Positions 1 through 64,000 of a stretch of DNA of 64,000 nt are shown piece after piece. The DNA lies in contig NZ_JABBNU010000008.1 in assembly GCF_012926615.1 (NCBI RefSeq), positions 1-64,000 on the forward strand. Reading direction: 5' to 3'. Every line of letters begins with the position of its first letter. Within the stretch, counting starts at the first letter, position 1. The translations under genes and the position numbers were made by a program. Source of the stretch: Marinigracilibium pacificum. Lineage in GTDB: Bacteria; Bacteroidota; Bacteroidia; Cytophagales; Cyclobacteriaceae. The notes below the pieces were generated by a model. The model had not been told where the DNA came from. It did not search any database and saw only the letters and a list, made by a program, of their open reading frames with translations.

Positions 1-170
1 AATAAACTCCTTCTCATTACCTCAATTTCTAGCTTTCTTTCACCGTCTGTTTCCGAAAGGGATTGCAAAGGTAAACACATTTTTCGTAAATGCAATACAC
101 CCAAAAAGAAAAAGTTACGCAACCGTTTTAACTACCTATTCCTCAACGGTATATTTTATCAACTTCCATG
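1..170. other. Left-edge non-coding leader region
   Basis: No convincing coding frame lies here. On the minus strand a promoter at 66-95 fires leftwards, so bases 1 to about 60 are read as the 5' leader of a gene beyond the left edge. The rest separates that promoter from the purA terminator. Confidence 0.6.
66..95 (-). promoter_or_regulatory. Bacteroidota-type promoter for a gene left of the window
   Basis: Read on the minus strand, TTG (95-93) is followed by a spacer of exactly 19 bases and TACCTTTG (73-66), a full match to the TAnnTTTG -7 box of Bacteroidota promoters. Transcription would start near 59-60 and run off the left edge. It has the same geometry as the tRNA-Leu promoter at 4232-4261, which supports it. 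The target gene is not visible. Confidence 0.7.
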
Positions 171-205
171 AAAATAAAAAAACCGGCCCTTCCCGAGGCC
201 GGTTT
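171..205 (-). terminator. Rho-independent terminator of purA
   Basis: Arms AAACCGGCC (180-188) and GGCCGGTTT (197-205) form a GC-rich 9-bp stem with an 8-base loop. On the minus strand it is followed by a T-rich run (complement of 171-180). It lies just downstream of the purA stop codon. Confidence 0.85.
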
Positions 206-233
206 CATTTTAAAAGACTAAGCTTATTTTTAT

Positions 234-1517
234 TTAAGCCGGTACTTCTTCTTTAATAATTGTAGCTTCCCTGTCAGGCCCAATAGACACTAATGTAACA
301 GGAACCCCTACATATTCTTCAATAAAGTCAATATACTCTCTTACTTCAACAGGTAAAGAATCGAAGTCTCGGATACCTTCTAGATCGCAATCCCAACCTT
401 TGAAAGATCTATAAATCGGTTCAACCGTACTTGTGCTTAAGTCATACGGTAATTCTTGATTTATTGTTCCATCTTCATGTTTATAATCGGTGCACACTTT
501 AAGCTCTTTAAAATCATTCAGCACATCTGCTTTCATCATATAAAGCTGAGTAACACCATTCAACATAACAGCATATTTCAATGCAGGCAAATCAAGCCAG
601 CCGCATCTTCTTGGTCTTCCAGTAGTCGCCCCAAATTCGTTACCGATCTTTCTTAACTTCTCTCCTGTCTCATCGTTAAGCTCAGTTGGAAATGGTCCAC
701 TTCCGACTCTGGTACAATAAGCTTTAAATATACCAAATACTTCTCCAATTCTAGATGGCGACACTCCTAATCCTGTACAAGCACCGGCAGTCATTGTATT
801 ACTACTAGTAACAAAAGGATAAGAACCAAAATCAATATCAAGCAATGAACCCTGAGCGCCTTCGGCTAAAACCGACTTTTCAGTTTTTAGATAATCATTG
901 ATGACATATTCGCTTTCAATGAATTTGTATTGTTTTAAAAATTCGATTGCAGCATAAAAATCTTTTTCAAGCTCAGGAAGGTCATATTCAAATTCATAAG
1001 CCTTTAATATAGACTCATGATGCTTGACAAGTCGATCATATTTTTGAGAAAAATCCTTTGTGAGGATATCCCCTATTCTTAAACCAACTCTTGCAATTTT
1101 ATCTTGATAAGTAGGTCCGATTCCTTTTAATGTAGATCCAATCTTTTTATCTCCTTTAGATTTTTCATAAGCTGCATCTAGCAATCTATGAGTAGGAAGA
1201 ATTAGCTGTGCCTTTTTAGAAATAGATAAGCAGTTTTTACAATCAACTCCTGCATCAAGAAGCTTTTCAATTTCTTTTCTCAATATAACCGGGTCTAGCA
1301 CAACGCCATTACCAATTACATTATCTACTCCTTCTCTGAATACACCTGAAGGGATTTGATGTAGGACATGCTTTCTGCCTTCAAACTCTAGTGTGTGTCC
1401 GGCATTAGGTCCGCCTTGAAATCTGGCAACCACATTGTACTTTGGAGCAAGTACGTCTACTACTTTTCCTTTGCCTTCGTCTCCCCATTGAAGGCCCAAC
1501 AATACGTCAACTTTCAT
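234..1517 (-). CDS. purA: Adenylosuccinate synthetase
   Basis: Makes adenylosuccinate from IMP, aspartate and GTP, the first committed step from IMP to AMP, in the cytoplasm. At 427 aa it has the family's usual length. The P-loop-like GDEGKGK lies at residues 12-18, with the catalytic Asp at 13 and His at 41 (NAGHT), the numbering known from E. coli. A GTP-binding motif of the TTGRPRRCGW type is also present. The ATG overlaps the TAA stop of the upstream STAS gene by one base (TAATG), so the two are probably translationally coupled. A strong terminator follows. The other AMP-branch enzyme, purB, is in the same window at 62000-63343 but in a separate unit. Confidence 0.97.
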   Translation of the reverse strand: MKVDVLLGLQWGDEGKGKVVDVLAPKYNVVARFQGGPNAGHTLEFEGRKHVLHQIPSGVFREGVDNVIGNGVVLDPVILRKEIEKLLDAGVDCKNCLSISKKAQLILPTHRLLDAAYEKSKGDKKIGSTLKGIGPTYQDKIARVGLRIGDILTKDFSQKYDRLVKHHESILKAYEFEYDLPELEKDFYAAIEFLKQYKFIESEYVINDYLKTEKSVLAEGAQGSLLDIDFGSYPFVTSSNTMTAGACTGLGVSPSRIGEVFGIFKAYCTRVGSGPFPTELNDETGEKLRKIGNEFGATTGRPRRCGWLDLPALKYAVMLNGVTQLYMMKADVLNDFKELKVCTDYKHEDGTINQELPYDLSTSTVEPIYRSFKGWDCDLEGIRDFDSLPVEVREYIDFIEEYVGVPVTLVSIGPDREATIIKEEVPA

Positions 1518-1861
1518 TAGCTGTTACTTAAGCTTTTTTTTGCTCCCTCTAGGGAATCTTCTATCTGAAAAATATTATTAAGTTTTGTTATGATGAGAAG
1601 TTTTTTGACCTGATCACCTGGATTAACCAATACTACTTCTCCTCCTCTATTCCTAAACTTGGTCAGGATTGTAATTAAAACTCCTATACCACTACTATTA
1701 ATATATCTTAATCCTGAAATATCAATTGCACAAAGCTTCACTCCTTTATCAATATTCTCCTGAATCACTTCAATTAGCTCTGCACCATCGCTTTCACCAA
1801 TAAGGTCTCCTGAAAATGAAAGAACAAAAACCTCGTCTTCTAATTTATAATTATATTTCAT
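1517..1861 (-). CDS. STAS-domain anti-anti-sigma factor-like protein
   Basis: A 114-aa single STAS domain of the SpoIIAA/RsbV type. The phosphorylation-loop pattern Asp-Ile-Ser-Gly ... Asn-Ser-Ser-Gly-Ile-Gly is present at about residues 48-60, so Ser56 or Ser57 is the likely phospho-acceptor. Known relatives control sigma factors or other partners by switching with a Ser/Thr kinase of the RsbW type. No such kinase, phosphatase or partner sigma factor is adjacent, so its target is unknown. It is first in a two-gene unit with purA (one-base overlap). A TATATTTG -7 box lies about 50 bases upstream on the coding strand. Family assignment is firm; the role is inference. Confidence 0.85.
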   Translation of the reverse strand: MKYNYKLEDEVFVLSFSGDLIGESDGAELIEVIQENIDKGVKLCAIDISGLRYINSSGIGVLITILTKFRNRGGEVVLVNPGDQVKKLLIITKLNNIFQIEDSLEGAKKSLSNS

Positions 1862-1912
1862 ATCAAAATCAATTTGAAAAGGAATGTTTTTCTAAGATTT
1901 GCCTTTTCACCA

Positions 1913-1920
1913 CAAATATA
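1913..1920 (-). promoter_or_regulatory. Candidate -7 box for STAS-purA
   Basis: TATATTTG on the minus strand matches TAnnTTTG and sits 52 bases before the STAS start codon. No TTG stands at the expected 19-20 base distance, so only the -7 half is supported, and chance matches are common in AT-rich DNA. Confidence 0.35.
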
Positions 1921-1964
1921 TATAATTGATCGACAACAGCCGAAAAAAAGAAATTTTTATATAT

Positions 1965-4196
1965 TTATTCCTTTGGATTATACCTTGTTACTGACTCTAC
2001 ACCATCAACATTCTTAAGTTTGTCCATTAAATTTTTAAGATGAAACTTATTATCAACATAAAGTTTAATATTTCCATTAAAAATTCCATTCTCAGTACTA
2101 ATCTGCACAGAACGCATATTTACCTGTAATTCTGATGAAATAATTTTAGTAACATCATTAACAAGGCCAATTCTATCTGTTCCAGTTATTTGAAGTCCGG
2201 CAAGAGCAGCTGTCTCTTTTTGACTTTTCCATTTAGCTTTAATTACACGGTACCCATAATTGGAAAGTAATTCAACAGCATTAGGGCAAGATGTTCTGTG
2301 TATTTTAATTCCATCTGATACAGTAATAAAGCCAAAAACATCATCTCCTGGAATAGGATTACAACACTTAGCAAGTGTATAATCAACTTTATCCATATCT
2401 TCTCCGATCAAAAGCACATCGCGGTCTTCTTCCGTAACTCTCCTTAATTCGGAAGCGAATTTTTTCGGATCTTCGAGCTTTACTTTCTTTTTTGCTGGTT
2501 CGGTAGCAGGTTCATCTTTCTTATAGAGAATAGATTTTAACCCTTTGATATCTATAATCCCCTTCCCAATCTTATAGTACATATCAAGAGCGGTTCGTTC
2601 ATTATATCTATCGCGAAGTTTATCAACTACACTACTATTGAAGTCAACTTTTAAGCGCTTAAGCTTTCTTTGTAAAATTTCCTTCCCATCTGCAGCAGCA
2701 GCTTTTTTCTCTTCTTTCAAAAAGTCTTTAACTCTTGCTTTTGCTTTACTTGTAACTACAAAACGCAACCAGTCTTCGGAAGGCTTTTGCTTAGATGAAG
2801 TAAGAACTTCTACCTGATCTCCATTTTTCAGGACATGATCTATCGAAACAAGTTTTTGATTAATCTTCGCACCAATGCACCGCTTCCCAACTTCACTATG
2901 TATCTCAAAAGCAAAATCTAAAGTGGTTGCACCATTTGGTAATGATATAAGATCTCCTTTGGGCGTAAAAACAAAGATTTCCTTATTGAATAAGTTATAT
3001 CTAAAATCATCCACAAACTCGATAGCCTGAGTTGTATCACCAGCTTCAAGTACTTCACGTACCCTGCTTATCCATGCCTCAAGGCCAACTTCAGGATTGG
3101 CATTAGCAGAATCTTTATACTTCCAATGAGCAGCATACCCTTTTTCAGCAATATCATCCATTCTTCTTGATCTGATTTGCACTTCTACCCATTGGCCACC
3201 TTTACTCATTACTGTTGTGTGAAGTGATTCATAACCGTTGGCTTTTGGTGTACTAATCCAATCCCTTAGTCGATCCGGGTTAGGCTTATAAAAATCGGTA
3301 ACTACAGAATATGCCTGCCAACAAGCTGGTTTTTCCTGTTCAAGGTCGGTATCTATAATTATCCTGATGGCAAAAACATCATAGACTTCTTCAAACGGAA
3401 TGTTTTGCTTGGTCATTTTTGACCATATACTATAAACAGACTTGGTACGACCTTTAATTTCAAATTCAAATCCTTGCTTTTCAAGTTCAATCTTTATTGG
3501 ATTTGTAAAGCGTCGGATAAACCTATCCCTTATTGGCTTATCCGCTTTAAGTTTTGTGACTATTTCATTGTATACTTCAGGCTCCGTATACTTGAGAAAC
3601 AAATCTTCAAGTTCAGATTTTATAGCATACAAACCCAATCTGTGAGCCAAGGGAGCATAAAGGTATATTGTTTCGCTGGCTATCTTAAGCTGCTTGTTTC
3701 TAGGCATGCTTTCAAGAGTCCTCATATTATGGAGCCTGTCAGCAAGCTTTATCAGGATTACTCTTACATCTTCTGAAAGAGTTAGAAGCATTTTCCTGAA
3801 ATTCTCAGCTTGTTGGGAAGTACCATATTCGAATACTCCCGATATTTTAGTTAGACCATCGATGATTTGAGCCACTTTCGGCCCAAACTCATGTTCGATA
3901 TCTTCAAGCTCGATATCAGTATCTTCTACAACATCATGTAAAAGTGCTGAAACAATAGATGTAGTCCCAAGACCTATCTCCTTGACACAGATATGAGCTA
4001 CTTCTAATGGATGAAAGATATATGGCTCACCAGATTTGCGTCGCATATCTTTATGAGCCTCGACAGATAGGTTAAAAGCCTTACGAATAATTTTTGCATC
4101 ATTATTTTTCAGGAAGGGTTTTGCAGCCCTTAATAACCTTCTGTACTTATTTATTATCTCTTTGTTTTCTTCTTCTACAGCTACAACATCAGCCAT
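1965..4196 (-). CDS. spoT: Bifunctional (p)ppGpp synthetase/hydrolase, RelA/SpoT (Rsh) family
   Basis: Sets the level of the starvation alarmone (p)ppGpp in the cytoplasm. The 743-aa length is usual for long Rsh enzymes. Domains in order: HD hydrolase (about 35-200) with His48, His62 and the HDxxED motif at 87-92 intact; RelA_SpoT synthetase (about 245-360) with the PKANGYESLHT segment; TGS (about 405-465); a conserved Cys-containing zinc-finger-like segment (KCCNPIPGDD) near 625; and a C-terminal ACT domain. Both active sites look intact, so both hydrolysis and synthesis are expected. The gene is divergent from tRNA-Leu. The nearest -7-like sequence upstream (AAGGTTTG) is imperfect. No clear terminator separates it from the STAS gene downstream. 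Confidence 0.95.
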   Translation of the reverse strand: MADVVAVEEENKEIINKYRRLLRAAKPFLKNNDAKIIRKAFNLSVEAHKDMRRKSGEPYIFHPLEVAHICVKEIGLGTTSIVSALLHDVVEDTDIELEDIEHEFGPKVAQIIDGLTKISGVFEYGTSQQAENFRKMLLTLSEDVRVILIKLADRLHNMRTLESMPRNKQLKIASETIYLYAPLAHRLGLYAIKSELEDLFLKYTEPEVYNEIVTKLKADKPIRDRFIRRFTNPIKIELEKQGFEFEIKGRTKSVYSIWSKMTKQNIPFEEVYDVFAIRIIIDTDLEQEKPACWQAYSVVTDFYKPNPDRLRDWISTPKANGYESLHTTVMSKGGQWVEVQIRSRRMDDIAEKGYAAHWKYKDSANANPEVGLEAWISRVREVLEAGDTTQAIEFVDDFRYNLFNKEIFVFTPKGDLISLPNGATTLDFAFEIHSEVGKRCIGAKINQKLVSIDHVLKNGDQVEVLTSSKQKPSEDWLRFVVTSKAKARVKDFLKEEKKAAAADGKEILQRKLKRLKVDFNSSVVDKLRDRYNERTALDMYYKIGKGIIDIKGLKSILYKKDEPATEPAKKKVKLEDPKKFASELRRVTEEDRDVLLIGEDMDKVDYTLAKCCNPIPGDDVFGFITVSDGIKIHRTSCPNAVELLSNYGYRVIKAKWKSQKETAALAGLQITGTDRIGLVNDVTKIISSELQVNMRSVQISTENGIFNGNIKLYVDNKFHLKNLMDKLKNVDGVESVTRYNPKE

Positions 4197-4231
4197 ATTT
4201 AAAATTTATTTTATTTTTTTTTCAAACCTTA

Positions 4232-4261
4232 TTGCGAATTAAAAAATCTTTTTTACATTTG
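4232..4261 (+). promoter_or_regulatory. Promoter of tRNA-Leu
   Basis: TTG (4232-4234), 19-base spacer, then TACATTTG (4254-4261): a full TTG/TAnnTTTG Bacteroidota promoter. The start of transcription would fall at about 4267, a few bases before the mature tRNA 5' end at 4273. Confidence 0.8.
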
Positions 4262-4272
4262 CACACTCAATT

Positions 4273-4354
4273 GCGGATGTGGCGAAATTGGTAGACGCAC
4301 TAGACTTAGGATCTAGCGCCGCGAGGCATGGGGGTTCGAGTCCCTCCATCCGCA
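4273..4354 (+). tRNA. tRNA-Leu (anticodon UAG)
   Basis: An 82-base gene with a seven-pair acceptor stem, GCGGATG (4273-4279) against CATCCGC (4347-4353), and discriminator A4354. The anticodon stem CTAGA/TCTAG encloses the loop CTTAGGA, giving anticodon TAG at 4307-4309, which reads CUN leucine codons. There is a long variable arm, as in class II tRNAs, and a GGTTCGAGTCC T-arm. CCA is not encoded, so it must be added after transcription. The identity follows directly from the anticodon and class II shape. Confidence 0.97.
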
Positions 4355-4361
4355 CTTACTC

Positions 4362-4403
4362 ACCCTCGATCAGATACAATAATATCTTGGTTGAGGGTTT
4401 TTT
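4362..4403 (+). terminator. Terminator between tRNA-Leu and tig
   Basis: A long hairpin: ACCCTC (4362-4367) pairs with GAGGGT (4393-4398), continued by GATCAGATA against TATCTTGGTT with wobbles and one bulged T, then a T-run to 4403. It should end the tRNA transcript. As it lies only about 30 bases before tig, any read-through would feed tig. Confidence 0.8.
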
Positions 4404-4435
4404 AATTATTGTCGTACTATAAATGTAAGTCAGCC

Positions 4436-5770
4436 TTGGATATTACGTTAAACAAGAAATCCAACACAGAAGCTACCATTAAAATTAGCTTAAATGAAAG
4501 TGATTACCAATCTCAGGTAGCCGAAAAAATCAAAGAGTACAGCAAAAAAGCTAACCTTAAAGGTTTCCGCCCTGGAAAAGTGCCTACAGGCGTAATTAAA
4601 CGCATGTACGGAAAATCAATTCTTGTTGAGGAAGTTAATCATATCGTTTCTCATAAAGTTTCTGATTACATCAAAGAAAACAACATTCAGGTATTAGGAC
4701 AACCTATTCCAAATGAGACAGCGATTAACTCTATTGATTGGGATACTCAGAAAGACTTTGATTTTGAGTACGAAATAGGATACGCTACAGAATTTAAAGC
4801 AGATGTTTCTAAAAGAAAAAAACTTACTAAGTACGTAATCAAAACTAGTAAGAAAAATATTGACGAAACAATCGAGCGACTTCAAAAACAACTTGGAGAA
4901 ACAATTGAACCTGAAACTGCAGATGCCGGTGATGTTTTTACTGGAAAACTTACTGCTGAGGATGGTTCTTTTGAAAAAGATTTAAGTCTAACTATAGATA
5001 AGGCAACTAAAAAAGAGCAAAAGGTATTTATCGGAACTAAAGTTGGTGACGAGATAACTTTTGACATTAGAAAATCTTTCAAGAAAGACGAAGATCTTGC
5101 AGAAGCTATAGGACAATCTATCGATGAGGTAAAAGACTTAAATGGCAACTTTACTTTCAAAATTGAAAAAATTGAAAGAAAAGGAGAAGCTGAATTAAAT
5201 CAAGAATTCTTCGACAAGGTATTTGGAAAAGATGCTGTTAAAAGCGAAGAAGAATTCAGAACTAAAGTTGAAGAAACTATAAAAGAAAACTACGATAGAG
5301 AAAGCGGATACCTTCTAGACCGAGATATCAGAGATAAATTCGTAGAGCTTACCAAGATCGAGTTACCTGAAGAATTCTTAAAGCAATGGATTGTTCAAAG
5401 TAATGATGGTCAAGTAACACTTGAACAAGTTGAAGATGAATTCGAAGCATATTCTCGTGATCTTAAGTGGAGTATGATCATTGATCAGATAGCTGAAGAA
5501 AATGAAATCAAAGTTGAAAACGATGAGATCGTGGATGAAGCTAAAAAATCAATTGCTCAACAGTTTGGCGGAATGCAAATGAATGAAGAAATGAGCCAGA
5601 TGCTTGATCAAATTGCTCAAAACTATCTTCAGCAAAATAATGGTCAGAACTACATGAACATTTACAATCAGGTAAAAGGTCAGAAAGTTCTTGATTTTAT
5701 AAAAGATAAAATTGATATCACAGAAGAAAAAGTTGACGTTGATAAATTCAACGAACTTGCTCAAAACTAA
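4436..5770 (+). CDS. tig: Trigger factor (ribosome-bound chaperone, peptidyl-prolyl isomerase)
   Basis: Binds nascent chains at the ribosome exit tunnel. The N-terminal ribosome-binding domain carries the signature GFRPGKVP at about residue 41. A degenerate PPIase region and a long C-terminal chaperone region with a Gln/Asn/Met-rich stretch near 375-410 follow. The frame is open from a TTG at 4409, but homologs begin at the MDITLNKK-like segment, so I place the start at the TTG at 4436 (444 aa). No in-frame ATG occurs before about residue 54, so a non-ATG start is needed. No Shine-Dalgarno is visible. It heads the tig-clpP-clpX proteostasis series. The product is certain; the exact start is less so. 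Confidence 0.93.
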   Translation: MDITLNKKSNTEATIKISLNESDYQSQVAEKIKEYSKKANLKGFRPGKVPTGVIKRMYGKSILVEEVNHIVSHKVSDYIKENNIQVLGQPIPNETAINSIDWDTQKDFDFEYEIGYATEFKADVSKRKKLTKYVIKTSKKNIDETIERLQKQLGETIEPETADAGDVFTGKLTAEDGSFEKDLSLTIDKATKKEQKVFIGTKVGDEITFDIRKSFKKDEDLAEAIGQSIDEVKDLNGNFTFKIEKIERKGEAELNQEFFDKVFGKDAVKSEEEFRTKVEETIKENYDRESGYLLDRDIRDKFVELTKIELPEEFLKQWIVQSNDGQVTLEQVEDEFEAYSRDLKWSMIIDQIAEENEIKVENDEIVDEAKKSIAQQFGGMQMNEEMSQMLDQIAQNYLQQNNGQNYMNIYNQVKGQKVLDFIKDKIDITEEKVDVDKFNELAQN

Positions 5771-5790
5771 ATTTAACGAATACCGTTAAT

Positions 5791-5820
5791 AAAAAAGTCC
5801 GGCAGTAGTTGGACTTTTTT
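5791..5820 (+). terminator. Terminator of tig
   Basis: AAAAAAGTCC (5791-5800) and GGACTTTTTT (5811-5820) form a perfect inverted repeat around a 10-base loop, ending in a T-run. It separates tig from clpP. Confidence 0.85.
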
Positions 5821-5909
5821 ATTATTCAATTTAGTAAAAAAGGTACTTGTATTGGCAATTATAACCTACAGGTAGTAGATTGTTTGTGAAATTACAGTCA
5901 CTTAAACCC

Positions 5910-6584
5910 ATGAAAGAAATCAATACTGAAGAATTTAGAAAATATGCAGTTAAACACAGAGGCATTAGTGGCTCAACGTTTGACGATTATTCAAAAGAAA
6001 TGCAGAACATGACTCCTTATGTTATTGAGGAGCGTCCAACAAATTTCAGACAGATCGATGTATTTTCGCGTTTGATTATGGACAGGATTATATTTTTAGG
6101 CACTCCGGTTAATGATGAAGTGGCTAATATAATTACTGCACAATTATTATTCTTAGAATCTGTTGATTCAAAAAAAGATGTCTTATTATACATTAATAGT
6201 CCAGGTGGTTCGGTTACTGCAGGATTAGGTATGTATGATACAATGCAATATATCCAACCAGATGTTGCTACGATCTGTACCGGTTTAGCAGCTTCTATGG
6301 GTGCTGTTTTATTAGCTGGAGGAACCAAAGATAAGCGTGCAGCACTACCTCATAGTAGAATCATGATTCACCAGCCATCCGGCGGAATGCAAGGAACATC
6401 TGCAGACATGGAAATCAGCTATAAGCTAATCATGTCTTTGAAAAAAGAATTGTATGATATTTTATCCAAACATACTGGTCAGACTTATGAACAAATCGAA
6501 CTTGACTCTGACAGAGATTATTGGATGAAATCCGAAGAAGCCAAAAAATATGGCTTAATCGATGAAGTATTAAATAGAAATTAA
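5910..6584 (+). CDS. clpP: ATP-dependent Clp protease proteolytic subunit
   Basis: Serine peptidase of family S14 that forms the tetradecameric chamber used with ClpX. The catalytic triad is visible: Ser129 in GLAASMGAV, His154 in IMIHQPSGG, and Asp203 in the DSDRDYW segment. I chose the ATG at 5910 (224 aa). A TTG ten codons earlier keeps the frame open but is not needed. The N-terminal extension of about 30 residues over E. coli ClpP may include a propeptide. clpX follows after 13 bases and the two are surely co-transcribed. The tig terminator upstream implies a separate promoter, but I found no clean -33/-7 pair. Confidence 0.97.
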
Positions 6585-6597
6585 AGGAAGGAAATTT

Positions 6598-7830
6598 ATG
6601 TCCCAGGAAGTAACGTGTTCATTTTGCGGGAGGAATAAGAAGGATGTGGACCTGATGATTTCCGGTATTCATGCTCATATTTGTAATTTGTGCATCAGCC
6701 AGGCAAATCAAATCCTGACAGAAGAATTAAAAAACAACAAAAAAGCAGAGTCTCCTCAGTTTAATCTTCTTAAACCGAAAGAGATTAAAACTCATCTTGA
6801 TGAGTACGTAGTTGGTCAGGATGAAGCTAAAAAAGTTATATCTGTTGCAGTTTATAATCACTATAAAAGATTAATGCAGCAAAAAACCGATGATGATGTG
6901 ATTATTGAAAAATCTAACATTATTATGGTTGGAGAAACAGGTACAGGAAAAACATATTTGGCTAAGAATTTAGCTAAAATTCTTGAGGTGCCATTTTGTA
7001 TTGCTGATGCTACAGTTTTAACAGAAGCTGGTTATGTTGGAGAGGATGTTGAAAGTATTTTAACACGACTTCTACAAGCAGCAAATTATGATGTTGAAGC
7101 AGCAGAAAGAGGTATTGTTTACATTGATGAGCTAGACAAGATCGCCAGAAAATCTGATAATCCATCAATAACACGTGATGTTAGTGGTGAGGGAGTTCAG
7201 CAGGCTCTTCTGAAATTATTAGAAGGAACTGCAGTTAATGTACCACCTCAAGGCGGAAGAAAACATCCTGATCAAAAAATGATCACTGTTAATACTGAAA
7301 ATATTCTTTTTATATGTGGGGGAGCGTTTGACGGAATTGCCAACCATATTACCAGAAGAATGGACACAAGACCAATCGGTTTTGCAGGTGAAAAGGATAG
7401 AGCTGCCAAAGAAGTGGATGAACAATCTGTTTTAAGCCATGTTACAGCTCAGGATCTTAAAAGCTTTGGTTTAATACCTGAATTGATCGGTCGTCTTCCA
7501 GTACTGACATATTTAAATCCTTTAACTTCTGAGACACTTAAAATGATTCTTCAGGAACCTAAAAACGCTTTGGTAAAACAATATACCAAGTTGTTTGAAA
7601 TGGAAGGAGTCAAAATTCGTTTTACTGAAGGAGCAATTGATTATATTGTTAAGAAGGCAACTGAATTTAACCTTGGAGCAAGAGGACTTAGATCAATTTG
7701 CGAAGCTATTATGAATGATAGCATGTATGAGTTACCATCAATGGAAGATGTTTCTGAACTAACTATTGATAAGGAATATGCTCAATCAAGATTTGAAAAA
7801 TCAAATTTTAAAAAGTTAAAAGTGGCTTAA
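6598..7830 (+). CDS. clpX: ATP-dependent Clp protease ATP-binding subunit ClpX
   Basis: AAA+ unfoldase that recognises substrates and threads them into ClpP. At 410 aa it has the usual length. The N-terminal zinc domain has Cys7, Cys10, Cys29 and Cys32. Walker A is GETGTGKT (near 107-114) and Walker B is VYIDELDKI. The [10 protein letters not shown]-type sensor/pore region and the GARGLRS sensor-2 motif near the C-terminus are intact. It sits 13 bases after clpP. The last codon runs into the convergent lpxB: the two stop codons share the TTAA at 7827-7830, so there is no room for a terminator between them. Confidence 0.97.
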
Positions 7831-8942
7831 CCTCTCAGATTAAGCCTTGAAAATATAAGCTTTCCAGTTTCCTGGGAAGCTTTTTTATTCCCCAAAATTT
7901 CCTTTATCTCACTAAAACCTTTCTTCATTTCTTCACCCTTCCCACTGTACAAAATAGCCTTTAATCCGGAAATCATTTGTTCTGAAGTCATATCATCCTG
8001 GATCAACTCTGGCACTACCTCTCGACCGGCAATTAGATTAGGAAGACCTATAAAATCAACCTTGATTAATCTTTTAGCTATCATATAACTAATCTTTCCT
8101 GCTTTATAACAAATCAGATGAGGCACATTAAAAAGAGCTGTTTCTAATGTCGCTGTACCACTTGTTACCAAAGCCGCATCTGCTGTTTTTAATAAATCAT
8201 ATGTCTGATCTGACAACAGAGTAACATTAGAGAAGTCATTTACTGTAGAATATAGCTCTTTTGGTAAATTATCAACTGCTGCAACGACAAAATGACAATC
8301 AGGAAATTCAGGAATCACCTGCAACATTTCCTTAAGCATTGAAGACACTTCCTGATATCTGCTTCCTGGCAATAATGCAATTATTTTTTTCGAGTTATCA
8401 CCAATTATTTCCTTCGCAAAATTATCTTTTGGATTGAATGACCTGATTTGATCAAATAATGGATTCCCAACATAATCAGTCTGGTAATCAAACTGTTTAT
8501 AAAAATTAACCTCAAATGGCAGAATACAATACATATAATCAACTAGTTTTTTGATTTTATATGCTCTTTTTGTATTCCATGCCCAAATTTTAGGTGAAAT
8601 ATAGTAATGCACTGGGATATTGTTTTCTTTGGCATGGGAAGCCATACGAAGATTAAAACCTGCAAAATCTACTAAAATAATGGCGTCAGGCTTTTCCCTG
8701 GAAATATCCTCCTTACACTTCTTAATAGCTTTTCTTATAGTTCCATAGTTTTGGATAACTTCCCAAAACCCCATAAAACTTATCGATTGGTAATGGGTAA
8801 GCACCTTCATGCCAGCATTACGCATATAGTCACCCCCCCAACCAATAAATTCTGAAGAGCTATCTATAGAACTTAAGGCTTTGATTAAGTTTCCGGCATG
8901 CATATCTCCGGATCTTTCTCCTGCTATTAAAAAATACTTCAC
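7827..8942 (-). CDS. lpxB: Lipid-A-disaccharide synthase
   Basis: Glycosyltransferase (GT19) that joins UDP-2,3-diacylglucosamine and lipid X in lipid A biosynthesis at the inner face of the cytoplasmic membrane. At 371 aa it has the usual length and shows the N-terminal [10 protein letters not shown] motif, the PKIWAWN segment and the [10 protein letters not shown] motif at about 190-200. The start codon is GTG at 8942; it fits the conserved N-terminus exactly. It follows queD by 16 bases and is probably in the same transcript. The 3' end overlaps clpX tail-to-tail by four bases. Its presence shows that the organism makes lipid A and has an outer membrane. Confidence 0.95.
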
Positions 8943-8958
8943 CGATATCAGCTATTAA

Positions 8959-9378
8959 TTACTCTCCAAAATACTCAACATAATTCTTATGTGTTTCGAA
9001 AAGTGTAAGTTTATGAAGAGCACAATCTTTCCCCATTGTTTGAATTTCTGGCTCAAGAATTTTCCAAATCTCTACAATCAGATTTTCACAACTTGGTAGC
9101 TTACCCTTCATAAACTCAACATCCAAATTAAGGTTTTTATGATCGATTTTTTCGATAACTTCCTCATTCACCAGGTCACCCAACTTTTTCATATCAACTA
9201 CAAAACCCGTATCTTCATCGGGAGTACCTTTAACCGTAACGATTAATTCAAAATTATGGCCATGCCAATTAGAGTTTGCACAAGGACCAAAAACTTCCTT
9301 ATTCTTTTCCTCAGTCCAGCTATCGTTATATAGCTTATGAGCGGCATTGAAATGCTCTTTTCTATTAACGTATATCAT
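8959..9378 (-). CDS. queD: 6-carboxytetrahydropterin synthase (QueD)
   Basis: Converts 7,8-dihydroneopterin triphosphate to 6-carboxy-tetrahydropterin, the second step towards preQ0 and queuosine. The 139-aa protein has zinc-binding His14, His39 and His41 (WHGHN) and the catalytic Cys33 in GPCANSN, which favours the QueD function over true PTPS. It is upstream of lpxB with a 16-base gap. The next enzyme of the pathway, queE, is in the window at 36107-36745 in another operon. A -7 box (TATATTTG) lies 19 bases before its start. Confidence 0.9.
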   Translation of the reverse strand: MIYVNRKEHFNAAHKLYNDSWTEEKNKEVFGPCANSNWHGHNFELIVTVKGTPDEDTGFVVDMKKLGDLVNEEVIEKIDHKNLNLDVEFMKGKLPSCENLIVEIWKILEPEIQTMGKDCALHKLTLFETHKNYVEYFGE

Positions 9379-9396
9379 CTCATTCTAATTATTGTG

Positions 9397-9404
9397 CAAA
9401 TATA
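9397..9404 (-). promoter_or_regulatory. Candidate -7 box for queD-lpxB
   Basis: TATATTTG on the minus strand matches TAnnTTTG, 18 bases before the queD ATG. It faces the equal box at 9449-9456 on the other strand. No TTG stands at the ideal distance, so support is partial. Confidence 0.45.
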
Positions 9405-9448
9405 GGAAAAGATAAGCCAATGACTTCCATACAAATAACTCAATGACT

Positions 9449-9456
9449 TATATTTG
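9449..9456 (+). promoter_or_regulatory. Candidate -7 box for the gene at 9466
   Basis: TATATTTG on the plus strand matches TAnnTTTG and ends nine bases before the ATG at 9466. Transcription would begin at about 9462, giving a nearly leaderless mRNA. The -33 TTG is missing at the expected distance. Confidence 0.4.
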
Positions 9457-9465
9457 TTTCTCATT

Positions 9466-9870
9466 ATGATATTTATTAATCACAATAAAGAACCAATATC
9501 CACTCAAATTATTGAATACCTAAATAAAATAGGTTTTAATAATCTATTAATTATTGATGAAGATGAATCAGTCAGTCAAGAACTTATTTATGAATTAGCT
9601 ACTAAACCAGAGGACATTAATAACGTCATGTCTAAGTATCAGTGGGAAAGTGAACTATTTATATTTATAGAACCATCAAAAATTAGCTTTAAAGAAATTA
9701 TTGGTCAGTGTTTCAAATATCAAATTCCTCTAATAGCAATCAATTCTTCATTTAATGTAAATGCTTCTGAAACACAGCTTCCCTTTTTCTATAAACACAT
9801 TTCAATACCCGACAATACACTTAACTCTTCAGATCAACAGACATTACTAAATATTTTGGAAATGATATAA
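9466..9870 (+). CDS. Hypothetical cytoplasmic protein
   Basis: A 134-aa protein that I do not recognise. I start it at the ATG at 9466; a TTG four codons earlier also keeps the frame open. It has no signal peptide or membrane segment. The N-terminal strand MIFINHN, a helix, and the strand LLIIDED followed by further alternating hydrophobic strands (LFIFIEP, PLIAINS) suggest a small Rossmann-like alpha/beta fold, but no catalytic motif stands out. It is a single-gene unit between the divergent queD promoter and a terminator that it shares with the protease gene. Confidence 0.7.
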   Translation: MIFINHNKEPISTQIIEYLNKIGFNNLLIIDEDESVSQELIYELATKPEDINNVMSKYQWESELFIFIEPSKISFKEIIGQCFKYQIPLIAINSSFNVNASETQLPFFYKHISIPDNTLNSSDQQTLLNILEMI

Positions 9871-9900
9871 AAAAAGCCCGTTCTATTGAACAGGCTTTCA
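9871..9900. terminator. Bidirectional terminator
   Basis: AAAGCCcGTTC (9873-9883) pairs with GAACaGGCTTT (9888-9898) around TATT. A-rich and T-rich flanks serve both strands. It lies between the convergent gene at 9466 and the protease gene at 9918. Confidence 0.8.
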
Positions 9901-9917
9901 TTTATAATTAATAAATC

Positions 9918-12900
9918 TTAATATTTCACAATCTTTATTCTATGCGATTTTTCTGGTGTCTGTACTTCAACTATATATAAGCCAGGAGTCCAGTTAGCTC
10001 CATCTATTTCTAGTTGCCTATCAGAAATTGATATATCTTTCATTAACCTTCCTTGAATATTGATAACTCTAAGACTTTCAACTTCCAGAGGTAGATTAAT
10101 TATTTTCCATCTACCTGAAGCACTTGGGTTAGGATAAACCACAATAGCCTCTTCATTCAAATCATCCCCAACAGATGTAATAATCAAAGGTCTTGTACTT
10201 ATATCCTGACAGCCATTTTCGCCAGTAACAGTAAGAGTTACATTAAAATCTCCATAATTTTCATAAACATGTTCAGGATTTTGATTTACTGAAGTTACAC
10301 CATCTCCAAAACTCCAAAACCAAGCAACAGCATCAGTACTTTGGTCTGTGAACAAAATCGACTCCTTATCGAAAATTGAAGATTCATCAGTACTTGCACT
10401 AAATAAACTTGTTGGCTTAGCTTTTAATGTTATTTCAGTTTGACCTTGAATATTATTACACCCAAATTGATTATTAGTTACAGTTACTGTATAAACACCA
10501 GCATCCTTTACAGTAATTATTCTTTCAGTTTCACCTGTAGACCAAAGATACTGGTTTCCATCCTGAACCGATAAAACAATAGAATCACCATCACAAATCG
10601 CTGATGAGCCTTTAGAAAGCCTAATTTCTGGATTGGCAATTACATTTACAACGGCTGGAGTTCTCACACTTTCGAATGAGTTTGTAGCATTTGACACATA
10701 TAAAATAGTATCGCTTTTAACATTTGACAAGGTAATTTGACTATTATTAGTCAATACAGGTTCGCCACCGGTAAAGTCTTTATACCAATTATACTTAGAT
10801 GCTCCTGTAGCTTTAATAGTAACATTAGATCCATAGCAAATATTAAGAGTATCAACACTCGGTTTATTTGCCTTCAAGGTCTGATTATATTTAGAATATG
10901 CTATTTCTGCAGATTCAACCAATTCAGACAGTTGATCACCTGCTATTAGAGCAAAAGCGACTTTTGTAGACTCACCTGCATTTATAGCTAGCGGACCAAT
11001 CGAAACTGTATGAGAAACATCATTACCATCTTCCTGTATACCTGCTCTTGGCTTACCAATACCAGATGTCATTGACTCAATTTTCTCTTCATCAGTATAA
11101 CCATCATATACTCCCCATGGGTTATCTGGGATATCAGAATCATTATCAATTGCCCAATAATTAAAGTCCCCTACCAATGTTTGTATACCAACATAAATAC
11201 TGTCTGATTCTTTTAAATTATGAACAAACCCTAAATTAATATTGCCATTAGAATAGTATCCAGCTCTATCCGGAGGCCCTACTAATTGAGAAATATCCCA
11301 ATCAGCGAATAATCCAACATAAAGATCATTCATATCTGAACCAGATTGATTCTCTATTTCATATTCGACAATGATATATTTATCATCTGGCTCTTCACCC
11401 CAAACCATAGAGCGGTAATTCACTAATACATTTAATGGATTATCAGATTTAGAATCATCAAATGATCCGAATGCTTCTTCAGTTGAAAACTCACCTGGTA
11501 CAATATTTTTAATTCTGTCAACTGGTTTAAAATCATCATCTGTATTTACTCCTTCTCCCCTAATATTATTTGAAAGTTTTCCACCTGAAGTCATTAAAAG
11601 TCCCATTTCAAATAATAAATTCCTATCATTATATAAAAAGCCAATCCCCTCTTCCGCATTAGTTAATGCATCATTAAACCCAATTCTTCCTTCTCCGGTT
11701 ATGGTAGAGGAAACCAAGTTCCTTTGGATGTTTATGTAAGTAGGGTTTAATAATAACGTGATATATTGATAGTCTTCATATGCTCCATCCGAGAATGAAA
11801 TCTTAAAAGGCACCTCTAAATCATTTGGAATATTTGCGGCAATTTTAATTCGGAATGGATTATCAATTGTGTTTAATTGAGTAGTACTATCAATTACACC
11901 AGGGAAAATTTCTGAATTTAAAATTTCAACAAAAGGTGAAACTGTAGAAATTGTCACTTTTGTAGCATTTGATGTTTTCCACAGGGTATTACTTAAAATT
12001 CCATAAGCTACTGCCGTATCACCTGCACTTGCAACTTGTCCGGTCCGTTCGTTCCTAATTTTCACATCATCAAAAGATAGCGAAGGTGTTTGAATAGTTA
12101 GAGCTTTAAAAACATCTAACCGTCCATACCCAAGCCTATCTCGATATTTGGACTCAACATTATTATAAATTGAAGGGTCAGCCGAAATTCTTAAAAGATC
12201 TAGAATTTGTTTTGGAGATAAGTCAGGATATTTACCCTTTACTAGTGCAGCAGCACCTGCTACAATCGGTGATGAAAAACTTGTCCCGTCTGTATATGTA
12301 TATGAATTATTATAATTAGTAGTATAAATTCTTGAACCTGGAGCTATAATATCAACATAATACCCATAATTTGAGAATGAAGACACTTTATCTTCGCTAT
12401 CTGAAGATGCTACAGCAAAAACCCCATCATATGCAGCTGGATATTCATTACTGTTCAAACCACTGTTACCCGCAGCGGCAATAAAAATAACTCCATTTTC
12501 GATACCATAATCAATAACTGACTGCCATATATCACTACGGCTTGTAGTACCAAAAGACATATTCACAATATCAGCACCTTGTTCAATCATATATAATACT
12601 CCAGCCAAAGTGAAGTATACACTACGGTCGTTTTGAGCCTGATTATCAAATGAGTGCTTAGTAATCAATAAACTTGCATTATAACCTACTCCGGCAATAC
12701 CTAAATTATTGTTTGTTGCAGCTGCAGCTACACCAGAAACAAGGTTACCATGGTTTGTCCCAGGTACATTTTTTAAAACCCCAACGCCTGGATCCCCTGC
12801 ATAATTAAGATTAGTTGTATCAGGCCCTGCAAAATCCCATCCTTGATAATTATCTATATAGCCATCGTTATCATCATCAATATTATTATTTGGAATTTCA

Positions 12901-13379
12901 TCATCATTAATAGCTAATTTTGATACCAAATCATCATGATTCAAATCTATTCCACTATCAACAATTCCTATGACAACATTCGCATTCGACTTAGAAATAT
13001 CCCATGCTTCAAATGCATTTATTAATTCTAAATAATACTGATTCCCAATAGATATATCATTAGGAGTTTCATATGTTTGATGAATAATATCCTTCTCGGC
13101 AAACTCTATCCTACCATCTGATTTAAGTGAGTTTAAAAAGGTTTTTTCAGAAATACCTTTTGGTTTAGTAACAAAATAAATTTCGTCAACAATGGTAGGC
13201 TTATTTCTAGCCTTAGCATTTATTATGCTCCTCGCTGAGTGAAACGAATAGCTTTCAGGAAAACTAACAGACAGCTCCTCTGTGGAGACAAAATCCCTAG
13301 TTTTTATTACATATCTTGTTTGAGCTTGTAATTGACCTAATCCAAAAAGCAAAACAATAAAAAGTATAAATTTTCTCAT
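9918..13379 (-). CDS. Secreted subtilisin-like serine protease (S8) with PKD domain and T9SS sorting tail
   Basis: An 1153-aa exported peptidase. A signal peptide covers about residues 1-19, then a propeptide-like region. The S8 domain (about 133-400) has the triad Asp141 (IVDSGID), His210 (TNHGNLVSG) and Ser367 (GTSFSSP), plus the oxyanion Asn305 (AAAGNSG). An Asp-rich loop near 164-176 (NNNIDDDNDG) looks calcium-binding. A long beta-rich middle, two Ig-like segments (about 835-985), a PKD domain (about 990-1060, with WSFGDG) and a C-terminal T9SS type A sorting domain starting at VYPNP follow. It is thus expected at the cell surface or outside. It is its own unit, downstream of and on the same strand as the SusC/D series. 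A peptide-generating role for those transporters is inference. Confidence 0.93.
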   Translation of the reverse strand: MRKFILFIVLLFGLGQLQAQTRYVIKTRDFVSTEELSVSFPESYSFHSARSIINAKARNKPTIVDEIYFVTKPKGISEKTFLNSLKSDGRIEFAEKDIIHQTYETPNDISIGNQYYLELINAFEAWDISKSNANVVIGIVDSGIDLNHDDLVSKLAINDDEIPNNNIDDDNDGYIDNYQGWDFAGPDTTNLNYAGDPGVGVLKNVPGTNHGNLVSGVAAAATNNNLGIAGVGYNASLLITKHSFDNQAQNDRSVYFTLAGVLYMIEQGADIVNMSFGTTSRSDIWQSVIDYGIENGVIFIAAAGNSGLNSNEYPAAYDGVFAVASSDSEDKVSSFSNYGYYVDIIAPGSRIYTTNYNNSYTYTDGTSFSSPIVAGAAALVKGKYPDLSPKQILDLLRISADPSIYNNVESKYRDRLGYGRLDVFKALTIQTPSLSFDDVKIRNERTGQVASAGDTAVAYGILSNTLWKTSNATKVTISTVSPFVEILNSEIFPGVIDSTTQLNTIDNPFRIKIAANIPNDLEVPFKISFSDGAYEDYQYITLLLNPTYINIQRNLVSSTITGEGRIGFNDALTNAEEGIGFLYNDRNLLFEMGLLMTSGGKLSNNIRGEGVNTDDDFKPVDRIKNIVPGEFSTEEAFGSFDDSKSDNPLNVLVNYRSMVWGEEPDDKYIIVEYEIENQSGSDMNDLYVGLFADWDISQLVGPPDRAGYYSNGNINLGFVHNLKESDSIYVGIQTLVGDFNYWAIDNDSDIPDNPWGVYDGYTDEEKIESMTSGIGKPRAGIQEDGNDVSHTVSIGPLAINAGESTKVAFALIAGDQLSELVESAEIAYSKYNQTLKANKPSVDTLNICYGSNVTIKATGASKYNWYKDFTGGEPVLTNNSQITLSNVKSDTILYVSNATNSFESVRTPAVVNVIANPEIRLSKGSSAICDGDSIVLSVQDGNQYLWSTGETERIITVKDAGVYTVTVTNNQFGCNNIQGQTEITLKAKPTSLFSASTDESSIFDKESILFTDQSTDAVAWFWSFGDGVTSVNQNPEHVYENYGDFNVTLTVTGENGCQDISTRPLIITSVGDDLNEEAIVVYPNPSASGRWKIINLPLEVESLRVINIQGRLMKDISISDRQLEIDGANWTPGLYIVEVQTPEKSHRIKIVKY

Positions 13380-13554
13380 ATAAATAGTATTGAGTGTCCT
13401 TTTAAAAATAAATAAGGGAGCTGATTTTATTCCCCATTATAAAAGCGTCACTAAAATAATTAATTTACCAGACAGTTCTTACATCATAAAACAAATTAAT
13501 ATATATTAAATAAAAGATAATGTGTTAAAGGCGATAAACAGACTTAATCACATA

Positions 13555-13583
13555 AGAAAAGGCCACAATATTTTTGTGGCCTT
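13555..13583 (-). terminator. Terminator of SusC1-SusD1-lipoprotein operon
   Basis: AAGGCCACAA (13559-13568) and TTGTGGCCTT (13574-13583) form a perfect 10-bp stem. On the minus strand a T-rich run (complement of 13551-13560) follows. It closes the operon that begins at 19386. Confidence 0.85.
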
Positions 13584-13608
13584 AACTTTTATATTGAACA
13601 AATAATAA

Positions 13609-14826
13609 TCAAGGAATATTTGATCTATAAGAAATATCAACTGTCGAATTTGTTATAGGATCATAGCCTGAATCAACAACCTCAGCATTTAAGCTAACAG
13701 CATCAATTGAGATTAAAACAAATTGATTTTCTCCTGTTAAATCAGATAGCTTCAATATTATATATCCTCCTAAAGAAGCTTTATCAGTTAAATTTGAGAT
13801 TGCCATAGAAGAAGGAGTCCCAGCATTAAAAGCATCCCTAACAGACTCATACCCAGAAAATTCTTCAGTAGGGTTAGGGATTACCCAAGTAACACCAGTA
13901 CCCATTTCTAACACTAACTCCCCTCCAATTATACCAAGACTAATATCTTCTGTATTTTCAGAATCAGGAATCAAAGAATCTTCGCTAAAATCAAACTTAT
14001 TATTCTCGGTATCAAGAATAGCAGGCTCTGTGTCGGTTGATGGAGTCACCACAAATTCATCAGGCAGTAATCTAAATACACCTTCAGTTGAAAGTGGAAC
14101 CTCTATTGCCAAGATATCAGTTGTTAAAGTATCAGATAAGCCATCTGTAGATACAGCTACAATTGCTACGGTAAAAGCCTCGCCAACGCCTAAATCACCT
14201 TCTGAAGGAAAAGTAAGAGTCTGAGACTTTCCAGAAAAATCAGTAACTCCACCAGCATCAACGGTAGCCACTGGTGAAGTTTGAAAATCTGCCCCTCCAT
14301 ACTTTGTAAAAAACTCAACTCTATCGATGCCTTTATTTTTTGTCTTAACATTATACTCAACATCCACATCACTCCCAAAAGTTGAAAGTCCTGGTGTTCC
14401 GGAATCAAAAGAAATTGGATTTGCAATAGACAAACCAAAATCTCTAAATGCAGATTCTCCTCCTGCAGTGGCAGTTGTTCTTAAAACTACTGTTCCACCA
14501 GCTTCTTCCAAGCTATCTACAGAAACAGATCCAAGGATACTGCTCCAAGGCTCATTTATTTCAAAAGCCCCTGATGACTCGGTAATTGAATAGGTATGCA
14601 TTTCACCACTAATCCATGATTGAACCGTTACAGATTCTGCTCCTGTGGCTTCAACAGGTATAATAACCTGATCTAAAGTAGTAAAAGTACCATTATACGA
14701 AGGAAAATCATCCCCAAAAGTAATGGGTACAACTGCTTTAGAAAATTTCAGCAATTCATCATCTTCGTCACAGCTAATAAACACTGCAAAGATTCCCAAT
14801 AAAAATATTTTTATATAACTTTTCAT
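13609..14826 (-). CDS. Surface lipoprotein in SusE-like position
   Basis: A 405-aa lipoprotein: signal peptide, then lipobox ending in Cys19 followed by Asp-Glu-Asp-Asp-Glu, an acidic stretch like the export signal that sends Bacteroidota lipoproteins to the cell surface. I use the ATG at 14826, which gives a proper signal peptide and 22 bases after the SusD gene. The longer open frame to 14895 would overlap SusD. The rest is beta-rich, with Ig-like repeats and no enzyme motif. As third gene after SusC and SusD it occupies the place of SusE/F-type surface binding proteins, so substrate binding is likely, but the sequence family is not recognised. Confidence 0.75.
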   Translation of the reverse strand: MKSYIKIFLLGIFAVFISCDEDDELLKFSKAVVPITFGDDFPSYNGTFTTLDQVIIPVEATGAESVTVQSWISGEMHTYSITESSGAFEINEPWSSILGSVSVDSLEEAGGTVVLRTTATAGGESAFRDFGLSIANPISFDSGTPGLSTFGSDVDVEYNVKTKNKGIDRVEFFTKYGGADFQTSPVATVDAGGVTDFSGKSQTLTFPSEGDLGVGEAFTVAIVAVSTDGLSDTLTTDILAIEVPLSTEGVFRLLPDEFVVTPSTDTEPAILDTENNKFDFSEDSLIPDSENTEDISLGIIGGELVLEMGTGVTWVIPNPTEEFSGYESVRDAFNAGTPSSMAISNLTDKASLGGYIILKLSDLTGENQFVLISIDAVSLNAEVVDSGYDPITNSTVDISYRSNIP

Positions 14827-14848
14827 AAATTCATAGGTCAAGGTTAAA

Positions 14849-16222
14849 TTAATCAAATACAGGTGGATTAACATTAAGGACCTCTTCACCTCCAACCAGG
14901 AATCCTTGTCTTTCTGAAGCAGTTGTTAAATTCTCTTCATTAAATAAGAACTCACTTTCCGGATAAATAAACCTTAATGGAATTGTATTCACATCATCTC
15001 CTGAATAAAAATCAGCCTGAGCATCACTTGGAATTTCTAAGGTTGGAAAACCTGTTCTTCTAAAATCATTCCAAGCAACTCTTGTATTTGGATATACTGC
15101 CTTGTACTTCTCATTCATGACTCCCTCCAAAGTTGGAGCAGATATACTTAAATTATATACAATTATATCCTCTTCAGGCACCCCGATCTCCTCCATATTT
15201 GCTCTTACAGCTTGTTGGACCATCATTGTTACATCCTCGCCATTACGAGCAGCTATTTCTGCTTTCATAAACAACACTTCAGCGTAAGTTATTAATGGCA
15301 AAGGAGATGCTTGACTTGCCCAATATCCTCCTACAAAATCATCATCAGGAGTAATATATTCGGCTCTGGGATCTCTGTCTAATCGACTAATGAAATTCGG
15401 GTGTGCCGCCATTGTCCCTGGTCTTTCAAAGGCTCCAAAAGAATATAATGGATTTCCACTTGTCAATGAACTAGCAAAAGGATAAAGAGCTGATCCACTA
15501 TTACTTGTGATAGCATTATCTAATGCTGCACTTGCGGCTGTATAATTTCCTTCTGTAAGAAGATATCTGGCTTTCAGACTATAAGCTGTAGCTATCCAAC
15601 TATCCGGATCACCACCAAACACTACATCATCACCACCAGGCTGAATATCTCCGCCGTCAGAGGATAACTCTGTTATAGCTTCATCTAATAATGTTTGTAT
15701 AGAAGTAAATATTTGTTCCTGAGTATCATAAATAGGACGAATATTTCCTTCATCGCCTTTAAACGCCTCCGAATATGGAATATCACCAAACATCGTAGTT
15801 AACATACCTAATGCTTCTGCCATATATATTTTAGCAATTCCAGAATAATATGGTGCATTTAATGCTCCCTCACCATTTGTTCTTTCTATAATGAAGTTCA
15901 GATCCTTCATGCCTCCACCATACATACCAAACTGCCAAAAGTTATCTAAAGCATTTCTAGGTATTAGATATTGACTGTACTGTTGCTGTTGAGCTTCCAG
16001 ACCTAAGAAGTATTGCATTACAATCCCTGGGTTTCTAGCACCTAATGCGCCACTATTAAAAGCCATATGTGCACTACCAGAAGGTAAAATCAGACTTAAT
16101 TCTGTTAGCTGATCTTCTGATAAGTTTCCTGGATCTATATTTGTCTCTGCCAAATCACAAGAGGAGGCAAAAACGAAAAAGATTCCAACGAGTATATATG
16201 AAATTTCTTTATTTATTCTCAT
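14849..16222 (-). CDS. SusD/RagB-like outer-membrane lipoprotein (SusD-like_2 type), pair 1
   Basis: A 457-aa lipoprotein (lipid anchor at Cys22) that caps the SusC barrel and binds the nutrient. It belongs to the SusD-like_2 group: a TPR-rich helical core, the segment LITYAEVLFMKAE near residue 310, and the C-terminal pattern PLRFIYPESE. The start ATG lies 11 bases after the SusC1 stop, so they form one operon with the lipoprotein gene downstream. It is more like SusD3 (29204) than SusD2 (19681). The substrate cannot be told from the sequence. Confidence 0.93.
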   Translation of the reverse strand: MRINKEISYILVGIFFVFASSCDLAETNIDPGNLSEDQLTELSLILPSGSAHMAFNSGALGARNPGIVMQYFLGLEAQQQQYSQYLIPRNALDNFWQFGMYGGGMKDLNFIIERTNGEGALNAPYYSGIAKIYMAEALGMLTTMFGDIPYSEAFKGDEGNIRPIYDTQEQIFTSIQTLLDEAITELSSDGGDIQPGGDDVVFGGDPDSWIATAYSLKARYLLTEGNYTAASAALDNAITSNSGSALYPFASSLTSGNPLYSFGAFERPGTMAAHPNFISRLDRDPRAEYITPDDDFVGGYWASQASPLPLITYAEVLFMKAEIAARNGEDVTMMVQQAVRANMEEIGVPEEDIIVYNLSISAPTLEGVMNEKYKAVYPNTRVAWNDFRRTGFPTLEIPSDAQADFYSGDDVNTIPLRFIYPESEFLFNEENLTTASERQGFLVGGEEVLNVNPPVFD

Positions 16223-16233
16223 CTCGATAATTT

Positions 16234-19200
16234 TTAGAATGTAAATCTTAATGCAATTGAATAACCTCTTGTGTTTGGGTTATTAAAATAGTCTAAACCG
16301 AAACCATTACTTGTTTGAGTAAGGTTAGTTTCCGGGTCAATGCCTGTATATGGAGTAAATAAGAGCAGGTTACGACCTGTTAAAGTGATATCCAATCCAT
16401 CAAATGGCCCTGACTCCATGACGCTTCTTGGAAATGAATAGGATAAAGAAACTTGTCTCAACCTTATCCAGGACGCATCCTGAACATTTTCCTCCCCAAG
16501 AGTACCAAAACCGTATCTTTGCCATTTATTACTTCCAATCCCTATAGCATTATTATTCAAGTCAACTTGCTGTGTATTTGTAACATAAATTGGATTACCA
16601 GCATCATCGGTTCCTGACTGGACTACACCTTCAAAAACGACATTTTGACCAGCTTCACCGCGATAATCAGCAGTTTCTTGAGTAACTCCAAAATATTCTG
16701 CTACACCATTGGTACCATTCCAAACATCTCCACCATATCTAAAATCCCAAAGGAAGCTAAAATTAAAATCCCCAAATTGGAATGAATTACTAATCCCCAT
16801 CAACCAATCAGGATTAGGATCTCCTATTATTTTGGGGTCGGCAGCTTGTAAAGGAAATCCATCAGTACCGATTATTAATTGACCATCATCCGTTCTTTGA
16901 AACCCTTGTCCAAATAAAACTCCAAATGGCTCTCCCTCTATAGCTCTGGATGAAGTACTAGTAAATCCATTTAAAAATATGTTATCTATACCTTCAGCTA
17001 ATTCTTCAACAGTGGTTTCATAAGCCGTAAAGTTCAAGCTAATATCCCAACTAAAATTATCAGACTCATAAGCAACTCCATTTAATACTAGTTCAATTCC
17101 TTCATTACTAATTAAACCTGCGTTTTGGATTCTGTTCAAATACCCTGAAGACGAAGAGATATCAACCGGAATAATCTGATCTTTTGTCTCTGAATAATAA
17201 TAAGTAACATCTAAGCCTAATCTATTATCAAAAAACTTTAAATCGGCACCAACTTCAAATGTGCTTGTTAATTCAGCTCGTAAATTATTATTGGCTAACA
17301 CCCCATTTTGTTCAAAAGCATTATTCCCTAAAAATGGGAATTGAATAACAGCATCGGCAATAAATCCATCGCCACCACCAACTGCTTGTGTAAAGTAATT
17401 TTGTGTGGCATACAATGGTGCATCATTACCAACTTGACCATAACTGGCTCTAATCTTACCATAAGAAAGGAATGAACTTTGCATATTAAAGGCTTGAGTA
17501 AAATCAAAACCTAAACTTACTGCAGGGTAAAAAAATGAATTATCTCCTTCTGGTAAAGTTGATGACCAATCATTTCTAGCTGACAAGTTTAAGAATAGAA
17601 AATTTCTAAACCCTAATTTTACATTTGCAAAAACCCCAACAAGCTCTCTTTGATTTATATTTTCGAATGAAACTACATCTGAAGCATTAGCTATATTATA
17701 AAAGCCAGGTTGACTCAATGTATTACCTATCACTGTATTAATTCGAACATTACTTTTATAATAGTTATGACCTAGTAAAGCATTAATCGAAAAGTCTCCA
17801 TCAAAATCCTTATTATAAGTTATATAGAAGTCAGAATTTAAATCCCTACTATAAATATTATCATTTCTAATCTGGCCTGGATTCCAATCTGGAACAATAT
17901 CCACTCTCCCTAATCTTCTGTCCGAATACTGATCAATACCCAATTTATAAGTAGCTTTTAAGTTATCTATTATTTCATAATCAAAACTGACAAAACCAAT
18001 TATCCTATTTACTTCATCAGTTGTATAATTCTTATTAACTACCCAAAAGGGGTTGTCATAAATACCATTACGGTAACTTCTTTGTGTTCCATCAGGGTTA
18101 GTGTAAGTTGCAGGATCATCTGCGGCATCTTGTCCAGTTTTACCGTTACCTATATCAAATGATGGGGCATTTCTAACTAACCCAAGCATGATACCTCTCA
18201 AATTAGAACCTTGTTGCATTCTAACTCCACCAGAATTCACATAGTTTGCAGAAATTGAAGCAGTGAACTTCTCTGTTAAATCTGCAGAAATATTAGATTT
18301 AAATGAATACCTCTCGAATTCTGAATTTGGAGAAATACCTTCTTGCCTTAAATATCCGGCTGAGGCATAATATCTAACATTTTCCGTCCCTCCTCGAACT
18401 GAGATATTATTATCAGAATTCAAACCCCTAATGAAGAAAGTTTCAAACGAATTATACCCATTCAAGTCAGGGTTTTCATCGATTCTTTCTCCCCAAGAGA
18501 ATCCTTCAAAAGTTTCAGGACCTCTAAAGACACCATTTCTACCCTGAGAAAACTCTCGTTGTAAATCTGGTAACTTGTTGACTTCTGTTACTTCAAAACT
18601 CGTAGAAAAGGTTATGGAAGGCTTTGTATTTTTAACACCTTTTTTTGTTGTGATAATAATCGCTCCATTTGCTGCCCTTATACCATATAATACAGTAGCT
18701 GCAGGACCTTTCAAAACACTAATAGATTCAATATCTTCAGGGTTAATATCTACAGCTCTATTTGAAGTATTGGTTCCATCAACTCCAGGACCATTATCAG
18801 CAGCGGTACCAAATTGACTATTATCAATTGGAACACCATCAACAACAAATAATGGAGAGTTATTCCCGAAGATTGAGGTATTACCTCTGATTCGTATTGA
18901 AGAGGATGAACCAGGGTCTCCGGATGAGGAATAAACATTAACACCAGCGGCCTTAGAATTCAAGGCATTTACCAAATTTGGTTCTTTTGATTTGGTTAGA
19001 TTATCTCCTTTTACCTCTTGAACCGAATAACCTAGCTCTCTTTGACTTTGCTCAATTCCTACTGCAGTTACTACTACTTCACTTAATTGTTGTACATCTT
19101 CCTGCAAAACAACATTAATTGTACTTCTAGCTCCAACAGGAATTTCTTGCGAAACATATCCAATTGAAGAAAATACCAACGTGACATCAGAAGAAGGAAT

Positions 19201-19386
19201 ACCTATGGAATAATTTCCTGAAATATCAGTAACAACTCCTCGGCCAGTACCTTGAATAAGGACATTTACACCTGGTATGCCTTCACCATTGGCACCTGTT
19301 ACGGTACCAGTTACAGTACTCTCCTGAGCTAATGTTTGGAACATTAGCAATAGAAGAGCACAGAGAAACAGTAAACTTTTTCTCAT
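16234..19386 (-). CDS. SusC/RagA-type TonB-linked outer-membrane transporter, pair 1
   Basis: A 1050-aa TonB-dependent receptor. Signal peptide (1-20), a CarboxypepD_reg-like domain (about 25-105, GIPGVNVLIQGTG), a plug with the SusC signature (about 110-245, VLYGIRAANGAIIITTKKG), then a 22-strand barrel ending in aromatic Phe (LRFTF). No STN domain is present, so it is not of the kind that signals to an anti-sigma factor. It heads an operon with SusD1 and a surface lipoprotein. Its leader holds a strong inverted repeat (19427-19453) and a TCTAAACC motif shared with the other two SusC genes. Its signal peptide is nearly the same as that of SusC2. Confidence 0.95.
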   Translation of the reverse strand: MRKSLLFLCALLLLMFQTLAQESTVTGTVTGANGEGIPGVNVLIQGTGRGVVTDISGNYSIGIPSSDVTLVFSSIGYVSQEIPVGARSTINVVLQEDVQQLSEVVVTAVGIEQSQRELGYSVQEVKGDNLTKSKEPNLVNALNSKAAGVNVYSSSGDPGSSSSIRIRGNTSIFGNNSPLFVVDGVPIDNSQFGTAADNGPGVDGTNTSNRAVDINPEDIESISVLKGPAATVLYGIRAANGAIIITTKKGVKNTKPSITFSTSFEVTEVNKLPDLQREFSQGRNGVFRGPETFEGFSWGERIDENPDLNGYNSFETFFIRGLNSDNNISVRGGTENVRYYASAGYLRQEGISPNSEFERYSFKSNISADLTEKFTASISANYVNSGGVRMQQGSNLRGIMLGLVRNAPSFDIGNGKTGQDAADDPATYTNPDGTQRSYRNGIYDNPFWVVNKNYTTDEVNRIIGFVSFDYEIIDNLKATYKLGIDQYSDRRLGRVDIVPDWNPGQIRNDNIYSRDLNSDFYITYNKDFDGDFSINALLGHNYYKSNVRINTVIGNTLSQPGFYNIANASDVVSFENINQRELVGVFANVKLGFRNFLFLNLSARNDWSSTLPEGDNSFFYPAVSLGFDFTQAFNMQSSFLSYGKIRASYGQVGNDAPLYATQNYFTQAVGGGDGFIADAVIQFPFLGNNAFEQNGVLANNNLRAELTSTFEVGADLKFFDNRLGLDVTYYYSETKDQIIPVDISSSSGYLNRIQNAGLISNEGIELVLNGVAYESDNFSWDISLNFTAYETTVEELAEGIDNIFLNGFTSTSSRAIEGEPFGVLFGQGFQRTDDGQLIIGTDGFPLQAADPKIIGDPNPDWLMGISNSFQFGDFNFSFLWDFRYGGDVWNGTNGVAEYFGVTQETADYRGEAGQNVVFEGVVQSGTDDAGNPIYVTNTQQVDLNNNAIGIGSNKWQRYGFGTLGEENVQDASWIRLRQVSLSYSFPRSVMESGPFDGLDITLTGRNLLLFTPYTGIDPETNLTQTSNGFGLDYFNNPNTRGYSIALRFTF

Positions 19387-19392
19387 ACTCTT

Positions 19393-19403
19393 AAAGGTTT
19401 AGA
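19393..19403 (-). promoter_or_regulatory. Leader motif shared by the SusC genes (copy 1)
   Basis: TCTAAACCTTT on the minus strand, ending seven bases before the SusC1 start codon. Related TAAACCTAAA copies precede SusC2 (24141-24152) and SusC3 (33905-33923). The function is unknown; see findings. Confidence 0.4.
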
Positions 19404-19426
19404 TTTAAAATTAACACCAATATTAA

Positions 19427-19453
19427 TTTAACAATTTTTTGCAAATTGTTAAA
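19427..19453 (-). repeat. Inverted repeat upstream of SusC1
   Basis: Arms of 11 bases, TTTAACAATTT (19427-19437) and AAATTGTTAAA (19443-19453), perfectly complementary around five bases. It lies 41-67 bases before the SusC1 ATG. It may be an operator or an RNA hairpin in the leader. No T-run follows, so it is not a typical terminator. Confidence 0.6.
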
Positions 19454-19624
19454 GGAATAATCTAAATCAATGGTTAATTGCACTCAAAACCTTTAAAAAT
19501 CTGGATATTAACGTATTAAGTGAGTTGTTAAATTTAAATATTCAAACTTAAATACTGAATTATTATAAAAACGACAATGTAATATCAAAAATTACAAATC
19601 ATATTTGATATTCTCTTAAAAGCA

Positions 19625-19654
19625 TAAAAAAAGGGACACATAATTGTGTCCCTT
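19625..19654 (-). terminator. Terminator of SusC2-SusD2 operon
   Basis: AAGGGACACA (19631-19640) and TGTGTCCCTT (19645-19654), perfect 10-bp stem with a TAAT loop, followed on the minus strand by a T-run (complement of 19625-19630). Confidence 0.88.
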
Positions 19655-19680
19655 AAAACATTATCGTAATAATTTAAATA

Positions 19681-21105
19681 TTAGTAGCCAGGATTTTGTT
19701 GCATATTAGAGTTTGCATTCAATTCAGCTTGAGGAATTGGTAAAGCAAACTTAAAGCTACCAGCATCAAGAGTTTGAGCTTCAGGATCTAGAGCTAGTCC
19801 ACCACCATCAGATTCATCACCAAATGCCGAACGAGAAATAGTCTCACCCCATCTCTTAAGATCGAAGAATCTATGACCTTCAAATGCAAGTTCTTTTCTT
19901 CTTTCTTCTTTGATAGCATCAAGAAGTGCAGTTCCAACTTCGATACCAGCAACATAATCAGTGTATCTGTTAGATCTTAATTCATTAAGATCAGCTAAAG
20001 CTTCAACAGGTTGATTATCTCTGTAATAAGCTTCTGCTCTATTAAGATACATTTCTGCTAATCTGATGATTTTAGTATCTATAACATTTACATCACTACC
20101 AGGACGCCCGAAATGCTTTGCAATATGGTTAAAATCCTTACCAGCAAAAGCACTAGTAGAGAAGTACGCATCTTTTCTTACATCTGTATTTGAGAATGAA
20201 GAATAGAAAGCATAATCAGCAACATATTCAGATCTTACACCAGTAGGACCAGTTTGGCTATATTCTACACCAGGAGAAATATTGTCCTGATCAGTAATTA
20301 TAGCTTTAAAAATCACACCAGTTTCAGTTTGATCTATCCAAATATCACCAAATTCACCTGTACCTGCTAGATCACCAGCAGCGTTAATTGCATTAGTTGA
20401 ATGAGTGATAGCTGCAGACCAATTTTCAAGATAAAGATTCACTCTTGATAATAACCCTTGAACAGCAGCATAATTTAATCTACCTACTCCATTATCATCA
20501 TTAATTAATGTAGCAGCAGTATTTAAATCATCCAATGCTAGATTGTAAACCTCATTAACATTACTTGACCTGCTTGGCTTTTGAGAAGCATCAGATGAAG
20601 TAATATAAGGAATTCCTAAATCATCTGAACCAGCATTTTGAGGAAGTACAGAAAAAACTCTAGCTAAGTCAAAGTGAGCCATAGCTCTAATAGCCAAAGC
20701 TTCAGCTCTAATATTATCTTTAAAAGCACCATCCTCAAGGTTATCAATATTCTCAAGAATAAGGTTTGCTCTGTTAATCACAATATAAGCATCAGACCAA
20801 AGCCCTCCCCAAGTTGCATTAGCTGCAAAATTCCAAACATGAAGAGTTCTTTTAGAGTTTCTTCCTTCTGAACAAATAATTAGATTGTCAGATGTTATAT
20901 CTGGTACAGATATAAACCATCCACCATAATATGAACCTCTTAGTAGACCACTATACAAACCACGTGCAGCGTTTGAAAAATCACTAGGAGACGTGAAAGC
21001 ATCACCCGTTTCAAGGGCATCATATGGATTCAGTTCCAATTTATCATCACATGACACAGCTGCAAACAGAGCCATAATCATTAGATATAATATACTTCTT
21101 TTCAT
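19681..21105 (-). CDS. SusD/RagB family nutrient-binding lipoprotein, pair 2
   Basis: A 474-aa outer-membrane lipoprotein with lipid anchor Cys19 (VSCDDKLE). It has the canonical arrangement: an N-terminal SusD-like_3 half with TPR helices and a C-terminal RagB/SusD domain with the hallmark IIRLAEMYLNRAEAY near residue 345, followed by ALADLNELR and the FEGHRFFDLKRWG segment. It differs in subfamily from SusD1 and SusD3, so the ligand is likely different. It lies 20 bases after SusC2 and ends in its own terminator. Function as the lid of the SusC2 barrel is established for the family; the ligand is unknown. Confidence 0.95.
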   Translation of the reverse strand: MKRSILYLMIMALFAAVSCDDKLELNPYDALETGDAFTSPSDFSNAARGLYSGLLRGSYYGGWFISVPDITSDNLIICSEGRNSKRTLHVWNFAANATWGGLWSDAYIVINRANLILENIDNLEDGAFKDNIRAEALAIRAMAHFDLARVFSVLPQNAGSDDLGIPYITSSDASQKPSRSSNVNEVYNLALDDLNTAATLINDDNGVGRLNYAAVQGLLSRVNLYLENWSAAITHSTNAINAAGDLAGTGEFGDIWIDQTETGVIFKAIITDQDNISPGVEYSQTGPTGVRSEYVADYAFYSSFSNTDVRKDAYFSTSAFAGKDFNHIAKHFGRPGSDVNVIDTKIIRLAEMYLNRAEAYYRDNQPVEALADLNELRSNRYTDYVAGIEVGTALLDAIKEERRKELAFEGHRFFDLKRWGETISRSAFGDESDGGGLALDPEAQTLDAGSFKFALPIPQAELNANSNMQQNPGY

Positions 21106-21125
21106 AAGATTCTGTAATTTTTTAA

Positions 21126-24100
21126 TTAAAAAGTAACGTTAACACCAGCTGTATAACCTCTAGTATTAGGATAAGTAAATAATGTAAACTCTCCTAAAGT
21201 AGTTAGGTTAGACTCATCACTACCTCTACCAACTTCTGGATCACCTGTGAAGTGAGGGTTGATTGTTAACAAGTTAGTTCCTTGTACATAAAACTCAACA
21301 TTTGATAATTTAGCTTTTTCGATTAAACTCTTAGGTAGAGAATAAGCTAAAGTTACATTTCTAAGTCTTATGAAATCTCCTTTTTGAAGATATCTGTCAG
21401 AATCATAGATGTCATTGTTTGCATCCGGACGAGGTAACACACCTGTATCACCTGGGTTTTTCCAGTAATTCAATGCATCTTTTCTTTGGTTAATATTGTA
21501 GTTAGATCCATCACTCATTAACACAGCTTCATTCTGGTAGTTGTAAATATAGTTACCACCTTGATAGAAGAAGTTAACATTTAAGCTAAGACCTTTCCAT
21601 GAAGAATTAAATCCAAAGTTACCAAAGTAAGTTGGAAGTGGAGACTTTCCTTCTAACGCAACAGCATCATCATAAGAGTGAACATTAGTTATTTCACCAT
21701 TGATATCATAATATAATGCGTCACCATTATCAGGGTCAACACCTGCATATCTTACTAAATAATATGTATTTGCAGTTAATCCTTCTCTTAATAATGAAAT
21801 ACCTGAGTTACCGTCGATAATATCTTCTCCACCGTTATCTAGCTCAAGAACTTCGTTTTTAACAGTACTGTAAGATCCAAAAATGTTAAATTTGAAATCT
21901 CCTTGATCAACAACAATTGCATTTAATTCTAATTCAATACCACTGTTTTTGATCTTACCTACGTTCTCTGTTCTACTTGTGAAACCAACTGTTTGAGAAA
22001 GAGGTCTTGGGAATAATAAGTTATAAGTATCTCTGTTATAGTAATCAAAGCTACCAGATAATCTGTTATTCCACAATCCAAAGTCAATACCAACACTGTA
22101 GTTAAAGTTCTCTTCCCACTGTAAGTTAGGATTTTCTAACTGACCAGGGAATGATGCTGATGTGTTGTTGTAGTTACCAATGTTATAATATCCTAAGGCC
22201 GCATATAATGAAGTTGGAACGTTACCTGAAGTACCAGCAGATGCTCTAAACTTCAATTGCTCTAACCAACTTACATCATTAAGGAAACCTTCTTCAGTCA
22301 TATTCCAACCAAAACTACCCGCATAGAAAATACCATATCTGTTATCAGCACCAAATCGAGACGAACCATCTCGTCTAACACTACCAGTAACAAAGTACTT
22401 TTCACCAAAGTTATAGTTAACATTTAAGAATTGAGACCATAAAGCCCACTCATCAATACTAGTAAAACCACCTGTGATCTCAGAAGCATTATCCTGAGTA
22501 AAGAAATCTTCTGAAGGAAAACCTTTACCACTAATGCTGTACTGCTCTAGTCTACTCTTAACATATTCAGTACCACCTAATACATTGATGTTGTGGTTAC
22601 CCATTGGCTTAAAAGTATATTCTAAAGTATTTGTCCAAGTAGTTAATGATCTATCATATCCGTTATCAGTTTTGATACCAGGAGCATTCGGATCTCCAAC
22701 ATAACCATCAAGAACCGAATTAGGTTGGATATAATATTCTCTTCTGTAAATCTGATAATTCATAGAAACTCTTGAAGTATAAACCAGACCTTCAATTGGA
22801 GTGATTCTCGCGAACACACCACCTATCGCACTAAGTCTTTCGTTACTTTCCGGGTTATTTCTTAATGCCTCAGAAATACTAAAACCTTGTCTTGTAAGGT
22901 TATATACTTTATCACCATTCTCATCTAGAACAAAATCTCCATTAGCATCTAATTGAAATTCTGACTCATAAGGATTGTATGCATAAATAGCATAGAATGG
23001 ATTTTGAACATTAAATCTGTCCCTTGTTTCTCTTTCCTTAGTTTGAGAAACAGTTAAATTGTTACCAAAAGTCAACCAATCAGTAGTTTTAAACTCTAAG
23101 TTTAAACGACCTGAAAGTCTTTCGAAATTCGATCCTACAGAAATACCTTCTTCATCATAAGAACCTAAAGAGAAAAAGTATTTCGCTCTGTCAGTTGTTG
23201 AAGCTAATGATAAATCGTGTGATTGTACCTGACCTGTTCTTAAAAGAACGTCCTGCCAATCTGTTTCAGGATAAGCTGGAGAAGTACTAACAAAATCAGC
23301 TGTAGCTTGTGACATTCCACCAGTAGCAACTTCATATGCAAGTTTTTCTTCTTTATTCATCATATCGAAGTTATCAGGAATTTTCTCCTTCTGACCAAAT
23401 TGGAATTTGTAAGTGATTGTTGGCTTACCTTTTTCAGCAGCACCACTCTTAGTAGTAATTAAAACTACACCATTTGATGCTCTAGCACCATATATTGATG
23501 TAGAAGCAGCATCCTTAAGAATCGAAATACTTTGGATATCATTAGGGTTAAGCGCATTGTAATCGCTTTGCGTCATCTGGATACCATCAATAATAAATAA
23601 TGGCTCATTAGATGCGTTAACAGAACCCACACCACGAATCCTAATGTAAGCATTACCACCTGGTCTACCGTTCTGGCTAACTGCCAAAACTCCAGGAGAT
23701 TGTCCTTGAAGTAGATTATCAACACTACCGATAGGCTGTTGTGTTAAATTATCTCCATCAACAACTGCAATAGATGATGTAAGATCTGATTTTTTTACTG
23801 AACGATAACCAGTTACAACAACCTCACTTAGCTCAGAAATATCTTCTTCTAAAGTGATATTAATTGTAGTCTGATTATTTACAGCAATTTCTTGCTTAGT
23901 ATATCCAACACTAGTAAAAACTAATATTGCATCACCAGGCGCACTCACACTATAGCTTCCACTTACATCAGTGGTAGTTCCTATAGTTGTTCCTTTAATC
24001 AAGACGTTTACACCGGGAATTCCTTCTCCGGCAACATCAACTACCTTTCCGGTAATTGACACATCCTGACCCATGGTTTGAAAAACCAAGAACAGGAACG

Positions 24101-24128
24101 TACTGAATAACAGTAAACTTTTCCTCAT
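21126..24128 (-). CDS. SusC/RagA-type TonB-linked outer-membrane transporter, pair 2
   Basis: A 1000-aa TonB-dependent receptor with signal peptide (1-20), a CarboxypepD_reg-like domain (about 25-105), a SusC plug with the VVVTGYRSVKKSDLTSS and STSIYGARASNGVVLITTK signatures, and a C-terminal barrel ending in VNVTF. No STN domain. It forms a two-gene operon with SusD2. The first six residues (MRKSLL) and the MRKSLL..F.FQT..Q pattern match SusC1, and at DNA level a 14-base block of the start is shared, suggesting common origin of the 5' ends. The 466-base leader region upstream has a perfect palindrome and a TAAACCTAAA motif. Confidence 0.95.
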   Translation of the reverse strand: MRKSLLLFSTFLFLVFQTMGQDVSITGKVVDVAGEGIPGVNVLIKGTTIGTTTDVSGSYSVSAPGDAILVFTSVGYTKQEIAVNNQTTINITLEEDISELSEVVVTGYRSVKKSDLTSSIAVVDGDNLTQQPIGSVDNLLQGQSPGVLAVSQNGRPGGNAYIRIRGVGSVNASNEPLFIIDGIQMTQSDYNALNPNDIQSISILKDAASTSIYGARASNGVVLITTKSGAAEKGKPTITYKFQFGQKEKIPDNFDMMNKEEKLAYEVATGGMSQATADFVSTSPAYPETDWQDVLLRTGQVQSHDLSLASTTDRAKYFFSLGSYDEEGISVGSNFERLSGRLNLEFKTTDWLTFGNNLTVSQTKERETRDRFNVQNPFYAIYAYNPYESEFQLDANGDFVLDENGDKVYNLTRQGFSISEALRNNPESNERLSAIGGVFARITPIEGLVYTSRVSMNYQIYRREYYIQPNSVLDGYVGDPNAPGIKTDNGYDRSLTTWTNTLEYTFKPMGNHNINVLGGTEYVKSRLEQYSISGKGFPSEDFFTQDNASEITGGFTSIDEWALWSQFLNVNYNFGEKYFVTGSVRRDGSSRFGADNRYGIFYAGSFGWNMTEEGFLNDVSWLEQLKFRASAGTSGNVPTSLYAALGYYNIGNYNNTSASFPGQLENPNLQWEENFNYSVGIDFGLWNNRLSGSFDYYNRDTYNLLFPRPLSQTVGFTSRTENVGKIKNSGIELELNAIVVDQGDFKFNIFGSYSTVKNEVLELDNGGEDIIDGNSGISLLREGLTANTYYLVRYAGVDPDNGDALYYDINGEITNVHSYDDAVALEGKSPLPTYFGNFGFNSSWKGLSLNVNFFYQGGNYIYNYQNEAVLMSDGSNYNINQRKDALNYWKNPGDTGVLPRPDANNDIYDSDRYLQKGDFIRLRNVTLAYSLPKSLIEKAKLSNVEFYVQGTNLLTINPHFTGDPEVGRGSDESNLTTLGEFTLFTYPNTRGYTAGVNVTF

Positions 24129-24140
24129 ATTAAATAAAGA

Positions 24141-24152
24141 TTTAGGTTTAGA
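24141..24152 (-). promoter_or_regulatory. Leader motif shared by the SusC genes (copy 2)
   Basis: TCTAAACCTAAA on the minus strand, 12 bases before the SusC2 start codon. See copies at 19393 and 33905. Confidence 0.4.
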
Positions 24153-24389
24153 ATTGAATTGATTATTACATTTATTTTATAACACTAATTTTCCGTTTAA
24201 AAAAAAATCACCTTACCTAACTTCACAATTAATAAAAATGTTTAAAAAATAATGTGTTTCACTAATCATCAGCATAGATAAAGAGCCAGCTATGTAAGTT
24301 TAAATAAATTTACTACATTTTTGGAAGCACCAATATAATAAACTTAACCTTACATTGAAAATAATTAAGTCACATTGATTTATTTTTTT

Positions 24390-24403
24390 TTAACATTTGT
24401 TAA
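24390..24403. repeat. 14-bp palindrome upstream of SusC2
   Basis: TTAACATTTGTTAA: six-base arms TTAACA/TGTTAA around TT. It is about 260 bases before the SusC2 start. The same TTAACA/TGTTAA core is present in the larger inverted repeat before SusC1. A dimeric regulator site is possible; chance is not excluded in AT-rich DNA. Confidence 0.4.
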
Positions 24404-24554
24404 GAAGTTTTCATACACCTCAACAATAAACTTACTCACCATAAGTCTTTTAACTAATTGCACATAGATTTATCAATTATAAGGTTAATTAAATAATTTC
24501 AACCTTTAGGTCGTACAAAAGACATTTTAAAATTAAGTTATCAAATGATTTAAT

Positions 24555-24583
24555 TAAAAAATAAGCGCCTAGAGGCGCTTATT
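24555..24583 (-). terminator. Terminator of the BNR-protein operon
   Basis: AATAAGCGCCT (24560-24570) and AGGCGCTTATT (24573-24583) form a perfect 11-bp stem with a two-base loop as read, followed on the minus strand by TTTTTAATTA. Confidence 0.88.
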
Positions 24584-24594
24584 CATAGTAATTA

Positions 24595-27500
24595 CTAATT
24601 GATAATTATTTTATTTTTCCAGAGAATATTTTCTTTTTTATCATACACATTTAATATGTAGATGCCAGGGCTAAAGCATTTTTTAATTATTACACTTTTT
24701 GAATCATTAATCAATCCGGATTGAACAACCTGACCTGAGGTATTATATAACAAATAACTAATTTCACCTTCAACACCTTTAATCGTTATCTCTTCTCCAT
24801 TTTTTAAGATGGTAGGGTAAATAACAACATCAGTTCTCAGATCAGGGTCAACTGATAAATATGCATTAGTACTTTGAATAATCAAATCGTCTATTAACCA
24901 TCCCCAACCATTAACATTTGAATCTGTGGTCATTCTAAACCTAATTAATATTTCATCACCAGGGTTAAAAAAATCCAATAGATCAATATAATGTTCCTCA
25001 AAATCAGACATACTTGGAGAATCACCAGCTTCAAATAATTCTAGCCATGAATTTTGGTAGCTTGCATTATAGGGTTCAATTAATGAAGTCCAATTAAACC
25101 CGTCCAGGGAAGCTTCAACTACCACATAATCTTTCAATAAATTATTTTGAGTTAAGTATGGTTCGACTAGTGCAATATCTTTATAGCTTATAAATGCATC
25201 TGACTCTTTTACTTTTATTGGGTAATTAAGAGTTCCTATGTACTCAGTATTATCCTTGTAATTATGCGAAGTTTGCAATGGTTTGCCGTTGAATATTGCA
25301 GATGATAATTGCTTAAACTCTTTATTATTAAAATCATTTGTAATAGAAGAAAAATAATTTGTGTATTGATCTACAGAAGATGGCCAACTAACTAAAGTTG
25401 ATTGATAACTTTTTCCTGGATAAGCCAATCCATCTTTATAGCCTATTAAAAAGAAATCTAAATTATTGTCTTTTCCAGATAATTCTACAAGAATTGATGT
25501 TGTTCCAGAAGGAATTTCTTTCACATATAATGTATCATAATTATTTATTAACAGACCTACACTATCAAAATCATTTCGTAACTCTAAATTAAAAATCGGA
25601 TCCATTCTCAAGGATGATGTTACTGAATTTAACTGAGGGGCTAAAATTGTCGTCGGTAATTCAGATAATGTAACAGACCAAATACCTCTTCCATGTGTAG
25701 CCATCACAATTTGATCATCTTCCACCTTAATATCCCAAACTGAAACAGAAGGAAGATTTGAATTCAACTTATGCCACGAAAGTCCTCCATCAGTTGATTC
25801 TACAATACCTATTTCTGTTCCTACCCAAATCACATTTGGGTCAAATGGCATTACTTGAAGATCAAAGACCGCAACATCAGGAAACCCATTATTGGAACTA
25901 CTTGAAGTGCCAAATCCTGAAATATCTGCCCAAGTTTGACCATAATCTGATGTTTTTAATACTTTAGGAGATTTTGCAAATGAAAATAATGCAAATGCAA
26001 TTGACGGATCTTTTGGATGGGTGGCTAAACCCGAAATCAACCCCATATCCACATCTGCGTAGTTATTCACCGGTTCAAATGATAACCCGTTATCCTTTGA
26101 AACAAAAATATTTGAAACCCCTTCAACCATACCTGCACCAGCATAAACTACCATTGGAGTTGCTTCTGATATTTTCACCTGGGCAAAAGTTGAAAGTCTC
26201 CAGGTATCTCCCGGGTTTATCAGTTTCCAACTATCTGCAAAATCATTTGTTCTCCAAATTCCAGACCTACCTACGGCATATACCACATCAGGCTGGGAAT
26301 TAGAATTTTCTAATTTGGTTATAAATGGTGCATTAGATGAATTATTATCGGTTATACCAGTAATTGCACTTTGAAAAGAACTTCCACTATTAATAGACTT
26401 GTTAATATCATTATAATAAACCGACCCTAAAACTTTTGTCGGCTCGGTATAATGCCATACAACACCAAACCCATCACCTCCCAATGCTCTTCTATAATTT
26501 GTAGTTGAAGAACTATTCATACTAAAAGGAGTCATCCACGTACCGTTATCTTGAGTTCCGCCTATATATCTATTTTCTCCGGGTGCCTTATCAACAAAAT
26601 AAAATTGGGTTGTATTATATCCATTTCCGGCATTTGTCCAGTCACCATCGTTTTCACCTGGATTTGTGTCTACATTAGAAACATATACTCCACCATCATT
26701 TGCATTAATGATTTTCCATTTTCTTTCCTCTTCATCAACAATTAAAGGAACTAAATTATGATGATCAGGGTGGAGTCCACTTACGGTTGTTGCTCCTGTA
26801 GTTTGTCTAAAAGCATTTTCTCCTGAAAATTGAAAATATGCATCAGAAATATCTTCAGTTTCTCTAATTCTTCCATTCAAAGCTCCCCAATTAATTCGGA
26901 AGGTTGACTTTGGTAAATTCTCAGGCTCCCATGAGGCTGATTCTGCTAAGTATGGCCATAAAAAATAAAGCTGAGAAACTTCGTGCCCACCATCAACTGA
27001 CAATTGATTAGAAGGAGACTCATTATAATCTATGTTATGTATATACAAGTATTCACGTGACTGCTGATTTTCTTGTCCCTCGGTTGTATTTAAAGTAATT
27101 AAATTATATTTACCATCCCTTTGCTGATCTCTGAAAGAAACCATTAATTGCCGATTATTATCAACATCCCAAACCTGAAATGGCACTTCAACATAATTAA
27201 CATATGAATAATCCTCTTTAGCCACTCCAGGTCCACTCCCGGGTGGCACTACAAACCTATGAGCTTTTTGACTAATTCCAGGGCCAAATTTTATTTCAAT
27301 TGAGGTGAAATGAGAAGGACTTAAATTTCCTTTTCCAATTTTCCCTCCTATAAATTCCCCTCCGAATTCAACCAAATCAAAAAGCTTTGCTCCATCAGAA
27401 GCAACATTTAAAACAGTAGGCTCGGTTTCAGTCTGATTATCACTGATAGTAAATTTCCAAAGATTTACACCTCCAACGTAAACAACATCTTTCTTAAAAG

Positions 27501-28665
27501 GATGGGCTAGAACTATATTATCATACCATCCTTGACCTCCTAAAAAATCAACATTCGTATTGATATCGTCAGCTCTATTTGATTCTATTACTAAATTCCA
27601 AGTTGCGGCCCCATCATCAGAAATATATAAATCAGATTCATTTCCGGATTTACCTCCTTCAACTGAAGCAAACAATCTATCAACCTTAACAGGTGAAACT
27701 GCTATTTCAACCCTTCCTGAAGGGTCCATTCCCGTTTTTGATAAAGACCAAGATTCACCTTCATCAATAGATTTCAACACCCCAAGATTCTTTTCAGCGG
27801 CATAAATTACATTAAAATTACCAGGCTCGTAATCTAAATCCTGTACATAAGATCGTTGAGCAGTATATACTCTTTTCCAAGATAACCCACCGTCTGTACT
27901 TTTAAATATCCCACTATTAAATTCTCTAGCATTTAATGGGTCATTATTAGCACAAACTAAAAGAGTTTTTTCATCATCCGGATGAACAATTATTCTACTT
28001 ATAGTTTGAAAATCATCATTAGCTGTCGCTTCCAATTGGAACCAATCATCCCCGCCATTTATTGATTTAAAAACACCTGCTCCTTTAATAAACCCTGCCG
28101 AAGTTGAAAATCCTTCCCCAGTACCAGCATATAATACTTTCGAATTTGAAGGTGCGATAACTAGCCAACTAATTGATATGTTAGGAAGGTTAGAAGTTTT
28201 ATTAACCCAACTATTTCCTGCATTGGTAGTTTTCCAAATACCCCCACCTACGGAACCAGCAAACCATGTATTTCCTGAGGGATCATCCGGGTCTACCACG
28301 ATCCCTCTTGTTCTTCCAGGAACGTTAGCAGGACCTCTTTCGTCAAAGCTTACAGCTTGCGACCTTATTTGAGGTTGATTTAATAGCTTGTTATTTTCAT
28401 TTACAAGATAATTAACATCATAATTAGGGTGTTGATCACCATACTTTGTACGAACAGCATTATAATATTTAAGATACTCATCAGGTTTATCAGCTTTATG
28501 AGCACCATTTTGCTTTGATTTCACTTTATTATTCCACCAAAATTGAAATTGATCATCATATTGAAAATTTTGACTACCAAATTCAGTGGGATTCCCTGAA
28601 TCACTAATTTTTAAATAAACAATTACAAGGCAAAACAACCCTGTTAAAAGTAAAAGTTTTCTCAT
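24595..28665 (-). CDS. Large BNR/sortilin-type beta-propeller protein with T9SS sorting tail
   Basis: A 1356-aa exported protein. A hydrophobic N-terminal segment (about 3-20) serves as signal. At least nine Asp-box (BNR) motifs of the form S/T-x-D/N-x-G-x-S/T-W are spread over about residues 145-970, for example STDGGLSW and TSDYGQTW, which is the pattern of VPS10/sortilin-like and xyloglucanase-like propellers. A domain with carbohydrate-binding look follows, and the end (from VYPTILKNGEE) resembles a T9SS type A sorting domain. No catalytic residues can be assigned, so enzyme or binding protein are both open. It starts one base after the stop of a small lipoprotein gene, hence the same operon. 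Confidence 0.8.
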   Translation of the reverse strand: MRKLLLLTGLFCLVIVYLKISDSGNPTEFGSQNFQYDDQFQFWWNNKVKSKQNGAHKADKPDEYLKYYNAVRTKYGDQHPNYDVNYLVNENNKLLNQPQIRSQAVSFDERGPANVPGRTRGIVVDPDDPSGNTWFAGSVGGGIWKTTNAGNSWVNKTSNLPNISISWLVIAPSNSKVLYAGTGEGFSTSAGFIKGAGVFKSINGGDDWFQLEATANDDFQTISRIIVHPDDEKTLLVCANNDPLNAREFNSGIFKSTDGGLSWKRVYTAQRSYVQDLDYEPGNFNVIYAAEKNLGVLKSIDEGESWSLSKTGMDPSGRVEIAVSPVKVDRLFASVEGGKSGNESDLYISDDGAATWNLVIESNRADDINTNVDFLGGQGWYDNIVLAHPFKKDVVYVGGVNLWKFTISDNQTETEPTVLNVASDGAKLFDLVEFGGEFIGGKIGKGNLSPSHFTSIEIKFGPGISQKAHRFVVPPGSGPGVAKEDYSYVNYVEVPFQVWDVDNNRQLMVSFRDQQRDGKYNLITLNTTEGQENQQSREYLYIHNIDYNESPSNQLSVDGGHEVSQLYFLWPYLAESASWEPENLPKSTFRINWGALNGRIRETEDISDAYFQFSGENAFRQTTGATTVSGLHPDHHNLVPLIVDEEERKWKIINANDGGVYVSNVDTNPGENDGDWTNAGNGYNTTQFYFVDKAPGENRYIGGTQDNGTWMTPFSMNSSSTTNYRRALGGDGFGVVWHYTEPTKVLGSVYYNDINKSINSGSSFQSAITGITDNNSSNAPFITKLENSNSQPDVVYAVGRSGIWRTNDFADSWKLINPGDTWRLSTFAQVKISEATPMVVYAGAGMVEGVSNIFVSKDNGLSFEPVNNYADVDMGLISGLATHPKDPSIAFALFSFAKSPKVLKTSDYGQTWADISGFGTSSSSNNGFPDVAVFDLQVMPFDPNVIWVGTEIGIVESTDGGLSWHKLNSNLPSVSVWDIKVEDDQIVMATHGRGIWSVTLSELPTTILAPQLNSVTSSLRMDPIFNLELRNDFDSVGLLINNYDTLYVKEIPSGTTSILVELSGKDNNLDFFLIGYKDGLAYPGKSYQSTLVSWPSSVDQYTNYFSSITNDFNNKEFKQLSSAIFNGKPLQTSHNYKDNTEYIGTLNYPIKVKESDAFISYKDIALVEPYLTQNNLLKDYVVVEASLDGFNWTSLIEPYNASYQNSWLELFEAGDSPSMSDFEEHYIDLLDFFNPGDEILIRFRMTTDSNVNGWGWLIDDLIIQSTNAYLSVDPDLRTDVVIYPTILKNGEEITIKGVEGEISYLLYNTSGQVVQSGLINDSKSVIIKKCFSPGIYILNVYDKKENILWKNKIIIN

Positions 28666-28666
28666 A

Positions 28667-29098
28667 TTATTTTTGGTTAAAGATTGGTTGATAAGACTTT
28701 GTATTGGTTTTTAGGTTATAAAAATAATCACTTGTCTCGGTGTCAGACTGAATACCTTCGAACCTGTCAACTTTAATTATTTCATCAGTCATCCATGACA
28801 CACTTCCATTTGGTATATGGTCATGATAATGAATGGAATCAGAATGGTCAAAAACATAAAATTCATTATCCTTTCTAGTGTCTATTTTATTGACACATTG
28901 AAGAAGAGTCATAGTATTATTAGAATTTGGTAGAGTTATCAATGTATCACATGACAAGTTATCAACTATTATCGAATTACATTCATTATGTGAATTTTGA
29001 GTAATTTTTGAAGAAGTGCATCCAAAAAAAAATACTACAACAATAAAAAAAAACAATAAAAACCGTAATACCACAATTAATCCAGATTGAAAGACCAT
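28667..29098 (-). CDS. Hypothetical lipoprotein
   Basis: A 143-aa lipoprotein: a very hydrophobic signal segment rich in Phe and Val (about 8-26), then lipobox FFGC with Cys27. The mature part is short, with CNSIIVDNLSCD and a segment rich in His and Asp (DHSDSIHYHDH). I use the ATG at 29098; a TTG four codons earlier is also in frame. It is the first gene of a unit with the large BNR protein, one base apart, so it may help anchor or chaperone that protein. No family recognised. Confidence 0.6.
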   Translation of the reverse strand: MVFQSGLIVVLRFLLFFFIVVVFFFGCTSSKITQNSHNECNSIIVDNLSCDTLITLPNSNNTMTLLQCVNKIDTRKDNEFYVFDHSDSIHYHDHIPNGSVSWMTDEIIKVDRFEGIQSDTETSDYFYNLKTNTKSYQPIFNQK

Positions 29099-29146
29099 TA
29101 AAATTAACAATAGACTATGGAATTATCCTAAATATCAAAAGAATAA

Positions 29147-29178
29147 AATAAAAAAAGGCCACCTCTATGAGGCAGCCT
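29147..29178 (-). terminator. Terminator of SusC3-SusD3 operon
   Basis: AGGC (29156-29159) and CCTC (29162-29165) pair with GAGG (29169-29172) and GCCT (29175-29178), with a CA/CA internal loop. On the minus strand a T-run (complement of 29148-29155) follows. Confidence 0.75.
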
Positions 29179-29203
29179 AATATTAATTTATAGTTAAGAT
29201 ATA

Positions 29204-30649
29204 TTATTTAGCATCCCACCAAACTCGAGCTGTAAGCTCATCAACCTGATCAGCATTAGTAACAGAAGTACCGTTTACACTTTGCTCAACATTTGTATAT
29301 TGCGCACGCAAAGGAATTTCATCAGCATCCAATACGCTTTCAGGTGCTGGAACAAGAGCCGGATAGTCAAGTCTTCTCCATTCGGCAAAAGCCTCAAGAC
29401 CATTACTGTAAAGAGAAACCCACTTCTCATAACCAATTACTAGTTCCCAAGGCTTGGAAGCATAAGCAGCAGTTTTCGCTGTTGCGTAAGTAACAGCATC
29501 TGCATTATCTACGCCCCACTCAGCCATTGAAGCCATGATAGCATCATTGAACTTATCTGCAGCAACACCTGAAACAAAGCCTCTTTCAATAGCTTCAGCT
29601 TCTAGGAAAAGAACTTCAGCATAAGTCATCCACTTAGCAGGAGCTGTTGCTTCTCTTAAAACATCAGATGGTCTTGAACTTACACTTTTTAATGCAAATG
29701 CATCACCATCAGATAATCCGTAAGGCATACCAACAATATTGCCATCGATATTTTCTTCAGCGAAGAAAGGTAATCTTGGATCATTGTATAACTCCATTGA
29801 ATCTGTTAATGTTTTTGAAATACAAAAATCATCTCGTACAGGAGCTACTTTAGCATCTAAATGCCAAGGGTTAGCAATACGTTGATCTGCACCAAATACA
29901 TAGTAAGGAGCCTCTGCATTTGATGTAAGAACACCACCTGCAATAGCTTCACTAGCTAAAGTAGAGGCTCTATTTGCATCCTTATCAGAAATCCTCATCG
30001 CTATTCTTAACTTAAGAGAGTTTCCAAATTTCTCCCACATTGCCATGTTTCCATCGTAGATATTATCACCTTCAGTAAAACCAGCCGCAGTCGGAGTAAT
30101 AGAAGAAATTGCAGTATTAAGATTAGTGATCAATTGATCATAAACACTCTCTTGAGTATCATATGCAGGAGAAGTAATTTCAGAAATTCTGAAAGCCTCA
30201 GAATAAGGCACATCACCCCACATATCAGTGATAGCCTGCATTGCAAACACTTCCATGATAGTAAGAGTTGCTAACCTATTATTTGTAACTGCATCACCTT
30301 GAGATTCTCTTTGAGACTCTACTATTTTCTTTGCTTCCATTATGTCCATTAATGGAGAAGAATACCAGCTATTCCAAGATCCATCGAAAGCATCCGGAGT
30401 TATCTGATATCTTGATTCAGAAGCATATTCATTCTGAGATAAATGTTGAACCATCAACATACCAAACTCAAAGCTCAGAGCACGACCCCAATAAAGATCA
30501 GACAAATTATTCTGAGCATTCGCCAATAATGAAGCCGCTTCAACACGAGTTGGTGCATTCGGGTTTTCATTTAGCTCTGCTAGGTCACACGCACTTGTCA
30601 TTCCAAGAATAACAAAAAATACGGCTAATATTTTAAAAGATATTTTCAT
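29204..30649 (-). CDS. SusD/RagB-like outer-membrane lipoprotein (SusD-like_2 type), pair 3
   Basis: A 481-aa lipoprotein with anchor Cys21 (SACDLAELNENPN). It is of the SusD-like_2 subgroup, like SusD1: CDLAE.N start, MWGDVPYSEAF near residue 142, WMTYAEVLFLEAEA near 345, and the C-terminal PLRAQYTNVEQSVN pattern. It lies 51 bases after SusC3 and is followed by a terminator. It should cap the SusC3 transporter. Pairs 1 and 3 thus look like related systems and pair 2 like a different one. Confidence 0.93.
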   Translation of the reverse strand: MKISFKILAVFFVILGMTSACDLAELNENPNAPTRVEAASLLANAQNNLSDLYWGRALSFEFGMLMVQHLSQNEYASESRYQITPDAFDGSWNSWYSSPLMDIMEAKKIVESQRESQGDAVTNNRLATLTIMEVFAMQAITDMWGDVPYSEAFRISEITSPAYDTQESVYDQLITNLNTAISSITPTAAGFTEGDNIYDGNMAMWEKFGNSLKLRIAMRISDKDANRASTLASEAIAGGVLTSNAEAPYYVFGADQRIANPWHLDAKVAPVRDDFCISKTLTDSMELYNDPRLPFFAEENIDGNIVGMPYGLSDGDAFALKSVSSRPSDVLREATAPAKWMTYAEVLFLEAEAIERGFVSGVAADKFNDAIMASMAEWGVDNADAVTYATAKTAAYASKPWELVIGYEKWVSLYSNGLEAFAEWRRLDYPALVPAPESVLDADEIPLRAQYTNVEQSVNGTSVTNADQVDELTARVWWDAK

Positions 30650-30700
30650 AATTTTTTCCTTTTTTAAAATCTCGACAAATTAATCTAGGCCAAACAAAAA

Positions 30701-33700
30701 TTAGAATTTAAAGCTTAGATCAAATCCAAGAGATCTGGTTGTAGGAACCTGTGCATTCTCTAAGCCTTGAAGGTTACCAGCACCATTAACACCTTGAGGA
30801 TCAAGGTAAGGAAGGTCGCTGTAAAGAATTGCAAGGTTTCTACCAAGAACTCCAAAAGTAACATCTCTAAATGGAAGGTTTCCAAGAACAGACTTAGGTA
30901 AAGTATAGCTTAATCTAACTTCTCTTAACTTCACAAAAGATGCATCATATACGTTTGGAGTAGCTATATTATAAAAAGTCTGGTAATAGGTTTGTGGATC
31001 GACCGGAGTTGTGTTCGGAGTACCATCTAAGTAAACACCATCAACAATTAAACCATTTTCACGAATACCATCAGCAGCTGTTTCAGGGTGCATTCCAGAG
31101 TATTTAGCCCACTGTAATGAAGTTGAGTGAATAACTCCTCCACCCTGGAAATCGATCAAACCAGTTAAAGAAAGACCTTTATAAGAGAATGTATTTCTGA
31201 AACCACCAGTGAAGTCCGCAACAGCGCTACCAAAATAGGTTCTACCTGCATTTGAAGGAAGCCCGTTAGCACCAACCACAACTTCACCTTTATCATTTCT
31301 TACAAAATCATTACCAAAGAATGCCATGTAAGGATATCCTTTTTCAACTCTAACATCTCCAGCCCAAGTAGTTCCCAAAATAATACTTTCAACACCAGGA
31401 GCTAATTCTACTACCTCATTATTATAAGTAGCAAAGTTTAATGACATATCCCAAGAGAAATCTTCTGTTTGAACAGGAGTACCTCTTAACATTACTTCGA
31501 AACCAGAGTTTCTCATCGAACCACCGTTAATATACTGCGAAGTATATCCAGTTGTTGCAGAAGTAGGTACTGTAAAGATCTGATCTCTTGTAGTTTTGTC
31601 GTAATAAGTCACGTCAAATGATAGTCTGTTCTTGAAGAAAGCCATTTCCAGACCGAATTCTACCTCATCAGTTTTTTCAGGCCCAAGGAACGGGTTAGCA
31701 TTCTGATTAGGCACTGTAAATCTTGGAGTACCTATTGCTGGCTGAACTGAGTCAAATATAGGAGAAAGAGCAAATGGGTTTGGCGCGTTAGCTGTCTGAC
31801 CAAATGATGCTCTTACTTTACCAAAACTAATAAGATCACTGTTTTGTAAAGATCCTAATTCAGTAAATACAAAAGCAAGTGAAGCAGATGGGTAGTAGTA
31901 CTGGTTTTCATCCTCTGGAAGAGTAGAAGCCCAGTCACTTCTAAGACCTAAATCTAAGAACAACATACTTTTGTAACCTAATGATGCAGTCGCAAATAAT
32001 GAGTTGATTCCTTGCTTAGATTCATAAGTACTTGGGATTGGTGCATCTACAGAGTTGTCAATGTTAAACCATCCTGGAATTACAAGACCACCGTTTGTTT
32101 GAACGGTAACACGTGTTGCACCTTGTCTCATGATATTACCTCCAGCCATTGCATTCAATGAGAAGTCAGAACCAAAGGTCTTTTCATACAATAATTTTGC
32201 TTCGTAGTTATTCTCAAAAAATGTTCTTTGAGTTTCACTGTAGTAAGCCTGATCTACTGAACCGTTAGGTAATCCTTCTTGAGCTCTAAAAGTAAAACCG
32301 TCTCTCATAGCCTTAAGATTTACACTAAGACCGTCAACGATTTCGTAGTTAAGATTTACGTTACCAAAGAATCGATCACGAGAATCTTCTTGAAGAATAT
32401 TATTTCTTAACCAGTATGGGTTATCAAAGAAATAAGGGGCTGGCTCAAAACCAACAAGATTTCCGCTTCCATCTATGATAGGACCTGTAGCGTTCCAAGT
32501 GTACTGTCTTCCATCCTTCCAAGTGTAATTATCTTCTAAACGCTTAACATCAAGCTGTGTCTGCCACCACTGAGTGAAAGCCTGCATTGGGTTTTTGTTA
32601 TCATAACCAGTAGCGTTACGTCCGTTTGCAGCCTGGTTAACAAAGTTACCAGCTGATGAAACTGTTAATTTTTCAGATAAGTTATAAGAAACGTTGAATG
32701 CTACTGTGTTTCTCTGAAGGTTAGATACAGGAGTGATACCATCCTGATTTAAGTTTGTATAAGAAACTCTGAATGTACCATTGTCATTTCCTCCACTAAA
32801 AGCAACTGAATTTGTAGCTGTTAGACCAGTTTCGAAAAACTCTGAATAATCATTAGCTGGTGCTGTCCAAGGACGAGTCTCACCATAGTTTGCAGACTGA
32901 GGATCCCAAGAATCCCAATGTCTAACCATTGTATTCGGATCATATTTTGGTCCCCAAGAACCATCTTTTGAATAAATTGGAGCAAGAAAATCAACAGATT
33001 GGCCGTTAATTTGCTCTGTAAATTCAACAAAACCAGAACCAGTTGGAGAAATAGCTCCTCCTCCATATTCTTGCTGATATTCGATAAGAGCAAGTGGCTT
33101 TTCGAATGTCCAGCTAGAGTTAACTGCAACTCCGATTCCTTTAGACTTAGCTCCTGACTTAGTAGTAATTAAAATCACACCATTAGAACCTCGAGTACCG
33201 TAAAGTGCAGTTGCAGAAGCACCTTTCAACACAGTTACAGACTCTATATCCTGAGGGTTAATATCAGCAGCAGCGTTACCATAATCGTAAGCACCACCAC
33301 CAAAACCTCTTTGCTGAGCTGTAGTAGCGTAGTTATCATTGTTGATTGGCATTCCATCAACTACGAATAACGGCTGGTTTTCACCAAGGAAAGAGTTAAC
33401 ACCACGAATTGTAATACGTGAAGAACCACCTAGAGCACCTTGAGTACCCTGGATCTGAACACCAGCAACCTGACCTTGTAAGCTGTTTACGATGTTAGTT
33501 TCTTTTGTTTCAGCAAGTGCCTCACCAGCTACGTTCTGAACTGCAGAACCTACTGCTCTTTTGTCTCTTGAAACACCGAGCGCAGTAACAACTACCTCAG
33601 TTAATTGTTGTACATCTTCCAGTAATACAACATCAATTGATGATTTTCCTGCTACAGAAATTTCTTGTGTCAGGTAACCAATTGAAGAATATTGTAATAC

Positions 33701-33901
33701 TGCTTCACCCGAAGGAACTTGTAAACTATAATTTCCTTGGATGTCAGTCACCACACCGAGAGTCGTTCCTTTTACAAGGACGTTAACACCCGGTATGCCT
33801 TCTCCATTTTCGCCGGTTACTGTACCGGATACCGATTTCTCCTGCGCCTGTGCTATAAAGCCAAGGACACAAAAGAATGATAAGAGGAAAATTCTCTTCA
33901 T
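30701..33901 (-). CDS. SusC/RagA-type TonB-linked outer-membrane transporter, pair 3
   Basis: A 1066-aa TonB-dependent receptor: signal peptide (1-19), CarboxypepD_reg-like domain (about 24-105, GIPGVNVLVKGTT), SusC plug with VVVTALGVSRDKRAVG and TALYGTRGSNGVILITTK, then a barrel ending in LSFKF. No STN domain. It is the first gene of a two-gene operon. Its leader has the CCTAAACCTAAAC motif, a tandem version of the motif before SusC1 and SusC2. It is closer to SusC1 than to SusC2 in the plug region (both VVVTAxG). The substrate is unknown. Confidence 0.95.
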   Translation of the reverse strand: MKRIFLLSFFCVLGFIAQAQEKSVSGTVTGENGEGIPGVNVLVKGTTLGVVTDIQGNYSLQVPSGEAVLQYSSIGYLTQEISVAGKSSIDVVLLEDVQQLTEVVVTALGVSRDKRAVGSAVQNVAGEALAETKETNIVNSLQGQVAGVQIQGTQGALGGSSRITIRGVNSFLGENQPLFVVDGMPINNDNYATTAQQRGFGGGAYDYGNAAADINPQDIESVTVLKGASATALYGTRGSNGVILITTKSGAKSKGIGVAVNSSWTFEKPLALIEYQQEYGGGAISPTGSGFVEFTEQINGQSVDFLAPIYSKDGSWGPKYDPNTMVRHWDSWDPQSANYGETRPWTAPANDYSEFFETGLTATNSVAFSGGNDNGTFRVSYTNLNQDGITPVSNLQRNTVAFNVSYNLSEKLTVSSAGNFVNQAANGRNATGYDNKNPMQAFTQWWQTQLDVKRLEDNYTWKDGRQYTWNATGPIIDGSGNLVGFEPAPYFFDNPYWLRNNILQEDSRDRFFGNVNLNYEIVDGLSVNLKAMRDGFTFRAQEGLPNGSVDQAYYSETQRTFFENNYEAKLLYEKTFGSDFSLNAMAGGNIMRQGATRVTVQTNGGLVIPGWFNIDNSVDAPIPSTYESKQGINSLFATASLGYKSMLFLDLGLRSDWASTLPEDENQYYYPSASLAFVFTELGSLQNSDLISFGKVRASFGQTANAPNPFALSPIFDSVQPAIGTPRFTVPNQNANPFLGPEKTDEVEFGLEMAFFKNRLSFDVTYYDKTTRDQIFTVPTSATTGYTSQYINGGSMRNSGFEVMLRGTPVQTEDFSWDMSLNFATYNNEVVELAPGVESIILGTTWAGDVRVEKGYPYMAFFGNDFVRNDKGEVVVGANGLPSNAGRTYFGSAVADFTGGFRNTFSYKGLSLTGLIDFQGGGVIHSTSLQWAKYSGMHPETAADGIRENGLIVDGVYLDGTPNTTPVDPQTYYQTFYNIATPNVYDASFVKLREVRLSYTLPKSVLGNLPFRDVTFGVLGRNLAILYSDLPYLDPQGVNGAGNLQGLENAQVPTTRSLGFDLSFKF

Positions 33902-33904
33902 ACT

Positions 33905-33923
33905 GTTTAGGTTTAGGTTTAAC
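33905..33923 (-). promoter_or_regulatory. Leader motif shared by the SusC genes (copy 3, tandem)
   Basis: On the minus strand GTTAAACCTAAACCTAAAC holds a direct repeat of CCTAAA and ends three bases before the SusC3 ATG. It matches the leader motifs at 19393 and 24141. Confidence 0.45.
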
Positions 33924-34160
33924 GGTTTTTAATAAAAGTTTCCTATCAAATCTAAATGATAATTAATGTTAAAAAAAAATTATTATCAAATAAATATTCG
34001 ACATTTTGAAAAAACAAATTTATCAAAATTTAATTTTGCTATTATAAGAAAAAATAACCTTATATTCTAGCCTTTAATAAATCCTAAGTATTTAATAGAA
34101 GATGAAAAGGAGTGCTTGTAATTGTTTCGTCTAGATTTATTAATATTTTTTACGTTTATA

Positions 34161-36098
34161 TTACAAAATCCTAACAACAATTCTTCTATTTTCTGCTCTA
34201 TGTTTTTCGCTATCATTTGGAACTGCAGGCATAGAATCTCCATATCCTTTTGAGCTTAATCTGGACTCAGATATACCTTTATTTACAAGGTAATCATAAA
34301 CAGATCTGGCTCGTTTTTGAGACAATGACAAATTATAAGATGGCTCCCCTTTATCATCTGTATGCCCTTCAATTTGAATCTTAATATCGGGATTTTCTTC
34401 TAGCAAAGAAACAATATTATCTAACTCTGGCTTTGATTCAGGCTTTAATTTAAAATCATCAAAATCGAAATAAACATTCCCGAGTCGATAGTATTCCCCG
34501 GACTTTATTGGAACTAGTTGAATGTCCCTATTAAAAGTATTTATTGATTCATCTTTTAGATTAATTGATAAGCTTTGGTACAAATAGTTTTCTGCTTTAG
34601 TAAACAGTCCATAATTCTTTCCTTCAGGGATAACAATTAAATACCTACCGGTAAATCTATCCGATTCAACCTCTTGAATTAAACTACCATTTTCAAGATC
34701 AATCAAGCTTACCACAGACTTAAGTGGCTCTTCGGAATACTTATCTGTCACTATTCCTGTTAAATGTCTCGCTTCTTCAATTTGAAACTTTCCAACTGGA
34801 AAATCATAACGATATAAGTATCCTTCATAATAAGTATTCAGTCTTCTCTCACTACTAAAATAGCCTTTTCTACCATCTGGAGTAATATATATTGAAGGCT
34901 GATCCTGGCTATCATTAATTGGCCACCCTAGGTTTTTAGGGTTTGACCACTTGCCATCATCTTTCAAATTACTATAATAAAGGTCTTGTTTTCCAAAGCC
35001 TTCAAGGCCATCAGTTGAGTAAAACAAGGTTCTTCCATTAGCATGAATGAATGGCCCCGAATCATCTCCTTTAGTGTTTACCGGTTCCCCCAAAGTTTCA
35101 GCAAGAGACCATTCTCCTTTTGAATTTCGATAAGAAACATAAATATCTTTACCTCCAAATGAAGGTCTTCTGTCACTAACAAAATAAAGCATTCGACCAT
35201 CTGCTGACAAAGAAGGTTGAGATTCCCATGCAGAAGAATTAATTCTATTCCCTAAATTCGCAGGCTCTGTCCAAGTGTCTCCCTCTTTATAACTAATATA
35301 AAGATCGCAGCCTCCAAACCCTTCTCTTTCATGGCAATAGGTATAAATTATCGTTCTCCCATCTCCTGATACTGAACAGGTGCCTTCATTCTTTTCCGAA
35401 TTAATATTCTCACTTACTGAAACTGGCTCTGTCCAATTACCTTGAGAATCTTTAGTAGAAACATAAATGTCCTCATCATGGTAATTATAAAACCCTTTCC
35501 TTCCTGTAAAAAATATTTGTGATTCATCTGCAGTTAAAGCTGGGAAATATTGTAATTGAAAATTATTTAACGGGTCAGGAAGTTTTACTTTTTCTACGTC
35601 CGTAGTATCCTTATTTGCTTCAAAAAATTTAATCGCATAGTTGGTATTTTCCAGACGCTGCTTAGCTAACCCTAATAGTTTTTGATTAGGTCTGCTAAAT
35701 ATAAATTCTTCATAATACTTCTTAGCTTCATTATATTTATTATTATTAAAATACAATTCTCCTAATTGAAGCCTAATAATCGGGTAATTATTATTTTCAT
35801 CAAGAGCCAGTGCTGTCAAGAAAGTTTGTAAAGCAAGATCAGTTTGTGAGGTAGCTTGATAGCATTGCCCAAGTCTAAGATGGGCCTCGATAAAATCATC
35901 ATCTTTGTTTAAGGATTGAGTAAGCAATTCGATAGCCTGGTCATACTGTCTTCTGACCATATAATTTTCACTTGCCTCAAAATATTCAATGGCTTTTTTA
36001 TTCTTTGTAGAATAAGATGCTGGTCCACGCTGACCTTGAATAGTAAAACTTAAACAAATAAAAAGCGCTAATACAAAAAATATTGAGTTTTCAGACAT
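34161..36098 (-). CDS. PorE-like OmpA-family protein (TPR, beta-propeller, CRD, OmpA)
   Basis: A 645-aa envelope protein with a signal peptide (about 1-23). Domains in order: TPR repeats (about 36-165), PD40/WD40-like beta-propeller (about 170-430, repeated GKDIYVSYR and SADGRMLYFVSDRR motifs), a carboxypeptidase-regulatory-like fold (about 438-525) and a C-terminal OmpA peptidoglycan-binding domain (about 535-645, IEGHTDDKGE). This is the architecture reported for PorE of the Porphyromonas T9SS. No lipobox is seen, unlike PorE. It is the last gene of a lepA-folD-queE series, eight bases after queE. Paralogs of this architecture are common, so a T9SS role is probable rather than proven. Confidence 0.85.
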   Translation of the reverse strand: MSENSIFFVLALFICLSFTIQGQRGPASYSTKNKKAIEYFEASENYMVRRQYDQAIELLTQSLNKDDDFIEAHLRLGQCYQATSQTDLALQTFLTALALDENNNYPIIRLQLGELYFNNNKYNEAKKYYEEFIFSRPNQKLLGLAKQRLENTNYAIKFFEANKDTTDVEKVKLPDPLNNFQLQYFPALTADESQIFFTGRKGFYNYHDEDIYVSTKDSQGNWTEPVSVSENINSEKNEGTCSVSGDGRTIIYTYCHEREGFGGCDLYISYKEGDTWTEPANLGNRINSSAWESQPSLSADGRMLYFVSDRRPSFGGKDIYVSYRNSKGEWSLAETLGEPVNTKGDDSGPFIHANGRTLFYSTDGLEGFGKQDLYYSNLKDDGKWSNPKNLGWPINDSQDQPSIYITPDGRKGYFSSERRLNTYYEGYLYRYDFPVGKFQIEEARHLTGIVTDKYSEEPLKSVVSLIDLENGSLIQEVESDRFTGRYLIVIPEGKNYGLFTKAENYLYQSLSINLKDESINTFNRDIQLVPIKSGEYYRLGNVYFDFDDFKLKPESKPELDNIVSLLEENPDIKIQIEGHTDDKGEPSYNLSLSQKRARSVYDYLVNKGISESRLSSKGYGDSMPAVPNDSEKHRAENRRIVVRIL

Positions 36099-36106
36099 AT
36101 TTCAAT

Positions 36107-36745
36107 TTAAGGTATTTGCATAAATTTATGCACCTGAAGTGAAATATTCCAGTTTGGATTCATTTTTACGTAATCAATTATTAAAGGGATCATTTCATCA
36201 GCCTTTGACCATTCAGGCTGAAGATAGAGTTTACATGAGCTTTTCACACGCTTAGAGTGCATTTCTGCCCATTCAAGATCAGATTTATTGTAAACAACTA
36301 TTTTTAGCTCATCGGCTGCATCATAAATCTCATCAGTTGGTTTTTTAAATTTTTTTGGTGAAAAAGTAACCCAGTCCCAATTACCAGTTAATTTATGCGT
36401 TCCTGAAGTCTCTATATGTGTTCTCTTGCCATTATCCTTGATCGCATGGGTAAGCACGTCCAAATCATGCATTAAAGGCTCACCGCCAGTAATAACCACA
36501 ATATTACCTTCGATATCCGAAATTTCATCAATTAGAGACTTTATGGATTTTTGAGGATGAACAGATGCGTCCCACGACTCTTTTACATCACACCAATGGC
36601 AACCAACATCACATCCACCAAGACGAATAAAATAGGCTGCATGACCTTGATAAGCACCTTCTCCCTGAATAGTATAAAAAGACTCCATTACAGGGAGTGT
36701 GACAGACTTAATTTCTGCCTGAGATAATTTGATTTGATTTTGCAT
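36107..36745 (-). CDS. queE: 7-carboxy-7-deazaguanine synthase (QueE)
   Basis: Radical SAM enzyme that contracts 6-carboxytetrahydropterin to 7-carboxy-7-deazaguanine in preQ0/queuosine synthesis. The 212-aa protein has the CX3CX2C cluster motif at Cys45, Cys49 and Cys52 (GGCDVGCHWCD), the N-terminal ESFYTIQGEG and the VVITGGEPLMH motif. It uses the product of QueD (8959-9378). It stands between folD (46 bases away) and the PorE-like gene (8 bases). queC and queF are not in the window. Confidence 0.95.
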   Translation of the reverse strand: MQNQIKLSQAEIKSVTLPVMESFYTIQGEGAYQGHAAYFIRLGGCDVGCHWCDVKESWDASVHPQKSIKSLIDEISDIEGNIVVITGGEPLMHDLDVLTHAIKDNGKRTHIETSGTHKLTGNWDWVTFSPKKFKKPTDEIYDAADELKIVVYNKSDLEWAEMHSKRVKSSCKLYLQPEWSKADEMIPLIIDYVKMNPNWNISLQVHKFMQIP

Positions 36746-36791
36746 ACAACTTTTTTAAAGCGGGTGGTTGGAACCGCTGATTAACAATATA

Positions 36792-37667
36792 TTATTTCTT
36801 ATCTGCTGCTAATAACGTATTATGAAGCAATGCGGTTATGGTCATCGGACCAACACCTCCCGGAACAGGAGTAATAGCTGACGCCTTCTCAGATACTTCC
36901 GCAAACGCAACGTCACCTTTAAGCTTAAAGCCACTCTTTTTCTCCGGAGCATCTATTCTGTGTATACCTACATCAACAACAACAGCTCCTTCCTTAACCA
37001 TATCAGCAGTTACAAACTCAGGTTTACCTATTGCAACGATAAGAATATCCGCTTGTGCTGATATTTCTTTTAAGTTTTTGGTTCTACTATGAACAAGAGT
37101 CACAGTAGAATTCCCTGGCTTTGTATTTCTAGAAAGTAAAACACTAATCGGTGTACCTACAGTATGGCTTCTACCTAAAACTACTGCATGCTTTCCTTCC
37201 GTTTCAATATTATTCTTTTCAAGAAGCATCATAATGCCTTTAGGAGTAGCAGGAATAAGCCCTGGCAATCCTAACAACATTTTACCCATATTCATTGCAT
37301 GAAACCCATCAACATCTTTGTATGGGCTTATAGCTTCAATAACTTTTTCTTCATTAATATGATCAGGAAGAGGTACCTGAACAATAAAACCATCGATACT
37401 ACTATCGTTATTCAAGTCATTCACCTTATCCAGTAAATCACTTTCTGATGTAGATGCTGGTAATTTTATTAAGGTAGAATCGAAACCTACTCTTTCGCAG
37501 GCTTTTACTTTTGCATTAACATAGGTTAAACTTGCACCATCATCACCGACTAATACCGCAGCCAAATGAGGAACATTAAGTCCGGCTTTTTTTCTGCGTT
37601 CAACTTCATATTTTATTTCATCCTGAATTTGTAATGCGGTTGCTTTACCATCGATGATCTTAGACAT
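36792..37667 (-). CDS. folD: Methylenetetrahydrofolate dehydrogenase/cyclohydrolase
   Basis: Bifunctional cytoplasmic enzyme that interconverts 5,10-methylene-THF, methenyl-THF and 10-formyl-THF. At 291 aa it has the usual size. The substrate/catalytic motif is YVNAK with Tyr49 and Lys53; the conserved VQVPLPDH and the GRSHTVGTP and PGGVGPMT motifs are all intact. It follows lepA by 32 bases and is probably in the same transcript. It feeds one-carbon units to purine synthesis, fitting the general housekeeping nature of the neighbourhood. Confidence 0.97.
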   Translation of the reverse strand: MSKIIDGKATALQIQDEIKYEVERRKKAGLNVPHLAAVLVGDDGASLTYVNAKVKACERVGFDSTLIKLPASTSESDLLDKVNDLNNDSSIDGFIVQVPLPDHINEEKVIEAISPYKDVDGFHAMNMGKMLLGLPGLIPATPKGIMMLLEKNNIETEGKHAVVLGRSHTVGTPISVLLSRNTKPGNSTVTLVHSRTKNLKEISAQADILIVAIGKPEFVTADMVKEGAVVVDVGIHRIDAPEKKSGFKLKGDVAFAEVSEKASAITPVPGGVGPMTITALLHNTLLAADKK

Positions 37668-37699
37668 ATTTTACCTACAGTTAAATTATTTGGTTTTGA

Positions 37700-39484
37700 T
37701 TAATCTATTTTAAGTACTGCCATAAATGCTTCCTGAGGAATTTCAACATTACCTACCTGGCGCATTCTCTTTTTACCTTTCTTCTGCTTCTCTAAAAGTT
37801 TACGTTTTCGGGAAATATCACCACCATAACACTTTGCAGTAACATTTTTACGTAATGCTTTTACAGTTTCCCTTGCGATAACTTTAGTACCAATAGCAGC
37901 CTGAATCGCAATTTCAAACTGTTGTCTTGGCATTAATTCCTTTAGTTTCTCACAAAGTTTTTTACCCCATTCGTATGCTTTATCTCTATGAACAATTGCC
38001 GAAAGGGCATCAACACGGTCTCCATTTAACATGATATCAAGCTTAACCATGTTACTTGTCTTATACCCCATCAATTCATAATCAAGTGAAGCATAACCTC
38101 TTGATATTGTCTTTAATTTATCGAAAAAGTCAAAAACAATTTCTGATAATGGTAACTCAAAAGTCAATTCTACTCTATCTTGAGTTAGATAAACCTGATT
38201 TTTGATTTCTCCACGCTTATCAATACAAAGACTAATGATATTTCCAACAAACTCAGATTTAGTAATTACCTGAGCTCTAATATAAGGCTCTTCAATATAA
38301 GATATATCTCCCGGATCCGGCATTTCAGACGGAGCACTTACAGGAACAATATTCTGGTTTTTCATATGAACGTTAAACTTCACTGACGGCACTGTTGTAA
38401 TCACCGTCATGTCAAATTCACGTTCTAATCTTTCCTGGATGATTTCCATGTGAAGCATTCCAAGAAATCCACATCTGAATCCAAAACCCAGGGCTAATGA
38501 TGTTTCAGGCTCCCAAACAAGCGAAGCATCATTTAACTGAAGTTTTTCCATTGAAGCCCTTAATTCTTCGTACTCAGTCGTATCCACCGGATAAATACCG
38601 GCAAATACCATTGGCTTCACATCTTCGAATCCTTTTACCGGAGGGCAAGGTCTTTCTACGTGAGTTATGGTATCTCCTACTTTTACTTCTTTAGCTACCT
38701 TTATACCTGAAATCAGGTAACCAACATTACCGGTACTTATGTCTTTTCGAGGTTCCTGTTTTAGTTTCAGGACACCAATTTCATCAGCATCATACGTTTT
38801 ACCGGTATTAACAAATTTAACCTTATCACCCTTCTTGATAGTTCCGTTGAAAACCCTGAAATATACTTCTATTCCCCTAAAAGGATTAAAAACACTATCA
38901 AAGATCATTGCCTGAAGTGGTGCTTCAGGATCTCCCTTTGGAGACGGGATTCTATCAACAATTGCTTCGAGAATTTCAACGATCCCAATCCCTTCTTTGG
39001 CACTTGCCATTAGGATATCATCTCTATCACAACCAATTAAATCTACAATTTGATCTTTTACTTCCTCTGGCATAGCTCCAGGAAGATCTATTTTATTTAA
39101 TACCGGGATTATTTCAAGATCATGCTCTATCGCCAGATACAGGTTTGAAATGGTTTGTGCTTCAATACCCTGCGCTGCATCAACAATTAGCAAAGCTCCT
39201 TCACAAGCAGCAATCGACCTGGATACTTCATAGGAAAAGTCAACGTGACCCGGAGTGTCAATAAGGTTTAAAATATAATCTTCTCCCTCATGATGATAAT
39301 TCATTTGAATAGCATGAGATTTGATTGTTATACCTCTTTCTCTTTCAAGGTCCATATTATCAAGTAACTGATCCTGCATTTCTCTGTCAGACACAGAACC
39401 TGTAGCCTGTAGAAGCCTGTCAGCTAAAGTACTCTTACCATGGTCAATATGTGCAATAATGCAAAAATTGCGAATGTTCTTCAT
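37700..39484 (-). CDS. lepA: Elongation factor 4 (LepA)
   Basis: Ribosome-associated GTPase (594 aa) that acts on translation and 30S biogenesis, at the membrane and in the cytoplasm. The GTPase motifs are G1 AHIDHGKS (11-18), G3 DTPGHVD and G4 NKID, and EF-G-like domains follow. The C-terminal domain unique to LepA, with [20 protein letters not shown], is complete. It heads the minus-strand series lepA-folD-queE-PorE-like. A TAATTTTG -7 box lies about 57 bases upstream. Confidence 0.98.
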
Positions 39485-39541
39485 ATAGAAAATATTTCAA
39501 TAATCAGAGAGAACCCTCTATGATCCTCCTCTAACGAAATG

Positions 39542-39549
39542 CAAAATTA
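39542..39549 (-). promoter_or_regulatory. Candidate -7 box for lepA operon
   Basis: TAATTTTG on the minus strand matches TAnnTTTG, 57 bases before the lepA ATG. No TTG stands at the right distance, so it is a partial match. Confidence 0.35.
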
Positions 39550-39619
39550 GTCAATATTTTATAACTCGTGCAGCCTAACTAATAATTATATTTAATATGA
39601 ACATTTGTCGTAATGATCT

Positions 39620-39653
39620 AAAAAAAATAATGGAAGACTAAATGCCTTCCATT
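39620..39653 (-). terminator. Terminator of amidohydrolase operon
   Basis: AATGGAAG (39629-39636) pairs with CTTCCATT (39646-39653). On the minus strand a T-rich run (complement of 39620-39630) follows. Confidence 0.8.
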
Positions 39654-39678
39654 AAATCAATATTTATATAAATTCTTA

Positions 39679-40968
39679 TTATTCAGACTTGTAAACTTTA
39701 CCGTCTTTCATAACAAATTTGACATTGTTCATTAGTTCAATATTTTGAAGAGGATCGCCTTCAATCGCTACTATATCAGCATAAAGACCTTCTTTAATTT
39801 GTCCAACCTCTTCTTCAACTCCAAATAATTGAGCCGTTGTCAAAGTAGCCGATTGAATTGCTTCAAATGCAGGCATTCCTGCTTCCACCATATAAGCAAA
39901 CTCTTTGGCGTTATCTCCATGAGGAGAGACTCCTGCATCGGTACCAAATGCGATTTTAACTCCTCTTTTATAGGCTTTTCCAAAAGTGTCCTGAATTTTA
40001 GGACCTATTGCTAATGCTTTTGGCACAATTACAGCTGGATAAAACCCTTCAATCTTAGCTTTTTCAGCAACATATTTACCTGCACTTAATGTTGGCACAA
40101 GGTAGGTTCCTTTTTCTTTCATTAAGTCCATTATTTCTTCTGTCATCAAGGTACCATGCTCAATTGATGTTATTCCGGCTTCAACAGCTCTTTTCATTCC
40201 TTCAGCTCCATGTGCATGAGCAGCTGTACGCATTCCATACTCTTTTGCTGTTGAAATTATTGCTTCAAGTTCATCAGCTTTAAATTGTGGCCCCTGACCA
40301 TCTTTTGCAACACTCAACACACCTCCTGTGGCAGTAATTTTAATTACATCGGCACCATTTTTATACCTGAATCTCACCGCTTCACGAGCTTGATACGGGC
40401 CATCAGCCACTCCGTTTTCTGGTGTAGCATCACCTGAAAGTCTTTTTTTCATTCCGTTTGTCGGATCAGCATGACCACCGGTTGTTGCAATACTCTTACC
40501 TGCGGTTATAATCCTTGGTCCAACAGCCCAGCCAGAATTAATCGCATTTCTAAGTGAAATATTTACTCCTGATCCACCAAGATCTCTGACATAGGTAAAA
40601 CCAGCCATCAATGTTCGTCTGGCATATTCTCCCGCCCTATAAGCCACATCAGCATCTTCAAGTGTGAATTTTTCAATATAACGGTTAGGGTTTGATTCAC
40701 TTTCAAGGTGAACGTGAGCATCCATTAAGCCAGGTATCACTGTGTACCCTTTCAAATCAATATAAGATGCTCCGGAAGGCACTTCTGTAAACCCTTTTTT
40801 TACCGAAACAATTTTATTTCCCTCAATAACAATTGTGTAATCCTTAAGCTCCTTAAGGGCATCAACATCTAAAATTGTACCGCAATGTATATAAGTTGCT
40901 GGTTCGTTTTGTGCAAAAAGAATAGTTGCAAACAAAAAAACGAACAGTGTAGAAAATATTCTATTCAT
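39679..40968 (-). CDS. Exported metal-dependent amidohydrolase
   Basis: A 429-aa protein with a signal peptide (about 1-19), so periplasmic or envelope. It is of the imidazolonepropionase/prolidase-like branch of the amidohydrolase superfamily: HxH at His85/His87 (DAHVHLES), GGHAD, AAHAHGAEG and IEHGTLM metal-site segments and the catalytic FGTDAGVSPHG. The active site is complete, so a working hydrolase is likely; imidodipeptides or other cyclic or peptide amides are possible substrates, but the sequence does not decide. It is last in a four-gene operon, 13 bases after a methyltransferase gene. Confidence 0.88.
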   Translation of the reverse strand: MNRIFSTLFVFLFATILFAQNEPATYIHCGTILDVDALKELKDYTIVIEGNKIVSVKKGFTEVPSGASYIDLKGYTVIPGLMDAHVHLESESNPNRYIEKFTLEDADVAYRAGEYARRTLMAGFTYVRDLGGSGVNISLRNAINSGWAVGPRIITAGKSIATTGGHADPTNGMKKRLSGDATPENGVADGPYQAREAVRFRYKNGADVIKITATGGVLSVAKDGQGPQFKADELEAIISTAKEYGMRTAAHAHGAEGMKRAVEAGITSIEHGTLMTEEIMDLMKEKGTYLVPTLSAGKYVAEKAKIEGFYPAVIVPKALAIGPKIQDTFGKAYKRGVKIAFGTDAGVSPHGDNAKEFAYMVEAGMPAFEAIQSATLTTAQLFGVEEEVGQIKEGLYADIVAIEGDPLQNIELMNNVKFVMKDGKVYKSE

Positions 40969-40981
40969 GGTATAGTAGATA

Positions 40982-41695
40982 TTATTGTTTTTCTAGTTTT
41001 ACGAGGTAATGGCCTGTTTCCGAATCTTCATCAATCATTGTTACCTTCCAGCCAGACTGCTTAGCCAATGACTTCAGCTTATCATAATCGAGATATAGCC
41101 ATTTGAACCATTCGCCTTTTTCTCCATTATATTCATACTGATAATCAACCTCACCAAAATAACCCTCAACCTTCAAATCAGTCTCATCATACAAATAGGT
41201 TATATCTGAACTATCAAATATAATAATCCCATCGTCTGTCGAAAGTTCATCTGCTTTTTTCAGAAAATCCTTAAACTTTTTGACTTCACCTATAAACCCA
41301 ATCCCATTCATTAAGAGGAGAAGGGTATCATATTTTTCTTTAGATTGATAATGAAAAAAATCAGCACATTCAACTTTTTGAACACCTCTTTTCTTCATTA
41401 CCTCACAACAAAATTCTGACGTATCTAGAGCGGTTATATCATACCCTTTAGATTGCAAAAACAAAGCATGTGTGCCTGCTGCTGCTCCAATATCGAGGAT
41501 TTTTTCTCTTGTTGATTCAAGAAGTGCTTCTTGTTCTATGGAAGTAAAGTCTTCAAAATCTTTAAAATAATGAATCAGAGGCATTTCTTCAGGATCTCCA
41601 TAATAATTATGAATTATTAAAGGCCCTTGCTGCTTTTCATTATAATAATCTAATAAAGCTTTACCGTGAACATCGTATTTTTTGTATGCAGACAT
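40982..41695 (-). CDS. Class I SAM-dependent methyltransferase
   Basis: A 237-aa cytoplasmic protein with the Rossmann-fold SAM motif I ILDIGAAAGTH at about residues 67-77, the motif II acidic residue (TALDTSEF) and motif III region (CADFFHY). The C-terminal half has the substrate side with several aromatic residues. No substrate group can be assigned. It lies two bases after a SnoaL-like gene and 13 before the amidohydrolase gene; these genes do not make an obvious pathway. Confidence 0.88.
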   Translation of the reverse strand: MSAYKKYDVHGKALLDYYNEKQQGPLIIHNYYGDPEEMPLIHYFKDFEDFTSIEQEALLESTREKILDIGAAAGTHALFLQSKGYDITALDTSEFCCEVMKKRGVQKVECADFFHYQSKEKYDTLLLLMNGIGFIGEVKKFKDFLKKADELSTDDGIIIFDSSDITYLYDETDLKVEGYFGEVDYQYEYNGEKGEWFKWLYLDYDKLKSLAKQSGWKVTMIDEDSETGHYLVKLEKQ

Positions 41696-41697
41696 AA

Positions 41698-42135
41698 TCA
41701 GGATGAATGATCAGAAACGATCTTCCATTTGCCGTTTATCAATTTCCAAACTAAAGTAAAATGCCCATTTAAATTACCCTGTAGTCGGGTTAGATGCCAC
41801 TTCCCTATCATAAAATAAGTATTATCTGCAATTGGGTATAAATCGACAATATCAAATTTTAAGGTACCCATGGCTGCCTTATTTGGGTATGAACTCTGGT
41901 AATTTTCAAGTGTTTTTTCCCAGCCTTTAGTTACACCTTTACTTCCCACAAAAACCAACGAATCAGATCGCCAATAGCCATTCATATACTCAGGGATATT
42001 ACCCTCATTCCATGCCATTGCCTGCTCGGCAAGCACCATCATAATTTCTTTCCGGTCTTCAATATTGCCTGACTGTGCATGTAAAGCGCTTAATGACATT
42101 AAAAAAATGAAAGCGCCAAAAAAAATAAATCTCAT
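41698..42135 (-). CDS. Exported SnoaL/DUF4440-like protein
   Basis: A 145-aa protein with a signal peptide (1-20) and a SnoaL/NTF2-like cone fold: the AMAWNEGNIPEYMNGYW start of the domain, a central strand-rich part and WKLINGKWKIVSDHSS at the end. Such proteins are often small secreted binding proteins or enzymes of unknown substrate. One base separates it from the TerB-like gene upstream and two from the methyltransferase downstream, so the operon is tight. Confidence 0.85.
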   Translation of the reverse strand: MRFIFFGAFIFLMSLSALHAQSGNIEDRKEIMMVLAEQAMAWNEGNIPEYMNGYWRSDSLVFVGSKGVTKGWEKTLENYQSSYPNKAAMGTLKFDIVDLYPIADNTYFMIGKWHLTRLQGNLNGHFTLVWKLINGKWKIVSDHSS

Positions 42136-42136
42136 T

Positions 42137-42544
42137 TTAGATTTCGTTTAAATATCCGTTTATAGTTTCTTTTAAAGATTCTTTATCTTCTAGCAAATGT
42201 GGTTGCATATAGATGGTAGTTACAAAATTAAAAAAAACTGACTCATCATAACCAAGCCATTTGGTTACTCTCAAGCAATAATTAACTTCACTTCGTTCTA
42301 ATTTTCCATCGGCTTTCATCAGAGCAATGATATCATACAAATATTCAATTTTCTGATCTTTAGACAATAGTTGCTTATCAGGAAGCGTATCTTCAGTATT
42401 TACTTCCTCAAAAAAACGATTCATTTCCGATTCATCTACATTATGCCGAGCAGCAATCCGCTCAATTATACCTCGCTCCTTATCGTGGATGTGTCCGTCG
42501 GCCTTGGCAAGTTGTATCAGAATTTTGATATGCGCAGGTATCAT
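42137..42544 (-). CDS. TerB-like (tellurite resistance/DjlA N-terminal type) protein
   Basis: A 135-aa alpha-helical cytoplasmic protein with two TerB-type metal-site repeats: AKADGHIHDKE near residue 13 and MKADGKLERSE near residue 85. I use the ATG at 42544; a TTG four codons upstream is also in frame. TerB domains are found in stress and envelope systems. No tellurite genes are nearby. It is the first gene of a four-gene minus-strand operon and is divergent from the ACP phosphodiesterase gene. Confidence 0.82.
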   Translation of the reverse strand: MIPAHIKILIQLAKADGHIHDKERGIIERIAARHNVDESEMNRFFEEVNTEDTLPDKQLLSKDQKIEYLYDIIALMKADGKLERSEVNYCLRVTKWLGYDESVFFNFVTTIYMQPHLLEDKESLKETINGYLNEI

Positions 42545-42626
42545 ATAATTGTACAATTTATCCGAATTTAAATAATTTTTGGTAAAGCATCCTTGCTTAA
42601 TTAAATTTAATCAACTTGTAAGCTAT

Positions 42627-43220
42627 ATGAATTTTTTAGCACACTTATATTTAAGCGGAAATAACCAGGGAATCAAGGTCGGTAATTTTATCGGTGACTT
42701 TGTGAAAGGAGCGGATATATTTAATTATCCACGTTCAATCCAGGATGGTATCAGACTACACAGAGCAATCGATGAATATACTGATTCTCATGAAGTTGTA
42801 TTAGAAAGCAAGAAAAGACTTCGTGCTCGTCACAGTCATTTCTCACCGGTTATTGTTGATATCTTCTATGATCATTTTCTAGCCTCCTTATGGAATGATT
42901 ACCATGATGATGAACTCATATCTTTTGCTCATAATTCATATAAGCTCCTGGAAAACCATGAAGAGTTTTTACCGTCAAAGACAAAGCATATGCTTCCATA
43001 CATGGTTGAGCAGGACTGGCTTACTTCATATGCAGAAATTGAAGGAATAAGAAGAGTAATGCATGGAATGTCTCGAAGGAGTAGCTTTTCTAATAAAATT
43101 GACTCTTCGGTAGATGACCTTTTAAAAGATTATGAACTTTATAAAACAGAATTCCAATTATTTTTCCCGGACCTTATTGATTTCACCAAAAAGTATATGA
43201 TAAAAAAGCGGATAACTTAA
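42627..43220 (+). CDS. acpH: Acyl carrier protein phosphodiesterase (AcpH family)
   Basis: A 197-aa HD-like hydrolase of the DUF479/AcpH family that removes the 4'-phosphopantetheine arm from holo-ACP. Typical MNFLAHLYLSG start, NFIGDFVKG, RLHRAID, and the DIFYDHFLA motif are present. I use the ATG at 42627, since this matches the conserved start; the frame is open from 42579. It is a single-gene unit, with the stop codon inside the terminator hairpin shared with the convergent propeller gene. Confidence 0.92.
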   Translation: MNFLAHLYLSGNNQGIKVGNFIGDFVKGADIFNYPRSIQDGIRLHRAIDEYTDSHEVVLESKKRLRARHSHFSPVIVDIFYDHFLASLWNDYHDDELISFAHNSYKLLENHEEFLPSKTKHMLPYMVEQDWLTSYAEIEGIRRVMHGMSRRSSFSNKIDSSVDDLLKDYELYKTEFQLFFPDLIDFTKKYMIKKRIT

Positions 43221-43232
43221 TACCCGCTTTTT
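43203..43232. terminator. Bidirectional terminator overlapping acpH stop
   Basis: AAAAAGCGG (43203-43211) and CCGCTTTTT (43224-43232) form a perfect 9-bp stem. The acpH stop codon (43218-43220) is within the loop. It serves acpH and the propeller gene at 43240. Confidence 0.85.
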
Positions 43233-43239
43233 ATAATTC

Positions 43240-46056
43240 TTATTTCTTTCTTGTTTTCACTTCAAATTCCGAGGTAGCTGTTGACTTTCCAAGGCTATAA
43301 GTCACCGAATATTTGCCAGGCTTGAGGTATGACTTTTCTTTTGATTTCTTCTTTCCATCAAATGAATAACCTTTTATATCATACGTTGTGGCCCCATAAC
43401 CGGCATCAACATTTTCTTTCCAGCTAGAAATCTCATTCCCAGACTCATCTTTGATTAATATTTTAAGCTCCCCGACACCACGAGAATACCAGCTCAATTT
43501 AACCTTTGGAGTATATGGTTGCTGCCATTTATAGGTACTCTCTCCCCATTTATCTGAGTGCATAACCGACTCAACTTCATATGCTATTAAAGTTTTAGCC
43601 GGATCAGCTACAATTTTTCTCAATGGCTTTATGTCAGCTACATAAATACTTCTTCCATGAGTTGCGATAACCAATTCACCTTCACGTGGATGGAACACCA
43701 TATCATAGGAGGCAACATTTGGAATCGAAGCCATTATTTCCCAATTGATTCCGCCATCGAAGCTTACATAACTACCTGCATCTGTCCCTAAGAATAATAA
43801 TTCCGGCTGCACAAGATCCTGCACAATGATATTAGCAGCTTCATATTCGATTCCATCACGAATAGAAGTCCAGGATTGTCCAAAATCTTCACTCTTATAA
43901 ACATGAGTTTCGAAATTATCTTCTCTATATCCGGTCATTGTAATGAATACTTCTCCTTCATCATGATTAGATGGATGAATGCTACTAACCCACAGTCCTT
44001 CAGGAAGACCATTAGTTATTTTTCTCCAGTTACCCCCTCCATTATCCGTCATCCAAATATTTCCATCATCAGTTCCAACATAGATCAAACCAAATTTTAA
44101 TGGAGACTCTTCAATAATCGATATTGTTGAAAAAGGCACATTACCCTGAGGTAAGTCCCTGGTTAGGTCATCACTTATAGCTGTCCAGTCATTTCCTTGA
44201 TTCATAGACCTGAAGACTTTCTGAGCACCCATATATAAAATCTTGTTATTATGAGGACTCATTTCCAAAGGAGTTCTCCAATTAAACCTTAATGGATCTT
44301 CACCAATATCATGTCTAGGACCAATTTTGGTATAATCATTTTTATCCATGTCAATTCTGTAATAATTACCAAACTGGAATCCGGTATAAATCAAATTATG
44401 ATTTTCAGGATCTGGAAAGACATACATCCCATCACCGCCAAAAATCTTATCCCAATGCTTACTTTTATTCGGAACCGACTTACTTGAACCTCTTAGCGAA
44501 CCATTATCTTGTAAACCACCATAAACCATGTAAGGTTCCTGATTATCAACAGCTACTGTATAAAACTGTCCTATAGGTAAATTATTAATATGCGTCCAAT
44601 GGGCACCTCCATCATAGGTACGATATAGTCCTCCGTCATTTCCCAATAGTATATGTTTGGGGTGTTCAGGGTTTATCCACATCGACTGATGATCGACATG
44701 TACATCACCAATTGAATCCAGCCTGTGCCAGGTAGATCCTCCATCATTACTTTTAAGAAGAGGAACGCCCATGATGTATAACTCATCATCATCTTTTGGA
44801 TTCAAACGAATTTCACCAAAATAATATCCATAGGTGAAATAAACTCCATCAATAGGATATGAATTAACTAGCTTCCAGTTTTCACCAGAGTCAACTGATT
44901 TGTACACTTGAGCACCAATTACTGAAGTATTAAATAATGCGTTATTAGCGTCACCAAGGTAATCTGATAAAGCTTTAGGGCTATATTTATTATCTCTTAT
45001 TTCATTTTTAACAGAAAGAGCATTGTACTTCTCCGGAAATCCATTGTCTTTAAGGTAATCATTAAGCTTTTCATCACTTAAAGCAAGAAAATCATCTTTA
45101 CCCATATCTATGAAGTCTGAAGCCAACAATTCATCTCCCTTTCTTTCTTTCTTTTTCTTCTCCTCTTTTTGATTATCGAGCAAAGCATAAATTACTGAAG
45201 GATTTTCCCTACTCACCGCCAGACCAATTCTTCCTCTGCTCTCAGGCTCTGCAAATCCATTATTAACTGCTTTCCATGTTTTACCTCCATCATCAGACCT
45301 GAAAATCGATGATCCGGGACCATGCCCCTTGAAGTTCCAGGCTTTTCTGGTACGCTCCCAGGCAGATGCCCAAAGCTGATCCGGATTATTAGGATTAATA
45401 ACTAGATCAATTATCCCTGTGCTATCATTTACATACAACGTTTTCTCCCATGTTTTACCACCATCTGTTGTAAGGTAAACGCCTCGTTCTTCATTTGAAG
45501 AATATAAATTACCCATTGCTGCAACCCAAACCTTATCCGGATTACCTGGATGAACTATTATTCTTCCGGTATGCTGAATTCCTTCCAACCCAAGAAATTG
45601 CCATGTTAACCCACCATCATCTGAGCGATAAACACCATCTCCGGCATAGCTACTTCTACTTGAGTTGTTCTCTCCTCCTCCAACATATATAATTTGACTA
45701 TTTGAAGGAGCTAGTGCGATATCACCAACACCAATTGTTCTTTGATTATCAAATATTGATTCAAAACTTTGCCCGTTATTGGTAGTCTTAAAAACCCCAC
45801 CGGAGGCGTAAGCTACATAAAACTCATAAACATTTTCGGGATTGACTTCAATGTCAACAATTCTTCCTCCTTGAACAATTGGTCCGATATTTCTTACCGG
45901 CAGATCTTTAACCGGAGAGGAGCTTCTCAGAGCCTGTCTTTTTGAATAGGCCTTTCCAAAAACATCCTGATTTGATGGACTAACTTGTGCCCATGCATCA
46001 CTTGCAAAAAGTATACAAACGGCAAAAATTAAGATCGCGGGAATATTTTTTCTCAT
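43240..46056 (-). CDS. VPS10/sortilin-like beta-propeller protein (exported)
   Basis: A 938-aa exported protein with a signal peptide (1-23). At least ten Asp-box motifs (for example SDDGGLTW, TTDGGKTW, SDDGGKTW, TYDGGAHW) run over about residues 85-780, forming one or two sortilin/VPS10-type propellers as in a common Bacteroidota family often annotated as glycosyl hydrolase. A Lys/Glu-rich insert is near residue 298. The C-terminus is a small beta domain ending in a basic tail and lacks the T9SS sorting pattern, unlike the propeller protein at 24595, so it may stay in the periplasm. No catalytic pair can be assigned. It is a single-gene unit. Confidence 0.85.
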   Translation of the reverse strand: MRKNIPAILIFAVCILFASDAWAQVSPSNQDVFGKAYSKRQALRSSSPVKDLPVRNIGPIVQGGRIVDIEVNPENVYEFYVAYASGGVFKTTNNGQSFESIFDNQRTIGVGDIALAPSNSQIIYVGGGENNSSRSSYAGDGVYRSDDGGLTWQFLGLEGIQHTGRIIVHPGNPDKVWVAAMGNLYSSNEERGVYLTTDGGKTWEKTLYVNDSTGIIDLVINPNNPDQLWASAWERTRKAWNFKGHGPGSSIFRSDDGGKTWKAVNNGFAEPESRGRIGLAVSRENPSVIYALLDNQKEEKKKKERKGDELLASDFIDMGKDDFLALSDEKLNDYLKDNGFPEKYNALSVKNEIRDNKYSPKALSDYLGDANNALFNTSVIGAQVYKSVDSGENWKLVNSYPIDGVYFTYGYYFGEIRLNPKDDDELYIMGVPLLKSNDGGSTWHRLDSIGDVHVDHQSMWINPEHPKHILLGNDGGLYRTYDGGAHWTHINNLPIGQFYTVAVDNQEPYMVYGGLQDNGSLRGSSKSVPNKSKHWDKIFGGDGMYVFPDPENHNLIYTGFQFGNYYRIDMDKNDYTKIGPRHDIGEDPLRFNWRTPLEMSPHNNKILYMGAQKVFRSMNQGNDWTAISDDLTRDLPQGNVPFSTISIIEESPLKFGLIYVGTDDGNIWMTDNGGGNWRKITNGLPEGLWVSSIHPSNHDEGEVFITMTGYREDNFETHVYKSEDFGQSWTSIRDGIEYEAANIIVQDLVQPELLFLGTDAGSYVSFDGGINWEIMASIPNVASYDMVFHPREGELVIATHGRSIYVADIKPLRKIVADPAKTLIAYEVESVMHSDKWGESTYKWQQPYTPKVKLSWYSRGVGELKILIKDESGNEISSWKENVDAGYGATTYDIKGYSFDGKKKSKEKSYLKPGKYSVTYSLGKSTATSEFEVKTRKK

Positions 46057-46130
46057 TTTTCGTGGGTTATTATCGAATTAAAATAATCTTAGCATTAATA
46101 TTTCTTTATTTCTCTAAACTGAAAATAAGG

Positions 46131-46138
46131 TATATTTG
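46131..46138 (+). promoter_or_regulatory. Candidate -7 box for 46171-crcB
   Basis: TATATTTG matches TAnnTTTG, 32 bases before the ATG at 46171. No TTG at the ideal distance. The box is the best visible candidate for this unit. Confidence 0.45.
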
Positions 46139-46170
46139 AAACAAGATAAATATAATTAGTTAAAATTATT

Positions 46171-46605
46171 ATGTTAATAAGCAGACCCAGAAGAAATACT
46201 CTTTTTTCAATGTTCCTTTTTATTATTATCCTGTTTGCAGGTATTTACTTTTTATTGAACATGTATAACCAGAGCGGACACTGGGGGTGGATTATAGGAA
46301 TTGTATTTCTAGGGCTTGTCGCGATAGCTTTAATTCTTAAAATCATGTTTGGATATAAAATCATTAAAGCTGAAAAAAGTAAATTTCTGGTTTATTATCC
46401 TTTCCGATTCAGAAGAGAGAGCTTTTCACTATCAGATTTAATCCAGTGGCAGATAGTTGTCATTGACACAGGAAAACAACCATTTGAGGAAGTACAGGCT
46501 ATATTTACAAATGGAAAATTCACAATAAACCTTCCTGAAAACAGCAATTATCAAAAATTCAAACAATATTTTGAAAAGAAGGCTCCCAAGAAAAAGGTTA
46601 AATAA
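46171..46605 (+). CDS. Two-TM membrane protein with PH-like domain
   Basis: A 144-aa inner-membrane protein: two hydrophobic helices (about 10-32 and 38-60), then a cytoplasmic part of about 80 residues with the strand pattern of bacterial PH-like (YcxB/YdbS-type) domains (KAEKSKFLVYYPFRFRRE, FSLSDLIQWQ), and a Lys-rich tail. Its stop overlaps the crcB start by one base (TAATG), so the two are translationally coupled. A link with fluoride export is not known to me. The fold assignment is inference from pattern. Confidence 0.75.
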   Translation: MLISRPRRNTLFSMFLFIIILFAGIYFLLNMYNQSGHWGWIIGIVFLGLVAIALILKIMFGYKIIKAEKSKFLVYYPFRFRRESFSLSDLIQWQIVVIDTGKQPFEEVQAIFTNGKFTINLPENSNYQKFKQYFEKKAPKKKVK

Positions 46606-46973
46606 TGAAATACATCTTATTAGTAGGTATAGGAGGATTTTTAGGAGCTGTTTCAAGATATCTCGTTGGAAAATGGCTGTATACAGTCACCATATTTCAT
46701 ATTCCATGGGCGACATTATTGGTCAATTTATCAGGTAGCTTTTTAATAGGAGTAATTCTTGGGCTAACGACTCAAACTGATAATCCATCAGAAAATTTAA
46801 AACTTTTGTTAGCTACCGGATTTTGTGGTGCATTTACTACATTTTCAACATTTTCATTTGAAAACTTAATTCTAATCAAAGAACAAAATTATCTGGTTGC
46901 AATCATTTACACTTCAATAAGCTTTGTTGGTGGTCTATTGCTTGCATGGGGAGGCTTTGCATTAGCAAAATGA
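46605..46973 (+). CDS. crcB: Fluoride channel CrcB/Fluc
   Basis: A 122-aa four-TM membrane protein that exports fluoride as a dual-topology dimer. The family motifs are present: GGFLGAVSRYLVG at the start, NLSGSFLIG in the second helix and the phenylalanine-rich GFCGAFTTFSTFSFE in the third, which lines the ion path. It is coupled with the PH-like gene. No fluoride riboswitch is visible upstream. Confidence 0.95.
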   Translation: MKYILLVGIGGFLGAVSRYLVGKWLYTVTIFHIPWATLLVNLSGSFLIGVILGLTTQTDNPSENLKLLLATGFCGAFTTFSTFSFENLILIKEQNYLVAIIYTSISFVGGLLLAWGGFALAK

Positions 46974-47051
46974 TGAATACAACTAATAATTGCTTCTGAT
47001 TAAAGCAGATATTATATTGCAATTCACACTTTAACCAGAAAAATATTTCCC

Positions 47052-47801
47052 ATGAAGAAGTTCCTGATTATTTTATTGGTATCCGTTTTAGCGCTGATTA
47101 TAGCATTTTTTATTGGAACCAGCCTGGCAAGTGAAGCTCTTCCTCAGGGTGAAAAAGGTGCTCAAGCAGATAGTCTGGCGAAAAAAATGCTTTATGCTAT
47201 AGACAATAATGCATGGGGGAACACAAAATTTGTTGCATGGAACTTTTCAGACCGGCATTCCTTCATTTGGGATAAAGATTCTCATTTTGTTTCTGTAAAA
47301 TGGAGTGATAAACATGCGGTTATTGACCTAAATAAACAAACAGGGATTGCATTTAAAGATGATGAGCTTATCACTGATATTGATGAAAAAAATGCCATTA
47401 TAGCCAAAGGCATTAAACATTTTAATAATGATTCTTTTTGGCTTAATGCTCCGGCAAAGGTATTTGATTCAGGTACAGAGAGGCGATTAGTTAATTATGA
47501 AGGTCAAAAAGCCCTTTTGGTAACCTATACTTCCGGTGGCACAACTCCCGGCGATTCCTACTTATGGATATTAAATGATAATGGACTGCCGGAAAGTTAT
47601 AAAATGTGGGTTAGTATTATCCCAGTAAAGGGAATTAGTGCAAGTTGGGAAGATTGGGAAAGTCTTTCAACCGGAGCAAAAATCGCAACCTCTCATAAAA
47701 TCTCATTCTTAAACATAAGAATCAAGGATCTTAAATCCGCTGAAACTTTAACTGAAATTTCTCCTGATACACCAGATTTATTTTCTTCATTAAAAAAATA
47801 A
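47052..47801 (+). CDS. Hypothetical exported or membrane-anchored protein
   Basis: A 249-aa protein with a hydrophobic N-terminal segment (about 3-25) and the rest outside the cytoplasm. The soluble part is rich in Trp and aromatic residues (NNAWGNTKFVAWNF, HSFIWDKDSHFVSVKW) and beta-rich, without cysteine. It seems a family conserved in Bacteroidota, but I do not recognise a function. It stands 78 bases after crcB, without a clear terminator between, and could be read with it. Confidence 0.7.
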   Translation: MKKFLIILLVSVLALIIAFFIGTSLASEALPQGEKGAQADSLAKKMLYAIDNNAWGNTKFVAWNFSDRHSFIWDKDSHFVSVKWSDKHAVIDLNKQTGIAFKDDELITDIDEKNAIIAKGIKHFNNDSFWLNAPAKVFDSGTERRLVNYEGQKALLVTYTSGGTTPGDSYLWILNDNGLPESYKMWVSIIPVKGISASWEDWESLSTGAKIATSHKISFLNIRIKDLKSAETLTEISPDTPDLFSSLKK

Positions 47802-47824
47802 TCCCCGATTATTAAACCGGGGAT
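47791..47824 (-). terminator. Terminator of M42 peptidase operon
   Basis: ATCCCCG (47801-47807) and CGGGGAT (47818-47824) form a 7-bp GC-rich stem. On the minus strand a T-run (complement of 47791-47800) follows, which suits the operon ending at 47849. On the plus strand the T-run is poor. Confidence 0.7.
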
Positions 47825-47848
47825 CCAATTACTTAAATATAAAAATCT

Positions 47849-48898
47849 TTAATGACTCCAGTCATAAGTATTAATTTCTTCAAGACAAGACTTTAGTAAA
47901 TTAATACAATCTTCAATATCATCTTTATTTGCCATTTCAATTACCTGATGAAGGTACCTTGTTGGTATTGAAATAGCTCCGCTTATTGCTCCTTTTTTTC
48001 CCATTCTCTGGATTCCAGCTGTATCCGTTCCTCCTGCAGTAAGGATTTCGGGCTGCCACTTAATTTTTTTATCATCGGCCACCTTCTTCATAAAGTTAAC
48101 CATTCGGTAATCGCAGATAGTCGATGCATCCATAACCTTTATAGCTGCCCCTTCTCCCAATTTAGTAACTTTTTCATGCTCACCAGCACCAGGAGTATCA
48201 AAGGCAATTGTTGTATCCAGACCTATACCAAAATCAGGATTGATATTATGAGCAGCAACGTTTGCCCCTCTTATACCAACTTCTTCCTGAACTGTAAAGA
48301 CACCATATACATCAATATCGTTATTCTCAAGATTTCTTAAAGCTTCAATTAGAATAAATACGCTAACCCGATTATCAATCGATTTACAGTTAACGCAATT
48401 CCCCATTTTAATTAGCGATCTTTCTCTGGTGATCGGGTCTCCAATTGACACATATTTTTCAACCTCTTCTTTGGAAAGGCCAAGGTCAATGAAATAGTCA
48501 GTAGTCTTTGGATTTTTATTTCTTTCCTCAGGACTCATCACATGTATTGGTTTAGTTCCCATAACACCAACCAGATCCTTCTTTCCATGTACAATTACAC
48601 GTTGGGCTGTTAGTGTCTTCGGATCAAAACCTCCTAATGTATGAAATCGAATAAATCCTTCTTTATCTATATGAGTAACAATAAATCCGATCTCGTCCAT
48701 ATGAGCTGCAACCATAACACTTAGGTTGTCAGGATTATTTTTCCCTTTTTTCAGCGCATATACATTGCCAAGATTATCAACCTTGACATCATCGACTAAT
48801 GGAGTCACCTCCTTTATCACTCTGTCACGAATTCTCTTTTCAAAACCGGGTGCTCCGGCTTCCTCACAAATTTCCTTCAGTAACGAAACGTTTATCAT
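47849..48898 (-). CDS. M42 family metallopeptidase (FrvX/glutamyl aminopeptidase-like)
   Basis: A 349-aa cytoplasmic, co-catalytic zinc aminopeptidase. Metal and catalytic residues are in place: AAHMDEIGF (His, Asp), the conserved SIDNRVSV Asp, the VQEEVGIRGA Glu pair, GLDTTIAFD, and the terminal His in RYLHQVIE. Tetrahedral M42 enzymes trim short peptides. It has no signal peptide. It is the last gene of the PorV-like/C25/lipoprotein operon, three bases after the lipoprotein gene, so peptides produced outside may be finally processed by it, but this is only a guess from position. Confidence 0.93.
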   Translation of the reverse strand: MINVSLLKEICEEAGAPGFEKRIRDRVIKEVTPLVDDVKVDNLGNVYALKKGKNNPDNLSVMVAAHMDEIGFIVTHIDKEGFIRFHTLGGFDPKTLTAQRVIVHGKKDLVGVMGTKPIHVMSPEERNKNPKTTDYFIDLGLSKEEVEKYVSIGDPITRERSLIKMGNCVNCKSIDNRVSVFILIEALRNLENNDIDVYGVFTVQEEVGIRGANVAAHNINPDFGIGLDTTIAFDTPGAGEHEKVTKLGEGAAIKVMDASTICDYRMVNFMKKVADDKKIKWQPEILTAGGTDTAGIQRMGKKGAISGAISIPTRYLHQVIEMANKDDIEDCINLLKSCLEEINTYDWSH

Positions 48899-48901
48899 GG
48901 G

Positions 48902-49186
48902 TTATTTTTTAATTAATGCATTTCTATGAATTACAGCTTCATTAATTTTATGCTCATCATCCTGATAAATAAACACGACATACTCCTGCTCATCCCATTC
49001 TTTCGAAGTTTTACCTTCGTATGAATCACGATAGCCTACAACTACATATGGTCTATTGTCTAAACCGTTAAAAAGTGTAACCTGTCCTAACTCTAGTGGT
49101 GGTTCAGGATGACCATTCGATGATGAGTCAATATTACAAGAAGTAAGTATTAGTACTGTAAACAATGTCAAAAAAATATATCTCAT
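48902..49186 (-). CDS. Small lipoprotein
   Basis: A 94-aa lipoprotein with signal peptide and lipobox LTSC, anchor Cys17. The mature part of 77 residues starts with an Asn/Ser-rich stretch, then a compact beta-rich domain (LGQVTLFN, PYVVVGYRDS, EYVVFIYQDD). No family recognised. It is between the C25 sortase-like gene (14 bases away) and the M42 peptidase gene (3 bases). Its place in a T9SS-related operon suggests an envelope accessory role. Confidence 0.7.
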   Translation of the reverse strand: MRYIFLTLFTVLILTSCNIDSSSNGHPEPPLELGQVTLFNGLDNRPYVVVGYRDSYEGKTSKEWDEQEYVVFIYQDDEHKINEAVIHRNALIKK

Positions 49187-49200
49187 CTCATTCCAGTTTA

Positions 49201-52200
49201 TTATCGTAGAATATACAATTTACCAAATCCGTTTTTAAAGGCTCTTGAATCAGGTCTAAGACTCCTTGTCTTTATCTGCTGGCCGTTATTTCTAATTGAA
49301 ACTTTGTAAAGATAAACTCCATTTGCCAATCTGTCACCAAATTCGTCCGTTCCGTCCCATGCGAACTCGGTCATATTATTACCTGCATAAATCGGACCAA
49401 GTTCATCTTGAGTGATTTCACGCACAATTCTTCCACTAATGGTCATTATTGTAATCTTAACCTCATCGGGAACCTCCACTCCTGTCAATGTAAATACAAA
49501 TCTCGTTGATGTAGAAAAAGGATTTGGGTAAGGATAGAAATTAGTGATTGTTGACTCATTAATCACCTCAAAGGTAATTTCATAAGGCTCTCTACCGGTC
49601 TGATTTCCTGAGGCATCAGCTGCTTTTACCCAAAGTGAGTAAATGCCATCTTCTAAAGGACCAGGCCGAAAGTTAACAGTATAATCCCGGTCTTCAAGTG
49701 CTGGCAGGATTTCAACTTGATCAGAAGATAGCACAACCTGCTGAAAATCACACCCTTCACAAACCTTTTTAAATAATAATTCAACTCCGGTAGTATCAGA
49801 TTTCCTCAGGGTATTCTGGTCATCTCTTACCTTTATCGCGATTAAAGGATCAGGAGAAACAATCTCACCATCCATAATAACTCTTCCGTCAAATGTAACC
49901 TTTAGTGTAGGTTGCAAAGTATCCCGGACAACTTTTAATAATCTATCGCCGGAAAAAACATTGTTATTATAATATATCTCAGGTTCTACATAAGGATTTA
50001 CAAATACCGAGATATCATTTTCACCAGTAAAACCACGAGTATTAAAATCTATTGTAAACAACTCTTCTACACCAGGAGTTGGCGCTAAAATTTTTACCGT
50101 ATCACTAAAATCCTTACCTGTATCCCGGTTTCTTATTCTGTATAATACATCTAAAGAATCAGAAAAACTCTTCTCAGAAATATTTTTAAACGCAAAATCA
50201 ATACTTTTTATCTCTCCTTCGTTTAATTCTGTTCTGACAGTTTGAGTTTCATCTGTTGGATAAAGAATTCCCTCTGCAGGATAATTCAAAGTAACAAACC
50301 AATAATCTAATGGAGACGGAGTTCGATCTTCTGTATCCCTGACACTATACCTTAACCGGAGATAAGGGTACTGATCAGGATCAATCATACTGATATCATA
50401 TTCACCATTTTGAAGATTTGTAAATCCGGATAACTCTGATTGCTGGCCACTAAACGTTTCCCCTAATAGAGTTACAGAATACTCATCATTAGATTCTACA
50501 TTTGCTTTTACCTTTAGTGTTTGAAATTCAGTAGCTGGTCCTATTCGAGTTGAAAGTAATTCTCCCTCTTCAAAACTTCCATTGATAATCCCGTCAAAAT
50601 CTATTGATTGTAGCTCTTCAGGAGTCATTTCTGCTAATATAACAGTTGCACCGCCTGGTGAAACACCTTTTTCTCCTACAATAATTAAAGGATGACCATT
50701 TGAGAGATTATTCCAGATTGTCAGAGGAACACCTATTGATTGTAGAAGTTGCTTTGTTTGATCGGTTATACCGCTGTAGTTAACACTTCCAATGCTAAAT
50801 AAAATTACTTTATCTCCATTTTTAAGACCATTTATATAATCAGTCAGATCCGGACCTGAATTTTGATTTATCTGACTATTAAGGAAGTTATTTATAACCT
50901 GAGGTCTTCTTCCACAACGGTTTGGATCGAGTAAGTCAAAATTGCCATTATCTAATACTGCATATGGATTTGCATTCTGACGGTCAAATGCAACTGCATT
51001 TAAACTATTATTACGGCAGATTTTTCTCGAATCATCAGTAATAATATAATTCAGGTTATTTATAAATAATCTGATATTCTCAGGAATTCCATCCGGATTA
51101 GAAGCTCCGTAGGTAGTTAATCCGACAATTGCTTCGGTGTTTTCAAATTGCCATTGGCCTGTTATCGGGTCGATTATAATTCCTTCTGCATCATTAAATT
51201 TAAATTGATCCGGTCGAAGCTGCGCCCAGGCTTCAGGGTGATTATTGATATAACTAAAAGAGCTTCTAACAAAAGATGTATCTTCTTCCGGTGCGGGTTC
51301 ACTATACTTTGATCTCCAAAACCATGCAACACTATCGGTATCTGCAATTGAAACCTGAAGTGAAGCTTCAATGACACCACTTACCTGAATTGAATTAAAT
51401 GCCGGACTATTAAATAGCAATAATGAATCAATATCTATATCAAATGACCTGTTTCTTTCTCGTGAATCAGAAGAGCTTACAACCAAAGTAGTTTCTGTTT
51501 CAGGTAAAACTGAAAATTCAGGAGGAAGTAAAGTAACAACACCAGACTTGGGTATAAATACCGGAATGCGGATAGTATTGTTTGTTTCATTTAATTCGGT
51601 AACAAAACCCTCAGAGTCGACAGTAATTTCAAATATATTATTTCCAAATGCCCCCGAAACGTTCGGAATTTTAAATACAATCGTATCACTATACAAAATT
51701 GATGACCGGAAAAAATCATCGTATATAAATGTTGTACCGTCTTCTAAAATCCGTGTGATTCTATAGTTAATTGAGTCCTTTGTAGTTATACCATAATTAT
51801 GAAATGCTACTTTTATAGAAATGGAGTCAGACTGGTCATTTAATGATCCTCCATCACCATCACTAATTGTAAATGTTTCTGCAATTGCCGCATAATCCGG
51901 CTTTCCGGCTCCAAACAAACGAACTGCAGGATCAGCGTACAACATCATCTGGTGAACCTGAGCCATATGACGCTCACTAGGAAAGATACTTGTATAATAT
52001 TCCCTTTCAGCAATTACCTTTATTTCCCCAATGGTCTTGTTGATATAAGTGCTGTCTGAAAAGGCAAAGTCATAAATATAACCTGAATATAACCTCAGGT
52101 CTGTACTAAATGCAAGGTTTGCATGTGCAATGAATCCGATAGAACCTTTGTCTGGTATGATGACCCAGTCTTCACTGAAGGCAATAGCTGTACCAAACAA

Positions 52201-54219
52201 ATTACCAGCATAACACCCATTTATAAGCATAAAAGGGTATTTACCCTTATTTTCATATCCTTGGGTTGGATCTGATGCTTTACCAATGTCAATATCAGAA
52301 GCAACGGTTCCCGAATGACCGAAAAATGTGATCATTGCTAACCCATTATTTGCCTGTTCAGCAATATTTATTTCTTCAACTGAATTATTCGTGTTTTTAC
52401 CCTGAGTAGTAACTTTTCCACCCATAAAATGAGATTCGGCATCAATCTTAAACTCATCTACATATCTTCTGAATGATATCAGCTCATTTTCTGTCAGACC
52501 ACCGCTTAGATGAAGAAAGTCTTTTCTCCATAACTCAACATATGGCAATTGTTCAATTTCTTTAACCTTATTTAAATAAGCTGCCAAATCATTGGCATTC
52601 TTAGCAGGAAACCTACCCGTTGCAATTGTTCCTCTTGGGTCATTTCCATTGAGATAAGCACTATAAATAGCATCACTTCCTGGAAATCCTGCAGTGGGAA
52701 CTAAGTCATGTAAAACATCACCGTCATCGCTATTAATTGGTCCATTTCGGTAATAATCACTATACCAGTATAAACCTCTCCCAGCTATAAATATAAATTC
52801 AAGATTTCCATTTTCACCGAGATATTTTACCAGATTATAGATACCTCCGGGCCCTGGTTGACCATAATTAAATTGATCAAAGATCTGATCAACATCCATT
52901 GTCATGGTATCATATCCACCACCGGAGATTGAGGCACGATATTCTGCATACGCTTTAACAGGATCATCATAATCATCGGCCGGAACATGCAACAATTTAT
53001 TAGAGATAATTAAATAGTTTGCAGATAGATCAATCGGACTAAACTCTACCCTGCTTATTTGTGGTACCCCAAGATAATTCGACGCTGCAAATATTCTCCT
53101 TTCAATAAGTGCACCATCATAAATAAAACTTATATCATTTCCCTGTCGGTCAAATGCAATTGTTCTGATGTTATCAGGATCAGTCAAATCATATATTTCT
53201 TGTACTGAGGAAGCATTTTTTATAGTCCCAATTGCATCTCCATTTGTTTGTCTGTCGAAAAGAAATTCTTTATTCCCTTCTCCAAACATATCAGAAAACT
53301 GGCTATAATTTAGACTGGCATAAGAAACAGATATATCGTCCGTAGTAGTATTATTTACGGTGACTCTTACAAAAACCTCATCATTTGATCCAATTGCCGA
53401 CCATGGTATCTGACCAGTCCATGACTCATTGACAAATCCTGTAAATGTTATTGTTGTGACTAAAGATAATTCATTAGCATTCGGGCCAACATAAATCTCT
53501 GCAATATGACTTCGATTATTTCTTCCTGTAAGTTGAATAGTGAAAACAGGTAATTTGCTTGCCCCGGTACCTCCTGAAACAGGAGCCAGAGAAAAATCAA
53601 ATGATTGTCCTCTTCTTACCCTTTGACCTGTCCATTGCTCACCTTTATCAAAAGGAGTAATCATAATGTCACCGATATACCTTACCCCGGTCGCAGCCTG
53701 ATCTGTAAACACTCTGACAGTCTCTTCAATATGAGTTTCTAACAAAGGAAGACCTCCCAAATCATTTCCTGTGTAGGAGTTCATTCTCTTTCCCAGGCTA
53801 CCGTCAAGGCTCCAGGTCAGGAAATAAAATGACGAATCTGTATATATATTATAATATTGATGTGGCTGATCTCCCGGATTAGAATACAAAGATTGATCAA
53901 GCTCTCCATTATTTCTGACTCCATAAAAGATTATGTTATCCCCGGGATTAAATTCACCATCACTTTCTCCTTCAATTTTGATAGCTTGTTCCTTCCCCAG
54001 GTAATATAATTTCATCAATCGAGGATCAACACTATTTACCGGGAAGTCATTTGCCTGTAATTGTTCATATGAAACAGAGTACATACCAGACTCGGCCAAT
54101 TGAAGCTTATAATATTGCTGATTCGTGTTAATCCAATCATTAGCATATTGGGCGTTTATTTGGATTAAAGCCGAAAGCAAAAATGATATAACTAATAATA
54201 TTTTCTTCGGTCTAATCAT
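49201..54219 (-). CDS. Gingipain-type C25 peptidase, PorU2-like T9SS sortase
   Basis: A 1672-aa outer-membrane protein with signal peptide (about 1-23). The C25 peptidase domain (about 395-780) carries His near 635 (TFFGHSG) and Cys near 669 (LINGCYAG), the catalytic pair of gingipains and the T9SS sortase PorU. Long beta-rich/CARDB-like segments follow, and the last 100 residues (from FYPYPNPFSTST) form a FlgD-like/T9SS C-terminal domain with a bare basic end. It is much longer than classical PorU (about 1150 aa), which fits the PorU2-type family. It overlaps the PorV-like gene by four bases (ATGA). Function as cargo sortase is inferred. Confidence 0.88.
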   Translation of the reverse strand: MIRPKKILLVISFLLSALIQINAQYANDWINTNQQYYKLQLAESGMYSVSYEQLQANDFPVNSVDPRLMKLYYLGKEQAIKIEGESDGEFNPGDNIIFYGVRNNGELDQSLYSNPGDQPHQYYNIYTDSSFYFLTWSLDGSLGKRMNSYTGNDLGGLPLLETHIEETVRVFTDQAATGVRYIGDIMITPFDKGEQWTGQRVRRGQSFDFSLAPVSGGTGASKLPVFTIQLTGRNNRSHIAEIYVGPNANELSLVTTITFTGFVNESWTGQIPWSAIGSNDEVFVRVTVNNTTTDDISVSYASLNYSQFSDMFGEGNKEFLFDRQTNGDAIGTIKNASSVQEIYDLTDPDNIRTIAFDRQGNDISFIYDGALIERRIFAASNYLGVPQISRVEFSPIDLSANYLIISNKLLHVPADDYDDPVKAYAEYRASISGGGYDTMTMDVDQIFDQFNYGQPGPGGIYNLVKYLGENGNLEFIFIAGRGLYWYSDYYRNGPINSDDGDVLHDLVPTAGFPGSDAIYSAYLNGNDPRGTIATGRFPAKNANDLAAYLNKVKEIEQLPYVELWRKDFLHLSGGLTENELISFRRYVDEFKIDAESHFMGGKVTTQGKNTNNSVEEINIAEQANNGLAMITFFGHSGTVASDIDIGKASDPTQGYENKGKYPFMLINGCYAGNLFGTAIAFSEDWVIIPDKGSIGFIAHANLAFSTDLRLYSGYIYDFAFSDSTYINKTIGEIKVIAEREYYTSIFPSERHMAQVHQMMLYADPAVRLFGAGKPDYAAIAETFTISDGDGGSLNDQSDSISIKVAFHNYGITTKDSINYRITRILEDGTTFIYDDFFRSSILYSDTIVFKIPNVSGAFGNNIFEITVDSEGFVTELNETNNTIRIPVFIPKSGVVTLLPPEFSVLPETETTLVVSSSDSRERNRSFDIDIDSLLLFNSPAFNSIQVSGVIEASLQVSIADTDSVAWFWRSKYSEPAPEEDTSFVRSSFSYINNHPEAWAQLRPDQFKFNDAEGIIIDPITGQWQFENTEAIVGLTTYGASNPDGIPENIRLFINNLNYIITDDSRKICRNNSLNAVAFDRQNANPYAVLDNGNFDLLDPNRCGRRPQVINNFLNSQINQNSGPDLTDYINGLKNGDKVILFSIGSVNYSGITDQTKQLLQSIGVPLTIWNNLSNGHPLIIVGEKGVSPGGATVILAEMTPEELQSIDFDGIINGSFEEGELLSTRIGPATEFQTLKVKANVESNDEYSVTLLGETFSGQQSELSGFTNLQNGEYDISMIDPDQYPYLRLRYSVRDTEDRTPSPLDYWFVTLNYPAEGILYPTDETQTVRTELNEGEIKSIDFAFKNISEKSFSDSLDVLYRIRNRDTGKDFSDTVKILAPTPGVEELFTIDFNTRGFTGENDISVFVNPYVEPEIYYNNNVFSGDRLLKVVRDTLQPTLKVTFDGRVIMDGEIVSPDPLIAIKVRDDQNTLRKSDTTGVELLFKKVCEGCDFQQVVLSSDQVEILPALEDRDYTVNFRPGPLEDGIYSLWVKAADASGNQTGREPYEITFEVINESTITNFYPYPNPFSTSTRFVFTLTGVEVPDEVKITIMTISGRIVREITQDELGPIYAGNNMTEFAWDGTDEFGDRLANGVYLYKVSIRNNGQQIKTRSLRPDSRAFKNGFGKLYILR

Positions 54220-55292
54220 TTTTTAATAGCAAAATCGATTTTCAAACTAAACACATGAGAGTATAAAGCCTCACTTACATTCCCAACATCCGTTAAGGCA
54301 TAATCAACGTATAGATTTTTGATTTTCAGTCCAATTCCAGCTGCCGGAGTCAATTCATAAGATTCAGAACCATCAAAATCTTTAGTTTTTTGAACTTTTC
54401 CAGCCCCGGCTCTTAAGAAAACAATATTTTTATAATCCATTTCAAGTCCTGCGTATGGATCTACAGAAGTAAAGCTACCCGAAATCAAGGTGTTTCTTTT
54501 TCCATCAAAAGTCAATAATAAATCCAGTGAAGGCCTGATCCCAAAGTTTTCGGATCCGATATTAAACCTTCTGTTTGCGCCAATGATCAACCTTGGAGGA
54601 GAAATCTCCAGACTTTGTTCTGAAAGCTCATTACCTGTTTGGGCATAAACTTGTGAAAGTAAACTCGTTTCATGGTACCAGGCAACATAAGTTCCGGTAG
54701 CATCACGTAAGGTAGCTCCAAGATCCCAATTCCCTATAGAAGTTTTAACCCCCAAATCAAATCCAAAACCCCAGGCAGTAGCAAAATCACCAGCATTCCT
54801 GTACAGAACTTTAACATTTGCTCCAAACTCAAGATTAGGAGTTTTTGGAAAAATATGAGCTACAGAAAATATAAAGGCATAGTCTGCTGCAGAAAAAAAT
54901 CTGATATTATCATAATTTATAGAGCCATCAGCATCATATAAGAACCGGGTATCGGGTATGTCGTCGACTCCAAGCCTTATAAAACTAAATCCAAGTACTG
55001 TAGATGAATCAGTCCGGGCAGCAATTCCGGCATAATCATAATTGGCAATGCCCGAAAATAAGGATGTATGCATGGCAGCAACTTGCACCTGATCAGAGTT
55101 AATACCCAGTAGTCCGGCAGGATTCCAATAGCCGGAATAAACATCTGAAGCAACAGATTGAAACGCTTCACCCATACCATAGGCACGGGCCCCCACGCCT
55201 AATGCAAGGTACTCATTAGCATATTTTGGTGTGCTTACCTGGGCAATGACCATTGAAGGGAATAAAAAAATCAACCAATAAAATCTGATCAT
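54216..55292 (-). CDS. PorV/PorQ-family outer-membrane barrel
   Basis: A 358-aa outer-membrane beta-barrel of the PorV/PorQ (FadL-like) family, with signal peptide (1-17). The family hallmarks are visible at the start of the mature protein: NEYLALGVGARAYGMGEAFQSVASDV followed by GYWNPAGL, which corresponds to the inner hatch. PorV carries T9SS cargo to PorU and makes up the attachment complex. Here the gene is just upstream of a PorU-like gene and coupled to it, so a dedicated cargo shuttle for that sortase is likely. PorP/PorQ-type alternatives cannot be excluded. It is the first gene of a four-gene operon. Confidence 0.87.
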   Translation of the reverse strand: MIRFYWLIFLFPSMVIAQVSTPKYANEYLALGVGARAYGMGEAFQSVASDVYSGYWNPAGLLGINSDQVQVAAMHTSLFSGIANYDYAGIAARTDSSTVLGFSFIRLGVDDIPDTRFLYDADGSINYDNIRFFSAADYAFIFSVAHIFPKTPNLEFGANVKVLYRNAGDFATAWGFGFDLGVKTSIGNWDLGATLRDATGTYVAWYHETSLLSQVYAQTGNELSEQSLEISPPRLIIGANRRFNIGSENFGIRPSLDLLLTFDGKRNTLISGSFTSVDPYAGLEMDYKNIVFLRAGAGKVQKTKDFDGSESYELTPAAGIGLKIKNLYVDYALTDVGNVSEALYSHVFSLKIDFAIKK

Positions 55293-55631
55293 AAGGCAAA
55301 TTAGCTAAATATACCTTTCAGCAAAACCCTTAATCCAATAAAAATTCAATTTTTTTTTATTTTTTTTCACTTTTTAGTCCCACTCAAACCAGCAAATCAT
55401 AAAGTATTGATAAGCAGCACTTTATAAAATTAAGTTTTTAAAAAACTGTTCACTTTTGTACACCTTTATGTTCAAGTTTGTAACAAAAAACCAACCGAAT
55501 TCAGATGCGTTAAACATAACAAGGAACATGTCATAAGACAGTACCTTGCATTACAAAGTACATTGTATTACTTTAGCAAATAATGACAGAAAAGAAAAAC
55601 GTATTAAGCAGATGCATAAAATAGAAAAAAG
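55293..55631. other. Divergent intergenic region, PorV-like operon / PadR operon
   Basis: A 339-base region without a gene. It includes a T-rich tract near 55350-55375 and the PadR-side promoter candidate at 55546-55576. Several GTAC-centred short sequences (55455-55465, 55541-55548, 55555-55562) hint at regulator sites, but no strict inverted repeat was found. Confidence 0.5.
55546..55576 (+). promoter_or_regulatory. Candidate promoter of PadR-PspC operon
   Basis: TTG (55546-55548), spacer of 20 bases, then TACTTTAG (55569-55576), which has one mismatch to TAnnTTTG. The start codon lies 55 bases further on. Confidence 0.5.
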
Positions 55632-55961
55632 ATGAAAGTTGAAAATACACAAGTGCAAATGCGGAAAGGAATTTTGGAGTTTTGCATTTTGCATATAATT
55701 TCGAGAGGTGAAGTTTATGCTTCCGACATGCTGGATGAACTAACCTCAGCACGGATTATGGTTGTGGAAGGCACCTTGTATCCGTTACTGACTCGCTTAA
55801 GAAAAGCTGGATTAGTTGAGTATAAATGGGTTGAGTCTCAATCAGGCCCACCCCGTAAGTATTATACTTTGACAGAAGAAGGCGAAGACTTCCTGAAAAA
55901 TTTGAATGATACCTGGGAAGACCTCGTAACATCGACAAACCAAATCATCCAGGAAAAATAA
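55632..55961 (+). CDS. PadR-family transcriptional regulator
   Basis: A 109-aa winged-helix DNA-binding protein of the short PadR type. It shows the QMRKGILEFCIL helix, SDMLDELT, the VVEGTLYPLLTRLRKAGLV recognition helix and wing (GPPRKYYTLTEEG). Short PadR proteins act as dimers and commonly repress their own operon. The next gene, 13 bases on, encodes the PspC membrane protein, the likely target. PadR-PspC pairs are common in Bacteroidota; the signal is unknown. Confidence 0.93.
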   Translation: MKVENTQVQMRKGILEFCILHIISRGEVYASDMLDELTSARIMVVEGTLYPLLTRLRKAGLVEYKWVESQSGPPRKYYTLTEEGEDFLKNLNDTWEDLVTSTNQIIQEK

Positions 55962-55974
55962 CTGAATAGAAGCC

Positions 55975-58398
55975 ATGAAAAAGAATATAAGTATAAATAT
56001 TGGAGGAATCATATTCCATATAGAAGAAGAGGGATATGATAGTTTGAAATCCTATCTGGATTCCATCAACAAATACTTTTCTACGTATGAAGACAGCAGT
56101 GAAATTATTGCTGACATAGAAAACCGCATTGCAGAGATCTTCTTAGCTAAACTTAATGAAGGCAAACAAGTCATTAATTCAGAAGATGTTTCGTCCTTAA
56201 TCAGTACTATGGGTAGTATTCAAGATTTCGAGGCATTAGAAGAAACTCTTGATGATGGAACCTTTAGAGAAGAGTTCAGCCATAAAAAACAAGCAACTTA
56301 TGATGAACCAAGTCATGCTACAAGAAAGCTTTTCAGAGATATGAATGGCCGATTAATCGGAGGTGTATGTAGCGGATTAGCACATTATTTTAATGTAGAT
56401 GCTTTATGGATCAGATTATTATTCCTGATTCTTACGTTTGGAGGTTTTATATTTGAACCTGCCCCGGTACTTGTAATTATAGGTTACATAGCAATGTGGA
56501 TTATTGTACCCCCTAATTACACTCTCGAGGAAAACCAGCAAATCAAAAAGCTATACAGAAATCCTGACGATAAAGTTATTGCAGGTGTAGCAGGAGGTAT
56601 AGCTGCATATTTTGGAACAGACACAACATTAATAAGAGTACTTTTCATCCTTGGTATTTTTGCTGGAGGAACAGGACTGATCTTATACCTGGTATTATGG
56701 ATCATTACCCCTATAGCAGCTACCATAACTGAAAAAGTACAAATGCGGGGGGAGCCAGTAACCCTTTCTAATATCGAGTCTAATATTAAGAAAGGGTTGA
56801 ACTTAAAAGAAGATGATCAGGAAAACCTGTTAGTCAAAATTCTTTTATTCCCATTCCGACTAATTGCAATGTTTTTCCAATGGTTATCTCGTGTGCTTGG
56901 TCCATTATTGAAATTCATTGTTGAAGCAATCCGTGTAATCATTGGTGTATTCATCACATTTGTTGGCTTAGCGGTAGCTGTTTCTACTATAATTGGTCTT
57001 GCAGCAGTATTAGGTATTACGGCAGCACCTGACAACATGGTAATCGATGGAGTTCCGATAAGTATATTCACTGAAATGGTACCTACCATAGGTGTGTTAG
57101 GAGCATTTTTGATTGTGATTATTCCTGCAGTAATGTTGGCCATAGCAGGTATTTCGATAATCTCACGAAGATGGGTTTTAAATACTGGAGTAGGTTGGAG
57201 TTTCTTAGCTGCATGGTTTATTTCAATTGCAGTTGTTGCTGCCACTATTCCAAAAACAATTAACAATTGGAGTGATGAAGGATATGTTGAAACTGAAGAA
57301 ATATTCAATAATGTACAGGGGAAACAACTTGTATTAAGACTTTCTGATATATATGAAGATGATAATAACTTATTCAGCAGAGACATCAATGACTATAATG
57401 AAATCAGACTTCAGCTAAGAGGGCATGATGAAGATTATGTGAAAGTTGTTAAAAAAATCTCTGCAAGAGGAAGTTCATTTGAAAATGCTAGAAATTATGC
57501 TGAAAAAGTTAGTTATGATGTAGTTCAAGATGACTCAACAATAGTCTTTGACAGGGAAATAAAATTTGATAAAGAAGCAAGTTGGAGAGCACAGGAAGTT
57601 ACTGTGACCTTATACATCCCTTATCAGACTCCAGTTCATGTTGAAAGCGGATTTAACTCAATCATTTCACGAACACTGAGCAAATATGGCTTCAGCCGAT
57701 CAGATTTTTCTAATAATACCTGGGTATTTAATCCTGAAGGCCTGCAATGTATGACATGCTCTTCAGAATATGATTCTAAGTATAGTTACGAATACGATTA
57801 CAATGGCAGAGATGGAGAAATCATAGAATTTGACTCTATATCAAGTCTGGTAATCGATGAAGCTTTTAATGTGAAGATAAATCAAGGAGAAAAGTATTCA
57901 GTAAAATTAAGCAGTCATTCAGAAAGATATGTTGAGAAAGTAAACCTTACTAACATTGATGGTACATTAACGCTTGACTTTGACAATGATGGAAACTCAT
58001 GGTCCGATGAAAGTGATGAGGTTTACATTGAGATTTCTGTTCCGGAAATACAATCAATAAAGTCAACTGGTAAAAGTAAAATCTACATAAACAATCTTAG
58101 ACAGGAAAATCTGGAGATTGACGCTTCTAACCAGGCGAAGGTTAATTTTTCTGGAGACATAAACAATCTTTTTATCACCGCAACGGGGATATCAAGAATT
58201 GACCTTGAAGGAAACTGTAAATTCATGCAAACGAAGATATCAGGAAGTAGCTCTTTAAATGCAAAACAATTAAGAACTGACAGAGCTGAAGTGACCGTTT
58301 CAGGTGCTGCACGAGCTAAAGTAAATGTTATTGATGAATTAATAGAAAACACTTCTCAATATGGCTCAATTGAAAACATCGGGCAGTATAACAAATAA
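55975..58398 (+). CDS. Multi-domain PspC membrane protein with GIN/DUF2807 domain
   Basis: An 807-aa inner-membrane protein. N-terminal cytoplasmic helical part (about 1-100), then two PspC domains (about 118-180 and 191-248, each RLIGGVCSGLAHYF or KVIAGVAGGIAAYF), further TM helices (about 285-425), and a large outer part. The last 180 residues (about 625-800) are right-handed beta-helix-like repeats of the GIN/DUF2807 type with S.G and D.S patterns (DLEGNCKFMQTKISGSSSLNA). PspC proteins stabilise membranes and sense envelope stress. Regulated in all likelihood by the PadR gene just upstream. A terminator follows. Domain assignment good, role inferred. Confidence 0.88.
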   Translation: MKKNISINIGGIIFHIEEEGYDSLKSYLDSINKYFSTYEDSSEIIADIENRIAEIFLAKLNEGKQVINSEDVSSLISTMGSIQDFEALEETLDDGTFREEFSHKKQATYDEPSHATRKLFRDMNGRLIGGVCSGLAHYFNVDALWIRLLFLILTFGGFIFEPAPVLVIIGYIAMWIIVPPNYTLEENQQIKKLYRNPDDKVIAGVAGGIAAYFGTDTTLIRVLFILGIFAGGTGLILYLVLWIITPIAATITEKVQMRGEPVTLSNIESNIKKGLNLKEDDQENLLVKILLFPFRLIAMFFQWLSRVLGPLLKFIVEAIRVIIGVFITFVGLAVAVSTIIGLAAVLGITAAPDNMVIDGVPISIFTEMVPTIGVLGAFLIVIIPAVMLAIAGISIISRRWVLNTGVGWSFLAAWFISIAVVAATIPKTINNWSDEGYVETEEIFNNVQGKQLVLRLSDIYEDDNNLFSRDINDYNEIRLQLRGHDEDYVKVVKKISARGSSFENARNYAEKVSYDVVQDDSTIVFDREIKFDKEASWRAQEVTVTLYIPYQTPVHVESGFNSIISRTLSKYGFSRSDFSNNTWVFNPEGLQCMTCSSEYDSKYSYEYDYNGRDGEIIEFDSISSLVIDEAFNVKINQGEKYSVKLSSHSERYVEKVNLTNIDGTLTLDFDNDGNSWSDESDEVYIEISVPEIQSIKSTGKSKIYINNLRQENLEIDASNQAKVNFSGDINNLFITATGISRIDLEGNCKFMQTKISGSSSLNAKQLRTDRAEVTVSGAARAKVNVIDELIENTSQYGSIENIGQYNK

Positions 58399-58420
58399 GA
58401 ATTTTCTGTTTATATTTATT

Positions 58421-58446
58421 AAAAACCGGCTTTAGGCCGGTTTTTT
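58421..58446 (+). terminator. Terminator of PadR-PspC operon
   Basis: AAAAACCGGC (58421-58430) and GCCGGTTTTT (58436-58445), perfect 10-bp stem, loop TTTAG, T-run at the end. Confidence 0.9.
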
Positions 58447-58484
58447 GCTTTAAATTAAAAGTAAGATCAAAACAAGTCCATAAA

Positions 58485-58949
58485 ATGAAAATGAATCGAA
58501 CAATTTGCTTAATACTTATAACAATGACCATATTTATGATCTCATGTGCCTCAGGCAAAAAACAAAGTAGTCAGGGAGTTATTGGGAAAGTAATGTGGTA
58601 TGAAGGAAATTTTATGCCCACCATGGGAGATAACAGTCAAAGAGATAAACCTATTGGAGTTGAGAGAAAAATTTATGTATTCAAACCAATAAAAACTACA
58701 TCTCTGGAAATTTCAAATAACACATGGGCCAAGGATATTTCTGAAGAGCCAATAAAAATTATAGAATCAGATAAAAGTGGTAATTTCAAGATCTCCTTAC
58801 CTGAAGGTAAATACACTCTATTAAGTAAGGAAGAGGCTGGTTACTACATAAATAGCTTTGATGGAGATAATATAATTAACCCTGTCGAAGTAAGAAAAAA
58901 CAGTTGGACTGAGGTAGAAATAAGGTTAGATTATAAAGCATCTTATTAA
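58485..58949 (+). CDS. Carboxypeptidase-regulatory-like lipoprotein
   Basis: A 154-aa lipoprotein (lipobox MISC, anchor Cys21, followed by CASGKKQSS). The mature part reads as a beta-sandwich with the segment GNFKISLPEGKYTLLSKEE, typical of CarboxypepD_reg-like or transthyretin-like folds. No enzyme residues. Its own unit, between the PspC terminator and the ECF sigma promoter. I know no function for this family. The basic residues after Cys, unlike the acidic stretch in SusE-place lipoproteins, suggest a periplasmic rather than surface place, which is inference. Confidence 0.7.
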   Translation: MKMNRTICLILITMTIFMISCASGKKQSSQGVIGKVMWYEGNFMPTMGDNSQRDKPIGVERKIYVFKPIKTTSLEISNNTWAKDISEEPIKIIESDKSGNFKISLPEGKYTLLSKEEAGYYINSFDGDNIINPVEVRKNSWTEVEIRLDYKASY

Positions 58950-58965
58950 TTTTTTTTGAGTGACG

Positions 58966-58992
58966 CAACCTTTTGATAAGTAGCTGCATCTT
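58966..58992 (+). promoter_or_regulatory. Candidate ECF-type (self-recognised) promoter of sigma operon
   Basis: CAACC (58966-58970), 15-base spacer, GCATCTT (58986-58992). The AAC core of the -35 and the short GC-bearing -10 have the form of ECF promoters. It is just upstream of the ECF sigma gene and does not fit the housekeeping TTG/TAnnTTTG type. Start of transcription about 58999. Confidence 0.5.
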
Positions 58993-59000
58993 CCTATTGA

Positions 59001-59597
59001 ATGCGAATAATGAAACTGAAGATTTCACATAACGACTCGCTGGAACAGGTCATCTTAATGTGCCGAAAGAACAATCGTTCTGCACAGAAATCGCTCTATG
59101 AACGATATTCTGGAAGAATGTTATCTGTCTGCAGACGCTACATTTCGGATAGCCTGGAAGCGGAAGGAGTTATGGTCAAAGGGTTTATGAAAATCTTTGA
59201 AAAAATTCATCAGTATGAATTCCAGGGAAGCTTTGAAGGCTGGATGCACAGACTTATGGTCAATGAAGCATTGATGTACATAAGAAAGAATAAAAACATG
59301 TGGCCAGAATCTGACATCAACGAAGCGTCAAATGTGCCTGATTATGCTGCACTTTCAAGTACACTAGAAGCCGATGATTTGATGAAAATGATTGATAAGC
59401 TTCCTCAAGGATACAAAACGGTATTTTCTCTATATGCTCTTGAAGGCTTTTCTCATAAAGAGATCGCAGAAAAACTTGACATAAGTGAAAACACCAGCAA
59501 GAGCCAACTCAGTCGTGCTCGCTCTCATTTACAAAAAATGCTTTGTGAAGAAGAGAGTAGAATTAAAAAAATTGTAAAGGAGGACCATCATGGATAA
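59001..59597 (+). CDS. ECF-type RNA polymerase sigma-70 factor
   Basis: A 198-aa sigma factor with only regions 2 and 4. Region 2 is about residues 20-90 (SLYERYSGRMLSVCRRYI and FQGSFEGWMHRLMVNEA) and region 4 about 125-185 (LPQGYKTVFSLYALEGFSHKEIAEKLDISENTSKSQLSRAR cut here as motif of helix-turn-helix). The ATG at 59001 lies only a few bases after the predicted start of transcription; the ATG at 59010 is an alternative giving 195 aa. It overlaps the next gene by eight bases. That gene encodes a one-TM protein, the likely anti-sigma factor. Auto-regulation is suggested by the promoter just upstream. Confidence 0.93.
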   Translation: MRIMKLKISHNDSLEQVILMCRKNNRSAQKSLYERYSGRMLSVCRRYISDSLEAEGVMVKGFMKIFEKIHQYEFQGSFEGWMHRLMVNEALMYIRKNKNMWPESDINEASNVPDYAALSSTLEADDLMKMIDKLPQGYKTVFSLYALEGFSHKEIAEKLDISENTSKSQLSRARSHLQKMLCEEESRIKKIVKEDHHG

Positions 59598-60393
59598 CTC
59601 AAAAATTGACAAGCTGTTCAGGGAAAAACTATCTACTCATGAGTCCCAGCCTACAAATCAGGCATGGGAAGATTTGAATAGTATGCTGGACAATAAACAA
59701 AACAAAAACAAGAAAACAGTATACATGGTAGCTGCGGCTATTGTTTTCATGATTTTATCCTCGATATCATTTTACTTTTTTAACAATGAAAATAATGTAA
59801 GTGAACAACCTTCTCTTGCTAACTCAAATGAGGTCATTAAGCCTGAAGAAATTACTCAGCCAGATAATATCATTACCCCTGATGAGACTGAAAGTCTGGA
59901 ACTCATTGCTAAAAATACTGATGAAGCAAAACAACCTGTTGATGAACAAAAATTAGAAGTTATTGATGACGAAAAGACAGAATACAAAGTAGCAAAAGCA
60001 GAACCGATCAAAAACCAACACCTGAATAAAAATATATCAAAGACTGAAAATGATAATTCAAAAGAGATACCTGAAGTGTTAAGTGAAATTTCACCTACTG
60101 AAGAAATTATTGCAGCAAATATTGAGTCTGAACAACCAAAAGAGGGATTTGAAGACTTACAAGCATCTGTTGAATCAGTTACGATTTCGTTTCCGAAAGT
60201 TGCAGCAAATACCAGAAGTTCGGAAACAACAGAATCAATTGAATCAACATGGGGAAATGACTCAGTAATCGAAAGCCTCACTGCAGATAGTAAGGTATCC
60301 AAAGAAGGAAAAAAGATTTTCAATTCATTAAAAAGTACTACCAATCAGTTATTCGCATTCAATGGTAAAAACAAAAACAAAGAAACTGAATAG
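59590..60393 (+). CDS. Probable anti-sigma factor, one-TM protein
   Basis: A 267-aa inner-membrane protein with a short cytoplasmic N-terminus (about 1-43: KIDKLFREKL...AWEDLNSMLD, a pattern typical of Bacteroidota anti-sigma proteins), one TM helix (about 46-66) and a periplasmic part rich in Glu, Lys, Ser and Thr, of low complexity. It lacks the zinc-binding HxxxCxxC of ZAS anti-sigma factors. The eight-base overlap with the sigma gene supports a sigma/anti-sigma pair. An outer-membrane protein gene follows two bases later. The role is inference from context. Confidence 0.75.
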   Translation: MDNSKIDKLFREKLSTHESQPTNQAWEDLNSMLDNKQNKNKKTVYMVAAAIVFMILSSISFYFFNNENNVSEQPSLANSNEVIKPEEITQPDNIITPDETESLELIAKNTDEAKQPVDEQKLEVIDDEKTEYKVAKAEPIKNQHLNKNISKTENDNSKEIPEVLSEISPTEEIIAANIESEQPKEGFEDLQASVESVTISFPKVAANTRSSETTESIESTWGNDSVIESLTADSKVSKEGKKIFNSLKSTTNQLFAFNGKNKNKETE

Positions 60394-60395
60394 GT

Positions 60396-61484
60396 ATGAA
60401 AACTAGATTATTATATATACTAACCCTATCCTTTATTACAAGTCTGATATCTTTTGGACAAAAGGACACACTGAAACTAGAGTTTTCAGGAAACAATACG
60501 GTAATTATCCAATATAATGATTCAACAGGCCTGGATGAAATCAGGAGCTATGACTTAAACAGGATAGTTGATGATTATCGAAATCACCTTGATTCAGGTG
60601 ATTCTGAAGACTTCAAAATGATCATTATCAATAATCAGGGTGATTACATAAGAATCAAAAGAAATGAAAAGGGAAAAATCTATGTAATCAAATCTGATGG
60701 AACAACTGATGTTCGCGTTGAAGGAGAAGATTACGAATCTGATGATGACAATGATGAAAGCAACTACACTTTTGAATACAGAAAAAACGAAAAATCTTCT
60801 GATTCAAATAGAAAAAGACCTGGCACAAAAACTACTGGTCATATAGAATATGGGCTAAATAACTGGATGGAAGGATCTGATTTCCCATCAGGCAACAATC
60901 AATATGCAGTTAAACCTTGGCATAGTGCACGTATAGGGGGAACAATCGAAAATAAATCTTCATTTGGAGGGCCGTTGTTTTTACTTTGGGGTGCAGGTAT
61001 TCACTGGTACAATTTTAAATTTGAGGATCCGGCAACCCGAATCTCAAAAACTGATAACGGGGTTATTTTCTTCTCAGATCAAACTCAAGAATATGATCAC
61101 ATCAAAAGCAAGCTAACTGCCTCTTATGCATCATTACACTTTGTTCCAATGCTTGATTTCTCATACAAGAAGAAGAATGTAACTCTTGATGATGGTACCA
61201 TAAGAAAAGTTACCAAATACAATAAAAAGAGCTTCAGAATTGGAGTTGGAGGGTATGTTGGATATCGTCTGGCGAGCTACTCCAAATTCACTTATAACCT
61301 TGATGGAGATAAAGAAAAAGAAAAAGATTTTTCGAGTTTTAACATGAATAATTTCAGGTATGGAGTAAGAGGTCAGATCGGATTTGGAGACTTCAACTTC
61401 TTTGTTGACTATGATCTCAACTCCGTATTTGATGACAAAAATGCGCCCGACTTAAACGCAGTAAGTTTTGGGTTCATATTCTAA
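60396..61484 (+). CDS. Hypothetical outer-membrane protein
   Basis: A 362-aa exported protein with signal peptide (about 1-21), then a segment with many Asp and Glu residues (about 105-125: GEDYESDDDNDESN) and a C-terminal part of strands alternating with aromatic residues that ends in Phe (SFGFIF), as in beta-barrels. No family recognised. It is the third gene of the sigma/anti-sigma operon and could be its main target or the sensor component. It precedes a bidirectional terminator. Confidence 0.72.
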   Translation: MKTRLLYILTLSFITSLISFGQKDTLKLEFSGNNTVIIQYNDSTGLDEIRSYDLNRIVDDYRNHLDSGDSEDFKMIIINNQGDYIRIKRNEKGKIYVIKSDGTTDVRVEGEDYESDDDNDESNYTFEYRKNEKSSDSNRKRPGTKTTGHIEYGLNNWMEGSDFPSGNNQYAVKPWHSARIGGTIENKSSFGGPLFLLWGAGIHWYNFKFEDPATRISKTDNGVIFFSDQTQEYDHIKSKLTASYASLHFVPMLDFSYKKKNVTLDDGTIRKVTKYNKKSFRIGVGGYVGYRLASYSKFTYNLDGDKEKEKDFSSFNMNNFRYGVRGQIGFGDFNFFVDYDLNSVFDDKNAPDLNAVSFGFIF

Positions 61485-61487
61485 AGC

Positions 61488-61515
61488 AAAAAGGGAGATT
61501 AAAATCTCCCTTTTT
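61488..61515. terminator. Bidirectional terminator
   Basis: AAAAAGGGAGATT (61488-61500) and AATCTCCCTTTTT (61503-61515) form a perfect 13-bp inverted repeat between the convergent sigma operon and the IscA-purB operon. Confidence 0.9.
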
Positions 61516-61519
61516 CATT

Positions 61520-61987
61520 TTATATATCTAGTTTTTCAACATCTTCATCACTAAGTTTCAGATCTTTAATTATCCGCTGCTTATCCGGCCTTAACTTTGT
61601 TGTTGAATAAAACAGCAGAACAATATATACCCCTAAAAACAACCCGTTTTCAGATAAAAAATAGCCAAAAACTGCGGCAAGTGAGGCTACTTCAAAAGCA
61701 GCAAATAACACAACATTCGAAGTCATAAATCCTGCTAATTTCATTCCAAGATCCTTAGCTCCAATTGCATTCTGAATTGATCTTTTATAATATAGAATCC
61801 CCCCTATAGCACTTAAAATAATAATTGCTATAATCAAAAGAGTGGTTGTCATATCTACTTCGGTCATTAATGGTTTTAATGATCCATCATAGAAATGTAA
61901 CCAAACATAAACAAAAAATCCTAGTGGTAATGCCAAGGTAAAATAATAAAGCAATGACATTCTCTTAAGAAAAGATTTATTATTCAT
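61520..61987 (-). CDS. Small four-TM membrane protein
   Basis: A 155-aa inner-membrane protein with four predicted TM helices (about 12-30, 45-66, 85-107, 113-130) and a charged cytoplasmic C-terminus (KLRPDKQRIIKDLKLSDEDVEKLDI cut to a Lys/Asp-rich end). No recognised family or catalytic motif. It lies 12 bases after purB and ends at the bidirectional terminator, so it belongs to the IscA-like/purB transcript. The link with purine synthesis is not clear and may be only positional. Confidence 0.75.
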   Translation of the reverse strand: MNNKSFLKRMSLLYYFTLALPLGFFVYVWLHFYDGSLKPLMTEVDMTTTLLIIAIIILSAIGGILYYKRSIQNAIGAKDLGMKLAGFMTSNVVLFAAFEVASLAAVFGYFLSENGLFLGVYIVLLFYSTTKLRPDKQRIIKDLKLSDEDVEKLDI

Positions 61988-61999
61988 GGTTTTTTAAGT

Positions 62000-63343
62000 T
62001 TATTCACCTGTATAATTAAAAGGAGTAATTACAGAAAGCTCCTTCTTGATATCCTCAGATACATTTAATCCCTTGATAAAATCACTAATTGCAGAAGCAG
62101 TGATCTTTTCATTTTTCCTTGTCAATTCTTTTAACGCTTCATAAGGCTTAGGGTACCCCTCTCTTCTAAGAATTGTCTGAATTGCCTCTGCTACAACTGC
62201 CCAGTTTTCTTCCAGATCATTATCTATTGCAGCTCTGTTCAACTCTAATTTACCCATCCCTTTAGATAATGACGCCAGGGATATTAGAATATGACCAAAA
62301 GGCACTCCTACATTTCTAAGTACTGTACTATCTGTTAGATCTCGCTGTAATCTGGAAATTGGTAGTTTTCCTGATAGAAATATAAATAATGAATTCGCAA
62401 TACCAAGATTACCTTCAGCGTTCTCAAAATCTATAGGGTTTACTTTATGAGGCATGGCTGAAGACCCAACTTCACCTTTCTTGATTTTCTGCTTGAAATA
62501 ATTCATCGCCACATATTGCCACACATCTTTGCTGAAATCGAGCAATATGGTATTCACTCTTTTCCATGCATCAAAATAGGCAGCCATATGATCATAATGC
62601 TCAATCTGTGTTGTCGGAAAGCTTCTCTTCAACCCCAGATATTCAGAGACAAATGAATTTCCAAATTTATGCCAGTCCCTGTCAGGGTAAGCAATATAAT
62701 GTGCATTAAAATTACCCGTTGCACCGCCAAACTTCGCTGCAAAAGGTATTACTTTCAAATATTCTAATTGCTCCTTTAATCGATTAACGAAAACCTCCAG
62801 TTCCTTTCCTAATCGAGTGGGAGAAGCAGGCTGTCCATGAGTTTTAGCCAGCATTGGCACATCTTTCCATTGAGCAGAAAGGTCGGCCATGATTTTAACA
62901 ACATTCTCCAAAGCAGGAAATAAAACATTATCATGAGCTTCTTTCATTGAAAGAGGTATCGCAGTATTGTTCACATCCTGTGAAGTCAATCCAAAATGAA
63001 CAAACTCCTTAACATCAGATAAGCCAAGCTGATCAAACTTTTCTTTGATCAGATATTCAACCGCTTTAACATCATGGTTTGTTGTCTTTTCAATTTCCTT
63101 AATCGATTTTGCATCCTCCAATGTGAAATCCTTATAAATTGATCTTAAAGAATCAAATTTATCCGAAGTAACAGATTTTAACTGAGGCAAATTATTCTCG
63201 CATAACGCTATGAAATATTCAATTTCGATTCTCACCCTGTATTTTATCAGGCCAAACTCTGAAAAATACTCTGCCAATGAATCTGTTTTAGATCTATATC
63301 GGCCATCTACAGGTGAAATTGCGGTTAAATCTTCTAGTACCAT
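62000..63343 (-). CDS. purB: Adenylosuccinate lyase
   Basis: A 447-aa enzyme of the fumarase/aspartase superfamily that releases fumarate from SAICAR and from adenylosuccinate. It acts just after PurA (234-1517) in AMP synthesis. The signature GSSAMPHKVNP is near residue 290, with the conserved TSQDVNNTA and KTHGQPASPTRLG motifs. The start is ATG at 63343. A TATTTTTG -7 box lies at 63377-63384 just upstream, so purB may have its own start besides read-through from the IscA-like gene 57 bases upstream. Confidence 0.97.
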   Translation of the reverse strand: MVLEDLTAISPVDGRYRSKTDSLAEYFSEFGLIKYRVRIEIEYFIALCENNLPQLKSVTSDKFDSLRSIYKDFTLEDAKSIKEIEKTTNHDVKAVEYLIKEKFDQLGLSDVKEFVHFGLTSQDVNNTAIPLSMKEAHDNVLFPALENVVKIMADLSAQWKDVPMLAKTHGQPASPTRLGKELEVFVNRLKEQLEYLKVIPFAAKFGGATGNFNAHYIAYPDRDWHKFGNSFVSEYLGLKRSFPTTQIEHYDHMAAYFDAWKRVNTILLDFSKDVWQYVAMNYFKQKIKKGEVGSSAMPHKVNPIDFENAEGNLGIANSLFIFLSGKLPISRLQRDLTDSTVLRNVGVPFGHILISLASLSKGMGKLELNRAAIDNDLEENWAVVAEAIQTILRREGYPKPYEALKELTRKNEKITASAISDFIKGLNVSEDIKKELSVITPFNYTGE

Positions 63344-63376
63344 GATGTGACTATATCCGTGTTATTAATAAAGAGC

Positions 63377-63384
63377 CAAAAATA
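63377..63384 (-). promoter_or_regulatory. Candidate -7 box for purB
   Basis: TATTTTTG on the minus strand matches TAnnTTTG, 33 bases before the purB ATG. No -33 TTG at the right spacing; it lies in the 57-base gap after the IscA-like gene. Confidence 0.3.
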
Positions 63385-63400
63385 ACTAATTCGTTTAAGT

Positions 63401-63712
63401 TTAGGCCAGCTCACCCTTAAATTCTTCCTTTTTTAAGAAAAGAAATCCTCTGGCATCACTTCCTTCATAAAAATCAACTACCATACCTATTAGATACATA
63501 ACAAATTTCTTTTCAACATAAACCGGAATCCCCTCCACGTCGAAAGTATCATCAGACTCTTTCTTTTTATCAAACCCTAAAGCAAAAGACAACCCTCCGC
63601 AACCTCCTCCTTTAGCGCCAACACGAAGGCCATACCCTTCTGGTATACCCTTTTTTGTCATTATATTTTTAACTTCTGATAAAGCCGCCTTACTAAATTC
63701 AACTGTTTTCAT
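63401..63712 (-). CDS. IscA/HesB-like iron-sulfur protein lacking the C-terminal CxC
   Basis: A 103-aa HesB/IscA/SufA-fold protein. The first conserved cysteine is Cys38 in GGGCGGLSF, followed by the beta core (FDVEGIPVYVEKKFVMYLIG, cut: strand-turn-strand). The C-terminal CGC motif that supplies the other two ligands in A-type carriers is missing: the protein ends ARGFLFLKKEEFKGELA. I use the ATG at 63712; a TTG nine codons upstream is also in frame. It cannot bind a cluster in the standard three-cysteine way. It is the first gene of a unit with purB. Family clear, function uncertain. Confidence 0.82.
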   Translation of the reverse strand: MKTVEFSKAALSEVKNIMTKKGIPEGYGLRVGAKGGGCGGLSFALGFDKKKESDDTFDVEGIPVYVEKKFVMYLIGMVVDFYEGSDARGFLFLKKEEFKGELA

Positions 63713-63846
63713 GTCTTTTTTCAACTGTAAATGAATCAAAATAGTAATAATTCATACACATAATAAGTGCTAAATAAATTTCTTTCTAATTTTAGGTTTA
63801 TTATTATATCGTAAGATTTCAATTTTTGTTAACAAATAATCATTTT

Positions 63847-64000
63847 ATGGAAGGAATTATCGGAGATATATTGAAGATCACCATCCCTGCGGCTCTGGTA
63901 CTTACAGCTATGTACCTGGCAGTAAAATCATTTATATCTAAAGAACTTGAAAAAAGTTCAATAAAAATTAAAGCTAAAAATTCTGAAACTGTACTTCCTA
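63847..64000 (+). CDS. Partial gene at right edge, membrane-anchored protein
   Basis: The first 51 codons of a gene cut by the window edge. The ATG at 63847 follows a T-rich leader. The N-terminus MEGIIGDILKITIPAALVL begins with a TM helix (about 7-29), then a Lys-rich segment (FISKELEKSSIKIKAKN). The pattern recalls short Bacteroidota proteins with an N-terminal anchor, but no family can be stated. It is divergent from the IscA-purB operon. Confidence 0.6.
   Translation, partial: MEGIIGDILKITIPAALVLTAMYLAVKSFISKELEKSSIKIKAKNSETVLP

Follow-up and report, generated by a model that had tools for sequence, protein, structure and literature searches.

What are three SusC/SusD pairs doing side by side on one strand with a subtilisin and a propeller protein, and do they belong together? 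The first-pass annotation of the window (the whole 64,000-nucleotide stretch of DNA analysed) saw in them a possible protein- or peptide-utilisation locus. We think it likely that the stretch occupies a chromosomal slot for importers, flanked by two conserved housekeeping blocks, where SusC-SusD-lipoprotein operons have been exchanged in the course of evolution.

Gene content of the 24-kb stretch

Family searches bear out the annotated content: three SusC/SusD pairs, a T9SS subtilisin and a propeller protein, spread over 24 kb and all encoded on the minus strand. Pairs are numbered here in transcription order, SusC1 being 30701-33901; the annotation had counted from the opposite end.

34161-36098, minus: OmpA/TPR/PD40 protein (Pfam), left anchor of the slot, after lepA, folD and queE
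33902-33961, minus: SusC1 leader, motif TAAACCTAAACCT at 33909-33921, common to the congeners
30701-33901, minus: SusC1, whole gene (Pfam, NCBIfam)
33578-33901, minus: fixed 5' part of SusC1, encoding the signal peptide and the N-terminal extension as far as the TonB-box region; end approximate
30701-33577, minus: exchangeable part of SusC1, encoding the BT2264-like plug and barrel
29204-30649, minus: SusD1 lipoprotein, PF12771 (Pfam)
29156-29178, minus: terminator-like hairpin 3' of SusD1
28667-29110, minus: small lipoprotein, start codon uncertain, preceding the propeller gene, likewise in both congeners
24595-28665, minus: Sortilin/Vps10-type propeller protein, borderline T9SS tail
24559-24584, minus: terminator-like hairpin 3' of the propeller gene
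24129-24188, minus: SusC2 leader, motif TAAACCTAAATCT at 24138-24150
21126-24128, minus: SusC2, whole gene (Pfam, NCBIfam)
23805-24128, minus: 5' part of SusC2, encoding the signal peptide and the N-terminal extension; end approximate
21126-23804, minus: SusC2 exchangeable part, RagA-like branch
19681-21105, minus: SusD2 lipoprotein, PF07980/PF14322 (Pfam)
19631-19654, minus: terminator-like hairpin 3' of SusD2
19387-19446, minus: SusC3 leader, motif TAAATCTAAACCT at 19395-19407
16234-19386, minus: SusC3, whole gene (Pfam, NCBIfam)
19063-19386, minus: 5' part of SusC3, encoding the signal peptide and the N-terminal extension; end approximate
16234-19062, minus: SusC3 exchangeable part, BT2264-like
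14849-16222, minus: SusD3 lipoprotein, PF12771 (Pfam)
13609-14826, minus: third-gene lipoprotein of cassette 3 (ORF 13609-14895, probable ATG at 14826)
13559-13583, minus: terminator-like hairpin 3' of the cassette 3 lipoprotein
9918-13379, minus: T9SS-type S8 subtilisin (PF00082, 161.5 bits) that also has PKD and Ig domains
9872-9899, minus: terminator-like hairpin 3' of the protease gene
8959-9378, minus: QueD/PTPS-family gene, right anchor of the slot, then lpxB and clpX

All three SusCs reach 658-784 bits against TIGR04056 (cut-off 368.25) and carry an N-terminal CarbopepD_reg_2 domain, a plug and the TIGR04057 signature; the SusDs match PF12771 or PF07980/PF14322 and have a lipobox cysteine, located by eye. 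The T9SS tail claimed for the protease is confirmed (TIGR04183, 46.8 bits, cut-off 23); the propeller protein has a borderline tail, with 23.0 bits against the same cut-off. Genome-wide there are 20 SusC genes over the NCBIfam cut-off, three of them in the stretch, and 12 S8 matches, one here and 11 elsewhere. A hairpin does stand at each unit boundary where the annotation had placed a terminator, and the five boundary hairpins, all intergenic, are among the longest stems; the totals of two scans (12 and 12, vs shuffled means of 8.5 and 11.1, each with sd 3.2) resemble the shuffled totals, so that the number by itself is not above chance.

The annotation's remark that glycoside hydrolases and regulators are missing also holds: no glycoside hydrolase family exceeds its Pfam or NCBIfam cut-off in the 24 kb, and no HTCS, SusR or ECF sigma/anti-sigma regulator occurs among the ten genes. 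The propeller protein scores 109.9 bits against NF045728 ('glycosylhydrolase'), under the cut-off of 175, and its identification as a GH74-like enzyme is unsupported, with a single weak PDB match (3b7f, E 0.0011). The cassette 3 lipoprotein has no match in PDB, Pfam or NCBIfam and, among 59 genomes searched, is found in its own only, the other 58 having no relative. Local duplication was rejected as the origin of the three pairs, the genome's own paralogs being at most 41% identical.

A SusCD position common to most family members examined

Comparing gene order with related genomes, as the first-pass annotation had suggested, shows that the position is common to most relatives examined: in the family sampled, the interval from OmpA (after lepA-folD-queE) to queD-lpxB-clpX serves as a SusCD slot. 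The survey comprised 80 genomes chosen without regard to SusC. The OmpA anchor is present in 69 of them (overall, OmpA lies behind queE in 76 of 87 genomes); SusC is the next gene in 52 of these 69, and 55 have a full-length SusC in the slot. Where slots are closed at both ends, 37 of 39 hold a SusC. The 18 of 76 anchored slots without SusC as next gene comprise four with Vps10 first and then SusC, four that end early with the contig, two closed without SusC and eight with other genes, including G131 with a doubtful SusC. Slots hold at most three SusCD cassettes (G000, G143, G068), 14 of the 76 contain a Vps10-type propeller gene, and contents differ even among congeners. The type of the first cassette changes at least six times on the flank tree, vs 19.8 in shuffles, a strong clustering which means that much of the slot is inherited and that swaps are not frequent.

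Outside the family, ten genomes from ten other families of the order contain 29 SusCs, two of the ten having none, and no SusC comes within 20 kb of queE; the nearest, in G039, is on the opposite strand at 24 kb downstream. We found no report of a SusCD slot of this kind in the literature searched, which did not cover most subscription papers.

What the pairs may import

The pairs would import large nutrients, as SusCD complexes do, and at least part of them may import peptides, which would be supplied by secreted proteases, among them the S8 subtilisin that this genus retains in its slot. The peptide role is partly supported, by gene company and family resemblance. SusC1 and SusC3 reach 450 and 438 bits against BT2264, the next solved SusCs scoring 194 and 204, and BT2264 alone represents its branch among the solved SusCs listed; SusC2 is not nearest to BT2264 (103.6 bits). 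SusD1 is best matched by 5j5u (140 bits; BT2263 89), and the best match of SusD3 reaches 70 bits (BT2263 48). An S8 subtilisin accompanies SusCD in 11 of the 62 SusC-bearing slots (the three congeners and, by Pfam, eight others), the remaining 51 having none in the DNA examined. In G004, an orthologous SusC2-SusD2-lipoprotein-S8 operon stands outside a recognised slot (L072).

Could the three pairs, the subtilisin and the propeller protein act together on protein, as a single utilisation locus? This is possible, but we incline against it. The S8 and Vps10 genes do stay in the slot of the genus while the pairs change, and the BT2264-like SusC1 and SusC3, the 11 slots with S8 and the G004 operon would all fit; yet the units are separate, each with its own terminator, the pairs vary one by one, and the slot of G009 lacks an S8 gene. 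Moreover, Vps10 and queE lie on different contigs in G011, G018, G019 and G035, and PF12771, the SusD family of SusC1 and SusC3, includes proteins named as chitin and mixed-linkage-glucan binders. The annotation's proposal has partial support as to substrate, as judged from sequence, through the BT2264-like SusCs, the S8 company and the scarcity of glycoside hydrolases, but 'one locus' is doubtful because the pairs are separate units with separate relatives, gained and lost singly between congeners.

We regard it as unlikely that this is a polysaccharide utilisation locus with its enzymes encoded at other sites. Most SusCD pairs of known substrate import glycans, and the best solved match of SusD2, 3kez, was named 'putative sugar binding protein' by its depositors. 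However, the 150 further slot proteins yield, among the 25 of 69 families listed, a single glycoside hydrolase match (GH15) and no regulator of the usual kinds. Judged by size and N-terminus, the GH15 match is probably a protein in G096 beside trehalose genes, and it is probably unrelated to SusCD import. Counting against a peptide role, the slot of G033 encodes a GSDH protein with a below-cut-off CBM_6. Orthologs of the pairs do not always stand beside glycoside hydrolases, the pattern that the annotation had set against a peptide role, in the neighbourhoods inspected; outside slots these were judged from gene order, with a Pfam scan on L072 only.

Swapped bodies behind conserved SusC 5' ends

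Exchange is seen among the three congeners (G000, G001, G002; one genome per species). Their flanking genes are orthologous and 73-94% identical, as are the propeller gene (62-66%) and the S8 gene, which occupies the same slot in both congeners (64-69%); their SusCD pairs are 74/64%, 43/34%, 39/30% and 38/33% identical. Between G001_s1 and G002_s1, the leaders are 88% identical in DNA; the first 120 nt match at 96 and 93% and the following 120 nt at 81 and 70%, after which identity falls to about 60%. In the proteins, the N-terminal 50 residues are 98% identical and the body 43%. The 5' tree groups the three congeners (100), with support of just 80 for G001 and G002 inside the genus, while the body tree places G002 with slot SusCs of G166, G092 and G104 (100), and G000 and G001 with L075, G009 and G085. 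A single history for both parts is rejected by AU tests (5' end p 7e-43, body p 2e-58), for which the clades were named after the alignments had been inspected.

Among 36 first-SusC pairs with flank identity of at least 75%, body identity is at least 50% in 19 and lower in 17, and the SusD family changed in only 2 of these 17 swapped pairs. Median leader identity is 77% in both body classes, set against 67% at 29 mismatched positions, the genome pairs not being independent of each other. When genome pairs with flanks as little as 65% identical are included, the leader difference disappears (67 vs 68%, p 0.51); SusC N-termini are generally alike (62% over 50 residues at mismatched positions). 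In six genome pairs, aligned islands of about 150-640 bp stand at SusC 5' ends, and the rest of the swapped cassettes aligns little or not at all. Two neighbouring SusCs of G116 (s3 and the next) agree at 82 residues out of the first 100 and at 13 out of the following 38.

Among close relatives, these alignments and trees show the leader, signal peptide and N-terminal extension following species and position inside the slot, and the plug, barrel, SusD and lipoproteins replaced by those of a different cassette, in many cases a distant relative; the junction of kept and replaced parts, as read from the alignments, is near the TonB box. Replacement would occur by homologous recombination, at one end between conserved susC 5' ends and at the other in the sequence behind the operon. 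With recombination at the 5' ends, a newcomer would at once stand under the resident leader, with the resident signal peptide and N-terminal extension. Whether the whole family combines a position-specific socket (leader RNA, signal peptide, N-terminal extension) with a cartridge (plug-barrel-SusD-lipoprotein), joined at the TonB box, is a close call on which we lean slightly to the negative. If it does, the N-terminal extension would be a host-side adaptor of SusC, for TonB choice or assembly, and the common leader element would exert host-side control, which would explain a slot without a regulator of its own. The excerpted text of PMC7782687 describes no detectable growth on levan after deletion of the extension in Bt1763, and suggests that the SusC extension has a role in choosing among TonB orthologs. 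A slot that keeps the extension and leader and swaps the transporter is a natural domain-swap experiment on the function of the extension. It is also a place to ask whether nutrients or phages drive SusCD turnover, and could serve as a marker position for comparing importer repertoires over a bacterial family.

Where did the bodies come from? Lineages may have lost different cassettes from a longer ancestral tandem with similar 5' ends, for example by deletion between these repeats, with none arriving from outside. Similar 5' ends do occur among tandem cassettes within a slot (G116 s3 and the next SusC are identical at 45/50 and 37/50 residues; s1 and s2 of G169, and of G143, are 81% identical over the first 150 nt), and as many as three cassettes share a slot in the genomes named above. 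We nevertheless consider this improbable: one tandem would have had to hold everything now spread over 62 slots, many body branches and two SusD families, and relatives of SusC1 and SusC3 are found outside the slot too (L075, L076, L062). Since deletion between 5' repeats is itself 5'-anchored recombination, this account differs in the source of the cassettes and not in the junction. That no exchange took place, the exposed part of a resident SusC having diverged very fast (e.g. under phage pressure) while purifying selection held the 5' end, would match a conserved leader and extension in front of divergent bodies but is very improbable, given that body identities are two-humped (35 under 40%, 5 at 40-60% and 27 above 60% among 67 first-SusC pairs with flank identity of at least 70%), that the SusD family can switch behind one 5' end (G116_s3/G032_s3, body 29%), and that the body tree contradicts it, the G002 body being nearer other genera than its own (AU p 2e-58).

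Comparison with known systems

For an exchange slot, the closest known system is the four ragAB alleles of Porphyromonas gingivalis. PMC11817032 describes rag as a SusCD-type importer with distinct alleles and horizontal transfer, in which the N-terminus of RagA (signal peptide and CarbopepD_reg_2) is highly conserved. As in rag, the slot combines the same place with different bodies and a conserved SusC N-terminus, here between species; unlike rag, exchange spans species and genera of a family and two SusD families, and involves one to three tandem cassettes, lipoproteins included, whereas rag involves a single pair inside one species group. In the SusC/SusD shufflons of Bacteroides fragilis and B. 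thetaiotaomicron, one expressed 5' part is joined to different SusC bodies. The slot likewise joins one 5' part with varying bodies, but between lineages and apparently not as a reversible switch; no recombinase occurs among the ten window genes or the families listed for the 150 slot proteins, and silent copies were not noticed. PMC12548429 and PMC10939037 mention nutrient-receptor shufflons, and inversions within or near SusC/SusD genes.

The oligopeptide SusCD system BT2261-BT2264 of B. thetaiotaomicron resembles the slot in that SusC1 and SusC3 match BT2264 best, over almost their full length, in the order SusC-SusD-lipoprotein (G002 has two lipoprotein-like genes), and in the 2 of 150 slot proteins that match BT_2262-like_C. 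It differs in that SusD1 and SusD3 are closer to other PF12771 proteins than to BT2263, and that the cassette lipoprotein of the window has no match. With polysaccharide utilisation loci, the window locus shares the SusC-SusD core but has no CAZyme over cut-off and no regulator.

Base composition and the leader motif

Slot genes have GC of 0.28-0.40 and GC3 of 0.16-0.25, vs 0.33-0.39 and 0.23-0.31 in 13 flanking genes; GC3 is slightly lower in the slot, with no strong sign of recent foreign DNA. A scan with a Bacteroidota promoter consensus yielded two matches on the minus strand, both within genes. A loose leader motif precedes 16 of 88 slot SusCs (shuffled mean 1.1), vs 1 of 26 and 3 of 17 other SusCs and 21 of 970 other genes. 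The strict 13-mer is absent from the 17 own non-slot SusCs and the 26 other SusCs, and its six occurrences among the 88 slot SusCs are all in the genus of the window; it also lies upstream of the split second SusC of G001, and is a genus-level feature.

The chromosomal position of the SusCD pairs

The main finding of this analysis is the chromosomal place of the SusCD pairs. In the window (genome G000), the interval between an OmpA gene, itself behind lepA-folD-queE, and queD-lpxB-clpX forms a 24-kb slot with ten genes, every one on the minus strand, in units that each end with a terminator-like hairpin behind them:

Slot and its units in transcription order
9918-33901, minus strand: whole slot
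Unit 1, minus strand: SusC1-SusD1
Unit 2, minus strand: small lipoprotein-Vps10 propeller
Unit 3, minus strand: SusC2-SusD2
Unit 4, minus strand: SusC3-SusD3-lipoprotein
Unit 5, minus strand: S8 subtilisin with PKD, Ig and T9SS sorting domains

None of the ten genes scored above threshold as a glycoside hydrolase or regulator, and the 4.96-Mb genome carries 20 SusC genes above the NCBIfam cut-off, three of them in the slot. The first-pass annotation, which had listed three SusCD pairs in hairpin-bounded, minus-strand units without glycoside hydrolase or regulator, was therefore right in its inventory.

The interval is likewise bounded by lepA-folD-queE-OmpA and queD-lpxB-clpX in two congeners (G001, G002) and in Marinoscillum furvescens (G009). 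A queE search across 156 genomes from the family, probably Cyclobacteriaceae in the GTDB sense, gave 146 matches; up to 20 kb downstream was read in 80 of these, selected on genus and queE similarity, irrespective of SusC content (the G029 stretch was extended with an overlapping locus). OmpA lies behind queE in 69 of the 80, one of the remaining 11 being a contig end. SusC adjoins OmpA in 52 of the 69 anchored slots, 55 contain a full-length SusC, and SusC is present in 37 of the 39 slots closed at the far side within the stretch. With seven extra genomes, partly found via SusD or propeller matches, 76 of 87 slots are anchored, 58 have SusC next, 62 have a full-length SusC (G131 being doubtful among them) and 42 of 44 closed slots have SusC. 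The 18 anchored slots where SusC is not next comprise four with Vps10 first and then SusC, four on short contigs, two closed without SusC and eight with other genes. Counted by hand, closed slots hold one SusC in 33 cases, two in eight (including G001, with one split, and G029, beside a further TonB receptor), three in the window only and none in two. No SusC was found within 20 kb of queE in ten genomes representing ten other families of the order. In the one-contig genome G001 (stretches L055 and L056), frameshifts split queE, OmpA and the second slot SusC, reflecting either sequencing error or decay.

Slot contents differ between relatives

Comparison of the three congeners gives identities of 73-94% for the flanking genes, 62-66% for the propeller gene and 64-69% for the protease gene. 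SusC1D1 is the only window pair with a congener ortholog (G001, 74/64% for SusC/SusD); the best matches of the remaining pairs are at most 43/34%. The closest slot relatives of SusC1 are in other genera (G009, 63%; G085, 58%), with others outside slots (Lunatimonas, 63%, L. salinarum being genome G020; G016, 55%). Also in other genera, SusC2 is closest to a slot SusC of G035 (62%) and to one on an anchor-less contig of G004 (62%), SusC3 to a slot SusC of G006 (50%) and to one outside a slot in G011 (49%). Identity to paralogs in the same genome reaches 41% at most.

When first cassettes (SusC-SusD, with or without lipoprotein) were typed with profiles built from slot SusDs, 35 slots were PF12771-like and 26 PF07980-like; both kinds are mixed in 9 of 62 slots, that of the window included. 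On the flanking-gene tree, this type changes at least six times, five of them forced by well-supported branches, against 19.8 times in shuffles; slot content is therefore mostly inherited and replaced now and then.

Replacement begins within susC

Cassette swaps left the 5' end of susC, its leader and opening codons, in place. Between the first slot SusCs of G001 and G002, the body (plug and barrel beyond the TonB-box region) is 43% identical, the leader 88% and the first 50 residues 98%; DNA identity is 96 and 93% in the first 120 nt, 81 and 70% in the next 120 and about 60% beyond. The first SusCs of G000 and G001 share the same body (75%). A tree of the 5' end (-60 to +240) unites the three congeners (support 100), with G001 and G002 together inside (80), and a tree of the body (residues after 110) places the G002 protein with the first slot SusCs of G166, G092 and G104 (support 100) and those of G000 and G001 with Lunatimonas, G009 and G085. 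For groups chosen after the data were seen, the penalty is 106 log units (p 7e-43) when the 5' ends are made to follow the body grouping, 165 (p 7e-51) when the G002 5' end is joined to G166, G092 and G104, and 389 (p 2e-58) when the bodies are made to follow the genus.

When the slots of six genome pairs were compared by BLASTN, the SusC 5' ends stood out as aligned islands of roughly 150-640 bp. In first-position cassettes the alignment continues from the flank into susC, for up to about 790 nt and at declining identity; elsewhere in swapped cassettes, all matches are short (about 45-120 bp). Unswapped cassettes (SusC1D1 of G000 and G001; first cassettes of G116 and G032) align end to end. 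At flank identity of at least 75%, 36 first-SusC pairs divide into 19 with body identity of at least 50% and 17 with less; the median for the leader is 77% in both classes against 67% for 29 different-position cassette pairs (Mann-Whitney p 2e-5, the pairs not being independent), and the SusD family changed in 2 of the 17. At a flank threshold of 70% (29 and 38 pairs), leaders are 67 and 76% identical against 67%, with the family changed in 9 of the 38; at 65%, the difference is gone (67 versus 68%), as we would expect for DNA that old. The clearest type change behind one 5' end separates the third SusCs of G116 and G032 (leader 83%, first 50 residues 88%, body 29%). The swap junction lies around residues 100-108, at LSEVVVTA, where CarbopepD_reg_2 ends and the TonB-box region stands, the box being placed by comparison with PMC7782687.

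In all three window SusCs, TAAAYCTAAAYCT sits 7-9 nt upstream of the start codon, and it precedes every slot SusC of both congeners. This 13-mer has 14 matches in the G000 genome (the reversed pattern, five), three in the slot and 11 away from it, and occurs before none of the 17 other SusCs of that genome. In Bacteroides thetaiotaomicron, according to PMC11697453, FopS-family sRNAs bind susC mRNA start regions and are opposed by RbpB; by analogy, such control might conceivably act at the window SusC leaders.

The slot resembles ragAB of Porphyromonas gingivalis, for which PMC11817032 (sections 12 and 13) describes several alleles and strong conservation of the RagA N-terminus. The novelty lies in the scale: most examined genomes of one family retain the slot, its cassettes belong to two SusD families and number one to three in tandem, and exchange behind fixed 5' ends takes place between species. 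Our literature search, which says little about subscription journals, found no report of such a SusCD slot.

Substrates and slot companions

The first-pass annotation had also proposed protein or peptide utilisation; as substrates of SusC1 and SusC3, peptides are favoured over glycans, at about even odds. BT2264 is by far the best match of both, SusC2 best matches the 8aa4 SusC and RagA, and several PF12771 proteins, some named glycan binders, match SusD1 and SusD3 better than BT2263 does. An S8 subtilisin occurs in 11 of the 62 SusC-bearing slots: the three congeners and eight behind PF07980-type pairs (G033, G036, G084, G119, G129, G151, G162, G170). Among nine S8 proteins scanned (from eight slots and G004), a T9SS tail is present in six, and the other three run off the end of their stretch. 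Two further enzymes were each seen a single time, an M43 peptidase (in G059) and a penicillin acylase. A bulk scan of 150 of the 176 unassigned slot proteins of at least 120 residues (the 26 omitted lie mostly far downstream or in G131) gave one GH15 among the matches listed (25 of 69 families), probably in G096 beside trehalose genes; weak single matches may have escaped this listing. No glycoside hydrolase was found in ten of the 150 checked singly or in ten larger proteins outside them; a G033 slot protein carries a GSDH domain together with a CBM_6 match below cut-off. From the protease and glycoside hydrolase scans, slot companions therefore include proteases in some genomes, and most genomes have few enzymes in the slot.

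FG-GAP/ASPIC-UnbV proteins of up to 1.1 kaa, some with a T9SS tail, are a second recurrent companion besides the S8 proteases, lying beside slot SusCD pairs in stretches L061, L102, L126, L133, L152 and L164. In L123, L124 and L154, the SusCD pair is followed by other TonB-dependent receptor-like proteins, each adjoining a gene of DUF4249-protein size; DUF4249 itself was matched by 8 of the 150 scanned proteins.

Other genes of interest lie elsewhere in the window:

39679-40968: amidohydrolase, nearest Xaa-Pro dipeptidase (416 bits, cut-off 500)
43240-46056: second Sortilin/Vps10-BNR propeller protein, 938 aa
47849-48898: aminopeptidase-like protein, below the curated cut-off
49201-55292, common strand: PorU2-type putative T9SS sortase (876 bits, NF052324) and PorV2-type partner (NF052325)

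The amidohydrolase and the aminopeptidase-like protein are possible peptide-using enzymes in the vicinity of the slot. The second propeller protein, 77% identical in the congeners, is weakly similar to that of the slot, and about 15 kb separate the putative PorU2/PorV2 pair from the slot, which encodes T9SS cargo.
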